Below the pieces are notes generated by a model that saw only the letters and a program-made list of their open reading frames with translations, ran no database searches and was not told the DNA's origin. The position numbers were made by a program, and so were the translations under genes. Positions 1 to 64,000 of a stretch of DNA of 64,000 bases are shown one piece after another. Numbering within the stretch: the stretch's first letter is position 1; each line of letters begins with the position of its first letter. The DNA is from Cephalotus follicularis (Eukaryota; Streptophyta; Magnoliopsida; Oxalidales; Cephalotaceae): contig BDDD01000908.1 of the NCBI GenBank assembly GCA_001972305.1, positions 197,758 through 261,757 of the forward strand, given 5' to 3'.

Positions 1-1600
1 ACCTATAATGATCAATAGAAATGAGGAGATTAGAGAAGATCTCTCACAAAAGCTCTAAACTTTTTCACTCTTGGTTTTTCTACTTTACCCTTGCCTTTTC
101 TTTTAGATGAATTGAAGAAGAATGTAAGAATGAGTGAGAGCATGTGTGATAAAGAAGGGATTTTGGATTTTTCACCTCCCAAAGGTATATTCCAAAATTC
201 TATGTGCTAAGACATCATTACTCACACAAAATATCTCATTTTTAGTCTTTGTTTAATCACTTCCTTCATATGCATTACAAGTGTTACAATAAGAACTTGC
301 CAAATGTCATACAAAGAAGTATGAAACAAAGTAGCTTCTCCAAGAAGCTTTCCTCCATCAAGTGACACATGCCCTGCATATGTTACTTGTCCGAAAATCA
401 GGCGGGACCCGATTGCCCAGATTGAAATATGGTAAAGACGATAAGTGTCCAAAATTTTCTCAGGATTCCGTATACTCATTTCAATTAGTCACCGGACCAT
501 CAAAATGAACCTAGATCAACATCTCACATTATTCTAGGTGTGAAATTGACTTACACGTATTACGTCCATTTACCAACAATCCAGAACAATGTCCTAACTA
601 CAGTAGATGTCACTATTTCCCTCATCATTATATTGGCTCCCACTATGACTTAGGGTAAGGATATGTGTCAACTCTAGTAATGTCATAATTCTAATTAATC
701 CGTAATCCGAATACGACTATTGGTGGACCTTTCTGAAAAACTTGTTTCCAGTCCACCTACACCTGGCCAGGTATTTACAAGCTCGTAATGGATAAAGATA
801 CTTTAGAGCCTATCACCCTCGCATTGGGTGTGATGATTCCATGTTGCATACTCTCCTACATCCATATAGATACTTAAGACCCAAAGACAACCATTTTGCC
901 AGCTCCCCGAAAGAACTGGGTAAGGTGGAGATCAAAGCCAGGAAGTCTCTACACAATGCAGAGTAGCCGCTCAGGTATAAGGAAATATGCAGATCCTCTC
1001 AGGTTCTGTAAGTCATTCAACGCTGTACTCTACTATAACAGATAGGATTTACTACTGACACTAGACTTGCGACTATCCAAGTAGTGTTCCTATAATGGGT
1101 CATGTTCAGTGTACATGCTACAAGCATGCACCCCATATACCAGGTGGTAATGAGATCATCCACCCCAACTCGAGCGAGCATAATACAACAAGTCTATCCG
1201 GTTAACCAATGCCTAAGAAGTGAACCTATGACTTGGAAAAATTAAGTCATAGGGGATAAGAGAGTCAATCTCATAGCCCTCGGCTTGACATTAAACCCTT
1301 TATGACAAGGCTCCATATATGTAAGCAGTTTAATAAAACAACTTCATAAATACAATAAAACATATATAGATTGCCTTTACAAATTAAGTTTGCACATAGT
1401 AACATAAAAGAATATGATTGTTTACATCAAAAGTACAGTTTACATGAACAATTAGTCACCTAGTGGCTTGACTGGTCACTCAACCTTTAAAAATCACGTA
1501 ACTAAAGATAAAGTTATTAGGGTCTGACATAATCCATACCCTAGATTTAATCAGAGCATTGTCAGTGGAGGGACTATACGTGCATGTACCTGTAAATCGT
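1..1600 (-). other. Probable retrotransposon LTR-type fragment, reverse orientation, ends not found
   Basis: No coding region is convincing here; the short reading frames have no recognisable domain. Read on the minus strand the stretch has the look of a plant Ty1/copia LTR or leader: AT-rich start, a middle section with short direct-repeat words, and a pyrimidine-rich part that becomes leader-like near base 1. I find no TG...CA pair, no TSD and no primer site, so family and limits are open. The last bases (1601-1605, ggttc) are the left target duplication of element A, so this stretch was once joined directly to base 14366. It could be part of the copia backbone element C or an older element beneath it. 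Confidence 0.3.
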
Positions 1601-1605
1601 GGTTC

Positions 1606-2676
1606 TGTGACGACCCGAATTCTCTTTTGTACTATACATGCATACTGTACCGTATTGGACCGTATTGAATTGTATTGAATTGAGGTATTCCTATACCTAT
1701 TGTTATTGAATTGGTTAAATGCATGTATAGTCGGCATTTTTGGGCTGAGTTTCGGAGAGTTGGCGGAATCGGCTATATAAGCCAATTCCTTAGCCATTCC
1801 TCTCATTTCACTCATTCTTCTCCCTCTCTCTATCCTTCTCCTCCTCTCTCTCTCTCCCATCCGGCAGCCTCCTCCTCCTTAGCAGCTCCGGATTGCATCT
1901 CCAACAGCAAACAACAATTGAAGTCTCACATTTCCTTTGTTGGAGCAAGATTGCAGTGGATTCTTCAAGTTTCCCAACCGATTGATTGATTGGGAGATCA
2001 ACTTTTGAAGCTTCATTAAAGGTAGGACTTCCTTACTTTAATTTGCATGCTCTGTAGGATATTGATTGATTGATTGGTTGTTTTATACACCACCATTGAG
2101 TGTCTGCCATTGATTGATTGTTATAGATCCTATCCGTATGCTCTGTAATGGGCCATTGTCATACGGGTACTATGATCGCTAACTGTACATATGCATTTGC
2201 CATGTCATGCATTGATATTGCACACCGAACATTTGTTATTGCATAGATTGTCACCGATATTACACATTATACATGCATACATGCTGCATGAGGTTTCTGC
2301 TTAGCCAGAGTGGCTAACCCCATCCTTCGGGGTGGGGCTGTGTTGTACCTTTGTGTGCGACATAGGTAGGGAAATGGGTAGCAGCGGACCGAAGGATTGA
2401 AGACTCTATCCACCGAGGGGATCGTCTGGATCTGACAGAGCTCATTGTAATAATGTATTGAAGAGTTAATAAGTGTATTGTAAAAGATTGGTATTGTAAA
2501 GGATTGTATTGTAATGTACTGTAAGGATGGATTGTTATATTGTATCTTTCGCTTAATGATATGTATTGCAAAGTTTTAAGTTTTTACATATTTTTATATT
2601 GCTAGTCCCGACCATTGTATTGTTATTGGATTTAGAGAAATGCCACGTGTCCGCCCTGCGGGAGCGGGGTGCTACA
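1606..2676 (+). repeat. Element A, first LTR (short form)
   Basis: Begins tgtgacgacccg and ends ggtgctaca. A TATA-type box (tatataa near 1774) is followed by a CT-rich tract and a splice-donor-like aaag|gtagg with GT at 2022. It aligns end to end with the second and third LTRs except that it is about half their length and has no palindrome cluster. The left target duplication ggttc lies at 1601-1605. Confidence 0.85.
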
Positions 2677-2679
2677 GAA

Positions 2680-2690
2680 TGGTATCAGAG
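2680..2690 (+). other. Primer binding site, element A first copy
   Basis: tggtatcagag, three bases after the LTR end, is complementary to the 3' end of plant initiator methionine tRNA, the usual primer of plant gypsy and copia elements. Confidence 0.85.
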
Positions 2691-2817
2691 ACATTGGTTG
2701 GCTTGCTAGTGAAGTATATTAATGCATTGATTGAGATTGACTGAATGGATTTACATAGAGATATATTGAAATTGAAAGAGATTGTATCTAATCATCCCAT
2801 TGTTGTCTCTTATAGCA

Positions 2818-3977
2818 ATGAACAATAGGGGAAGGCATGGTCGTCGAGGTGGAAGGAATGCTCCTGCTCCGGCCCCTGCTCCTGTTGTTAATGAACCGGT
2901 TAAGGGTAACGAATTTCCAGAGTATGATCCCAATGCTCCACCAGCTGGGGCTGACCCCGAGGTTTGGAGATAGTTGTGTGCCACCATGGCATAGATGCAT
3001 ACTCTGATGGGAAGCCAATAGGCTAGAGTTGAACGTAAGCCAAGAAGGGAAGACGTGTTGAGACGCTTCCTAAAGTTACAGCCTCTAACATTTATAGGAC
3101 TTCCTGATCCTACCCTTGCTGAGTCTTGGCTAACCCATTTGGAGAAGATCTTTGAGGTCATGGGATGTGATGATGAATAGAAATTGGTATTGGCAGTGTA
3201 TATGCTCCAAGGAGAAGCTGAGCACTGGTGGACTATGGTTAACACAGATTGGACAAGGAATGGTACAGTCCGCTCTTGGGATGCGTTCAAATGGGAATTC
3301 AATGCAAGGTACTACCCTCAGGTGGAGACCGACAGAAGAGAGATTGAATTTGCTAACCTAGTTCAGGGAAGCATGACAGTTGCTGAGTATGAGGCGCGAT
3401 TCATGCAGTTAGCCCGATCTGACCCATACTTAGTGGAAGGCCAAGAACGTAGAGCAAAGAAGTACCTTAGGGGACTGAGATTGGATTTGAGGAGGCACCT
3501 GACACCCTTGGGTCTGAACTCCATATCGGATATTTCTTCCCGGGCTATGCAGCTTGAGGACATTGCAGCTAAGGCTACACTGATGAGAGAGATGACCCGT
3601 CTGATGTTCTGATTGGAGGTACCATTCGACTCTTTCAGCTTCCAACACGGGTTCTTATTGATCCGGGTTCATCCAATTCATTCATTGCATTGCATTTTGT
3701 CTCCCATGTTGGTTTGAGACCCGAGTACCTTCCTTTCTTGATGGAGGTATCCATACATCTCGGTGAGTCAGCGACCACCGATCGAGTGTGTAGAGATTGT
3801 ATTGTAGAGATTGATGATCGTTGCTTATTAGCCGATCTTATTGTTTTACCGATGGATAGCCTAGATGTGATTCTTGGTATGGATTGGTTGTCTGCTAGCT
3901 TTGCTCAGGTGGATTTTCATCGAAAAGTAGTGGTTTTCAGTCCTCTGGGACGACCACCTTTTCGGTTCCTTGGTACC
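2818..3977 (+). pseudogene. Element A gag and aspartic protease remains
   Basis: The ATG at 2818 opens a basic, proline-alanine rich N-terminus (MNNRGRHGRRGG, then APAPAPAP), typical of plant gypsy Gag. The central Gag domain is recognisable further on (EAEHWW, then SMTVAEYEARFMQLAR and YLRGLRLDLR). From about 3640 the reading becomes retropepsin-like, with VLIDPGSSNSFIA in the place of the active-site loop and DVILGMDWL, the conserved second protease motif, near its end. A splice-acceptor-like TATAG ends at 2815, two bases before the ATG. The stretch is broken and is followed at 3978 by the second LTR rather than by reverse transcriptase. Confidence 0.8.
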
Positions 3978-6269
3978 TATGACAACCTGAATTCCCTTTT
4001 GTACTGTTCATGCATACTTACCATATTGGACAATATCGAATTGTATTGAATTGAGGTATTCCTATACCTATTGTTATTGTATTGGTTAAATGCATGTATA
4101 GTCTAGATTTTGGGCTGAGTTTCAGAGAGTTGGCGGAATCGGCTATATAAGCCAATTCCTTAGCCATTCCTCTCATTTCACTCATTCTCCTCCTCTCTCT
4201 CTCTCCCAGCCGTCAGCCTCCTCCTCTGTAGCAGCTCCGGATTTGCATCTCCAACAGCAAACAACAATTGAAGTCTCACCTTTCCTTGGTTGGAGCAAGA
4301 TTGCAGTGGATTCTTCAAGTTTCCCAACCGATTGATAGATTGGAAGCTCAACTTTTGAAGCTTCGTTAAAGGTAGGACTTCCTACTTGAATTGCCTATTG
4401 CTTAAATGCATGATTGATTGAATTGCAAGATTGATTGAGTGATTGAATGATTGAATTGAAATGAATTGTGAAACTAGGGTTTTCATTGATTTTCCTTGCT
4501 CTAATTGATCTAGGAAGATTGAAACTGAATTTTGAAGGTTGTGATATGTTTTACTAACCTTAAATGATTGATTTTAAACCTAGGTTTTCAAAGAATGGCT
4601 TTAAATTGTATTTTGGCTTGAAAATTGCTGGTTTTCTGCACAAAATCGGCCATTCCCAGCAAAGACATCGATCCCCTTGCCCATGGATATCGATGTCTTT
4701 CGTTTTGGGATGCAACCTCCTTGATTTCTTTGAAAGACATCGACGTCTTTGAAAGACATCGACGTCTTTGAAAGACATCGACGTCTTTGCCTTGAGATGT
4801 CTTTTCCCAGAAAAGGCATCGACGTGGGACATCGATGCGCATTCCCAGGTCATTTTTATTGAAACGTGTCAACGTCTTGGTCCAAGGACATCGACATCGA
4901 CATCTTCGGCCAACTGAGAAAGGCATCGATGTCTTTCAAAGACATCGACGTCCTTCTACCGTTTTCAAAGGCATGCCCTGATACACATTGATGTCTTTTG
5001 CCAAGGACATCGACGCCTTTCGATTTTAGTGGAGTTTTTAACTGTTTAAAGCTGGTTTTCAACTTCTTTTCACATTGCCACTTGATTGGAGCCTCATTTG
5101 AGGTGTTCAAGTGTTTGAAAAGGGTTTTAATCATTGTACTGACTGATTGATCGCTTGAGTCATGAGTGATGTAAGTCTAAGTCGGTAAGTTGGACGCACA
5201 GTCCCAACCCTACATTAAATACCATCACTCATTGACATTACTTATTGACTTTGTAATGATATTGTACTGACATGATTGATTGTATTGTATGGATCCTATA
5301 GAGCGACCTCATGATTTGTGTTGGCATGTTAGGTTGTTGAATCGGTCCACCTATTTAGTCGATCGTTTCATTTACTGTACTGTATGCACCCGCTGATGAG
5401 TGGTACTTATTGATTGTCGATTAATGCTCCCTTGAGACTGTAGGTCCCCAACGGTATCAGTAGCTCCCTCGGTTGTAGCTCATCGAGATTGTATTGACCC
5501 AGCCATAGGCTGGAAGATCTATGAGTCCCAAACCTGATCAATCTGGGGGCCGTAGATAGATCTCCCACCTTTTTTGAAGGACTACCTTCCGTGGGATTGG
5601 TCACTACTAACTGATTGACATTGTATTGACCCGGGGTCGCATGCTCTATAGGATATTGATTGATTGATTGGGTGTTTTATACACCACCATTGAGTGTCTG
5701 CCATTGATTGATTGTTATAGATCCTATCCGTATGCTCTGTTATGGGCCATTGTCATATGGGTAGTCTGATCGCCAATTGTACATATGCATTTGCCATGTC
5801 ATGCATTGATATTGTACACCGCACATTGTTATTCAATAGATTGTCACCGATATTGCACATTGTACATGCATACATGCTGCATGAGGTTTCTGCTTAGCCA
5901 ATGTAGCTAACCCCATCCTTCGGGGTGGGGCTGTGTTGTACCTTTGTTTGCGGCATAGGTAGGGCAGCAGGTAGCTGCGGACTGAAGGATTGAAGATTCC
6001 ATCGACCGAGGGGTTCGTCTGGATCTGACAAAGTTCTTAGTAGTACTGTTTTGAAGAGTTGATAAGTGTATTGTAAAAGATTGGTATTGTAAAGGATTGT
6101 ATTGTATTGTACTGTAAAGTTGGATTCTTGTATTGTATCTTCTGCGTAATGATATGTATTGCAAAGTTTTAAGTTTTTCAGCATTTTTATATTGCTAGTC
6201 CCGACCTATGTATTGTTATTAGATTGAGAGTAATGCCACGTGTCCGCCCAGCGGGCGCGGGGTGTTACA
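3978..6269 (+). repeat. Element A, second LTR (full length), with palindrome cluster
   Basis: About 2.29 kb, the same length as the third LTR, ending ggtgttaca. It has a TATA-type box (4143-4150), a CT-rich tract, a donor-like aaag|gtagg with GT at 4372, then a cluster of short palindromes between about 4660 and 5030 built on acatcgacgt or acatcgatgt. Within that cluster the 19-base word gaaagacatcgacgtcttt is repeated in tandem near 4733-4790. The five bases before it (gtacc) do not match the bases after the third LTR, so it is not the start of an independent nested insertion. Confidence 0.85.
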
Positions 6270-6272
6270 AAA

Positions 6273-6283
6273 TGGTATCAGAG
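6273..6283 (+). other. Primer binding site, element A second copy
   Basis: tggtatcagag four bases after the second LTR. The following bases repeat those after the first primer site, but this copy runs into pol within about 80 bases. Confidence 0.85.
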
Positions 6284-6351
6284 GTGGTTGGACTGCTAGT
6301 TAAGTATATTAATGCGTTGATTGAGATAGACTAAATGGATTTGCATAGAGA

Positions 6352-9237
6352 TTGATATTGAAATTGAAAGAGTTAAAGATACAGTTACAGAATCTTCTGG
6401 ATAAAGGTTTTATAAGTCCTAGTGCTTCACCCTGGGGAGCACCTGTTCTTTTTGTCAAGAAGAAAGAAGGATCGCTCTGTATGTGTATTGACTACCGACA
6501 GCTCAATAAAGTTACAGTGAAGAATAAGTACCCTCTACCGCACATTGATGAGCTGTTGGACCAGCTCAGTGGAGAGACAATATTTTCTAAGCTCGATTGG
6601 AGATCGGGCTACCACCAGTAGAAAGTCAGACCGGAGGATGTTCCGAAGACGGCTTTCAGATCAAGATATGGCCATTATGAGCTCTTGGTTATGCCTTTCG
6701 GTGTGACTAATGCTCCCGCGGCTTTCATGGACCTGATGAATCGAGTGTTTTGACAGTATCTGGATCAGTTCATTGTAGTGTTCATTAACGACCTCTTGGT
6801 CTATTCCAGGACCGATGAGGAGCATGCCTGGCACCTCCATATTGTATTGCAGACATTAAGGGATCATCGATTGTATACCAAATTAGACAAGTGCATGTTT
6901 TGGTTATCGGAGGTTGCTTCTCTTGGGTATATTGTTTCTGGTGATGGTTTATCATTGGATCCATCGAAAGTAAAGGCAGTGAAAGATTGGAAATGACCGA
7001 CAAATGCTTCCGAAGTTCGTAACTTCTTGGGTTTAGCAGGGTATCATCGTCGGTTTGTTGAGGGATTTTCCCTTATTGCTACACCATTGACCAGATTGAC
7101 ACAGAAGAACGCTGCCTTTGTATGGGATAGTGATTGTGAAAGAAGTTTTCAAGAGTTGAAAGACAGATTGATTTCCGCTCATGTCCTACCCTTGCCAGAC
7201 GGGAACGAAGACTTTGCTGTATACACCGATGCTTCTGGGAAGGGGCTTGGTTGCATTCTTATGCAATACGGCAAAGTGATTGCATATGCATCGAGGAAGA
7301 TCAAACCACACGAAGAACGCTGCCTTTGTATGGGATAGTGATTGTGAAAGAAGTTTTCAAGAGTTGAAAGACAGATTGATTTCCGCTGATGTACTACCCT
7401 TTCCAGACGGGAACGAAAACTTTGTTGTATACACCGATGCTTCTGGGAAGGGACTTGGTTGTGTTCTTATGCAATATGACAAAGTGATTGCATATGCATC
7501 GAGGAAGATCAAACCACACGAAGAAAGCTACCCAGTGCATGACTTGGAGTTGGCGGCCATTGTCTTTGCTCTTGGAAAATGGTGCCACTACCTTTATTGA
7601 ACTAAGTTCACAGTTTTCACTGATCATAAGAGTTTGAGATATCTCTTTTCACAGAAGGAATTGAACATGAGACAGAGAAGGTGGTTTGAGCTTCTTAATG
7701 ATTATGATTGTGATATTGAATATCATCCGCGAAAAGCGAATGTTGTTACAGATGCATTGAGTAGCAAGCTGTCTTGTATGACTCTTTCCTATATACATGT
7801 GCAACCTGCATTGCTTGACCGAATTAGAGATGCTCAAATAGTGGATATTGAATTACAGAAAGTGGCTACTGCTATTGATGAAGGATTGAAACCCGATTTC
7901 TCCCTGTCTACAGATGGATTATTGAGATACAGGAACAAAATTTGCGTTCCAGCCAATAGCGAGTTGAAGGAATAACTTCTTTCTCAAGCCCATAAATCTC
8001 GTTTCTTTGTTCATCCAGGGAGTACAAAGATGTACCAAAACTTGAAACTTAGCTATTGGTGGATTGGTATGGAGAGAGAGATCACAGAGTTTGTATCGAC
8101 ATGCATTACTTGTCAGCAAGTAAAGGCAGAGCACCAGAGACCGGAAGGCTTGCTTCAACCTTAGATCATTCCTGAGTGGAAATGGGAGCACATTACCATG
8201 GATTACGTCTCCGGGTTACCTCTGACTAGTGACAGACAAGATGGTATAGGGTTATTGTCAACCGGCTCACGAAGTCGGCCCACTTTCTACCAATTCGGAT
8301 GACCTACTCTAGAGAAAAGTTTTCCAGATTGTTCTTGAAAGAGATTATTAAAGCACATGGAGCTCATATTAGCATCGTTTCGGATCCAGACTCTAGCTTC
8401 ACTTCCAGTTTTTGGAGGAAGTTACAGGTAGCTATGGGTACCGAATTGAGTTTCAGCACCGCTTTTCATCCCCAAACAGATGGTTTGTCCGAAAGGACCA
8501 TTCAGACTTTGGAGGACATGCTTCATGCAGGCGTTCTAGACTTTGGAGGTAATTGGAATGACTACTTGCATTTCATTGAGTTCTCGTACAACAATAGTTA
8601 CCACGAGAGCATACAGATGGCTCCTTATGAAGCCCTATATGGTAGAAAGTGACGATCGCCAGTTTGTTGGGATCAGGTCGGTGAAAAGAGCATTTTGGGG
8701 CCAGAGATTGTACACATTACCTCGGAGAAAGTGAAATTGATTAAAGACCGATTGATTGTTGCACAGAGTAGACAGAAAAGCTATGCTGATGTTCATTGCA
8801 GAGGCTTGGAGTTTGGTGTTGGTGATCATGTTTTCCTCAAAGTGTCACCCACTAAAGGAGTCATGAGATTTGGGAAGAAAGAGAAGCTTTCTCCTCGTTT
8901 TATTGGACTTTTTGAGGTATTGGATCGGATTGGACGACTTTCTTACAGGCTTGCCTTGCCTCCAGCATTGTCGGGAGTTCATGATGTGTCCCATATTTCT
9001 CAGTTAAGGAGATATCTTCAAGATCCTTCACACATCATTGAGTACAGTCAGATTCAGCTGGAACTTGACTTATAGTTTATTGAGACTCCTATACAGATTG
9101 TTGAAAAACAGATCAGAGTTTTGAGGAACAAGACCATTCCTCTAGTCAGTGTTCTATGGAATTATCATGGTTCTATGGAGCGCACATGGGAGCGCGAGGA
9201 CGATATGAGAGAGACATATCCCTTCCTATTTGACTGA
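6352..9237 (+). pseudogene. Element A pol remains: reverse transcriptase, RNase H, integrase, chromodomain-like tail
   Basis: Domains in order on the plus strand: reverse transcriptase from about 6361 ([42 protein letters not shown]), then the connection with [16 protein letters not shown] near 7024, RNase H ([12 protein letters not shown] and [11 protein letters not shown]), the zinc-binding integrase start (VHPGSTKMYQNL, then CITCQQVKAEHQRP near 8100), the integrase core (HPQTDGLSERTIQTLEDML near 8470) and the GPF/Y-type and chromodomain-like end (LRNKTIPL, TWERED) to about 9237. This order, with integrase after RNase H, is Ty3/gypsy. The gene is broken in several places and cannot encode an intact polyprotein. 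Confidence 0.85.
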
Positions 9238-9274
9238 CTGATCGATTGACTGGTGAATATGGGGACCATATTCC

Positions 9275-9290
9275 TTTAAGGAGGGGAGAA
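9275..9290 (+). other. Element A polypurine tract
   Basis: tttaaggaggggagaa is the plus-strand priming tract of plant gypsy elements and should directly precede the 3' LTR. Here solo LTR K1 lies between it and that LTR. The last five bases (gagaa, 9286-9290) are also K1's left target duplication. Confidence 0.85.
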
Positions 9291-12067
9291 TGTAACACCC
9301 CCGGATGGCGGGAGTCGTCACAGGACATAATGCAAAACCTATCAAAGCATAACATGACTTATCTGAGCATAAACATTACTTTATTAACCCAAAACGTGGC
9401 GGTCTTAACATAACAGAAACATTAAAACTTAACACTTAAGCGTTTTCGGAAACATATTAAAACACATTTAAGTTCCCAATTTATAACATAAAAACATAAG
9501 TATCGATGTTTATGACCACTAGACATAACATAGGGATCACACTCCTAGGAATCCAAACACATAGGGTGGTCATCTCTCGTTCACACATTCCCCCGCTGCT
9601 CCTGATAACCTGCCGCATGGAAACAAAAACGCGGCTGAGCAAACCTCAGTACGGATAAGGGAAATAAAACAGTAAACGATAAATTAAAAGCGGTAAGATT
9701 TCAATAAAATTAATAATAGAAATCTTAAGCAATTAAAACAGATAAATAATCGTAAATCACATTTGTACTTCCATAAAATCAATATAACTTTCGAAACAAT
9801 TACGAAACATTTCAAAACATCATTTACGAATCATAGGTCATACTGAGCCATATACATATCACATAACATATATGTGGCAAGGGAGGCGCTAATTCCACAT
9901 GCCCACTAGAATTGAAGTGTACGGCACTACACAAGTCAATTCTCACATATCATATCATATCACACATTGCAAAACTCAACACGTATGCCATATACTAGAA
10001 TCGATTCATACGCCTCTATCATACATAGTGGATCCATAAATTCACCTCATGGGATTTATTCATAACACTCAGAGACGTCGTAGACTAATCACACCGCTAC
10101 GGAAGTGTCACGTCCCCGTGCCAGGCCTAAGACGTGCCTATGGTACGCCCCATAGGTGGGTACAATACTCAGTATTCAGTCATTTCAAAAACATTGATTT
10201 ATCGAAATCAATTTAAAACCACATAAAATATGCTTTCACATAACATATTTGGAAACCACTCACAACGGTATCATAACATACATTTCATAACCAAATCATC
10301 AACTCATTTATACTTCGCTATACAAAGGTGATCATATCGTAACATATCGTATCATTTCATATCATATGCATAAAGTCGAAATCATTTAAAAATGTCAAAC
10401 CAACTTTATTTTCGAAACATGTCAAAACCATAAAACATTATCAATTTCATAAACGAAGAAGCATAGCAAAACTGTTTTCAGTTTGAAATTCAGATAGCCA
10501 AGGAAACGAGAGAAATTCGTACCTTATGCGTTCACAATGCACTTACGGATAGGTGATTTAAAACAAACTCCACTTGAGGCACAACAATCTAAAAGACACC
10601 AAAGTCATACGTATAAGGGTCTAAGACATATCAGAAACATTAAAAAGACTCATTACTGTGTTTGGAAAAGACTCGGATTGATTCGAGGAACAAAAGAAGC
10701 AAAACAGTTGAAAACAGTACATTTCAGGGCAAAACAGTCGACTGTTACAGAGCACCAGCCGACTGGGGAAGCTTGGCAGTCGACTAATCACAAGGGCCAG
10801 TCAACTACTCAAGCCAGAATAAAGACAGTCGACTGGTTCATAGATCCAGTCAACTACACAACCCAAGACAGTCGACTGTGTTCATATGGCAGTCGAATGT
10901 TCATCCAATCCAGCAGACTGTCCACAGGAAAAGCCGACTATTCTGGAAGACAGAAAAGTAGGAAACTAGACGATTTCATGCAGAAAATGGTTCAAATAAG
11001 TACAACACTAAACCAGAGACACATGGACATAATTATACGACCATATATGACATTTAGATGTCATAAAAACACAGAATTGACATAGGAATATCTGGACAGT
11101 GGCTTAACTTTCAAGAGGAAGCAAGAAGACATGCATACATATATGACCAGATTACTGTCCATTATTATATGCAGACTTAACAACTAAATTATGACATGTC
11201 TAAGGTGTATAAAACGTGTTGACAGTCTTACCAATACTATGACCGAACATATTAACATAGGAATTGAAACCAAAGGACAGTAGGAATATAAAACTAACAT
11301 TATAACATTGAAACAAAACCATCACTGTAGGAAACGAATTTAAGTAACCTGTAATGGTATTGGAAACACAGAAAACAGAAGGAGAAACACAACAACACAA
11401 TCACAATTGGTTGCAGAAAGGGACAAAAGGAAACCGAACAAGGAGATACATAATAAGCTTAACAAAACTAGAAGAATACAACCCAAAAGAACAACTAAAG
11501 GACTGAGATTACCTCTTCAAATTTACTGAAGCGACTCCACAAACGATCAAACAAAGTCCACAATGCAAAATCGGAAGTGGCTTTGCATAAAAAGGAGGTA
11601 ACATATAAAATGGTAATACCTCTCACCAAAAGGGAAAAGAGGAGACAAAATCTGACCAAGAAGGAAGAAAGGAGGATTTCAAGGAAGGAGAATGGAAAAC
11701 AAGATTGCAAACGTGTGAATTGATGAGGGGAGGGAGTGAATTCGGGAGAGGAGAGGAAAGAAATAGGAAAGAAGAAGAAAATAGGAAAGGAAGGAAATAA
11801 AAGAAATAAAAGAATAATATAAATTAAGAATTTTAAAATAAAAGGAAGTAATTGTTTTAATAAAATAATTTGGATTATAATAAAATAAATAAAGCCCAAA
11901 CCCAACATTGCATTACATATCAAAATTCGGACTGGCATCAGTCAGCCCAAATCACATAAGCCCAAAACATAGGGCAACCGGACATTTAAAATTAACAAAA
12001 TTAAAAACCCGTAAACAAACACATAAAAAGTCCGTAAAACACATTTACGAACAAGCAGGGTATTACA
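9291..12067 (-). mobile_element. Solo LTR K1 (Ty3/gypsy type), inserted at the tract/LTR junction of element A
   Basis: A single 2.78 kb LTR in reverse orientation: on the minus strand it runs from tgtaataccc to gggggtgttaca. It is flanked by a perfect 5-bp duplication gagaa (9286-9290 and 12068-12072), so it is a solo LTR. Its ends match those of K2 (23792-26232), so the two belong to one LTR superfamily as different subfamilies. Between about 10735 and 10935 lies a cluster of agtcgactg-type palindromes. There is no internal coding region; the frame at 10537-11085 runs across the palindrome cluster and has no known domain. Being inside element A it is younger than A's insertion. Confidence 0.9.
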
Positions 12068-12072
12068 GAGAA

Positions 12073-14365
12073 TGTGATGACCCGAATTCCCTTTTGTACT
12101 GTTCATGAATAATGTATAGTATTGGACAGTATCGAATTGTATTGAATTGAGGTATTCCTATACCTATTGTTATTGAATTGGTTAAATGCATGTATAGTCG
12201 GCATTTTTGGGCTGAGTTTCGGAGAGTTGGAGGAATCGGCTATATAAGCCAATTCCTTAGCCATTCCTCTCACTTCACTCATTCTTCTCCCTCTCTCTAT
12301 ACTTGTCCTCCTCTCTCTCTCTCCCAACCGGCAGCCTCCTCCTCCATAGCAGCTCTGGATTGCATCTCCAACAGCAAACAACAATTGAAGTCTCACCTTT
12401 CCTTGGTTGGAGCAAGATCGCAATGGATTCTTCAAGTTTCCCAACCGATTGATTGATTGGAAGCTCAACTTTTGAAGCTTCGATAAAGGTAGGACTTCCC
12501 TACTTGAATTGCCTATTGCTTAAATGCATGATAGATTGAATTGCATGATTGATTGAGTGATTGAATGATTGAATTGAAATGAATTGTGAAACTAGGGTTT
12601 TCATTAATTTTCCTTGCTATGATGGATCTAGGGAGATTGAAACTGAATTTTGAAGGTTGTAACAAGTTTTTCTAACCTTAAATGATTGATTTTAAACCTT
12701 GGTTTTCAAAGAATGGCTTTAAATTATATTTTGGCTTGAAAATTGCTGGTTTTCTGCACAAAATCGTCCATTCCCAGAAAAGACATCGATCCCATTGCCC
12801 ATGGACATCAATGTCTTTCGCTTTGGGATGTAACCTCCTTAATTTCGCAGCAAAGACAACGATGTCTTTGAAAGACATCTACGTCTTTGCCTTGAGATGT
12901 CTTTTCCCAAAAAAGGCATCGATGCGGGAAATCGATGCGCATTCCCATGCCATTTTTTTATTGAAACGCATTGACGTCTTTGTCCAAGGACATCGATGTC
13001 TTCGGCTAACTGAGAAAGACATCGATGTCTTTCAAAGACATCGAAGTCCTTCTACCATTTTCAAAGGCATGCCCTGATACGCATCGATGTCTTTTTCCAA
13101 GGACATCGATGCCTTTATGGCTGAGTGGAGTTTTTAACTGTTTAAATCTGGTTTTCAACTTCTTTTCACATTGCCACTTGACTGGAGCCTCACTTGAGGT
13201 GTTCAAGTGTTTGAAAACGGTTTTAATGATTGGACTGACCGATTGATTGCTTGAGTCATGAGTGATGTGAGTCTAAGTCGGTAAGTTGGACGCACATTCC
13301 CAACCCTCCATTAGATACCGTCACTCATTAGCTTTGCTTATTGACATTGTAATGATATTGTACTGACATAATTGGTTGTATTGAATGGATCCTATAGAGC
13401 GACTTTATGATTCGTGTCGACATGTTAGGTTGTTGACTCTATCCACCAATTTCGCCGATCGTTTCATTTACTGTACTGTATTGACCAGCTGACGAGCGGT
13501 ACCAACTGATTGTTGATTGATGCTCCCTTGAGGTCGTAGCTCCCTAATAGTATCAGTAGCTCCATAGGTTGTAGCTCATCGAGACTGTATTGACCCAGCC
13601 ATAGGCTGGAAGATCTATGAGTCCTAGACCTGATCAATCTGAGAACCGTAGATAGATCTCCCACCTTTTTTGTAGGACTTCCTTTCGTGGGGTTGATCAC
13701 TTCTAACTGATTGACATTGTATTGACCCGGGGTCGCATGCTCTATAGGATATTGATTGATTGATTGGGTATTTTATACACCACCATTGAGTGTCTGCCAT
13801 TGATTGATTGTTATAGATCCTATCCGTTTGCTCTATTATGGGCCATTGTCATACGGGTAGTCTCATCGCCAACTGTAAATATGCATTTTCCATGTCATGC
13901 ATTGATATTGCACACCGCACATTGTTATTGCATAGATTATCACCGATATTGCACATTGTACATGCATACATGCTGCATGAGGTTTCTGATTAGCCAGTGT
14001 GGCTAACCCCATCTTTCGGGGTTGGGCTGTGTTGTACCTTTGTGCGCGACATAGGTAGAGCAGCGGGTAGCAACGGACCAAAGGATTGAAGACTCTATCG
14101 ACCGAGGGGATCGTTTGGATCTGACAGAGCTCATTGTAATACTGTACTAAAGAGTTGATAAGTGTATTGTAAAAGATTGGTATTGTAAAGGATTGTATTG
14201 TGTTGTACTGTAAGGATGGATTGTTGTATTGTATCATCCGCTTAATGATATGAATTGCAAAGTTTTAAGTTTCTCCGTATTTTTATACTGCTAGTCCAGA
14301 CCATTGTATTGTTATTGGATTGAGAGTAATGCCACGTGTCCGCCCTGCGAGCGCGGAGATTTACA
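12073..14365 (+). repeat. Element A, third (3') LTR
   Basis: Full-length LTR, tgtgatgacccg to gagatttaca, followed by target duplication ggttc (14366-14370). It shows the same order as the second LTR: TATA-type box near 12241, CT-rich tract, donor-like aaag|gtagg (GT at 12489) and an acatcgatgt-type palindrome cluster (about 12775-13120) with fewer tandem copies than the second LTR. Confidence 0.88.
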
Positions 14366-14826
14366 GGTTCGCAGATAATTCATATTACCTGGAGGTCATT
14401 ATGCATTGCTATATGTCGATGTCGATCGGTAGGATGCCCGAGATTAAATTGATAATTAATCTTGGAAGAATAGAATTAAAAGAGTTTTAATTTGAAAAGT
14501 CCGAGAGGGTATTTTCTTTTTATGTGATAATAAATACCTAATTGGATAATCGTGGGTTTCACGATTTAATCTTACGGCCAGCGTAATAGTAAACCCATAG
14601 GGTCACACACAATACAGACTGATATTTCTAACACAGTTATGAGAGAAAAATTATTAGGATAATTTTTCCTAATTACATTTAATGAGATTAAATGACCTTA
14701 ATGTTGATTAAGGAAAATAAGTAGTCTAAAAGGCAAGAAAGACTATTTATGCTAAGTAAGAAACTTGGCTAAAATAGGAGATAAGAAGATTGTGTTTATC
14801 AGATTTTGGCTAGCACCAAAAATAAA
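14366..14826 (+). repeat. Element C 5' LTR, first visible piece
   Basis: AT-rich LTR interior between the right end of A and the left end of B. It includes the target duplications ggttc (14366-14370) and ataaa (14822-14826). The joined reading into base 26676 continues smoothly into a CT-rich section, which is why I place both in one LTR. No gene is present. Confidence 0.6.
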
Positions 14827-17800
14827 TTTAACGACCCGTTACTGGAACATACATTCCTAACCCGAACGAGCCATTATTTTGGGATAACTTTGGCCATAAC
14901 CCATGGCACGAATTTGTTATATATATATATTTTTTATTTTTCCCTGTCCAAGAAATACACATGAGCAGCGGTTTGGATCTCTACCAGCAACTGCTAACTA
15001 GCAATGTACATATTGCACAACAACGACAATCGCCACGCAATTGCTGTGTAAAATCTACTCACATAACGGCTACCTGCTGCAGCGGACCGGCGCCTCACGT
15101 CTAGGTCCTGCCTACCCTACCTCAACGACAGAGATTCAAAACCAGACCTAAATATAAACTTGGACATAACCATACATTCACACCATGCCATACATTCACA
15201 CCATACAAAGATAAAAGAAAGGTAGAATGAGACACAACCATTTTATAGTGGTTCGACATAGAAAATGCCTACGTCCGCTTCCTCAATCATCAATGAGGTT
15301 CCACTAGTATGAAATTCTTTACGTACAGGGTATTTACATAGCTCATAAAAATACAGAAATTTCCATTTCCCAAAAGCCTCACTGCAACATAATGCAAGGC
15401 TGCTTTCACTGCCAGCGCCATATAAATATCAGCATATGCAGACTTCCTCTAGCAACCCCAACGATCACAAGATTGGAGAAGGAGAAACTATCTACTGCAT
15501 ATTTGAAAATCACTGAGAAGATATATATGTATATGATGAGAGACTATCAGAACAGAGAATGGAAGAATAGCCTCAGAGGCCATAGATAGCAAAGAAGCCG
15601 CACCAGACTCCATATAGTCAGAAAAGCTATACCAAATCAAATACCATTGCAAAATGCCAGACCACAACACTGCATAATGCAAGAGCACCAGCAAAGAATG
15701 ATGCCAGGCCACAAGCGCCAGAACAAAACGCCAGACCACAAGCGTTGCATGATGCCAGACCACAAGCGCCAGACCAGAACGCCAGACCAACCACACCTGC
15801 ATAATGCCAGACCACAAGATGCCAGACCAGCCACACCTGCATAATGCCAGACCGTAAATTGCTAGACCAGCCACACCTGCATAATGCCATACCACAAAAT
15901 GCCAGACCAACCACACCTGCATAGTCAGACCACAAAATGCCAGACCAAAATGACAGACCAGCCACGCCTACATAATGCCAGACCACAAAATACCAAACCA
16001 GCCACACCTGCATATTGCCAGACCACAAAATGCCAGACCAGGGACACATGAATAGTCAAACCACAAAATGCAAGACCAAGATGCCAGACCAGCCACGCAT
16101 AGTCAAACCAGACTTCATAGAGTTAGAGAAAGAGAAAGTCAGAGCAGCTGCATATACCAGGGAAAGCCACTCACAGACTTCACATACCAGACAAGCCCAA
16201 CCGTACATGCTCTTCACTAAATCAGAGGACTCCAAGCTCAACATTTCATCAAAACACGAGGCTATCCTCGGACTAGAGGAACACATTAGTTGGTATGCTC
16301 GGTTGCTCGGCAAGCTCGGCGTGTTAGCTCTCAAGCATCATCCACAACAGCAGGATGTAGAACACCACAACTATTCCACCACCTGGCCCCAGAGAAGCCA
16401 TGCACACTAGACCACTACGGAATACCAGACCATCCACGGAATATCAGACCCACTGCGGAATACCAGACCAGCGGTGGATTACAAGACAAGAGTTGAAATT
16501 CCAGACCACGGCACAATGCCAGACCAGAGGTGGATTACCAGACCACACATGTCCAACCACTAATGCTACACACACAAGACCAATGCTGCGTACTGCCCGA
16601 CCAACCAACACTTGCATGACAAGGGTGCCAGTACATCGCTATACCCGCAGCCTTTCTCTAACAGCCCCTCAAAACAAGAATGGAGAAATTAGCTTGCCTA
16701 CCACTGTCCCACGGACACCAAGGCATATCAAGAATTATCGTGCACTACCAACACACTGTCTGCACCAGCGGATCTCTAACAACTCCAAGCTGTTCTAGAT
16801 AGGAGGAAAAGGAAACTCGTCTAACACTGTCCCACGAAAACAAGAGGAGGAGAAACCATAACAGCCGTACCTGCGGAGAGGCAATTCTGTCAGAAGTTCC
16901 CAAGGAGGCTTGCAGACTGTACGAAAACCCGAGGAGCTTACTGTCAGACTAGGAAGTCTAAGAAGGTCACTCTTCATAATGCCCTAGAAGATTCATGTCG
17001 GAGAAGGCATCTTCAACAAAACAACCGAGAAGCTACTTCACTCAGCAAATGCCCGAGGAGGCTTAACTCAACAAGACATTGGAGAAGCTTTACTCAACAC
17101 CCGAGAAGCTACTTCACTCACAAATGCCCGAGGAGGCTTAACTCAACAAGACATCCGAGAAGCTTTACTCAACACCCGAGAAGATACTTCACTCAACAAA
17201 TGCCCGAGGAGGCTTAACTCAACAAGACATCCAAGAAGCTTTACTCAACACCCGAGAAGCTACTTCACTCAACAAATGCCCGAGGAGACACTACACTCAG
17301 CAAATGACCGAGGAGGTAATTCAATCAATAATACTCAAGAAGGTGCTCAGCATGCACCGCTTGCCAAAGGCTGTCCGACATGGACTGTTCTGAAAGGAAT
17401 GCCTAACATGCACTGCTTGGTAAGGGATGCCCGACATGGACTGCTCAACAAGGGATGTGCATCACACTGTCTCCTCGGCCAGGACGCTAACTCCCTGGCA
17501 AGAACACACATATTACCATAGCAATAACATCTGTGTTCGTCACATGAAATTTGGGGGACGTCGTCAACCTAGAAATCTAGAACGCTATAACACAGGCTCA
17601 CAAACAACTCAACACAAAATGGATAAGTTAATAAAAACAATAAAACTAAATCACAGTAACACGTCACATACCTGGGTCTCTCAAGACCAGTTCTTGCAAC
17701 GCTTACCAGTTCCTTGGAACTCCGAATCCCTCACTGGATTCCTCATATTCCAAAAACTCAACCAGCCCACTGGGAGCTTCAAATCTGCCATTGGATCTAC

Positions 17801-18220
17801 ATTTAACCATCCTAGAAACAAATCATACCAGGAATACCATCTCTCTACTCACTGTACTGAGGAACACAGATTCCACCATACCACACCCGGGTAGGGACAT
17901 CGAAAGACCAGTGAGAATCACCCTCGACCATGGTTGATTACAGTAGAAATGGAGAAGAAGAGAAATAGAGTCTTGCAAAGGAGGTGCTTCGGCCACGCCA
18001 AAAGTAAGAATACAATGAAAGATGAGGCTTGAATCTTGCTGGGTGCACCTACGACTCGCCAGAGCATGAGTTCAATCGGTACCCTCTCTTCCTGCCATTC
18101 TCCTTCTTCCTCTTTTCTTCTTTTTCTTTTCCCGCACATACCTCCACATTGGGCTCCTACCACTCCTTTGCTGTCGAAAACCAATAAAAGCGTCATGATA
18201 ATACCGTACACGGGTATCAC
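14827..18220 (-). repeat. Element B 3' LTR
   Basis: Matches 20462-23791 plus 26233-26670 over most of its length. On the minus strand it starts gtgatacccg and ends gggtcgttaaa. It holds three minisatellite blocks (listed separately). All long open frames inside it are by-products of those repeats and have no known domain. Confidence 0.85.
15640..17340 (-). repeat. Minisatellite blocks in element B 3' LTR
   Basis: Three blocks. At about 15640-16110, degenerate units of roughly 38-40 bases combine words such as ccagaccacaaaatgccaga and cagccacacctgcataatg. At about 16390-16560 the word ataccagacca recurs with short variable spacers. At about 17020-17300, units of about 84 bases carry acccgagaagctacttcact and atgcccgaggaggcttaact. 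On the minus strand the first block reads as a tryptophan-rich repeated peptide, an artefact of unit length. Confidence 0.85.
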
Positions 18221-20448
18221 GATCCTCCCCACTTTTAGGAATTTTGTCCCCAAAATTCACTTTTCGTCCATGACAGAAGCCTGAGGAAAGATCATGCTGC
18301 CTGGTAAGACTTTCACACATCTCACATTACCATTAAGCCCACTGACCAACCTCATCCCGGCTGCACAATATCGGCCTAGGGTTGTACAAACAGCTGTACG
18401 TACACCAATCCTGCGCTCACCGAACGCATAGATATTCAAGGAGTCATAACTGTACACAAGCAATTTATATAGCAGAAAGATATTAATTTTTTAAAAAGAA
18501 TCAAGGCTGCCCAGGAAATCACAGCATCAAAAGAAGTTCCATTCTACCGGAACCACCTCGGCAAAGGATAGTCTTCTCTACAGTTATAACCGCAGCAATC
18601 CGCAACACACTACTATATAAACCAGCCATGTCATAATCACACATCGATAGAATAGAAAGATCAACCGGGAACACACATCGACTAATAATGACTCAATGAC
18701 ATAGCTGAACTTCGACTGAGGGGATCGTCGTTTCACTGCAAGAACCCAACCCTCGACGGATTTCATATATCATTTAACAGCCATCAGAAGTCGAATACAA
18801 CCCATGAAGAAATAACCATCAGCAGTCATACAAGAGCTGTGCCGGAAGGTTCCATAGACAATAAAAGCTCGGCTGGAATGTCCATCAGCAACATATATAG
18901 ATAGATGCAACTTCTCGACCAGAATGACCATCGGTCGTGATATGCGTTGTGCCAACATCACATCAGCAAGATAAGAAGATAAGCCGAAATCACACTTCGG
19001 CTATATATTGAGATCCTCTATTCTGTCGGAACCATTGGCTTTGCCGGAACCACATCGGCTCTGCCGAAACCATCGACAAATAGATATAACAGCAATACCT
19101 ACAATAACAAAACAACACAATAATACCTTTGCCACACAGGCCATACCAAGCATCTGCCACCGGAAACACATCGGCTCATCTCAACGGCGCGTAGTCCAGA
19201 GGAAAAGTCATGGCTATAGGATGTGCACCATCCCTCACATATTGACATGGATGCCACATGACTCGGTCTACATCAAGGGTTCTCAGCTTACTTAGGCACG
19301 AACCCTTCCCCCTAAGGGACCCGACCGCTCCACAGAGGTTCCCGGCTGATCAGACACGACCCTCCCTCTGAGAGTTACAGCAGATCACTAGCTTCGACCA
19401 AGGGGCCAGCATACTATATCGCCAGTGCTCTACACTAATCAGCATAGTGTAGGAGAACATCGATCGAGGGGCCAGGGAATCACCACTCAGGCACCGCCCT
19501 CGTCGGGAATCGCCTAGTGTGATGACCCGAATTTCCAGTAAAGATATTAATTATGGAAAATGATTGCTATTGTGTAGTTGACAAATATTTCAAGGGACCC
19601 GAAGTATGACCCTACGCTCGGGGAGTACGGAATTAAACGATTTGATGATTAAGGTTTCACCCCACGTAACGCACCGATCTTCGGAGCTCGCTTTGAGCAT
19701 AAAGTGGACTCGGGTCGGGGGCGCTACACCTAGCCTCATATCACAGATTCCATCAGAGGTCCTCGGCTAGCAAAGCACAACCCGTCTCCGAGGGGAATAC
19801 CACAACTTCCATCGGAGGTCCTTGGCTACCAAAGCACGACCCTGAGGGGAAATGAAGCAAATCATGAACATCGATCAAGGGGCCAGCGTATCACAGCTCG
19901 AGCTCCGCCCTCGTCGACAATCACATACAAGAGCAACTTATAAGGTCTGTTGGAAAGAGTGGCAGATCCTGCGTGTCTGCACTCAACGCACACGCCCATC
20001 ATAGACAACAGGAATGAGTAGATCTAGGTTATGGAAACCCAGGGGCAGTCACGCTCAACCACACATATTAGACCAATGGAACTGTTAAATGGACGATAGA
20101 TCAAACGCAAACTCATCCTGACCTAGGGGTGCTCAAATCTCAGCAATCGCATAGCAAAGAACCGGTCTCCACACATTCTCAGCACATGTGTTAGCATTAA
20201 AGAACAAGTGATAGAAATAAGAAAATCACATAAGGAAAAGGAATTTTCCACTTACCGATTAACTGCAAACACTACCACTAACCAGATGTTCTTCGCATAT
20301 ACCATATGCCATACCAGAACTCAGAGAATCCCAAACCTCAGTTCTGTCACATACTCTTCATACTCCGAAGAATTACCAACTTCCCATCTTCAACGTTCCA
20401 CCCAAACCTTGAAGAATCTCAGAACCATAAGCATCAGTAAACTGTTCT
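18221..20448 (-). other. Element B internal region, no recognisable coding
   Basis: Between the B LTRs. The minus-strand polypurine tract (plus-strand atcctccccacttt, about 18222-18235) is preceded on the minus strand by ggacaaaattcct, the usual lead-in to the tract in plant gypsy elements. The rest consists of repeated GC-richer words (gatcgaggggccag, cggaggtcc) that recur in E-type LTR sequence at 56600-56900. It also carries the 211-bp solo LTR at 19518-19728. I find no gag or pol motif. Confidence 0.7.
19518..19728 (+). mobile_element. Very short (211 bp) solo LTR inside element B
   Basis: Starts tgtgatgacccg and ends ggggcgctaca, with a perfect 5-bp duplication cctag on both sides (19513-19517 and 19729-19733). 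TG...CA ends with a 5-bp duplication are the mark of an LTR insertion reduced to one LTR. Its start resembles element A's LTR but the body does not and is ten times shorter, so it is either a small-LTR family of its own or a very compact relative. No coding. Orientation is judged from the tgtgatgaccc start. Confidence 0.82.
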
Positions 20449-20459
20449 CTCTGATACCA
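20449..20459 (-). other. Element B primer binding site
   Basis: The plus strand reads ctctgatacca, so the minus strand is tggtatcagag, the initiator-Met-tRNA primer site, two bases beyond the LTR. It fixes B's orientation as minus. Confidence 0.88.
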
Positions 20460-21249
20460 GCTTTAACGACCCATTATTGAGACATACATTCCTAACCCGA
20501 ACGAGCCGTTATTTTGGGATAACTTTGGCCATAACCTATGGCACAAATTTGTTATATTTTTTTTTTCGCATCCAAGCAATACACATGAGCAGCAGTTTGG
20601 ATCTCTACCAGCAACTGCTAACTAGCAATGTACATATTGCACAACACCGGCAATCACCACACAATTGCTATGTAAAATCTACCCACATAACGGCTACCTA
20701 CTGCAGCAGACTGGTGCCTCGCGTCAACGTCCTGCCTACCCCCTGCCTCAACGGCAAACATTCAAGACCATACCTAAATATAAACTTGGACATAACCATA
20801 CATTCACACCATACAAAGATAAAAGAAAGATAGAATGAGACACGACCATTTTATAGTGGTTCGGCATAGAAAATGCCTACGCCCACTTCCTCAATCATCC
20901 ATGAGGTTCCACTAGAATGAAATTCTTTACATATAGGGTATTTACATAGCTCATAAAAATAAAGAAATTTCCATTTCCCAAAAGCCTCACTGCAACATAA
21001 TGCAAGGCTCCTTTCACTGTCAGCGCCATATAAATATCAGCATATGCAGACTTCCTATAAAAACCCCCAACGATCACAAGATTAGAGAAGGAGAAACCAT
21101 CTACTACATATCCCAAAATCTCTGAGAAGATATATATGTATATGATGAGAGACTATCAAAACAGAGAATGGAACAATAGCCTCACAGGCCATAGATAGCA
21201 ACGAATCCGCACCAGACTCCATATAGTCAGAGAAGCTATTCCAAATCAA

Positions 21250-23110
21250 ATACCGCTGCAAAATGCCAGACCACAACGCTGCATAATGCCAGACCATAAA
21301 ATGCCAGACCACAAGCGCTGCATGATGCCAGGCCACAAGTGTTAGACCAAAATGCCAGACCACAATCGCTGCATGATGCCAGACCACAAGCGATGCATGA
21401 TGCCAAACCACAAGCGCTGCATAATGCCAGACCACAAAATGCTAGACCACAAGCGCTAGACCAAAATGCCAAACCAGCCACACCTGCATAATGCCAGACC
21501 ACAAGATTCCAGACCAGCCACACCTGCATAATGCCATACCACAAAATGCCAGACAAGCCACACCTGAATAATGCCAGACCACAAAATGCCAGACCAGCCA
21601 GACCTGCATAATGCCAAACCATAACATGCTAGACCAGCCACACCTGCATAATGCCAGACCACAAAATGCCACACCAGCCGCACCTGTATAGTCAGACCAC
21701 AAAATGCCAAACCAAAACGCCAGACCAGCCATGCCTGCATAATGCCATACCACAAAATTCCAGACTAGCCACACCTGCATAATACAAGACCACAAAATTC
21801 CAGTCCAGCCACACATGCATAGTCAGACCACAAAATGCCAAACCAAAATGCCAGACTAGTCACACGTAGTAAGACCAGACTTCATAGAGTCAGAGAAAGG
21901 GAAAGTCAGAGCAGCTGCATATGCCATGAGAAATCCACTCACAGACTTCACATACCAGACCAGCCCAGCCGTACATTCGATTCACTAAATCAGAGGACTC
22001 CAAGCTCAACGTTTCATCAGAACACGAGGCTATCCTCAGACTAGAGGAACATATTAGTTGGTCTGCTCGGTTGCTCGACAAGTTCGGCATGTCAGCTATG
22101 AAGCATCATCAACAACAGCAGGATGTAGAACACCATAACTATTCCACCACCTGCCGGCGGAGAAGCCATGCACACCAGACCACTACCGAATACCAGACCA
22201 TCCATGGAATATCAGACCCACTGCAAAATACCAGACCAACTGCAGAATACCAGACCATCGGTGAATTACAAGACCAGAGATGAAATTCCAGACCACGGCA
22301 CAATGCCAGACCAGAGGTGGATTACCAGACCACACATGTCCGACCACAAATGCTAGACAAGTAAGACCAATGCTACGTACTGCCCGACCAGCCAACACTT
22401 GCATGAAAGCGGAGTCAGTATATCGCTATACCCAAGGCCTTTCTCTAACAGTCCCTCAAAACCAGACTGGAGAAATTAGCTTGCCTACCACTGTCCCACG
22501 GACACCAAGGCATGTCAAGAACTGACGTGCACTACCAGCACACTTTCTGCACCAGCGAATCTCTAACCAATCCAAGTTTTTCTAGACAAGAGGACAAGGA
22601 AGCTCGTCTACCACTGTCCCACGAAAAGAAGATGAGGAGAAACCGTAACAGCCGTACCTACGGAGAGGCCACTCCGTCAGAAGTTCCCGAGGAGGCTTCT
22701 AGACTGTATGAAAACCCGAGGAGCTTACTATCAAACTAGGAAGTCCGAGAAGGTCACTCGTCATAATGCCCGAGAAGATTCACGCCCGATAAGGCATCTT
22801 CAATAAAACACCCGAGAAGCTACTTCACTCAGCAAATGCCCGAGGAGGCTTAACTCAACAAAACATCCGAGAGGCTTTACTTAACACCCGAGAGAAGCTA
22901 CTTCGATCAAAAAATGCCCGAGGAAGCTTAACTCAACAAGACATCCAAGGAGCTTTACTCAACACCCGAGAAGATACTTCACTCAACAAATGCCCGAGGA
23001 GGCTTAACACAAAAAGACATCTAAGAAGCTTTACTCAACACCCGAGAAGCTACTTCACTCAATAAATGCCCGAGGAGACACTACACTCAGCAAATGCCCG
23101 AGGAGGCAAT
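21250..23110 (-). repeat. Minisatellite blocks in element B 5' LTR
   Basis: The same three families of units as in the 3' LTR, at about 21250-21860 (accacaaaatgccagacc type), 22160-22340 (ataccagacc type) and 22800-23110 (acccgagaagctacttc type). Copy number and order differ from the other LTR, so the arrays have changed since insertion. Confidence 0.85.
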
Positions 23111-23791
23111 TCAATCAATAATACTCAAGAAGGTGCTCGGCATGCACTGCTTGCCAAAGGCTGTCCGACATGGACTGCTCTCCAAGGAATGCCTAACATA
23201 CACTACTCGGCAAGGGATGCCCGACATGGATAACTCAGCAAGGGATGTGCATCACACTGACTCCTCAGCCAGGAAGCACATCACACTAACTCCCTATCAA
23301 GAACACACATCTTACCATAGCAATAACATCTGTGTTCATCACATGAAATTTGGGGGACCTCGTCAACCCAGAAATCTCGAAAGCTATAACACAGTCTCAC
23401 AAACAAGTCAACACAAAATGGTTAAGTTAGTAAAAACAATAAAACTAAATCACAGTAACACGTCACATACCTGGGTCTCTCAAGACCAGTTCCTGCAACG
23501 CTTACCAGTTCCTAGGAACTCCAAATCCCTCATTGGATTCCTCATATTCCAGAAACTCAACCAGCCCACTTGGAGCTTCGGATCTGCAGTTGGATCCACA
23601 TTTCACTATCCCAGAAACCAATCATACCAGGAATACCATCTCACTACTCACTATACTGAGGAACACCGATTCCACCATACCACACCTGGGTATGGACATC
23701 GAAAGACCAGTTAGAATCACCCTCAACCATAGTTGATTACAGTAAAAATGGAGAAGAAGAGAAATAGAGTCTTGCAAATGAGGTGCTTCAG

Positions 23792-26232
23792 TGTAATAAC
23801 CCGTTTCTATGCTTACATAATTATCATTTTATGTTGCGTTTATACCTTTTGATATATGCTATGGTGTGTGAACTCTTTGATTTTATTTTATTTAATGTTT
23901 GTTTTCTGGGCACAAAGCGCCGACGCTCTTATTAGAACCGCCGACGCTTTGGGTGTTGTGAGATACGTTGATGCCAAAACGTGTGACTTTGACGCATTTC
24001 GTAACTTAAGGCTTAACCGTCAACGCTTTTCGTAAGCTGTCGACGCTTTAGTCGGCTTTCCTATTCTTTTTGGACGGTGACATGCTTATGGAAAAGGAGG
24101 TTTTTTTGCCATTTTTATTGATCCGATTTTCCTTCTTTGAGTAAGACCGAATATGCACAAAAAGAAACTTATTAGTTACACGATTTCATCATAAATTTCA
24201 CTCGATTTATTGGATTTATAAACTGATTTCAACAATTCTTTGAGAACCATCTACATATTTCTTACAAATCGACACAACAACTTTGTTGGCCTCAATCTTC
24301 ATCAAAACGACGTTTTCTGAAGGTATTTTCTAAACGAAAGTTGTAGTTTGTACTACGTAGTTTCAATATCACCCTTTGATTTGTATTAAAACCGACTAGA
24401 ATTTAATTTTGAGCATGATTTTAGAGGCATGTTGAAACTAATTTTCTGATGTTCTTAATTTGTTAATATATGTAATTTATGTGCATATTTTGTTATACTG
24501 GAATTCTAATCAAATAAGTTATGCTATAGCTACATATATGTTACTGTTTTATAGTCTGGGCAACAAAAATCGGATTATAGCTCCTGATTTGTACAAACTA
24601 TTTTAAATATCAGAAAATTTCAATTCAAAATGTGTTTTATACTTTACATGAAATCATAGGTTTATTCTGGCATTTTTTTGAACTGATATAACATGTCACA
24701 GAACCTACATGTTGTTAATTATCCATCGTGTTTATAAAAAATTAGATTTGACCATGGATTTGAAACTAGTTTCTGCAACTGGTATTCTGCGTTCGACGCA
24801 AACCGTCGACGCTTGTATTTTAAGCGTCGTCGCTTTGTACTGTGTTATGCTGCGTTTAGTCGACGCTTTGCTCTGCGCTTTGTCCTTCTATGCAATGAAA
24901 CCGTCGAAGCCTAAGGATAAACTATCGACGCTTTCTCAGGCAGTTTTGATGTTTTGTTTCTTTTTATGTTATGTGATGTTGGGTTTATATATTTAGGTCT
25001 TAATATCGTCAGTGGTGGAGTTTAGTACACTTCTAGGGTGCTTTTGTTCGGTATTCTTGTTGTTTAGATTTTTTGACCTGCTAAGGTACGGATTCTTCGA
25101 TTCTTTGATATTCCCTCGATTAAATTAAATAAAGTCAATTTTTACTGTTTGATGACTATGTACTTGATATAATCTTATTGAAATGGATTTATTATTGATT
25201 TTTAATATGCATATTTTTTGCTATCGAAAATGTGTTATTTGTTTTGGACATGACTTCCACTTTAGGAAGTATGTTAAACTTCAGATACGAATCAAATTAT
25301 GATTTCAGATATAAAAGTATGTTTATGACATGGAAGTATATTTTAAATTGTTTTAGAATAAAACAATGTTTTAGCATAATAACATACAGAGAAAAACCCT
25401 ACCTATGAGGTATCATAGGCATGTTCTTTGGCACGAAGGGCATGACACCTACCGTGGCGGTATGATTGGTCCACGACGTCTCTTTTAAATATGTATCCTG
25501 AGGGTAGGATATGGATCCTTTTGAGGCGTATGAGTATATTCTAGTTATTGTCAGAATTCAGTATTCAGTATTGGGATTGTTTGTGTAGTGCCGTACACGA
25601 CTTTTCCGTCAGAGCATGTGGGCCTCGCGAACCCCTTGCACCTTTATATGTATGTATGTTAGAATTCTCTGTTATGGAATTATGAAATCAGATAAAGTTT
25701 TGAACTATGATGTTATGTTTTTCGTAAAGTTATGATGATTTATAACTATTCGTATTTAAATATTCTACTTTACATTTTAAAGAATATTTACTATGTTAAT
25801 TTGATGAGTTTTGAAGTTCAAATTAAATGTTTACTGTTTACTGTTTTACTTCCTTATCCGTACTGAGGTTTGCTCAGCCGCGTTTTTGTTTCTAAGCGGC
25901 AGGTTTTCAGAAGGATGGGGGAAACGTGTGATGAGAGTTACCCACTTGTCAGAGGATCAGCTAGGAGTTGGTCCATTGTGTTTTCAGTAGTGTTGATCAT
26001 ATTTTGAGTTAATATCAGACTAGTTTCTTCTTAAACAGTTTTTGGATATCGGATTATGCTTTGTTTTTATTTATGAATGGTTGAAATTTCAGACTCTATT
26101 TTATATCAGTTTGTTATAAGTTATGTTTTCAGACCACCACATCCGTTTTGTGTAAAATTCATGCTTAGATATTCTGTCATATTTTGTTTGGTATTATGAC
26201 CTGTAAGGGCTCCCACCATCGGGGGTGTTACA
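23792..26232 (+). mobile_element. Solo LTR K2 (Ty3/gypsy type) inside element B
   Basis: 2.44 kb from tgtaataacccg to gggggtgttaca with a perfect duplication ttcag (23787-23791 and 26233-26237). It shares both ends with K1 but differs in body. It carries two clusters of cgtcgacgct-type palindromes, about 23915-24055 and 24785-24935, separated by some 750 bases of AT-rich sequence. No internal domain, so a solo LTR. It is younger than B. Confidence 0.92.
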
Positions 26233-26670
26233 TTCAGCCAAGCTAGAAGTAAGATTCCAACAAAAGAGGAGGTTGAATCTCACTGGGAGCACCTACGACT
26301 TGCAAGAGCATGAGTTCAATCAACACCCTCTCTTCCTTCCCTTCTCATTTTTCCTCTTTCTTCTTTTTCTTTTCCCACACATACCCCCACACTGGGCTCC
26401 TGCCACTCATTTTCTGCCAAAAACCAGTAAAAGCATCATGATAATTCTCTACTGACACAAGCCTGCTCACCTTGGGAGGCGTTAGCTTTCTTTGGAAGCC
26501 TCTCCCTTATGGGCTAAAAAAAAATGATTTTCCTCCTAATCCACTTTGGGCCTTAACTTGCATAAGAGATAACTCCCAATTGGGCCCAAGGAAATATGAC
26601 ACAACACAATCCAGGCCCTTAACAAACTCATAACACTGTGGATTCCTCAATATCATACACGGGTATCACA

Positions 26671-27109
26671 ATAAAAATGCACGTCTCTCTCCTTTCTCTC
26701 TTCTTGAAAAAAGGGTTTTCCTTCTCTCTGAAAAAGGGAACCAAAAAAGCTGCAACCGGAATCAAGAGTTGGAAGCTTGAGAAGCCCAGTGTTGGAGATT
26801 AAAGCTTGTTGTGGATACCTTGGAGGCCTGCTAATCTTGGAGGCTAGAACCATATCAATCAAACAAAGGAAGCTGTCAATATTTGAAGCAAGAAGCCATG
26901 ACAATCAAGGACAGAGCTGCTCCAATTATATGAGTTATTTTTGCCCGCTCCCTCTTGTTTATTCTTTGTTTTTTTCTGAATGTACATGTATGCTCAATGA
27001 TCCTGGATTGAATCTTATGGTTTGTTGATCATGCGATGATGACGATTTGTATTAGGATGCATGCCTCTATGTTTTAATTATCTTGTTTAATCGCCATAAG
27101 GTTCTTACA
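26671..27109 (+). repeat. Element C 5' LTR, terminal piece
   Basis: The continuation of 14366-14826 after B. A CT-rich stretch (26681-26705) is followed by leader-like sequence ending ttcttaca at 27109, right before the primer site. No gene. Confidence 0.7.
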
Positions 27110-27112
27110 AAA

Positions 27113-27125
27113 TGGTATCAGAGCG
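27113..27125 (+). other. Element C primer binding site
   Basis: tggtatcagagcg, three bases after the LTR end, complementary to initiator-Met tRNA. It sets the copia element's orientation as plus. Confidence 0.85.
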
Positions 27126-28231
27126 GATTTGATGCATATATGCAGTTAGAATCTTGTTGTTAATGACATGCTTGAATTGTTTGGGTTAAACAGTGAAACG
27201 AAAGAATGAGATGTAAACAGCAGAATTCCCTGTTGATGTCTAACTGTCGACGGTTCTGATCAAACCTTCGACAGTTAGACGTATCGCCCACAATAAAACA
27301 TGCATGGAAGCATTAAGTGCTAACGGTTTAGAGTAAACTATCGATGCTTAACCATTAAGGTCTGACGTTTCGATAAAACTGTCGATGCTTAAGGCATCAC
27401 ATGAACCTCTGTACTACAGCACTGATGGTTTAGAGTAAACCATCGATACTAAAGCATTAAGCACTGTCGTTTTGAGAAAACTGTCGACGCTTAAGACTTC
27501 TCTTTGACCCTCTGTACTAAAGCGCGGAAGATTACGCAAAGCGTTAACTGAAGCATCGACGCTTAACGTATAACTGTCTACGCTAAAGACAAAGCGTCGA
27601 CTGTTTAAAAGCAAATCTGAAAAAGAGTTTTTCTTAAATTACCCAAATTAATTGTTTATATTTATAAAAGCATATCTATCAAGATTATTAGGTAATTCAA
27701 TGAGATTGAAATTATATTTTTTGCATGATGGTAGGGTTATGGACTTGACCTAGTTTTGGCTTATTTAATTCAATAGTTGAATTATGTTTTATGTTCATAA
27801 TTTTCAAGTTGTAATGACTTTGAGACTTGCATGTCTCTCTTCTTTCTCTTGTTTTGTATCTATAATTACTCTTAACCTCCTTGTAACTCCCCTTGATTTA
27901 ATTCAAGGTTTCTCTAGTTTATAGTTGGTTTATGTAATTGAAACTGTGACTGTCGTAGCAGAAGCAAGTTTCAGAATAGCAAAGATATTACAAGACCCAT
28001 ACATGTATGGGAGTTAATGTATGATTGTAATAACATACCTAGGAATGAAACTAGCAGCTTATTTGAGAGTCAAACAAGTTACAGTAGTAAAGGCCATTAT
28101 CTGTCATTAGTTTTAATATGTATGTGATGCATGTCTAAACTATGTACCAGAGGTTCCAACGGCCTCTCCATAATATGCCATCTACCTGTAATTTGATTAA
28201 TGATGGGTTGGGTAATAATATATATATATAT
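27126..28231 (+). other. Element C untranslated leader, first part, with palindrome cluster
   Basis: AT-rich, without a supported coding region. Bases 27236-27610 hold a cluster of ctgtcgacg and gcatcgacgct-type words, matching in kind the clusters in the gypsy LTRs. It ends in a TA microsatellite where LTR G' is inserted. Confidence 0.6.
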
Positions 28232-31200
28232 TGTGACACATCGTGTCACTTTTACGTGGTTGATGGGTAAAAGACGTGAGCGTATTTATTATTATTATTA
28301 TTAGTATTATTATTTAAAAAAAAAAGAGGAGTGTCGGGCGCATCTAGAAGGCGTTAGACGCGCTAGGCCAGAAAATAAAAATGAGAGGCACGAGAAAGAG
28401 ATGGAGAGAACAGACAGTGTGCTGGAGAGACAAAAAGAGAGACGCCTGAAACTGAAGCGCCGATGATCGGAGATCTACGCCATGAGGAAACGGCAAGCCC
28501 CACAGCTAGGTAACTCTTCCTCTTTCTCCTTTTTCTTCTTTGTCTTTTTCTTTCTCTTCTCTTCTACCGCCACTGACGTTGCTCCTCTGTTGACGCCATT
28601 ATCACCGTTTTTGCGCCAAGTGAGTAGGTGAGTTCCTCAAGCCTCCTTCTTCCTCTCTATCATCTTCTTCCTCCAAGGTCGCTCCTCACGCTTCTGTTTC
28701 ACAGAGAAAGATAGAAGAAACGGGAAATAGGGAGAGAGGAAGGAAGGAAGAAAGATAAATAGGAGAGGAACTTGAAATTGACGCCAGAAGGGGGCTGTGC
28801 TTCGCGGGCTAAGTGGAAGCTGAGGATTCGATAGTGCTGAGCTTGGTGGAGATCGGCAGTGGCAGTGAAATTTCCATTGTTGCAAGCTGTAAGTTTTAGT
28901 GAGGTAGGGTTATACTACTTGCTTTGCATTATACATGAACTGTTTGAAATGGTTTGTATGAATAGCTTATTATTTCTATGCCTTAAATTTTCAGGTTTAT
29001 AAGTAAGGAAAGAGGAAAGGTGATAGTAAGGATTAGTGATGTATTGTATTGGTAATTATGTTTATAGTAAAGGAATAAGAATTAATGTAAGGTGAATTCT
29101 TCCTTGTGTAACTTTTCGGGTTCTTTGAGAAGTGAAGATGACTTGAAAATTTATTAGGCTTTAAAGTGTAAATGATATTATTAGTAAGTGAGATACTTAG
29201 AGATATGGGTGAATGTAAGGAATTGAAGTCAAATTAACCATTTCTTATGTGTAGAGAATTTGGTCATGGTAAGATTTAGGGACAATTGAAGTTGTTCAAT
29301 GTATTTAGTAAGATGTTAGTAAGTATGGGGATTAAGATATTAAAGGAATTGGGTTATTGGTTGATATCGGCATGTATAGCCGCCATGTTGCCGAAGTGGA
29401 GTTTTTGTCACTTTTTGAACCTAGAGTTGTCTGATTGATATGAAATTTTAATGGTAGACCTTAGAATAAGGTTAAATATTACCTGTAAAGTTTTGTGTAG
29501 AACTGACTTGGTTTGAATTGAAAAGTGCGAAGTTACGCTAAAATCATTTTGAAACGGTGATTTTACAAAGGAGCATATATCTCTGCTTATCCGTTTGAGT
29601 TTATTTTTCAGAAACAGGGTCCTAGTGATGTTTAAATATGTTTCTTAAAGTTTGGTGTCAAACGGATATGATTTTGGCCAAAAAGTCTCGTTTTTACAGT
29701 TTTTACGGAAAAATAGTTCAAACCTTGGTTTTTCAAAGTAGCTCATAGCTCCGGTCATCGGTTTCACTTTATTTTTTAGTGGTAGACTCTTGGGTAGGAA
29801 CTAACACATTTTCCAAAGTTTCAACTCCATTGGATCTTTAAAAATGGTAAAAAAGGTGTTAACTTTGCTTTTGCAGAAAACTCGTTTAGTAATGACTTTA
29901 CAAAGGAAAATAGAACTCAGCTTGTTGGTTTCACTCGATTTTTGAATGACAGACTACTGGGATATTTTAATTATGATTTGGAAAGTTTCACTTCGATACA
30001 ATATCTTAATGCATAAAGTATCTCATATTGTATTCATGCAGAGTTAAGGATATGATCAATGATAGTGGAGCTTCCAGTCCATGACGGGGAATTCGATAGC
30101 CGAACTAGTTTTCAGTATCCGGAGAGATGTGGATCCTGTAGCTAATTCAGAGAAAAGAGGGACTAGTACGCGGGGGTTATTAGCATTGATACAGTGAGTG
30201 GAACATCCCCTTCCTTTATTTTTATTGTCTTTAACACTCTCGTTTCTATATGTGCCCTTGTGTTTGTTATTGATAGTTTGATCAGGATTTGAATCACACA
30301 TGTCTTATGTTGAGTTTGTTATTGATTATTATGTGATAGACTCTAGGTAACTAGGTCATCTTCTTTTTTTTCTTTATGTATCATTGTTACCGTGTTTTGT
30401 ACTCTGATGCTGGGTACTATATGGTCTGTGACATGTAATAATGGTCTACATGTACACCCATCGTGAGAGGTGGGGTACGTGCCGCTTACACGCATACCCT
30501 TGGTGGTTGTGGGGTGTGTGCCGCTTACCATAGGCACTCTGGACCGGCGTATGATGGATGATGTACACATCATGTAGCCTATTGGCCTATATGTATATTA
30601 TTGTTGTAGCCATATTCAATATTGCCATTAGATATGGCCAGATGGGAATTGACGGATATATGGAATTGATGGATTTATGGATTTGACGGTGATATGATAT
30701 GACGACAGATGTACCAGCATCCACGGATGTTATGATTTTGTTCATGGTTATTGTGATCTTGTTATACTCGGATGGCATTATTTTTGTTTATGCTGTTATT
30801 CAGCGGGTATTCAGATGTTTATCTTGGGCTTAAAGTCGATTACAGTTATTGTATAATCATTTCCATTATTGAGTTGCGATCTTCTATTTTGGAGTCTTAT
30901 TGATGATTATGTCTTTTGTAACGCCCTGTAGCTATTTTGGAGCCTACGAGAAACTTTTTCTATAGTGTATAATTTTTTTTTTATGGGCTTTGGACCTAAT
31001 TGAGTAAGAGAGGAAGGTTAAGTGTTGTTTATGTTATAAGCCCAAGTATAAAGCATGATTAGTGGAAGTTGAAGGACTTAAGTGCAAAGCTTCTTGAGGA
31101 AGATTCCAACTTCCAAGACGTTTGACGACTTAAGTTGGGATTAGTGTGGGGACTTTTTGAGTTGTAGCTATCCTTTCTTCTAGCTTCAGAAGATAAAGAG

Positions 31201-34182
31201 TTTTAGAGAGAGAGAGAGAGTTCTAGTTTTCTTCTTCTTCTTTCCGTTATTAACGCCTGGACCAGAGGGAGCTTGAAGCGTTCGACCCCAACAAGAAGAA
31301 CAAGCGGACGAGGAAAGAAGTAGACAAGCCAGAGGATGAGTGTAGCAGAGAAAACAAGGGTCGCTAACGTCCAAGGAAGTAGCAAGAACTGTGAGTGGGA
31401 CATCCTTTCTATGTTATAGTTGTTTCATGATGTTCTTGAAAACTCTTTCAGTTTCTAATCTCCAGTACAGTGAGAGCTTTCTAACAGGAAATTTTTTTCC
31501 TAGCGTCTTTGTATGTTTCCTTTGACAGAAGAGAGAGAAAGTGAGTTTCTCCAGCACTAGAGCTCAAGTTCTTCAAGTGAATTAGTCACTTTCCTATAAG
31601 GTAACGCGTACGTGCTCAACCCCACTCCTCAGCCTATTATTGTCTATGATGGAAAGTTGAGTGAGTCTGACCCTGGGTTCCATACCTGGATCTCCTTTAC
31701 ACTATTGTCTATGATGGTGTTTAGGGTTTGAGTGCAGCCGAGCACTATGTACATAGCTCCAACCTCCTCGGTCTACTATTGTCTATGATAGGAAGCAGGC
31801 CGAGACTGTCCCCAGGTCCTACCTGGATCTCCTTTACACTATTGTCTATGATGGTGTTTAGGGTTTGAGTATAGCAGAGCTAAGTTGCCAGAATAAAGAT
31901 TAGAGCCTTTCAGTAAGTCTTCTAGAGGAGGACTTAGTCCTCGGCAGTCATGCCATCAGCCCAGATAAGTAAGAAAAGCAAGAAATTGCAAGCACGGAAG
32001 GGAACCATGGGTTCTTGGCAGTTACTGCCAAGCAGGCTTCGGCCTAGAACAACTCAGCGCCACTATAAGTTGGCAACTATATTATGTAACCAGCAGGCTT
32101 TGGCCTAGATCAGCATAGCAAAGAAAAGCCAGTTCCTAGCTTAGTTGTTCTCCTCGGGTGTTTAGCCGGGAAGGACCCCAGTTCTTTTTCAGATCACTTT
32201 CTTTTAATCAGTTGTACTCTTAAGTTTATTTCAGCTTTTATGAACGTTCTAGAATCAGCTAAGCAGAGAAAGAGTAAGTTTTTAAAGTACTTTGAACGTT
32301 TCTTTATTGTATGCCATGACATATGTTTGTTTACAGTCTTTTTCCCAGTTGGGATAGTTTTTCATGCTCATGGTAAGCTTTCTTTCAGCACATTCATTTT
32401 AAGAATGTACCAGAGGATATTTTGTTTTCATTCACTTAGTCAGTTGGACTAATCCCCTCACAGACTGTTTTGCAGACCAACCAGCCGGAGGAGACCCTCC
32501 AGCCAAGCAGTAGATAGCTTTACGAGGTAGTTTTTGAGCTCAGCACCATGGAACGTCAGCTCGGGCATTAGCATTGCATAGCATGGGGCATTCTTTGGGT
32601 TCCTTTACCCTTCTTTTTTAGTGGAGTAGCCGAGAGCTTCTTTGTATAAGTTATGATATTCTTTTGCCCATCAGGGAAGGCAGTGTATGTATGCCAGGGA
32701 TGATATATGTAATGGTTTTATACTTTCGATATATGTTATGGATGTTTTGAGTTGTCAGATGTGTTTATCATGTGTTTTTATGATCTTTTCATGTTTTGAG
32801 TTTTGTGATCCCAGGTGTGGCAGGGGAGCTAGAGAGTCCCTGGGTTAGTAGCGGGGATGAGCCCAGTAGGGGTGTTATGTTATGCTTGGGAGCTAGGGTT
32901 TTGTTTTAAGAGCTTACCCCGGGGAGGCAGGGTGTCCCAAGGGTGATATTGATGTTGGGCCTTGACAAGGGAGCAGGGAAGGTGTCCCTAGAGAGAGTGG
33001 CCAGGGGTGCCATGTTAGAAGTAAGGCCCATGACAAGTTATGTTAAGCGCCTTATGTTTTAAGTTATGCTGTGCGTTTTGATGGTAGTTGTGTTGTTGAG
33101 TTGAGCAGGGTTGTACGCCAGGGGACAATATATGTATGCGTAGTCTCTAGGGGAGTTTAAGTGAGCACGTGAGACGTGCTTGGGTTTCTCCCCAGGCGCT
33201 TATGTTGTTTCTCCCCAGGGCGTTAGTTATGCGGAGCGTTTTGGAGCCTTGGTTAAGAAAAGCTTTGGGCATAAGTGATACGGCGCATTTGGAGCTTTAG
33301 TTTTATGTTGTGCTGAGGGCATGAGCAAGAGAGGAGTTAGCTCCTCTGCCTTGGCTACCCTGTCAGCTACGCGCCCAGTCCAACCCAGGCTTTCCCCTTG
33401 GGCAGTTTTAGTTTAAGAGGGTTGTTGGCAAGAGGAGCGCCATCCCCGATAGGACACATGTCCCATAGAGTTAACGGGAATGGGTCCTGACATATTTTCA
33501 TGGATTCTCCTATATTTGTAGCCTATACTTTTGATTTCCTCATATATATATTTTCTTTAACCACATCCGATTATTCATGGATGTAACAGGGAATGATTTG
33601 TCCCAACTCACTTAGTCATTTGGACCAACCCCCTCACAGTCTTTCTTTTCAGATTATGCGAGCAGTTGCTAAGTCAGATTCAGTAAGAGATGGACCATGA
33701 GAGAAGGGCAAGCTACCAGTGTTTCAACACATGCATAATATCACCATCAGCATTTATTCGTGCTTTTATATAAGTAAATTTTTTTTATGGTTTCATTTTT
33801 AAAGGGACGAGCCCTATACATTTACTTTTCATGTTTTGATAAAATGGTTAAAGTAAAGCCTAACCTATGCATGCTTATGAGTTTAAATTGTGTTTTGCTG
33901 AGAGCTGAGCCCACTTTTAAACTGCTGATTCCTCCTTCGGGAGTGTGTTTTTATAAACTGAGTTTTCTTTACAGGGGACATAGTCCGATAAACGGATACT
34001 ACATGCCCGATTTTCGTAAAATTTTAAGAGTTAGAAAAATTTTCAAGTTTTTGGAAAAAGTTCAAGTTATGATTATTTTTATGGTTTTAAGAAGTTTTCA
34101 AATAGGTTTTAAGATATCACGTGGAGGTTTCTGAAAGGAGGCTTGTCACGTGATTGTCACATTTGTCTCGGTTGGGACGGGT
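28232..34182 (+). mobile_element. Solo LTR G' (Ty3/gypsy type), interrupted by solo LTR F
   Basis: Two parts, 28232-30916 and 33493 to about 34182. It begins tgtgacacatcg and its end matches the family end seen in reverse at 60623 (cacgtgattgtcacat, then ctcgg). It also shares with G the block around ccataggcactctg and ggcctatatg (30530-30590 against 61900-61960 in reverse). It sits in a TA microsatellite, so the right edge and target duplication are uncertain by several bases. No gag or pol, so a solo LTR. G and G' belong to one family in opposite orientations. A donor-like ctag|gtaac sits near 28508. Confidence 0.78.
30917..33492 (+). mobile_element. Solo LTR F inside G'
   Basis: About 2.58 kb from tgtaacgccctg to gggtcctgaca. 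The flanks tcttt (30912-30916) and tattt (33493-33497) agree in four of five bases, fitting an aged duplication. The G' sequence resumes directly after it, which supports the right edge. Words such as ttggactaatcccctc recur in the E LTR in reverse, so F and E are probably related families. The phrase attgtctatgatgg is repeated several times at 31640-31855. No coding domain. Confidence 0.75.
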
Positions 34183-34616
34183 ATATATATATATCATTAT
34201 TCCTCATTTATCCGATGATATCAAGTTAAAGCGAAACGGACACAAGATAGTGCTCGATCGTTGCTATAACGCCCGGAATTTTCATTTAATGTATTAATGT
34301 AAATTACTTTGTAATTCCATGATGAATTAATGAGAATTATGGTTTTCAAACTGGTGGTATTTAATTTTCAATAAAAGGGTGTTAAAGGACTGTGGTTGAG
34401 TTGGAAAAATAAGGGAAAAGAGACCCTTGCGAGTCGACGCCAAGGGACAATGTGACGCTTAAGGGAAAAGAGACGCTTGCGAGCCTAACCTATGCATGCT
34501 TTAACTCTTCCCTATGCTCTGTAATGACATAAAGGAATGGAGAGGTGACTAATGGATGTCATGTAAGCAAAGAGAAGAAGGAGAGAGAGACGCATGGTGC
34601 CTTGCATGCAAGTGAG

Positions 34617-34639
34617 AGGGAGAGAGAGAGAGAGAGAGC
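34617..34639 (+). repeat. AG microsatellite in LTR H
   Basis: About ten AG repeats within the purine-rich upstream part of LTR H, shortly before the leader-like section. Confidence 0.85.
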
Positions 34640-35689
34640 TCCTCCATAAAACACACTCCTCGCACCTTCACCTTCTTCTACCTGCGCTGAAGGAGAAAGG
34701 GAAGAAATCATGAGAAATAGGAGATAAAAGGGAGAAGGAGAGATCGTTTCTCCATTGTTGGACCTGGAAGCTTGGAGGCTCAAACCAAGAGTGGAGCCGA
34801 GCTTGAACTTGGAGCTACTACACCGAACCTGGGAGCTTGAAAGCTACTGGTCGGTAAAGCTTGAAGGGGTGGACTTCAATTCCTAACTTGGAATTAGAGG
34901 TAGGGATCACATAACTGTATTTTTTAGTTTAGTTATAATAAGAGTTGTTTGATGAAAGCATGAAGGGTGGCTTGTAGTTTGTGGTTTGTCTTGAATGATA
35001 ACCTGTTATGTTGTTTGGGTGTTTATGGATTAAGTATTGCATGTGTTGTTTGCTTAGGTCCATTGTTTTGGGACACGGTTGCAAACCGAAACGGTAGAGA
35101 CGCTGTTATGGTCTCACAGACGTCGACGCCATGGGTGCGCGTTGACGCCATGGCCTGTTATATGAGAAAAGGGACGCACGAAGCGTTGGCGCCTAAGGTT
35201 CCTTACCTTAAGGCATCGATGCCAAAAGAACACGTTAATGCCTACCAGACACGATGCGCTATTAACATTGACGCCTATGGGTTGTGTTGACGCCTAGAGC
35301 AAATGTTGGCGCCTAACTGGGTTGCATGCATGTCGACGCCTAGAGAGGACGTTGACGCCTAAAGGATTGCTTTGTACATTGACGCCTAGAGCGAGTGTTG
35401 GCGCCTCAGTGGGCTACCATGCAAGTCGACGCCTAGGATAGACATTGACTCTTAAGATAACTGCTTACACATTGACGCATATGGGGTATAAGTTGATGCC
35501 AAAAGAGACTGATTTCGTTTTGGAGCACAGGATGCCTACACGTTGATGCCTAGAGTTAGGTGTTGACGCCAAAAGGGTCTGTCTACATTTTGAGCATATG
35601 GTTGCTTGCATATGGCTATGAATTGTTGCATATTTGAGTAAATATGTATGGCAAGTATTTTACAGAATTTCAGAGATGGAATCCATTCA

Positions 35690-37135
35690 TGGTTTCCCGA
35701 GGAGTTATTGTGGCAAGTCTAAAAGCACAACCGGAGCTTCTGGAACGTATTCTGACTGCTCAGTACAGTGATTCTGAACTATGGAGCATTCATGAGAACC
35801 TAGACACTGATTCTGAATTCTCCATTTATACTGATGGCATACTTAGGTTCCGAGGAAGAATATGTGTTCCGGAAGACGAGAGCATCAAGAATGAACTACT
35901 GCAACAAGCTCACAAGTCAAAATACAGTGTTCACCCGGGAAGTTCCAAGATGTGGCACGACCTGAAAAAGAACTACTGGTGGAGTGGTATGAAAAGAGAG
36001 ATTGGTGAATACGTAGCAAGATGTTTGACCTGCCAGAGAGTGAAGGCTGAACATCAGAGACCTACAGGATTGCTACAATCGTTACCAGTGGTTGAGTGGA
36101 AATGGGAGCATGTGACCATGGACTTCGTGTCGGGGTCCATTTGCTCGCTCACATCTTCCGTTTGATCCGCCGGATGGTATTCAATTCCACTCCTCAGGGC
36201 AAAAACTTGTTTTGATGGACCCGAGGAGGAAGCTAAATTTTGCGGATTAACAGGTTGTTGGAATTGAGCGGAATGGTTTAAGACAGTTCTAGGATTTGGT
36301 TCGGGTTGAGAAGAAGTTCCCGATAGCAATAGGAACAATCTTGAACTTTAGCACTGTATTTCACCCACAGACTGACGGACAGTCCGAGCGTACTATTCAG
36401 ACTTTCGAGGATATGCTACGGGCTTGCATGATTGATTTTGTTTGGAGTTGGGAGGATCATCTGGCACTGATTGAGTTCTCTTACAACAACAGTTTTCACA
36501 CCAGTATTGGAATGGCTCCCTATGAAGTTTTGTATGAGAGAAAGTGCAGATCACCTATTTGCTGGGACGAGGTAGGTGAGAGACAAGTGCTTGGACCAGA
36601 TTTGGTACAAGAGACTACTGATAAGCTGGAAATAATCAAGAAGAGACTGCTAGCTGCACAAAGTCGGCAGAAGAGTTACGCCGATAGCAAGAGGAGAAAG
36701 CTAGAATTCGAGAAGGGGGATCATGTTTTCCTGAAGATCTCGCCTTCGAAAGGGATACACCGTTTTGGCCTCAAGGGAAAGTTGGCTCCAAGGTATATTG
36801 GACCTTATGAGATACTGGAAAGAGTGGGGGATGTAGCATATCAGATTGCACTACCGCCTAGTTTGTCGGATATGCATAACGTATTTCATGTCTCCATGTT
36901 ACGAAAATACCTGTCTGACCCATCTTACCTATTGAGCTATGACCATGGATTCATCAGTCCTAAATTGTCATATGAAGAGAGACCGATGAGGATAGTGGAT
37001 CAAATGGAGAAGGTGCTGAGGAATAAGACTATTCCTATGGTAAAAGTGCTGTGGCGTTTTCACGGAGCGGAGGAAGCTACGTGGGAGCGTGAGGACGAAA
37101 TGATTGAGACGTTTCCCCACTTGTTCGGGATGTAA
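35690..37135 (+). pseudogene. Cluster I pol remains: integrase and chromodomain-like tail
   Basis: The reading opens with the linker before integrase (LKAQPELLERI), then the zinc-binding domain (HKSKYSVHPGSSKMWHDL, then CLTCQRVKAEHQRP), part of the core (FHPQTDGQSERTIQTFEDML, IEFSYNNSFHTSIGMAPYE), the GPF/Y module (RYIGPYEILERVGDVAYQIALP), HNVFHVSMLRKY and a chromodomain-like end (LRNKTIPMVKVLWRFHG, ATWERED). These are Ty3/gypsy chromovirus features. A foreign stretch lies within the integrase region (next entry). Fossil, broken. Confidence 0.8.
36138..36312 (-). other. Foreign stretch inside the cluster I integrase region, possibly from another element
   Basis: About 175 bases that do not read as integrase in the element's frame. 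On the minus strand they give an open peptide rich in Gln, Pro, Asn and Ser with FALRSGIEYHP, reminiscent of the linker after the Gag zinc region in other plant retroelements. It may be a captured piece of another element. I cannot assign the family, and no target duplication is evident. Confidence 0.35.
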
Positions 37136-37160
37136 GGGCTAAATTCGAGGACGAATTTTC

Positions 37161-37176
37161 TTTAAGGAGGGAGGAA
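37161..37176 (+). other. Cluster I polypurine tract, first
   Basis: tttaaggagggaggaa, directly before the LTR start tgtgataaccgc at 37177. The lead-in gaggacgaatttt is the usual plant gypsy context. Confidence 0.85.
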
Positions 37177-38245
37177 TGTGATAACCGCAATTTCAATCCG
37201 TGTATATTGTACCCTTGATGAATAAAATATGCACTTACTTGAATTTTAATGTTCAATTGTTATATGGATTGTGGTTGTGAATTTGTTTGAGGGAATAAAC
37301 TTGAGCAACCAAAATCAGGCAAAACAGCCGACTGTCATAGGGTAACAGTCGACTGCCTGGTTTATGGAGGAACAGTAGACTGTCACAGGGGAAAAGTCGA
37401 CTGTTTAAATTTATGGAGGAACAGCCGACTGTCACAGGGGAACAGTCGACTGTTTCATGCATGAGTGGACAGTCGACTGCCGGTTAAAGACAGTCGACTG
37501 GAACGACATAGAACAGGTGTCTGTGCAAGCGTGAAACAGAGCAGGGACAGTGATGACAGGTGTCTAATCGTGGCAGGCATGAGGGATGCGTGTCATCAGC
37601 TGCCATAACATGCAAGAGGAATGCCTTGCATGTCCTCTATCCCTCCTGCAACCTACAAACAGAAGATGGGAAAGAGAGAAAGTGAATGTAAGCAATGAAC
37701 ATGTGAGAGAGAGAAAAGAGAAGGCTAAGTTTATGGAATCTGGCGAATTCTAAGTCTCGTAAGCCTTTATATCAGCTATTAGAATAGAGAGTGAGTGTCG
37801 GAAACACTTAAGAGAGAAGGAAAACACACTGGACAGTGGCTGTTGGCAAGTGGATGCATGTTGAAGGCTTAGAGTGCAAAGGAGGACTTGAAGCTTGGAG
37901 TTCCTGGTAAGCTCCGAGTTATGTTAGTATTAAAGTTATAGTTAAACAGTATCACATTCGTCCTATAAACCTACTGATTAAACATGATCATCAGTAATAA
38001 GATGAAAATTGGAGATTGAACTTAGTCTAGTTAGGAAATGGAAAATGGAACTAGGAATTTGATTGTAAGCTCCTAGTTCCGATTTTGTTGTTATCATGAC
38101 TAGATAACTAGATGAACGTACTGGTACTGATATCTAAATCTGTAAACATGCAACCATATAGATTAATTACTGGATTTGGAGAATTGAGTTGAGTGAAGGA
38201 CTTGGAACTCAAGGAGAGGAATCAACCCAATTTGATTCCGGAGAA
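37177..38245 (+). repeat. Cluster I LTR, first (start portion)
   Basis: Corresponds to about the first 1.07 kb of the full LTR at 38716. It carries a cluster of cagtcgactg palindromes (37318-37500), a TATA-type word (ctttatatcagc near 37765) and a leader-like stretch with cttggagttcctg. It then joins a short repeat of the pol end. Confidence 0.82.
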
Positions 38246-38674
38246 TTCGAGAAGGGGGATCATGTTTTCCTGAAGATCTCGCCTTCGAAAGGGATACACC
38301 GTTTTGGCCTCAAGGGAAAGTTGGCTCCAAGGTATATTGGACCTTACGAGATACTGGAAAGAGTGGGGGATGTAGCATATCAGATTGCACTACCGCCTAG
38401 TTTGTCGGATGTGCATAACGTATTTCATGTCTCCATGTTACGGAAATACGTGTCTGACCCATCTCACATGTTGAGCTACGACCCTGGATTCATCAGTCCT
38501 AAATTGTCATATGAAGAGAGACCGACGAGGATAGTGGATCGAATGGAGAAGGTGCTGAGGAATAAGACTATTCCTATGGTAAAAGTGCTGTGGCGTTTTA
38601 ACGGAGCGGAGGAAGCTACGTGGGAGCGTGAGGACGAAATGATTGAGACATTTCCCCACTTGTTCGGGATGTAA
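38246..38674 (+). pseudogene. Cluster I: repeated 3' end of pol
   Basis: Nearly identical to 36712-37135, reading EFEKGDHVFLKISPSKG through the chromodomain-like end. It has no upstream domains of its own and is followed by another polypurine tract, so it marks a second element end in the cluster. Confidence 0.85.
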
Positions 38675-38715
38675 GGGCTAAATTCGAGAACGAATTTTCT
38701 TTAAGGATGGAGGAA

Positions 38716-41286
38716 TGTGATAACCGCAATTTCAATCCGTGTATATTGTAAACTTGATGAATAAAATATGCACTTACTTGAATTTTAATGTTCAATTGTT
38801 ATATGGATTGTGGTTATGAATTTGTTTGAGGGAATAAACTTGAGCAACCAAAATCAGGCAAAACAGCCGACTGTCACAGGGTAACAGTCGACTGCCAGGT
38901 TTATGGAGGAACAGACGACTGTCACAGGGGAGCAGTCGACTGTTTGATGCGTGAGTGGACAGTCGACTACCTGTTAAAGACAGTCGACTAGAACGGCACA
39001 GAACAGGTGTCTATGCATGCGTGAAATAGAGCAGGGACAGTGATGACAGGTGCCTAATCGTGGCAGGCATGAGGGATGCGTGTCACCAGCTGCCATAACA
39101 AGCAAGAGGAATGCCTTGCATGTTCTCTATCCCTCCTGCAACCTGCAAACAGAAGATGGGAAAGAGAGAAAGTGAATGTTAGCAATAAACATGTGAAAGA
39201 GAGAAAAGAGAAGGATGAGTTAATGGAATCTGGCGAATTCTAAGGCTCCTAAGACTTTATATCAGCTATTAGAATAGCTTGTGAATGTCGAAAACACTTG
39301 AGAGAGAAGGAAAACACACTGGATAATGGCTGTTGGCAAGTGGATACAAGTTGAAGGCTTATAGTGCAAAGGAGGACTTGAAGCTTGGAGTTCCTGGTAA
39401 GCTCCGAGTTCTGTTAGTATTAAAGTTATAGTTAAACAGTATCACATTCGTCCTATAAACCTACTGATTAAGCATGATCATCAGTAATAAGCTGAAAATT
39501 AGAGATTGAACTTAGTCAAGTTAGGAAATGCAAAATGGAACTAGGAATTTGATTGTAAGCTCCTGGTTCCGATTTTGTTTTTATCATGACTAGATAACTA
39601 GATGAACATACTGGTACTGATATCTAAATCTGTAAACATGCAACCATATAGATTAATTACTCGATCTGGAGAATTGAGTTGAGTGAAGGACTTGGAACTC
39701 AAGGAGAGGAATCAATCCAATTTGATTCCGGGATAGCAATTGAGGTAGGGGTAACGACATGTTTTTGGAAGATATATTATGCATATCATGTATGGTTAAT
39801 TTTCTGTTTGATTGCATGTGTTGTTTAAGTTAGTATTTGGACATTGAAATGCATACCCTGTTACTACCTGCTCTTTTCTGGGCAAAGCAATCGACTCTTC
39901 TTCATGGCAGTCGACTACTCAAACGAACCAGTCGACTGTTAAGAACAAACAATCGACTACTCAATCCAAACAGCCAACTGTTCTTGAGAGCAGTCGACTG
40001 TCTTGGGATAAAATTCTGATATAAGGTTCTGTCAGGCCTTAAATTGAATGTAAATAACCTGGCCTCCATATGTGATGACTGTAACAGTCAATCTTGGCCT
40101 AATCCAATTACATTTCAAAATTTAAACAATGTATCTACTCATTGTGAGAATTTTTAAAGAATGACTATGGTACACAATAACCTTATGGAACCCTTGGATT
40201 ACTACTGTGCTTACTGTTTTGCTGTATATGCTACTGTTATAATTAGTATATACTGTTTTGGTGTTCATTAACACTACTGTCCCTTATTTCCAAATGATTG
40301 AACCTACTAGTGCTTTAAGCACAAATATGAGTTCCTTACGGTTTTCAAAATGGAAATGTATATTGTCAAATGATTACTGTTTTCCCCTCCAATGAGAGGT
40401 ACTGTTACTGTACTGAATATCGTTTCCCTCCTACGAGATGTACGATTACTAAATTGATAAATGTTTCAAAGAAACAACCTTATATTACATACTATAAACT
40501 TATGTAATATTACTATTGAATTGACTGAATTAATTGTCTATGTTATTGCCATTAGTCGAGTGATAGGAGACGTCACTGGCTACGGAGGTGGTCCTATGTG
40601 CCAGGAGTTGGCTAGAGTACCCACCCAAACTATCTGCAATGCAAATCTTGATTGTTAAACTACCCGCTAATGCCGGTAGTAACTGACCTGATCTATCATC
40701 TTCGGAGTGAAGGGTGATAGATAGGTGGTGCACAGTTGGTGCTAGGAGTTAGCGACATGTGACACCCAAACCACGGATTGATTGATTGTACCCTTATGCG
40801 GTATTCTTGAATTGTATTGTCTATGGCCACTTGGCATGGTTGCTTATATATTGGAATACATAATTATGTTATTTTCAATATAAAATGTCATACATGTTGC
40901 ATTTATATATTCCTTATCATGCATTATCTTCCTACTTAGCCAAGTGAGGACAACAGCTAGCCCCTACAATTTCAGATTAAGTCAAGGCATTCGGGAAGGC
41001 GCGCTGCTGAAGCTTGGAGAGCTTCTATCCTGTTTAAGGTTGTTATTCTTATGATGTACTGTAATTGTAATGAACGATTCGCACTCCGTTGTTGTTTACT
41101 TTCCTTATGTAAAAGGATAATTGTTGGATTGTACGAGCACGTACTATGGGCTGCGTGCAGATCACTTTGATTTATAATCTAGATATTAATGCTTCCGCTT
41201 ATTTATGAAATGCTGGATTATTTACTTATTCCTGATATCACTACATGTCATCTAAATGTAATGGAATAGGAAGGTGGGGTGTGACA
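38716..41286 (+). repeat. Cluster I LTR, full length
   Basis: tgtgataaccgc to ggggtgtgaca, 2.57 kb. It has two palindrome clusters of cagtcgactg type (38868-38995 and 39888-40003), with between them a CT/AG-rich leader-like section and a donor-like gag|gtagggg (GT at 39745). The primer site follows. Confidence 0.88.
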
Positions 41287-41289
41287 GCG

Positions 41290-41301
41290 TGGTATCAGAG
41301 C
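41290..41301 (+). other. Cluster I primer binding site, first
   Basis: tggtatcagagc, three bases after the LTR end; initiator-Met-tRNA type. Confidence 0.85.
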
Positions 41302-41973
41302 ATATTCCATATATGCTAGCTGGGATAAGTTTCTCGAAAATTAAGTGAAATTGTTTCCTAATGATTATGTCATTCCATATAGGAAACTGAATGGTCCTAC
41401 GAAGAGGCAGAAGAGGAAGGCGTAGAGCCGCCGAAGGAGTCAATACACAGCCAGCGCACGAACATGATCCGCCAGCGAATGAATTGTATTGTCTATGGCC
41501 ACTTGGCATGGTTGCTTATATATTGGAATACATAATTATGTTATTTTCAATATAAAATGTCATACATGTTGCATTTATATATTCCTTATCATGCATTATC
41601 TTCCTACTTAGCCAAGTGAGGACAACAGCTAGCCCCTACAATTTCAGATTAAGTCAAGGCATTCGGGAAGGCGCGCTGCTGAAGCTTGGAGAGCTTCTAT
41701 CCTGTTTAAGGTTGTTATTCTTATGATGTACTGTAATTGTAATGAAAGATTCGCACTCCGTTGTTGTTTACTTTCCTTATGTAAAAGGATAATTGTTGGA
41801 TTGTACGAGCACGTACTATGGGCTGCGTGCAGATCACTTTGACTTATAATCTAGATATGAATGCTTCCGCTTATTTATGAAATGCTGAATGAAATGCTGG
41901 ATTATTTACTTATTCCTGATATCACTACATGTCATCTAAATGTAATGGAATAGGAAGGCGGGGTGTGACAACG

Positions 41974-41985
41974 TGGTATCAGAGC
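41974..41985 (+). other. Cluster I primer binding site, second
   Basis: tggtatcagagc after the repeated LTR end at 41970. Confidence 0.85.
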
Positions 41986-42073
41986 ATATTCCATATATGC
42001 TAGCTGGGATAAGTTTCTCGGAAATTAAGTGAAATTGTTTCCTAATGATTATGTCATTCCATATAGGAAACTG

Positions 42074-43250
42074 AATGGTCCTACGAAGAGGCAGAAGAGG
42101 AAGGCGTAGAGCCGCCGAAGGAGTCAATACACAGCCAGCGCACGAACATGATCCGCCAGCGAATGAAGGAGTGAATATTCCTCCAATGCATGACGAGAGT
42201 AGTAACTTTGGCCGCATGGCTGATCTCTTTCAACAATAGATGCAAGCTAATGCGGCGAACATGGAACAGATTCGGCAAATGTACGAGGCTAACCGAGCCT
42301 ATCATCAGGCTCCTGAAGCTTGTCATACCGGTGAATTTGGACAAGATCTGGAGCGGTTCATGAGACAGAATCCTCCGACATTCAATGGTGAGCTGAATGC
42401 TACTGTGGCCGAGCAGTGGATTAGAGACTTGGAGAAGATATTTGCTGCCCTGGAATGTACTGATGAGCAGAAACTCAAATTTGTTGTATACAACTTATGG
42501 GGCAAGGCTACCTATTGGTGGGAAAGGACTGAAGCAAAGTGGGAATCTCGTGGACTTGACAGGACTTGGGACAGATTTAAGTCTGAGTTCCTTCAAACTT
42601 ATGTGCCAAAGATAGAACGTGACAAGAGAGAGACCGAACTGATGGAGTTACGTCAAGGGGACATGACGGTAGCTCAGTACCAGACTAGATTTATGGAGCT
42701 GGCGAGACATACACCTTATCTTGTGGAGGGTGAATCGCGAATGATCCGAAGGTTTCTGAAAGGCCTTCGACTTGACATCAGATCTAAACAGTTAATGTTG
42801 CAGCTAACCTCTTTTGTAGATATTGCTGAAAGAGCAATGATTCTAGAAGCTGAAGCCAATGAAAGGAGAGCAGAGCGGTCTCGTACTAATCAATCAAGGG
42901 TCACACAGTCACAGGGGCAGTGAAGTAATAATCCTGCTAAGTCGACAAAGTCTGACAACAGAGGTCAAGGAGGTTCTCGACGCAGAAATTCACGGTCAAG
43001 GAATCCTAGCCGAAACAGTCAACAGAATGCAGGTGGATGTACTTTCTGTGGTCGATAGAACCATGATGAGACTGAGTGTTGTAAAAAAATGGGGAAATTC
43101 TTGAGGTGTGGTTCACAAGAACATATGCTGAACAGTTGTCCTATGATGAGGGATCAGGCACGCGGCCAACAGGGAAGTGCCGGTGCAGGTGGTAGTGATG
43201 CGGCTGCTCAACCGCGGAAGGATACCGGGAAAGGGATTGTGAAAGGTAGG
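42074..43250 (+). pseudogene. Cluster I gag remains
   Basis: Starts with the basic MVLRRGRRGRRRR followed by a Pro/Asn-rich spacer; a splice-acceptor-like tatag ends eight bases before the ATG. The Gag core is well kept (FMRQNPPTFNGE, WIRDLEKIFAALEC, YWWERTEAKW, FLQTYVP, MTVAQYQTRFMELARHTPYLVEG, FLKGLRLDIR). A CCHC-type zinc-knuckle region lies further on (CTFCGR, then CGSQEHMLNSCP) and leads into protease. Broken. Confidence 0.82.
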
Positions 43251-44929
43251 GTCTACACCTTATCTAGAGATGATGTACCAGAATCTATTACTGTTATGGG
43301 AGGTACTATTTATATATCTAGCATACTAACTCATGTACTGATTGACCCTGGTGCGACACATTCATTCATTGCATCTGAATTTGCTCGCAATTTGCATGGT
43401 ATCACTTCTAGACTATCTTATGTATTGGAGGTGAGTACTCCAGCGGGTACTTGTCTTCTATCTGAAACTATAATGAAAGATTGTGAGATCGTGGTAGCTG
43501 GGATTCAGTTATCTGCTGATTTGATAGTGTTACCTATCCAGGATTTCGATGTTATCTTGGGGATGGACTGGCTATATGCTCATCATGCTTATGTGGATTG
43601 CTACAACAAGATGATGACTTTTTACCTTCAAGATGGGACTGAGTGCAAGTTTATCGGGGAGAAGAATGTTTCTGCTCTGATCATTTCGTATACCCGAGCA
43701 CAGAAGTATCTCAAGCAGGGATGTGAAGGCTATTTGGCGTATGTGATTGATCATACGAAAGGTACGCCTAGTATCGAACAAGTGCCTGTTGTATGTGAAT
43801 TTCCTGATGTATTTCCAGATGAACTCACTTCGTTGCCACCGGAGAGGGATATAGAGTTCAGTATTGAGATGTTGCATGGAACTACTCCAATATCTAAAGC
43901 ACCGTACCAAATAGCTCCTACTGAACTGAAGGAGTTAAAGATTCAATTGTAGGATTGCCTTGATAAGGGCTTCATCAGACCGAGTGTATCACCGTGGGGA
44001 GCACCGGTTCTGTTTGTGAAAAAGAAGGATGGATCGATGCGGTTATGCATTGATTACAGGCTGCTAAATCAAGAAACGGTGAAGAACAAGTATCCTCTGC
44101 CACATATTAAGGAGTTGTTCGACCAATTGCAAGGCTCAACTGTATTCTCCAAACTTGACCTGAGAACAAGTTATCAACAGTTGACGATCAGAGAAGGTGA
44201 TGTGGAGAAGACCGCATTTCGAACCATATATGGGCATTACGAATTTCTGATACTGTCGTTTGGTTTGACAAATGCTCCTGTAGCCTTTATGTGTCTTATG
44301 AACAAAGTGTTCTAACCCTATCTTGACCAGTTTGTCGTTATTTTCCAAGACGACATCCTGATTTATTCGAAGAGCATTGAGGAACACATGCAGCACTTGA
44401 GAATTGTACTGCAAACACTACAGAAGGAACGACTATACGCCAAATTCAGCAAGTGCGAATTTTGGCTGGATCATGTGACCTTCCTAGGTCACATTGTGTC
44501 GAGTGAAGGATTGTCAGTGGATCCTTCGAAGATAGAGAGCATTGTTGATTGGACCCAACCGAGGAACGTTACTGAGGTTCCTAGTTTCTTGGGATTGGCT
44601 GGCTACTACCGAAGGTTCATCAAAGGGTTTTCAAAGCTTCCTGCACCTTTGACACAGTTGACTCAGAAGAAGTCAAGTTTTGTGTGGGATGATGCTTGCG
44701 AGGCAAGTTTCCAAGAGTTGAAGAGTCAGTTGATTTCGGCTCCAGTGTTGGCGTTACCGGAAGGCAATGAGGGTTTTACTGTTTATACTGATGCTTCTGG
44801 GAAAGGATTGGGATGCGTTCTTATGCAACATGGTAGGGTGATTGCATACGCATCAAGGAAATTAAAGTCGTACGAAGCGAACTATCCCGTACAAGATCTT
44901 GAGTTGGCAGCCATAGTGTTCGCTTTGCA
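43251..44929 (+). pseudogene. Cluster I protease, reverse transcriptase and RNase H remains
   Basis: Protease with LIDPGATHSFIA and DVILGMDWLYAHHA; linker with PVVCEFPDVFPDELTSLPPERDIEF; reverse transcriptase from about 43920 ([60 protein letters not shown]); connection [17 protein letters not shown]; RNase H with [16 protein letters not shown] and [14 protein letters not shown], where the reading stops against LTR sequence at 44930. Ty3/gypsy by order and motif. Broken in a few places but among the better kept pol stretches of the window. Confidence 0.85.
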
Positions 44930-46576
44930 AACATGCAACCATATAGATTAATTACTGGATTTGGAGAATTGAGTTGAGTGAAGGACTTGGAACTCAAGGA
45001 GAGGAATCAACCCAATTTGATTCCGGGATAGCAATTGAGGTAGGGGTAATGACATGTTTTTGGAAGATATATTATGCATATCATGCATGGTTAATTTTCT
45101 GTTTGGTTACATGTGTTGTTTAAGTTAGTATTTGGACATTGAAATGCATACCCTACTACTGCCTGCTCTTTTCTGGGCAAAGCAGTCGACTGTTCTTCAT
45201 GGCAGTCAACTACTCAAACGAACCAGTCGACTGTTAAAAACAAACAGTCGACTACTCAATCCAAACAGCCGACTGTTCTTGAGAGCAGTCGAATGTCCTG
45301 GGATAAAATTCTGATATAAGGTTCTGTCAGGCCTTAAATTGATTGTAATTAACCTGGCCTCCATACGTGATGACTGTAACAGTCAATCTTGGCCTAATCC
45401 AATTACATTTCAGAATTTAAACAATGTATCTACTCCTTGTGAGAATTTTTCAAGAAGGACTATGGTACATAATAACCTTATGGAACCCTTGGATTGCTAC
45501 TGTGCTTACTGTTTTGCTGTATATGCTACTGTTATAATTAGCATATACTGTTTTGGTGTTCATTAACACTACTGTCCCTTATTTCCAAATGATTGAACCT
45601 ACTAGTACTTTAAGCACAAATATGAGTTCCTTACGGTTTTCAAAATGGAAATGTATATTGTCAAATGATTACTGTTTTCCCCTCCAATGAGAGGTACAGT
45701 TACTGTACTGAATATCGTTTCCCTCCTACGAGATGTACGATTACTGAATTGATAAATGTTTCAAAGAAACAACCTTATATTACATACTATAAACTTATGT
45801 AATATTACTATTGAATTGACTGAATTAATTGTCTATGTTATTGCCATTAGTCGAGTGATAGGAGACATCACTGGCTACAGAGGTGGTCCTATGTGCCAGG
45901 AGTTGGCTAGAGTACCCACCCAAACTATCTGCAATGCAAATCTTGATTGTTAAACTACCCGCTAATACCGGTAGTAACTAACCTGATCTATCATCTTCGG
46001 AGTGAAGAGTGATAGATAGGTGGTGCACAGTTGGTGCTAGGTGTTAGCGACATGTGACACCCAAACCACTGGATTGATTGATTGTACCCTTGTGCGGTAT
46101 TCTTGAATTGTATTGTCTATGGCCACTTGGCATGGTTGCTTATATATTGGAATACTTAATTATGTTATTTTCAATATAAAATGTCATACATGTTGCATTT
46201 ATATATTCCTTATCATGCATTATCTTCCTACTTAGCCAAGTGAGGACAACGGCTAACCCCTACAATTTCAGATTAAATGAAGGCATTTGGGAAGGCGCGC
46301 TGCTGAAGCTTGGAGAGCTTCTATCCTGTTTAAGGTTGTTATTCTTATGATGTACTGTAATTGTAATGAACGATTCGCACTCCGTTGTTGTTTACTTTCC
46401 TCATGTAAAAGGATAATTGTTGGATTGTACGAGCACGTACTATGGGCTACGTGCGGATGACTTTGATTTATAATTTAGATATGAATGCTTCCGCTTATTT
46501 ATGAAATGCTAAATGAAATGCTGGATTATTTACTTATTCCTGATATCACTACATGTTTTCTAAATGTAATGGAATA
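44930..46576 (+). repeat. Cluster I LTR interior fragment
   Basis: Matches the full LTR from its leader-like section (acatgcaaccatatagatt) to within about 25 bases of its end. It includes the donor-like gag|gtagggg (GT at 45040) and the second palindrome cluster (45178-45300). It then meets the end portion of LTR H at 46577. Confidence 0.82.
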
Positions 46577-46934
46577 GCTTGACGCCGTTCAAGAAGGGGG
46601 GAAGCGACACCGAGATGGATTTGTACTTCTTTTTATAAAAGAATTTTTGTAATAACTGGATCACTGTATTGGATTTATGTACTGATGGTTGTTGTACTGG
46701 ATATTGATCATGCTCCATTTACGGGCAATTAACATGTTGATGTTGTATTATCGATAAATGTTGGTATCGCGTAGTATGGGATGCGTGATACGTGGTTAAT
46801 TTTCGGCTTATTGATAAATGCTTCCGCACTGTTTATATGTCTGGAAAGTTTTCAAATTTTTTGTGTTTTTCTTAGACGCTGAATATTGTATTAATTGCCA
46901 TGACCTAAGTGTCGTTTAGTAACGGGGTGTGACA

Positions 46935-47519
46935 ATTGCCTTCTACCATTGCAACTGATATAGATACTCTTAGAGATTGTGAGTGTTTTGGCCGCCGTCA
47001 AGACTTGCTTTCTCTGGGTACATCTGTATAAGTTGCACATGAGATTGTGCATGAGGATGAATTATGGATGTGAATGTTTTGACCCCAGTCAAGATTTACA
47101 TTCATTGATTCGTCATGTGTTTAATGGTGGGTCAAACTTGACTATAATACATATGGCGTTTTGGCCCCCGTCAAGGTCATATGTACGCTAGAGGCAAAAG
47201 CAATGGTCGGGAATCATACTCTTTTATGGTTGACAAGAGTTTTGCCTAACTGCAAGTTTCACTATAATGTTTTGGCCCCTGTCAAGGTTATACTAAATAT
47301 GTTGTAAGACACCGATCCCCACTCGGAAATGAGATCCATGAGACTTGGATTGCTGTTTCTCGTCTCCCATATTTATGAGGATTATGGGATTCGCGAAAAA
47401 CAGTGTGAGCCTAAGAGGCAAACATACCTAAAAGATTAAAGACCAAATCTTTATGGTTTTAAACATTGAAATTGAAATTATCTTATTTAATGATTATTGT
47501 CTTCATTTTATATCTGTAG
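46935..47519 (+). other. Element C leader, last part, with a repeated GGCCCC-GTCAAGG motif
   Basis: Untranslated leader before copia gag. The motif gttttggcccccgtcaagg occurs four times with small changes (about 46984, 47075, 47158 and 47269), each followed by AT-rich spacer. It ends at a splice-acceptor-like tatctgtag (AG at 47518-47519), right where the gag reading frame begins. Confidence 0.6.
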
Positions 47520-48360
47520 ATATCGTAGTGACAAACCCACTAGCTATCATTCTTGAGAAGAATCAGCTAACATGTCCAAATTATGTGGACTGGATACGGA
47601 ATGTCAAAATTGTTTTGAATTCTGAGGACATAGATTATGTCCTTGAGGCCCCCATGCCAGCACTGTCTGCTCAAAATGCCTCAACCGAGGATCATGCCAT
47701 CTATAAGAAATGGGCGGCAGATGAAAAAAAAGTCAGAAGCTACCTAATGGCATCGATGAGCAATGCCCCACAAGTCCAGCATGAATCGATGCGAGACTCT
47801 AGGGCTATTCTACTACACCTCCGTGAGTTATACGGAGAGAATAGTAGGAATGCTCGATTCAGGTCACTAATGAGCTGTATGGATAAAAATGGCTAAAAGA
47901 TCTTCAGTTAATGATCATGTGCTCAAGATGATCAATGCGATTGAACATCTTGTAGCTCTAGGAATCATTCAGGATGCTGAAATAAGCACAGATCTGATCC
48001 TTCACTCGCTTCCACCTTCCTTCTCTGGTTTCATCACTAATTTTAACATGAATAGGATAACAGCTACTCTGGCTGACCTCCTAAACATGCTGAGGGAGGC
48101 GGAAGTGAATATGTAGAAGGGCAAGTCCACCCCTACCAAGGGGAAGGCTAAAAGTGGGACCATGCCACCATGACCAGCATCTTTCAAACCAGGGGTAGCC
48201 AGACCACCAAGTCAGGGAAAACAACAAGTTGTTGCTGCGCCCGATACTATTGCAAGAGTTGTACCTGCTGAGGAGTCGACCTCAAAACCTCCTGCTAAGG
48301 GACAGTGCTTCTAGTGTGGGAAGCCAGGACATTGGAAAAGGAACTGTGTGACATTCCTTA
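47520..48360 (+). pseudogene. Element C (Ty1/copia) gag remains with zinc knuckle
   Basis: The reading from about 47525 (VVTNPLAIILEKNQLTCPNY, then VDWIRNVKIVLNSEDIDYVL) is the N-terminal Gag domain of plant copia elements. It continues with SYLMASMSNAPQVQHE, LRELYGE and, in the second half, HSLPPSFSGFITNFNMN. Near 48310-48345 lies the CCHC zinc knuckle region (CGKPGHWKRNC). The downstream order protease-integrase-reverse transcriptase confirms copia. Broken. Confidence 0.82.
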
Positions 48361-50305
48361 ATTCAATTGGCAAAGGTATGCCTTACTTGTCTTATATAGA
48401 GGTGAATATGTATATTCCTTATTCATCTACCTGGATTTTAGACAGTGGATGTGGTACTCACATATGTTCTAATTTGCAGGCCCTCACAGACAAAAGAAAC
48501 CTTGAGAAGGGTGAGGGAGATCTACGGCTTGCGAATGGCTCGGTTGTTGAAGCCATGGTTGTAGAATCAGTTTATATTATGTTGCCTTCGGGCCAGAGCT
48601 TTGTACTCAAACAATGCATTTATTCATCTCACATTTTGCGTAATATCATTTCTATTACGGCACTAGATGCCGAATGTTTTCAATTTATTTTTAAGGACAA
48701 GTGTTGTACCGTTTTAATGAATGATGTGATATATGCAAAATGTTTTCTTTATGATGGATTATATGTATTGAATAAACATGAGATTGTTTTCAATATGCAA
48801 AAAAAAAAAGAGAGAGATGAAAGTAATCAATCTTACCTATGGCACTGTAGACTGGGTCATAATTGTGAGAAAAGAGTGCGTCGGTTGATCTCGGATGGAA
48901 ACTTAAATTTTTTGGAGTATTAACCATTTCCAAGTTGTGAACCCTGTCTCAAAGGAAAAATGACTAAATCTCCCTTCACAGGGAAAGGGGAAAGGTCCCC
49001 AAAACTGCTAGGTCTAATGCACACTGATGTGTGTGGACCAATGACAATGGATGCCAGAGGTGGATATTCCTACTTCATAACCTTTACCGATGATCATTCA
49101 CGGTTCAGTTATTTATACCTAAAGTGATACAAATCTGAAGCCTTTGATAAATTTAAAGAATTCAGACAAGAAGTAGAAAAACATACTGGAAAAAGTCTAA
49201 AAACTCTTCGATCAGATGAGGTGGTGAGTATCTCTCCACTGAGTTTTTAACTTATGTCAGAGATAATGGGATTATCTCTCAGTGGACGTCTCTTGGAACA
49301 ACATAGAATAATGGTGTTTATGAAAGGAGAAAACGCACCTTGCTTGACATGGTGCGGAGCATGATGAGTGAAGCTCAACTTCCACTGTCTTTCTGGGGTT
49401 ATGCCTTGGAGACTGTTGTTCTCATATTAAACAAGACTCCAACAAAATCTGCTCCCAAGACTCCATATGAAATTTGGAACGGGAAGAAACCCAATCTTAG
49501 TTATTTGAGAATATGGGGTTGCCCTACAGATGTCAAGCAGGAAGCAGCAGATAAATTGGACTCTAGGTCCATAAAATGTAAACTTGTGGGATATCCTAAA
49601 GAAATAAGAGGATATTATTTCTATTACCCACCTGACAACAAAGTGTTTATGGCCAGGCAAGCTACCTTTCTTGAGAAGTACTTCCTATTGGAAGACAGTA
49701 GTGGGATTATGATAGAGCTGGATAAGCAATCTACAACACCACGAGTTGAGGACCTATCCACTCCTGTTCAAATTGATAAGCCTGAAACATCAGCAACCAC
49801 AGACACACAACCTCTGCATAGAACTACCCGAATACCTAGGGAAACTGAGAGATACTATGGTAGTTTTCTCATTGAAGGAACCCAAGAGGTAAACCTCATG
49901 AACGATGATCCGGTTAGCTACAAATAGGCCATATCAGATATGGACTCGGAGATGTGGCTTAAAACCATGAATTCTGAAATGGAATCCATATACTCCAACC
50001 AAGTTTGGAATCTAGTGGATGCACCCGAATGAGTTAAACCCTTGGGTTGCAAATGGATTTTCAAAAGAAATCTTGGAGATGATGGGAAGGTGAAGACCTT
50101 CAAAGCTAGGCTCGTAGCCAAAGGCTAAAATCAACGGGAAGGGATTGATTATGAGGAAACTTTCTACCCTATAGCCATGCTTAAATCCATTCAGATTTTA
50201 CTTGCTATAGCTCAACATCTTGAAAATGAAATATGGAAAATGGATGTGAAAACTGCCTTCCTTAATGGAAACATTGATGAAGACATATATATGACCCAAC
50301 CTGAC
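48361..50305 (+). pseudogene. Element C protease, integrase and start of reverse transcriptase
   Basis: Protease with WILDSGCGTHIC (about 48430). The GAG-pre-integrase domain reads LWHCRLGHNCEKRVRRLI near 48840. The integrase core starts at MHTDVCGPMTMDARGGYSYF near 49017 and continues with [25 protein letters not shown] and [21 protein letters not shown]. After a low-complexity linker, reverse transcriptase begins with WLKTMNSEMESI and GCKWIFKRN, then MDVKTAFLNGN (about 50240) and ends at MTQPD against LTR J. Integrase ahead of reverse transcriptase defines Ty1/copia. Many breaks. Confidence 0.85.
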
Positions 50306-51814
50306 GTATTATACATCGACGCCTAAGGTTCCAACCTTAACGCGTCGACGTCTTAAGCAATACGTTGACGTTTAAGGTTCCACATCTTGAGCGTCGATGC
50401 GTATAAGTTGGACATTGACGTCTTCAAAGAGTGGAAAGCGTTGTCGCTAGGCACTTTAGAGTCGACTTTACGGGACAAAGACATCGACGCCTAATAATAG
50501 ACATCGACGCCTTCCTGTACTGTTTGGAAGTTTTCTTACTTCATGATACGAAACAATCCCAATTTCGATTAGGATGAATTAGAGCATTTGTATGCATTGC
50601 ATATGTACTATTTACTGCCTGTATGATAATCGTTTATGAACTGCTATGCTTTCTAAAATTGTTATATTGATTTAGAAATGCACACATGAGTTTGAAAACT
50701 ACTATGTTTGTGTACGAAATATAAAATGAGTACTGTTATATTTTCGAACCAACTGGGAAAGCGATTTCCACTACTGAATTGTTTAAAGTATTTTCTATCT
50801 ATTAGAATTACATATTTCAAATGTTATCACTTTCAAAAATAATTTGAAATAAACTGCCTGTTGTTGATCTAACGATCATTACTGTACAGTTACTGCACTG
50901 TTTACTATGACTATTCACTGTTCGCTCTGTGAATTTCATGTGTTTGTGCTTAAGCCACTAGTTGCATGGCGGAGGCTGCCAGCGTTGGCTAGTGGTAGGG
51001 TTGACCTAGGAGCCATGAGTTGGGTGGGTAACTCACTGTACTGTACCATTGTCTTGCTTGGTTTCCTGGAGAAGGGACCGAAGTGGGAGTGTAACGTGGG
51101 GCCAGGAGTTGGCGGCGTTGCACATACTTCCTGCCTATTTGTTAGTCCCTTTGTGGACTTACTGTACTGCCTGCTAGTCCTTCTCAGACATTACTGTGCC
51201 TATTGATGTAGCCCTGGCCGGGTTACTACTGTATTGTATTGCATACACATATTTTTCATATATATTCCCTTACTATTATTTTACTGTACTGCTAAGTTAT
51301 ATATTTTTTTCATATAGATATATATACTGGTATTTTCTACTGCACTGCATCATCTACGCATACATTTCATAACATGCATGTAATGTTAATCCCAAACTAC
51401 TGTTATGACTTAGCCGAGTGAGGACAAAGGCTAACCCCCTACTTTACAGATTAATGCAGTGGACCGGCTTGGGAATCAGCATGGACGAAGTAAAAGTTTT
51501 AATAATGTTTTACTCAGGGTTACGTCCCTTTGAGTATTGTGTACTGTATCTTTTCCAGTTACTAGACTTATGATGTTATTGGATAATGTATTATGAATCA
51601 CGCTCCGTTTATGGGCTTTTAACAATGACAGACTTGTTTTGAGTAACGTGCAGTATGGGATGCACGTTACGTGTTTTCAGCTTATGAGTTTAATGTTTCC
51701 GCAACTGATATTTTATTTGAAAAGTTTAAATTTTATGGTATTTACATAACCTGAATCTTAATGATATTTGCCTTTACCACTTTATGTGTGTCTACCTGAA
51801 ACCGGGGCGTGACA
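50306..51814 (+). mobile_element. LTR J, plus-oriented end half, inserted in copia pol
   Basis: Begins inside a palindrome cluster (cgtcgacgtct words, 50320-50510) and runs to an LTR end (ggggcgtgaca, 51814). It matches the last 350 bases of LTR H (for instance tatgggatgc, gtgacgt-type and cttccgc words). It lacks an LTR start. It abuts a minus-oriented half of the same family. Confidence 0.72.
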
Positions 51815-53498
51815 ATGTCCTCTAAGCGTCAACTCTCAACACTTAGCGTCAGCACTTACCAGTAGTCTTTAGTCATCAACGTTTAACTCATACGCATCGA
51901 TGCTCAAGGTATGGAACCCTTTACTCCAGGCGTCAACGCTTTCAAGGTAGGAACCTTAAGCGTCGACGTGTAACGCATCTGTATCCATACAATCGAACCA
52001 AGGCATCGACGCTTTCCTCTAGCATCGATGTTTAACACGTCGTCAGTACCAGTTCTACGTATCTCAGTACAAAGCCTCGACGCTTATAACGTGAGCGTCG
52101 ACGGTTTCGTAACCCAGACCATCGTCTTCCTTGGTTTATTGCAAAACCAGCAATTATAGTAAAACATACATGTAATTCCAGTCCAATTATCCATTTAGGG
52201 AACACATGCATGATCAGTTTGCATATCACAGTAACCATAACAACCATCCAGCAATCTCAATCCATCCATATCAACATGCAATCATGCATACTAGCCCAGA
52301 ATTGCTGTCTCTTTCGTCCAATAAAATCAGTAAGATTCAAGCTCAATAATCATGCAAATCAGTTTGATGTACATCCATAATCGACATGCAATAACAGATT
52401 ACATATCCAGCTCATCAAAGCATCAATCCCGTAACCAAAATCAGTCCAAAACAGTCATGGAAAATCATGCATATCACCCATGAACAAACATCAATTTTGA
52501 ACTCGAATTTACAAGAATAATTCCCCTACCTTTAATTCCAAGTTAGGAACTAAATGTCCACCTCTTTGAGTTTCAAAACCGGTCACAGCAGCTCAAAATC
52601 TGTGTACACTCCAAGCTCCAAGCTTGGTCCAACGACGGTGATCAACAATGGAGGAAGAGAATGACTTCATGTCTCTCCTTTTTCTGGTCTTTCAGTGCCT
52701 CTCTCTAGTGTTTCTAACATCATCGCCATCACTTAGCAACTGATATATATATGGACAATCGTACTAGTGATTCCTTAATATAACTCAGATGGTTGGCATC
52801 TTTCTTCTTTCTCTCTCTATTTTCCTCTAGTTTATTTGTCTATTTCTCTCTTGTTTTTCCCTCTCTTCTGAAACTCCGTGATAGAGATGGAGAGTGAACT
52901 CTTCTACCCAGGTTGCATCTTTGTCTCCATATGCATGTAAAGAAGGTTCCATCCCTTCATAACACCTGGTTGCATGGTGCACCAGGTATCATCCTCTTGC
53001 TTAAATGGCTATTGCATGCACACACATGTCCTCTCTTTCCTTCACTATCTGTCCTGGTAAGTCAGGGTAGCCTAATGCATGCACAACACATCTTAAATTG
53101 CATGTTAAGGCGCATGAAAAGTGATCTCATCTTGCCCCCTGCACCACGTTTCCATCAACATCGTAACATGCCTGGTATACGACTCAAAGCGTCGATGCTT
53201 ACCTTTAAGTGTCAGCGCTTCAGTGCTTAGTTCTATTGGCGTCGACGCTTATCCATTGCATCGACGTTTAAGCATTCAAGTAAAATGTGTGTTTCAGTTT
53301 GACAAGGCGTCGACGCTTTGGCTTATGGCATCGACGCTTAAGCCCAAATTTCCCAACACTTAAATTCAAAGTAACCTTTCAATATTGTTTATGCCAAAGA
53401 CAACATTATCAAATAGGTAACCCACCATTTCTCATTAATTCGTGACATTTCACCATGAGGGTTACAATTATATATCAAGTAAAATCCCGGGTGTTACA
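51815..53498 (-). mobile_element. LTR J, minus-oriented start half
   Basis: On the minus strand it starts tgtaacacccggg at 53498 and runs left through a first palindrome cluster (53185-53345), a CT/AG-rich section with a TATA-type run (52743-52752), gcttggagcttgg, a donor-like aaag|gtagggg (minus-strand GT at 52529-52528) and a second palindrome cluster (52115-51830). It ends there, at the LTR end of the other half. Copia pol resumes at 53499. Confidence 0.72.
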
Positions 53499-54259
53499 GG
53501 TTACCTGCCTCTTTGTCATGGGATTTCACTTTATAAGCAAATGTCTCCCAAGACACCTAAAGAAAGACAAAGGATGATGCATATTCCTTATGCTTTGGGA
53601 ATTGGAAGTATCATGTATGCTATGCTTTGCACCATACAAAATATAGCCTATGATGTAAGTGTTACAAGCAGATATCAATCAGATCTGGGTGAGCAACACT
53701 GGAAAGCTGTCAAGGATATCCTCAAGTATCTTAACAGGACTAAGGATTTATTCCTAATATATGGAGGAAAAGGTTTGAAGATTGAGGGTTATACTGACTC
53801 TAATTTTCAAACATATGTGGATGATTCAAAGTCAACCTCAGGGTTTGTATTCACCTTGAATGGTGGTGCAGTGAGCTGGAAGAGTTCGAAAAAGCCTACC
53901 ACTGCAGCTTCAGTCACAGAAGCTGAATACATTGCAGCATTGGAAGCTACCAAGGAAGGTGTATGGATGAAGAAGTTCATCAAAGATTTGGGTGTAGTTC
54001 CTAACATTGATGATCCGGTATCTTTATATTGTGACAACAATGGAGCGATAGCGCAGGCAAAGGAACCAAGATCACATTAAAAATCTTAACACAATCTCAG
54101 GAGCTTTCATATTATACGTGAGATCGTTGGTCGTGGAGATATAAAAGTGGAGCGTGTACCAGAGGAAGACAACACTGCAGACCCGCTTACTAAAGCATTA
54201 CCAAAGGCGGTTTTTGACCGACACCTGGATGCTATGGGTGTGAGACACTACGTAAACTG
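53499..54259 (+). pseudogene. Element C end of reverse transcriptase and RNase H
   Basis: Continues the copia pol after LTR J: GYLPLCHGISLYKQMSPKT, then IPYALGIGSIMYAM and DVSVTSRYQSD, the end of copia reverse transcriptase. RNase H follows (IEGYTDSNFQT, SKSTSGFVFTLNGGAVSWKSSKK, TEAEYIAALEATKE, LYCDNNGAIAQAKEPRSH, VPEEDNTADPLTKAL). It ends MGVRHYVN, stop at 54257-54259, the usual end of a plant copia polyprotein just before the polypurine tract. Part of a broken element. Confidence 0.85.
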
Positions 54260-54271
54260 ACTTTAGTCCTT

Positions 54272-54281
54272 AGTGGGAGAT
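54272..54281 (+). other. Element C polypurine tract
   Basis: agtgggagat directly before the LTR start tgttagaga, the classic plant copia arrangement. Confidence 0.85.
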
Positions 54282-54683
54282 TGTTAGAGATAAAGTCCTG
54301 CAAACAAGTGTCGAGCTTGCATTTAATCTATCTTGTATATAATGATTTATATTCAATAAAGATGTTTATATTTTATCATTGGCTATGAGTTAATTATTTT
54401 AATACATGTTTGTTTAATAATAAATGAATGTCCTGGAATAAAGTTAGAGAACCAAGTTCATGAAGAGATCATGATGTGAGAGTTGGAATATCGGCATACT
54501 TTATTTCGAATCTTCCTGGTTGTAGGACTGACACTTAGGGCATGATCAATCCAGATAAACCAGAAGGTACTGTCAGATCGGTAAGCAGAGGGTGACTGAT
54601 CTCACACTCACTCACATGGTCGATGCTATGACAGCTACGTGGGTGATCGTTAATTAATTAATATGTTCACTGAAGGTGACTGG
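54282..54683 (+). repeat. Element C 3' LTR, first 400 bases
   Basis: Starts tgttagagataaag and is interrupted at 54684 by element E. The five bases 54679-54683 (actgg) should reappear beyond the window at E's other end, followed by the rest of this LTR. Confidence 0.8.
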
Positions 54684-57600
54684 TGACACGCTCCGTTCCC
54701 GAACACCACCACCCGGGGACGAACGTGCCAGGTGGAAGGATCCCCACCTGGATCCCTAACCAAACTCAAACAAACAACTAAGGCTAACGCTAAGGCCAGG
54801 GCAGGCATTAAAAACGCGCTGCCTAGGAGAGCCACGCTCCCCAGGCCAAACGCACCCAAGGAATACAGACAAGTATATGCCCATCATGAAGAAACAAGGA
54901 AGGAAGGGTAAAACTGTAAAGTAACCCTTACTTAAAACCATTCCCACAACTCACCGTTTAACTAAAGGAAACGCGCACCACACCCGCAGCCCAAACGCAC
55001 TGTTCCACTAAAGGGAACATGCCAGGGGAGGGAACCAGGGCAAAAACGCAACAATACGCCTTGCCTGGGGTCCCGACAGGGGATGCCGACACAACAACCA
55101 CAACATGACGTAACACGCACCAGGCCTCCGCCCTATCCTAAGACATGCCTTCCCAAGACGAGCCGTCCTCGGGCATGTCCTCATTAGACGACCTCCTAGT
55201 ACAACACTTAACAAAAGACTAAGCCTGGGATCAACACAAGGGCCCAGGGACAAACCCCAAGCATTTGTGACCACTACCCGAGGTCCCACCAACGCTCGAA
55301 CTACACAACAGAGATGAAATCTCACCCCAGTCAGGTACCCAGGGGATCCACCAGGGGTCACCCACAAAAACATCTCCAGGGACCGAGCTGGTCCAAGGTC
55401 GGGAGCACGGGCAAAACTAAGGAAAACTACTTACTCCCACTTAATGCCTACGGCATGCCCGGGGACAATACCCGAGGACGCCACCAGATCTAAGCTTAGG
55501 GTCAACCAACCCAAGCTGTGAAGTCATCCTATGGTTTAACCAACCATGACAAAGCCACCCCTCCCCCGGCATCTCAGTAGAGGTGCCACGCACAAAAGGG
55601 CCAAGGGAGAAACACTGAAGTTTCACCAAGGCCAGGGCTGGGGAGACCTGCTCTTCTACCCAGGGTAAAACAACCCCCGAACTCATATGTTGACCCTGCA
55701 CACCCAAACACTTAACAAAAATAGCGCCAGGGCTGGGAAAGCAGCACAAACAACAAGTATATAAAACAAGAGAATTCTATATACACGATCCCGGGCAAAA
55801 CACCAAGGACACACAATATCAAAGAATCATATACATGTTTACAAAGAAGAAGGTTTTACAAAGCATAGACATTAACGAATCTATACAAAAACCCCATGAA
55901 TGTCCCCAAATGCATGAAGGTCCTCGTGGCCTATGAGCCATCCTAAGATGCTCCGTCCAACGTCTACCCCTCTCAACAAGCTGTCCTTAGTGGATCTCAA
56001 GAACACTGCTGCCCCGCTCTCTCTGCACGCAAAACTGAGAGGGGATTAGTCCAACTTACTAGTGAGTAAGATGAAGGAATATCCTGGGCGACCCACTTCG
56101 ACCGGGGTGCCAAGAGTCCAGGTGAACATGCCCTGCCACAACTGGGCCGGGGACAACCCATATCCACTTCTAAACAAAACAAGGCAGGGGTGAAAATATA
56201 CAAGGATATCATTAGAAAGGAGAGCCCGAGGAGATGTCAAAGCTACCAACTCAATGACTGACCTCAAGGAAAGAAGATAAATAACAGTTTATATGTCAGA
56301 ACATGCCAGGGATCCAAGGATAAACAAAAGATCAACTCTAAGGATCAACAATATCAAGGGAACTATTGGTACTGTAACAATCACAAGCACATTCCACACA
56401 CGCACATGCACACATCAAACTCACACACTTCCATAGCCGGAACCACCTCGGCAGCATAAATAACAACTCAGTTGAAGTTCTATTAACGCGGTCATGGCCT
56501 ACAGGACTGAACACATCCCTCATATACTCAGATAGATACCCACTTCCAGAGCACCGTATGCACATCGGTAGAAGGACTACGCAAGCTCTCCTCCCCCAGC
56601 AAATCATAGGTTGGGGCACCTCACTACATGAACCTCGATCGAGGGGCTACGCAAGCCCACCCCCGTCGGCAATCACGAGCTCAGCACTACGACAGGTGAA
56701 CCTCGATCGAGAAGCTACCACGTCGGCAATCACATAGCGTTAGTATCGTCCAAGGGGCCCGTGAATCACCGCTCAGCTGCACCCTTGACGAGATAAGAGA
56801 GGAGAACCTCGGCTCTGAGGTAAGTTTATCACCACTTAGACCATCTCGTATCGGCAATCTCATACATAGCCAAGTAACCAGCACCCAGTAACCAGTACCC
56901 GAGGACAACAACACATGATATCAAATAAAGCATGAATACTTAAACAAAAAGGGGAAACAAAAAGCTCAACCCAGGCGTTGAGCCCACAGCTCGAAAACAA
57001 AAGTATTCACATGCAATATCAACAAGATGACAGGAGAAGAAATCCTAGTCAAAAAAAAAATATCATGGAAGGGTATACAAACAATAAACTCTCAGTTATC
57101 AATTGATAGAAAGAAGAACATCCGACTCACTAGTATCAACAGCTTCCTCAGTTAGTTTCCTTGTTGCGCGGGCTCCGTGCCTAGATCTTCATATGCAAGA
57201 CCAACACAGAACAACACTTAGCTACCATGAACAACATCTCTGAAGCTATGCATGAACCACATACATCCATGAAAACCAAGGCGAAGCTCTTCCTCGGCCT
57301 CAAAGATCGTGCCAGCACCAACCATGTGACGCACCAAAACATACTGAGGAGGATACTCACCTGCTAGACGCGTAGACGGGTAAAAGAAAGTCCCAACCTC
57401 AAACTGGCGCTCAAAGCTTCAGAAGAAAGATGAAGAAGAAAGATGAAAGATGAAGGCTCACTCTCCCAAATGCTTCTTCAGGAGTGATAAGATGGATATG
57501 ATATCTGCCGAAGTCAACTATGAAGCTTCTTAAGAAGGCTTTGCACATATCCCAACATCATCTAAACAACTTTTATCCCTTAACCACATACAAACCTTTG

Positions 57601-57736
57601 GGCCTCCACCAAGCCCAAACCAAACCAACATATACCCAAGGAAAAGAAGAGCCCAAAGCAACCACAACCAAGGAGAAAAAAAAATTTACACCAAGGCCAA
57701 ATATTAATTTACCCAAAATTAAAGCGAGACATTACA
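54684..57736 (-). repeat. Element E 3' LTR
   Basis: About 3.05 kb; on the minus strand tgtaatgtctcgc to gagcgtgtca. GC-richer than its neighbours. It shares the phrase ttggactaatcccctc with LTR F and gatcgagggg-type words with the interior of B. It carries no TCGA palindrome cluster of the kind seen in A, H, I, J and K. The open frames within have no known domain. The duplicate 5' LTR is not in the window, so its age cannot be judged. Confidence 0.8.
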
Positions 57737-57749
57737 TCCTCTCCTCCTT
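57737..57749 (-). other. Element E polypurine tract
   Basis: On the minus strand aaggaggagagga, led by gacaaaattcctt and followed immediately by the LTR start tgtaatgtc. Confidence 0.88.
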
Positions 57750-57763
57750 AAGGAATTTTGTCC

Positions 57764-60622
57764 TCAAAATTCCAGATCTGGTCCAGGGAACAAGTAAGGA
57801 TAACGCTCCCTCATATGGTCCTCACATTCCCAGGTAGCCTCTTCTGCTACATGGTTTCTCCACAAGATCTTCACCAAAGGAAGGGTCTTATTCCTCAAAA
57901 CCTGTTCTCGATGGTCTAAGATTTGCTCTAGGGCTTCCTCATAAGCCAACACTGGTAGATCCTTTCCAGACAACTCTACTGGCTCGGTCAACACATGAGA
58001 AGGATCAGCAAAGTATTTCCTCAGCACAGATACATGGAACACGTCGTGCACCCTGGCCATTCCCTCAGGCAACGCCAGACGATAAGCCACTGGTCCTATC
58101 CTTTGCACAACCTCAAAGGGACCTATGTGCCTTAGGCTAAGCTTCCCACGATAGTTGTTGTTGTAGGTGAACTCGATCAAAGTCAAATGGTCATCCCAAC
58201 TTCCTCGGAAATCCATGACACAGGCTCTCAACATGTCCTCAAGAATCTGGATAGTAAGCTCAGACTGTCCAACGGTCTGAGGATGGTACGTCGTACTAAG
58301 TCGCAACTCCGTACCCAACGTCCTCTGTAAGCTCCGCCAAAATCTTGATGTGAACCTCGGGTCTCTATCCGAAACAATACTGCTGGGGATCCCATGTAAC
58401 CTGATCACACCATCCACATACAACCGAGCTAACTTGTCCAAACTGAAGTCCTTCCTTATAGGTATGAAGTGAGCAGACTTGGTCAAACGATCTACTATCA
58501 CCTAGATAGCATCATGCTTACTCCTAGTCCTAGGAAAACCAGTGACAAAGTCCATCGATATGTTGACCCATTTCCACACTGGAATAGGAAGCGGTTGAAG
58601 AAGACCTGAAGGCTTCTGTCGCTTAGCCTTCACTTGCTGGCATGTCAAGCACCTTTCCACGAACCTGGAAATCTCATGCTTAATGCCCCGCCACCAAAAA
58701 GATTGCCTTAGGTCACGATACATCTTGGTACTCCCAGGATGCATTGACCAAGGAGAACGATGAGCTTCGTCCAAGATCTCCTGCTTGATCGTCTCGACAT
58801 GTGGCACACATATTCTTTCTCTAAACATCAGAGCACTATCACCCCTGATGTCGAAGTCAGTCTGAGAACCTTCTCTAACTTGCTTAAATAACTTGGCCAA
58901 CCTCCAGTCCTTCTCTTGTAATCACCGGATCTGCTCTTCCCAAACAGACCTCACTTGCAGAGAAGCTAACACTGCTCCACTGTCCCCGGTAGACAGCTCT
59001 GCCCTCAAAGACCTCAACTGTTCCAACATTGGTAAGTAAACCAACCGTACATGAGCCAAGGAAGCGGAGGACTTCCTGCTCAATGCATCAGCAACCACGT
59101 TGGCCTTACCAGGATGATACTCGATGGTACAGTCATAATCCTTGATTAGCTCGATCCATCTCCTCTGCCTCATGTTCAAATGTGGTTGAGAAGACATGTA
59201 CTTCAAACTCTGGTGGTCAGTAAAGATCTGGCAGACCTCACCATGCAGATAGCGACGCCATATCTTCAAAGCAAACACCACCGCAGCCAACTCCAAGTCA
59301 TGTGTAGGGTACTTGAGCTCATGTACCTTCAACTGTCGAGAAGCATAAGCAATAACCTTGCCTTCTTGCATCAACACTCACCCAAGGCCGTGCAAAGAAG
59401 CATCACTGCACACCACGAAACCAACCCCCGGAGAAGGAAGGGTCAACACCGGAGCTGACGTTAACCTATCCTTCCACGTATGGAAGCACTTCTCACAATC
59501 CTCTGACCAAACGAACTTCACATCCTTCCTTGTCAACTTCGACAGAGGAGCCGCTATAGCCGAGAATCCCTCCACGAATCTTCGGTAATAGCCAGCAAGT
59601 CCAAGGAAACTGCGCACTTCAGGTACGCTCTTGGGTCTTTCCCAGGACAACACAGCTTCAACCTTCCTAGGGTCCACTTCAATACCATGGCCCGAGATCA
59701 CATGGCCCAAAAACAAAACCCTGTCCAGCCAAAACTCACACTTACCAAGCTTAGCATACAACTCATGGCTTCTCAAGGTCTGTAAAACAATCCTCAGGTG
59801 CTCCTCGTGCTCAGCCATACTCTGCGAGTATACCATCACGTCGTCTATGAACACCACCACAAAGGTGTCCAAGAAGGGTTCGAACACATGATTCATCAAA
59901 TCCATGAAAGTAGCCAGTGCATTGGTTAAACCAAACGGCATAACTGAGAACTCATAGAGACCATAACGAGATCTGAAGGATGTCTTCGGAACATCCTCTT
60001 CCTTCACCTTCAACTGGTGATATCCAGCCGAAGATCTATCTTAGAGAACACACAGGCGTCTCGCAACTGATCAAACAAGTCATCTATCCTTGGCAACGGA
60101 TACTTGTTATGCACAGTGACCTTGTTGAGTTGCCTATAGTCGATGCACAAGCGGATAGCTCCATCCTTCTTCTTCACAAACAGGACCGGAGCACCCCATG
60201 GAGAACTGCTAGGTCGGATAAATCCTTTATCCAACAAGTCTTACAACTGTACCTTCAACTCTTTCAACTCTACAGGTTCCATATGGTAAGGAGCAAGGGA
60301 TATAGGAGCCGCACCAGGGATCAACTCAATCTCAAAGTCTATTTCCCTGTCTGGAGGAAGACCTGGTAACTCGTCGGGGAAGAAATCGGGAAACTCACAA
60401 ACCACGGGTATGTCCCTTACCTCTGGCTTAGACATCCGAGTATCCACCACATGAGCTAAGAATCCTTGCACACCTTTATCCAAAGCCTTACGTGCAACCA
60501 TAGCCGAGATCAACTTCAGAGGTGCCGAGCACTGCTCGCAGATCAACTCCTTGCCTGACTCATCGGGCAAGACAAAGGAAACAACCTTGCGCGAACAATT
60601 GACCACTGCTCGGTGCCTTACC
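57764..60622 (-). pseudogene. Element E pol: reverse transcriptase, RNase H, integrase, chromodomain-like tail
   Basis: Minus-strand order from the right: end of protease and linker (VVNCSRKVVSF, PVVCEFPDFFPDELPGLPPDREIDF), reverse transcriptase ([67 protein letters not shown]), connection ([16 protein letters not shown]), RNase H ([30 protein letters not shown]), integrase zinc domain (HPGSTKMYRDLRQSFWWRGIKHE, CLTCQQVKAKRQKPSGLLQPLP), core (MIVDRLTKSAHFIP, IVSDRDPRFTSRFW, YHPQTVGQSELTIQILEDML), GPF/Y (HIGPFEVVQRIGPVAYRLALPEG) and chromodomain-like end (LRNKTLPLVKILWRNHVAEE, ATWECED). Fossil with a few breaks. Confidence 0.88.
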
Positions 60623-63576
60623 TGTCACACCCGTTTCCTACCGAGAAGGATGTGACAATCACGTGGTAAGCCTCCTTCCGGAAACCACCACGTGATATCT
60701 TGAAACCTGAAATTTCTTTAAAAACAATGACATCAAAAGATTAGTTAAGCTTTCTAAAAACTTGAAATTTTTTCTAACTCTTAAATTCTTACGAAAATCG
60801 GGCATGAAGTATCCATTTATAGAACTATGCCCCAGTAAAGAAAAACACATTTATAACCACACTCCCAAAGGAGGAACTAGCTGATTTTAAATGGGCTCAG
60901 CCCTCAGAAAACCACAATTTTAAAGCAATAAACATGGGTTGGACTCTGCCTCAACCATAATACCAAACATGAAGCATAAATATATAGGGCTCGGCCCTTT
61001 TTTAATCAAAACCATAAGAGAAAACATTTATATAAAAACTTAAGTCAATGCATAATTTAAATGTTGATGTAGTTATGCATGTGTTGAAACCCTTGTAGCA
61101 TGCCCTGCCCTAGTGGTCCATCATATACTACATCTGACCTAGCAACTCCTTGCCATAATCTGAAATGGAAACACTGGGAGGGGGTTAGTCCAAATGACTA
61201 AGTGAGTAGAAACAAAACATCTCCTGTACATCCATCAAAGAATTGGATGTGCTGAAGAAAATAGAGGATCATATAATCAAGAATATGTGCAACAACAAGG
61301 TAATGTAAATCATAAACAAAAGAAATGCTCAATAAGATCCAAAATGATGGTCAACGCGAATGATACCATGATATAATAAGATCATCAAGGACTTAAATCT
61401 CGATTTCAACAAGTGGATCCATAATTAAGATATAACAAGACTTGCCAATGAGTATGAAATCCACAAAAGTAAACGAGAACCACAAAGTAAGCAAGATTCA
61501 CATAGGTATACAAAATTTAGAAAAGTGAACCTCAAGATTCATAAACGATATCAAGATCCCTTAACGGAATTCACAAATGAAATCGAATCTATGAAAGGAA
61601 ACTCGTTACTCAGCAATAAAGTCCACTGAATGAATATCAAAGTCAAGACAGAAATCAAATACATGGGAGTCATAATAAATCCAAGTATCTGAATATCAAA
61701 CTCAAAGATACGATCATAAATCAAATATCAAACATCAAGAATGTAATATGTGCCCAAAGAATCATAAACCACTAAATATAAGACGATGCTGGTACCAATC
61801 ATGTCACTGCCTCATATCCCCGCCAAATCACATGGCGTCATATCATATCCCTGCCAAATCACATGGCGTCATAACATAACCGCTACAGCAATAATATAGG
61901 CCAATAAGGCTACAGGATGTGATCATCATCCATCATACACCGGTGCAGAGTGCCTATGGTAAGCATAACATCCAAACCTCGCACGAGGGGCCAGCATATA
62001 CCGCAAGGACCCTAGCCCTCGCCGAGAAAACCCGCACGCACACTAAACCTCATCCGAGGGACCCGCGTGCAATATATATCAACAACCAAACACAGTCTAA
62101 TAGGAGGGTAATGTAGAAGCTCTGCTACACTCACACTCAACATACCATCATAGACAATAGTATGTTGCAGATCCAGGTATGGAACCCAGGGGCAGTTTCC
62201 ACATAACACCCCATCATAGACCAATGGGCCTGCTAAGTAAAGTTGAGCGTCGAACATATACCTCTCCTTGGACCGGTAATACATATCAGAGAACTCGGTA
62301 CCCAGCATCAAAGTATATCATAGTATAACGATATAACAAGTCACGATATCACAAATGTGAGAAGGTGACCAAGTCACCCAGAACAAAGAGCATATACCGC
62401 TCGGAATCATATTACAATGATGAATATAACAACAGAAGACAACCGAGATACAAATCCCAACCAATATCACAATCTCAAGGCAATAGGGCACATATGGAAT
62501 GATATGACTCTCAAACGATGAAGAAGTGAATATCACAATGAATCAACATATCGAATACGGGAATCAATACAAATCAACAATTCCGGTTATCAAGAGCCAT
62601 CTCAAAATAGAACCACAAAAGAGCACAAAAATCATCAAAGAAAAAGTACAATGAGAGTAAGGGAAGAGAATCTCCCACTCAAAAACACATAGTTCTCACA
62701 ACAACGATCTATCGAAATGGATAAAGATTTTCCAACGATACCCATAATAAGGTTAAAACATAACGATATGGAGATGGAAAGAATATAATAGCAATGGCAA
62801 CAAAATACATCTCCGTAGGAACCAAACAGATATACAACAGCAACAAAAACATATATGTCCACAAGAGCCAGTGCGGATATAATAGCAAGGAGACAAGATG
62901 AGTATACAAACAATCAACGTGTCATATCAATATGAATGTTCAATTGGAATAACAATAGAGGGCTCAAAGCAAACGATTAAGGAATCGATTTCAAATAAAC
63001 TGTTATCAAGTCATATCAATATGAATATTCAATCGAATACCAATAAAGGGTTCGATCGAAACAATAATGGAATCATCATATAACAAGGGCTACCAATAAG
63101 TCAAATGAATCACAAACGTAAGAATAACAAATAAGTATACATATCCATCATCAAAGAACTTCATGAATAATAAGATAAGGGAAGGAGATGTTCTACTCAC
63201 AAATTTACAAAAGATAACAACCGCTGGTTAACCCTTTGATGGCTCCGGATCGAATACAGGATTCCAAGTCTACAACATTATTACATAACAATATCTATAA
63301 GCATACTTTCCATGCTAATATAACGAGAGATGCATAAAATGTACGTATAGGCTATACGATAGCTATATTCCCCATTTTACAGTTACTAGAATCTCTAACA
63401 TCCATGAATCTCAAAGATTCATCGGTACCCCATTCACATGTACTCTCTTGGCAACTTATAATACATTTTCAACGTATTCATATAATCTCCCTATCGCTTA
63501 TAAATGCACTGTACCACTTACATAACCTTACTATCTCATTTTTTTTTACACTTTCCACTAATAGTTTCTATGTTTC

Positions 63577-63607
<31 letters not shown>

Positions 63608-64000
63608 TATGCAAATCATCTTCATATATCTATTCAATTTTTACTCTTAATACTCAATAATTCCAACCTTAACATACTCATACAAATACCATTCATTAAA
63701 CCCTTAAACACTTTCAATTCTATAACTACTCATAACCATGTCTCTCAAACACTTCGACATTTACGCTAGAATCTCGCATTCTAAGAACTCACTGAATTCA
63801 CTACCAAAAACTATCATGGACGGCTTCAACATACTGCCGCACAAGTCCCTTCAAGGATTTCGGCACAGAGGAAACAAAACAGACCCCGCTAGCAGCCCTT
63901 GTCAATGGTTACCAAAAGTTGCCAACGGTAGAGACTGAGCACAATTCACAGAATCAGAAAAAATCTACCAATTAGAACAGAAAAAAAAAGTGAATTGCGA
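60623..64000 (-). mobile_element. LTR G (Ty3/gypsy type), minus strand, runs off the window
   Basis: On the minus strand its end is ggaaacgggtgtgaca at 60623. It matches G' (28232-34182) in reverse over several blocks, including the cacgtggtggtttcc end section, the cactcacttagtcatttggac section and the ccataggcactctg section. The left target duplication candidate is ttacc (60618-60622), within element E's protease region. The other end is beyond base 64000, so it may be a solo LTR or one end of a full element. A 32-base word with gccaaatcacatggcgtcat occurs twice in tandem near 61830-61880. No coding region is supported. Confidence 0.78.
63577..63602 (+). repeat. TA microsatellite in LTR G
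   Basis: Thirteen or so AT repeats near the window end. Similar short TA runs occur at 28221-28230 and 34182-34194. Confidence 0.9.

Follow-up and report, generated by a model that had tools for sequence, protein, structure and literature searches.

Why should LTRs and leaders of several kinds of retrotransposon, assembled in one stretch of plant DNA, carry clusters of short palindromes built on a common core? The window considered here, i.e. the whole stretch that was analysed, comprises 64,000 nt of Cephalotus follicularis (GCA_001972305.1, contig BDDD01000908.1, 197,758-261,757, forward strand). An earlier note had described within it clusters of TCGA-core palindromes with family-specific flanks in unrelated element types, from which it argued for a function rather than shared descent. 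The sites were found where that note had located them (Table 1), and the clusters are real: GTCGAC amounts to 10.5/kb inside the 14 array stretches, which total 3,236 bp, versus 0.08/kb outside, and 34 of the 39 GTCGAC and 16 of the 29 ATCGAT words of the window fall within them, whereas 300 dinucleotide shuffles of these stretches gave at most 6 and 5, respectively. ATCGAT was rejected as a motif of its own and is regarded as a variant of GTCGAC within the same arrays.

Table 1. Palindrome arrays in the window, with site type and surroundings.
Array	Position	Strand	Site type	Surroundings
A, first LTR	4660..5030	+	GAC[A/G]TCGA[C/T]GTC	gypsy LTR A (LTR ~3977-6269)
A, second LTR	12775..13120	+	same class as first	LTR ~12073-14365
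K1	10735..10935	+	CAGTCGACTG	LTR-like start 9291; homologous locus L008_2611
K2, first	23915..24055	+	mostly decayed (one TCGA)	LTR-like start ~23796
K2, second	24785..24935	+	ACCGTCGACGCTT type
Copia leader	27236..27610	+		3' of PBS TGGTATCAGAGC (27113)
H	35098..35560	.	GCGTCGACGC type, largely decayed or variant (GTTGACGCC, GTTGGCGCC)
I, array 1	37318..37500	+	CAGTCGACTG	LTR start TGTGATAACC ~37177
I, array 1, second copy	38868..38995	+		LTR 38716 to ~41287, PBS 41290
I, array 2	39888..40003	+	same class as array 1	~1 kb from array 1, same LTR
I, array 2	45178..45300	+		5'-truncated LTR copy
J, first cluster	50320..50510	+	GCGTCGACGC type	LTR-like insertion splitting copia pol; homology to L018
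J, second cluster	51830..52115	.
J, third cluster	53185..53345	.

Elements A and I are of the gypsy type, with Retrotrans_gag/Ty3_capsid and SH3_Tf2-1 integrase matches and a chromodomain only below the cut-off. The PBS-like TGGTATCAGAGG lies at 6273, just 3' of the first A LTR, and nine RTCGAY words occur in the I LTR of the window. The copia leader array, which includes a 102-bp tandem repeat, is together with that of L021 one of two arrays situated 3' of a PBS. The sense strand of the first J cluster was set by homology to L018 (71-78%).

Comparison was extended to 20 evenly chosen 10-kb stretches elsewhere in the genome (L005-L024; 200 kb including 3,433 N) and to word counts over the entire 1.58-Gb plant genome, with the reversed word as control. 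In the sampled stretches, flanks that are symmetric to 8 bp are most frequent around TCGA (120 of 682, 17.6%), compared with 4.2-9.7% for 13 other palindromic cores, 11.8% for ATAT and 11.6% for TATA. Genome-wide, CAGTCGACTG occurs 197,377 times (control 939) and GCGTCGACGC 73,186 times (control 121). The core is mostly TCGA, with flanks CAG/CTG or CG/CG, but the supposition of one shared TCGA core does not extend to all sites: CAGCCGACTG is found 177,392 times, and one group features CGTYRACG, centred on TA, CA, TG or CG. Likewise, array A is present but largely composed of the imperfect GACATCGACGTC, which is not a true palindrome, and the H array, although of the expected type, has for the most part decayed or diverged. 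In viral contigs, the CAG-pair pattern had no match, and the GTCGACGC-pair pattern matched at least 120 stretches, which is taken as chance.

The two sides of a site vary together. Among 139 GTCGAC sites of the window and the sample, the outer pairs are TG/TG in 38 cases and GC/GC in 10, versus 0 for TG/GC and 2 for GC/TG. Across the genome, the heterotypic hybrids CAGTCGACGC are rare (6,335 and 6,380; controls 174 and 185), whereas free combination of half-sites would give about 240,000 by arithmetic from the genome counts. Moreover, in family A the ratio of shared to singleton changes is lower in sites than in spacers (16/85 vs 71/176, p = 0.014), also when CpG is set aside (3/51 vs 63/165, p = 0.0003); family I points in the same direction without reaching significance (4/23 vs 46/107, p = 0.16).

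In addition, neighbouring sites tend to keep a fixed distance. Half of the adjacent gaps of 12-60 bp (76 of 152) measure 19-22 bp and contain 70 distinct spacers, and the 10.2-bp periodicity reaches a power of 66, the highest value among 500 null jitters being 7.9. Exact CAGTCGACTG pairs occur genome-wide 38,192 times at 19-22 bp versus 236 times at 23-26 bp, in copies that are not independent, as tandem duplication and transposition spread both spacing and flanks. Two observations count against phased arrays: a spacing of 27-30 bp, which is not two helical turns, is also frequent (7,867), and of six control cores ACGT likewise has 6 out of its 24 gaps in the 19-22 bp class.

With regard to descent, the element types are only in part unrelated: the I and J LTRs are loosely homologous to one LTR group, while A, K1 and the copia leader stand outside it. 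Homologous LTRs may nevertheless differ in flank class (CAG vs CG), as exemplified by the I LTR (CAG class) and the L020 LTR (ACCGTCGACGCTT class), which are 67% identical over 2.5 kb and bear their arrays at matching places. Two arrays located about 1 kb apart within one LTR, on the other hand, agree in class. In nine two-array LTRs of the window and the 20 sampled stretches, with array limits set by hand and both L022 arrays assumed to belong to one LTR, half-site similarity was 0.62 within and 0.40 between LTRs (exact permutation p = 0.0001; p = 0.00004 with array order corrected), and 0.57 versus 0.48 (p = 0.008) when the three CAG LTRs were omitted. A 12-LTR version, biased by seven LTRs (L185, L188-L192, L194) from pattern-picked stretches, was not relied on.

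An account devoid of any element function would assume turnover of tandem units of about 21 bp that retrotransposition disperses and that pass from one element to another. Indeed, unit number differs among members of a single family, an outcome expected of tandem duplication, units of 19-22 bp recur, and the spacer TCACAGGGG is common to the gypsy I array and the copia L196 array (blastn-short E 0.045), a weak hint of exchange. However, such turnover leaves unexplained the symmetric covariation, the core shared by LTRs for which no homology was detected and the deficit of shared changes within family A sites, and the diversity of the spacers also speaks against it; we consider it quite improbable. 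Function rather than chance is supported by flank covariation, the 19-22 bp spacing with varied spacers, agreement within LTRs and fewer shared changes in the sites of family A. The exclusion of shared descent, on the contrary, does not hold in full, in view of the varying unit number, several homologous LTR families and the spacer shared by gypsy and copia elements.

On balance, the clusters are probably cis-regulatory arrays read as double-stranded DNA, offering sites to a two-fold symmetric protein with an activating or anti-silencing effect. A site would span about 10-18 bp of near-palindromic sequence centred on T[C/T][G/A]A or CCGA, in most cases TCGA, and be contacted by such a protein, and the prevailing distance of 19-22 bp, close to two helical turns, would align several proteins on one face of the helix. 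The arrays are situated in LTRs, 3' of the PBS in some leaders, and ahead of an internal gene (PF20167). The bound protein would activate transcription or prevent silencing of the element; candidate binders would be a host CBF/DREB-type AP2 factor, recognising RYCGAC, or the PF20167 protein acting like VANC. The position of TATA-like words counts against a cis-regulatory array, since only 5 of 21 LTR arrays, checked in sense orientation, have one within 150 bp past the last site (L195 at 46 bp, K2 at 57 bp, where TATATATT lies at 24986 behind the second array, L013a at 76, L020 at 95 and L010 at 105 bp). The placement of the copia leader and L021 arrays 3' of the PBS likewise counts against it.

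Of the three functions offered before, namely a protein-binding array, an RNA hairpin and a recombination signal, the first, putative as it is, fits best, and nothing in these comparisons pointed to a recombination signal. In the genomic RNA, hairpins or kissing palindromes might serve packaging or dimerisation or trigger small RNAs, and full genomic RNA would contain the LTR, leader and internal arrays alike. In keeping with this, the accessible part of PMC10760457, citing Bousios 2016, mentions a small-RNA excess over Sirevirus palindrome clusters, and minimum free energies lie well below dinucleotide shuffles in nine arrays out of ten, with z from -3.7 to -12.4, and weakly below them in H (-1.4). 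These values, which palindrome clusters would be expected to give, were not taken as evidence of RNA function. Scanning the window for tRNAs or, at gathering thresholds, with Rfam gave no match. What weakens the hairpin is the nature of the asymmetric inner pairs, which on the sense strand are mostly A.C and not G.U (A 78:1, L021 9:0, L018 8:0, J 3:1; exceptions L013b 4:4 and L022 2:4). Furthermore, the non-wobble form is also the commoner one at CTA/TAG ends (10 v 3), and RNA pairing needs no spacing rule. Hairpins are less likely than double-stranded DNA sites and, taken by themselves, unlikely.

If the arrays are indeed DNA sites for a protein, the polarity of the non-palindromic sites bears on its identity. 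Taken along the sense strand, these sites mostly conform to RYCGAC (I 41:1, A 92:4, L195 LTRs 14:0, L196 LTRs 17:0), and over 29 sets 19 lean to sense, six to antisense and four tie, the antisense sets having small numbers (2 v 3, 0 v 2, 2 v 3, 3 v 4, 0 v 1, 0 v 2) and the sets not being independent (L021, L010_5919 and L023_5215 are one family). Such a lean speaks for a host stress-type AP2/ERF factor (CBF/DREB), for which RYCGAC would be the functional unit and palindromes like GTCGAC would display it on both strands. The consulted portion of PMC5892871 lists RYCGAC as CBFHV, a CBF/AP2 binding motif, and PLACE applied to the Sirevirus repeats yielded mainly stress-factor sites according to the accessible part of Bousios 2010 (PMC2829016). 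A host AP2 factor is possible though doubtful, for a single AP2 site accounts neither for symmetric covariation several bases past the core nor for CGTTAACG-type arrays, quite apart from the six antisense sets.

The other candidate is encoded by the elements themselves. PF20167 ('Transposase_32') is abundant, with 13,073 first-look candidates, of which 150 were scored and all 150 matched. As read from the sequence, the protein comprises a basic N-terminus, the Transposase_32 domain, an acidic stretch and a coil-like C-terminus. An array lies upstream of all seven PF20167 genes not chosen by arrays, six of which (L197-L202) were picked from the 150 by score and open frame and one (L023) by similarity. 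In L197-L202, 37 CGTYRACG sites occur in 6 x 620 bp upstream, as against none in the remaining 6 x 581 bp, and a TATA[AT]A word follows the sites by 15-45 bp in all six promoters. Besides, two elements found through their arrays, L195 and L196, have an array (3194-3372 and 1514-1567, respectively) before the PF20167 ORF; the copia gag PF14223 in L195 and a AAAAAGGGGGAGATTG tract before the LTR in both point to Sirevirus-like copia elements. Each of three protein groups is accompanied by a motif class of its own: CAG in L195/L196, CGTCTT/CTTCTT half-sites in L023, the protein of which is 21% identical to P0001, and CGTYRACG in L197-L202.

A PF20167 protein that binds, in the manner of VANC, both the LTR arrays and the array before its own gene, with protein and motif drifting together, is a tentative candidate that we would not expect to prevail. 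Three groups make the covariation anecdotal, the more so as the six L197-L202 genes are related (63-92% identity), and a host factor acting on both promoters would be just as likely to leave an array ahead of the gene. Among the examined loci and the window, no PF20167 gene was tied to an array-bearing gypsy element: P0001 or the L195 pieces matched only L195, L196 and L023, and no PF20167 ORF was found in the window. A search of the PF20167 profile against the PDB returned no match.

Should the arrays be regulatory DNA sites as favoured here, a large, little-described plant transposon gene family would be linked to a readable DNA target, a motif type that had been regarded, among copia elements, as peculiar to Sireviruses would extend to Ty3/gypsy, and the way in which retrotransposons of different superfamilies become activated or escape silencing would be open to direct test. 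Even with a host binder, the regular spacing and the way in which motif classes change in concert would impose strong, testable constraints. A wider cross-superfamily system seems rather unlikely, in which PF20167 proteins encoded by some retrotransposons are sequence-specific activators or anti-silencers recognising phased palindrome arrays with co-changing specificity, and gypsy elements without the gene use their arrays in trans; if it existed, the sites of a single genome, in their hundreds of thousands, would amount to a few competing control 'languages'.

Several known systems invite comparison. The LTR of HTLV-1 contains repeats of about 21 bp with a palindromic core upstream of the promoter, which are used by a host factor and a viral activator, and thus offers an analogy in unit length, palindromic core and LTR position. 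Another is provided by VANDALs, DNA transposons with anti-silencing motifs for which binding of the VANC protein to the motif YAGTATTAY was demonstrated (Hosaka 2017, accessible part of PMC5735166): motif arrays differ between closely related elements there, just as homologous LTRs here carry CAG or CG classes, whereas PF20167 is a candidate binder by position alone. In the open-access literature, no work on GTCGAC palindromes in retrotransposon LTRs was found, and none on such arrays in Ty3/gypsy LTRs among the titles and abstract openings of the matches listed, those for AGTCGACT included.

The closest resemblance is to Sireviruses. According to the accessible part of Bousios 2010 (PMC2829016), palindromic repeated motifs (RM) occur in multiple copies in the Sirevirus LTR upstream of the TATA box and again upstream of ENV, differ in sequence between elements, show, with the exception of Tnd-1, a CGG-CCG signature, and are Sirevirus-specific, classic (Ty1/copia) retrotransposons having none; the centre is TCGA in two of the 13 RMs that are listed there (Vitis CGGTCGACCG and Tnd-1 ACAATCGATTGT). 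The layout of L195 and L196, with arrays in the LTR and before a gene in ENV position, matches closely, as does the presence of at least eight palindromic copies per element (11 CAGTCGACTG and 11 CAGCCGACTG in the fetched L195 stretch, 7 and 17 in that of L196). In contrast to that account, arrays here also reside in Ty3/gypsy LTRs (A, I), and the core is T[C/T][G/A]A or CCGA without the CGG-CCG signature; a spacing rule or strand polarity is not mentioned for RM in that part of the paper. As far as this source goes, palindromic arrays in Sirevirus LTRs and before ENV were already known; new here are their occurrence in the LTRs of Ty3/gypsy elements, the change of class around a common core, the regular spacing and the strand polarity.

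The palindromic sites listed for 14 stretches of the window in the earlier note, together with their coordinates, proved real in the sequence, and their proposed enrichment held: 34 of the 39 GTCGAC copies and 16 of the 29 ATCGAT copies in the window lie inside these stretches, while 300 shuffles of the stretches themselves yielded at most 6 and 5, respectively. Genome-wide counts (1.58 Gb, 9,746 contigs; window = C908:197758-261757), compared with reversed-word controls, amounted to 28,876 copies of ACAGTCGACTGT (control 65), 197,377 of CAGTCGACTG (939), 73,186 of GCGTCGACGC (121) and 88,572 + 88,820 of CAGCCGACTG (708 + 622). Among all palindromic cores, TCGA featured the highest flank symmetry in 20 evenly chosen 10-kb stretches of the same genome. 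A cluster rule returned 36 clusters, 11 in the window and 25 in this 200-kb sample, a count that misses the array groups K2 and H, both below its threshold, and includes at least one sample cluster, L013_2511, that is not array-like in appearance. All counts refer to one genome with mutually related element copies, the gypsy elements of which we take to be of a Tekay/Del-like lineage.

The flanks of the core co-vary, a check that the earlier note had proposed: at 898 TCGA sites from window and sample, mirror-base matches exceed the expectation from the margins at positions 1-7 from the core (0.434 versus 0.268 at position 2), with no excess at position 8 (0.255 versus 0.250). At 139 GTCGAC sites, the outer dinucleotides were TG/TG in 38, GC/GT in 15, TG/TA in 13 and GC/GC in 10 cases, and the mixed forms TG/GC and GC/TG in 0 and 2. 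Likewise, the hybrid CAGTCGACGC (6,335 + 6,380 copies genome-wide) is, by arithmetic from the genome counts, about 19-fold rarer than freely combined half-sites of both flank classes, CAG and CG, predict. The CAG-class LTR of family I is alignable over 2.5 kb (67%) with the LTR of sample locus L020, the arrays of which are placed as in I and mostly ACCGTCGACGCTT-like; CAG-class L009 matches CG-class J and L018 at 73-79% over 0.36-0.67 kb. In nine two-array LTRs from window and sample, half-site similarity of paired arrays was 0.622 within the same LTR versus 0.402 between different LTRs (exact permutation p = 0.0001; p = 0.00004 with array order strand-corrected, several orientations being taken from homology; p = 0.0008 without L022 and K2), and in the six CG-class LTRs only, 0.574 versus 0.478 (p = 0.008). 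Families A and K1, the copia leader and L023_7920 stand outside the large LTR homology group, a grouping based on +/-900 bp in which chaining via neighbouring insertions is possible.

Spacing is constrained as well. Gaps of 19-22 bp make up 76 of the 152 adjacent gaps of 12-60 bp and comprise 70 distinct spacers, while gaps of 18 or 23 bp are absent; for control cores, the 19-22 bp fraction was 1/35 (TGCA), 4/34 (CATG), 0/19 (GATC), 9/104 (AATT), 2/25 (AGCT) and 6/24 (ACGT). Exact CAGTCGACTG pairs number 38,192 genome-wide at 19-22 bp and 236 at 23-26 bp; 7,867 further pairs at 27-30 bp constitute a real exception to the two-turn rule. Moreover, across the 22 copies analysed for family A, changes present in three or more of them are depleted in sites relative to singletons (shared/singleton 16/85 versus 71/176 in spacers, p = 0.014; non-CpG changes 3/51 versus 63/165, p = 0.0003), and 22 copies of family I tend in the same direction without significance (4/23 versus 46/107, p = 0.16); each set comprised 20 of 40 scored places plus two window copies.

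Imperfect sites are strand-biased, the sense strand mostly carrying ATCGAC or GCCGAC, i.e. RYCGAC, a sequence that PMC5892871 gives under the name CBFHV as a binding site for CBF/AP2. Sense:antisense ratios were 41:1 in I, 92:4 in A, 14:0 and 17:0 in the LTRs of L195 and L196, two copia loci fetched through their arrays, and 9:0 in L018, and in three arrays related to one another 10:0 (L021), 7:1 (L010_5919) and 10:1 (L023_5215). Over 29 sets, J left out, 19 leaned towards sense, 6 towards antisense (each at most 4) and 4 tied, and in four oriented sets CAGCCGACTG outnumbered CAGTCGGCTG by 61:1. Although the arrays fold well, selection for a sense RNA hairpin, among the functions suggested earlier, is disfavoured, because sense-strand mismatches in most sets are A.C rather than G.U (J, 3:1). 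The arrays fit putative double-stranded DNA binding sites for a symmetric factor. Candidates for this factor are a host CBF/AP2 protein and the element-encoded PF20167 (Transposase_32) protein.

With regard to the latter, L195 and L196 carry CAG arrays in their LTRs and a second array upstream of a PF20167 ORF (E-values 7.7e-17 in L196, 2.6e-06 and 7.4e-10 for pieces in L195). In sample locus L023, a distant homolog found by similarity (21% identity) lies downstream of an array of another class. Six further PF20167 loci (L197-L202) were chosen from 150 scored by score and open frame, ignoring arrays; all six hold 4-7 CGTYRACG sites upstream of the gene in the first 620 bp (37 in total), with none in the remaining 581 bp of these stretches and a background of 0.21/kb in the sample, and each locus also has a TATA[AT]A word 15-45 bp past such sites. 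Being 63-92% identical, they are not six independent cases. At positions 250-620, their array centre is often TTAA or TCAA, not TCGA (CGTTAACG, CGTCAACG); a TA centre occurs at 0 of 41 CGTYRACG sites in the sample. As to LTR arrays, a TATA-like word within 150 bp past the last site accompanies 5 of 21 sense-oriented ones (L195, K2 array 2, L013a, L020 array 2, L010 array 2) and is absent there from 16, including both I arrays, both A arrays and the L196 LTR; hence, a position immediately upstream of a promoter applies to some arrays only.

Coordinates of copia loci fetched through arrays and of other repeat features
Feature	Location	Description
L195	C1:4300-10100	Sirevirus-like copia; copia gag PF14223; AAAAAGGGGGAGATTG tract preceding TGTTGG LTR
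L196	C1:157600-161600	Sirevirus-like copia; AAAAAGGGGGAGATTG tract preceding TGTTGG LTR
L021 array	L021:5440-5994	17 TCGA sites between PBS (5243) and long copia-like frame (by reading)
Complex tandem repeat	window 15600-16100, 21240-21860	two long copies built on GCCAGACCAC, in ~3.2-kb segments 85% identical (14827-17990, 20462-23789)
Tandem duplication	window 7099-7529	208 bp (94%), RT region of gypsy pol
I LTRs and pol ends	window 36703-42167	head to tail (36703-38277, 38242-39773)
Duplicated segment	window 41480-42167	duplicates 40808-41483, PBS included (97%)
LTR-like DNA with J arrays	window 49927-53442	splits copia pol; pol-like frame resumes at ~53.4 kb (by reading; no Pfam match at that place)

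The head-to-tail repeats of I LTRs and pol ends, along with the 97% repeat that includes the PBS, suggest from their arrangement that recombination between elements may have occurred there.

Among known systems, VANC sets a precedent for a plant transposon-encoded protein for tandem motifs differing among relatives (PMC5735166). In sunflower, PF20167 similarity was reported for an extra ORF of Athila, and Tekay elements with a different, nuclear extra ORF were described; the passages of that study available to us tie neither ORF to LTR motifs (PMC11728184). For the repeated motifs of Sireviruses, a regulatory role was suspected by Bousios et al., who find them both within the LTR and upstream of ENV but describe them as absent from classic retrotransposons (PMC2829016). 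In contrast to those motifs, the present arrays also reside in Ty3/gypsy LTRs and feature a common core, which extends palindromic motif arrays from Sirevirus to Ty3/gypsy LTRs.
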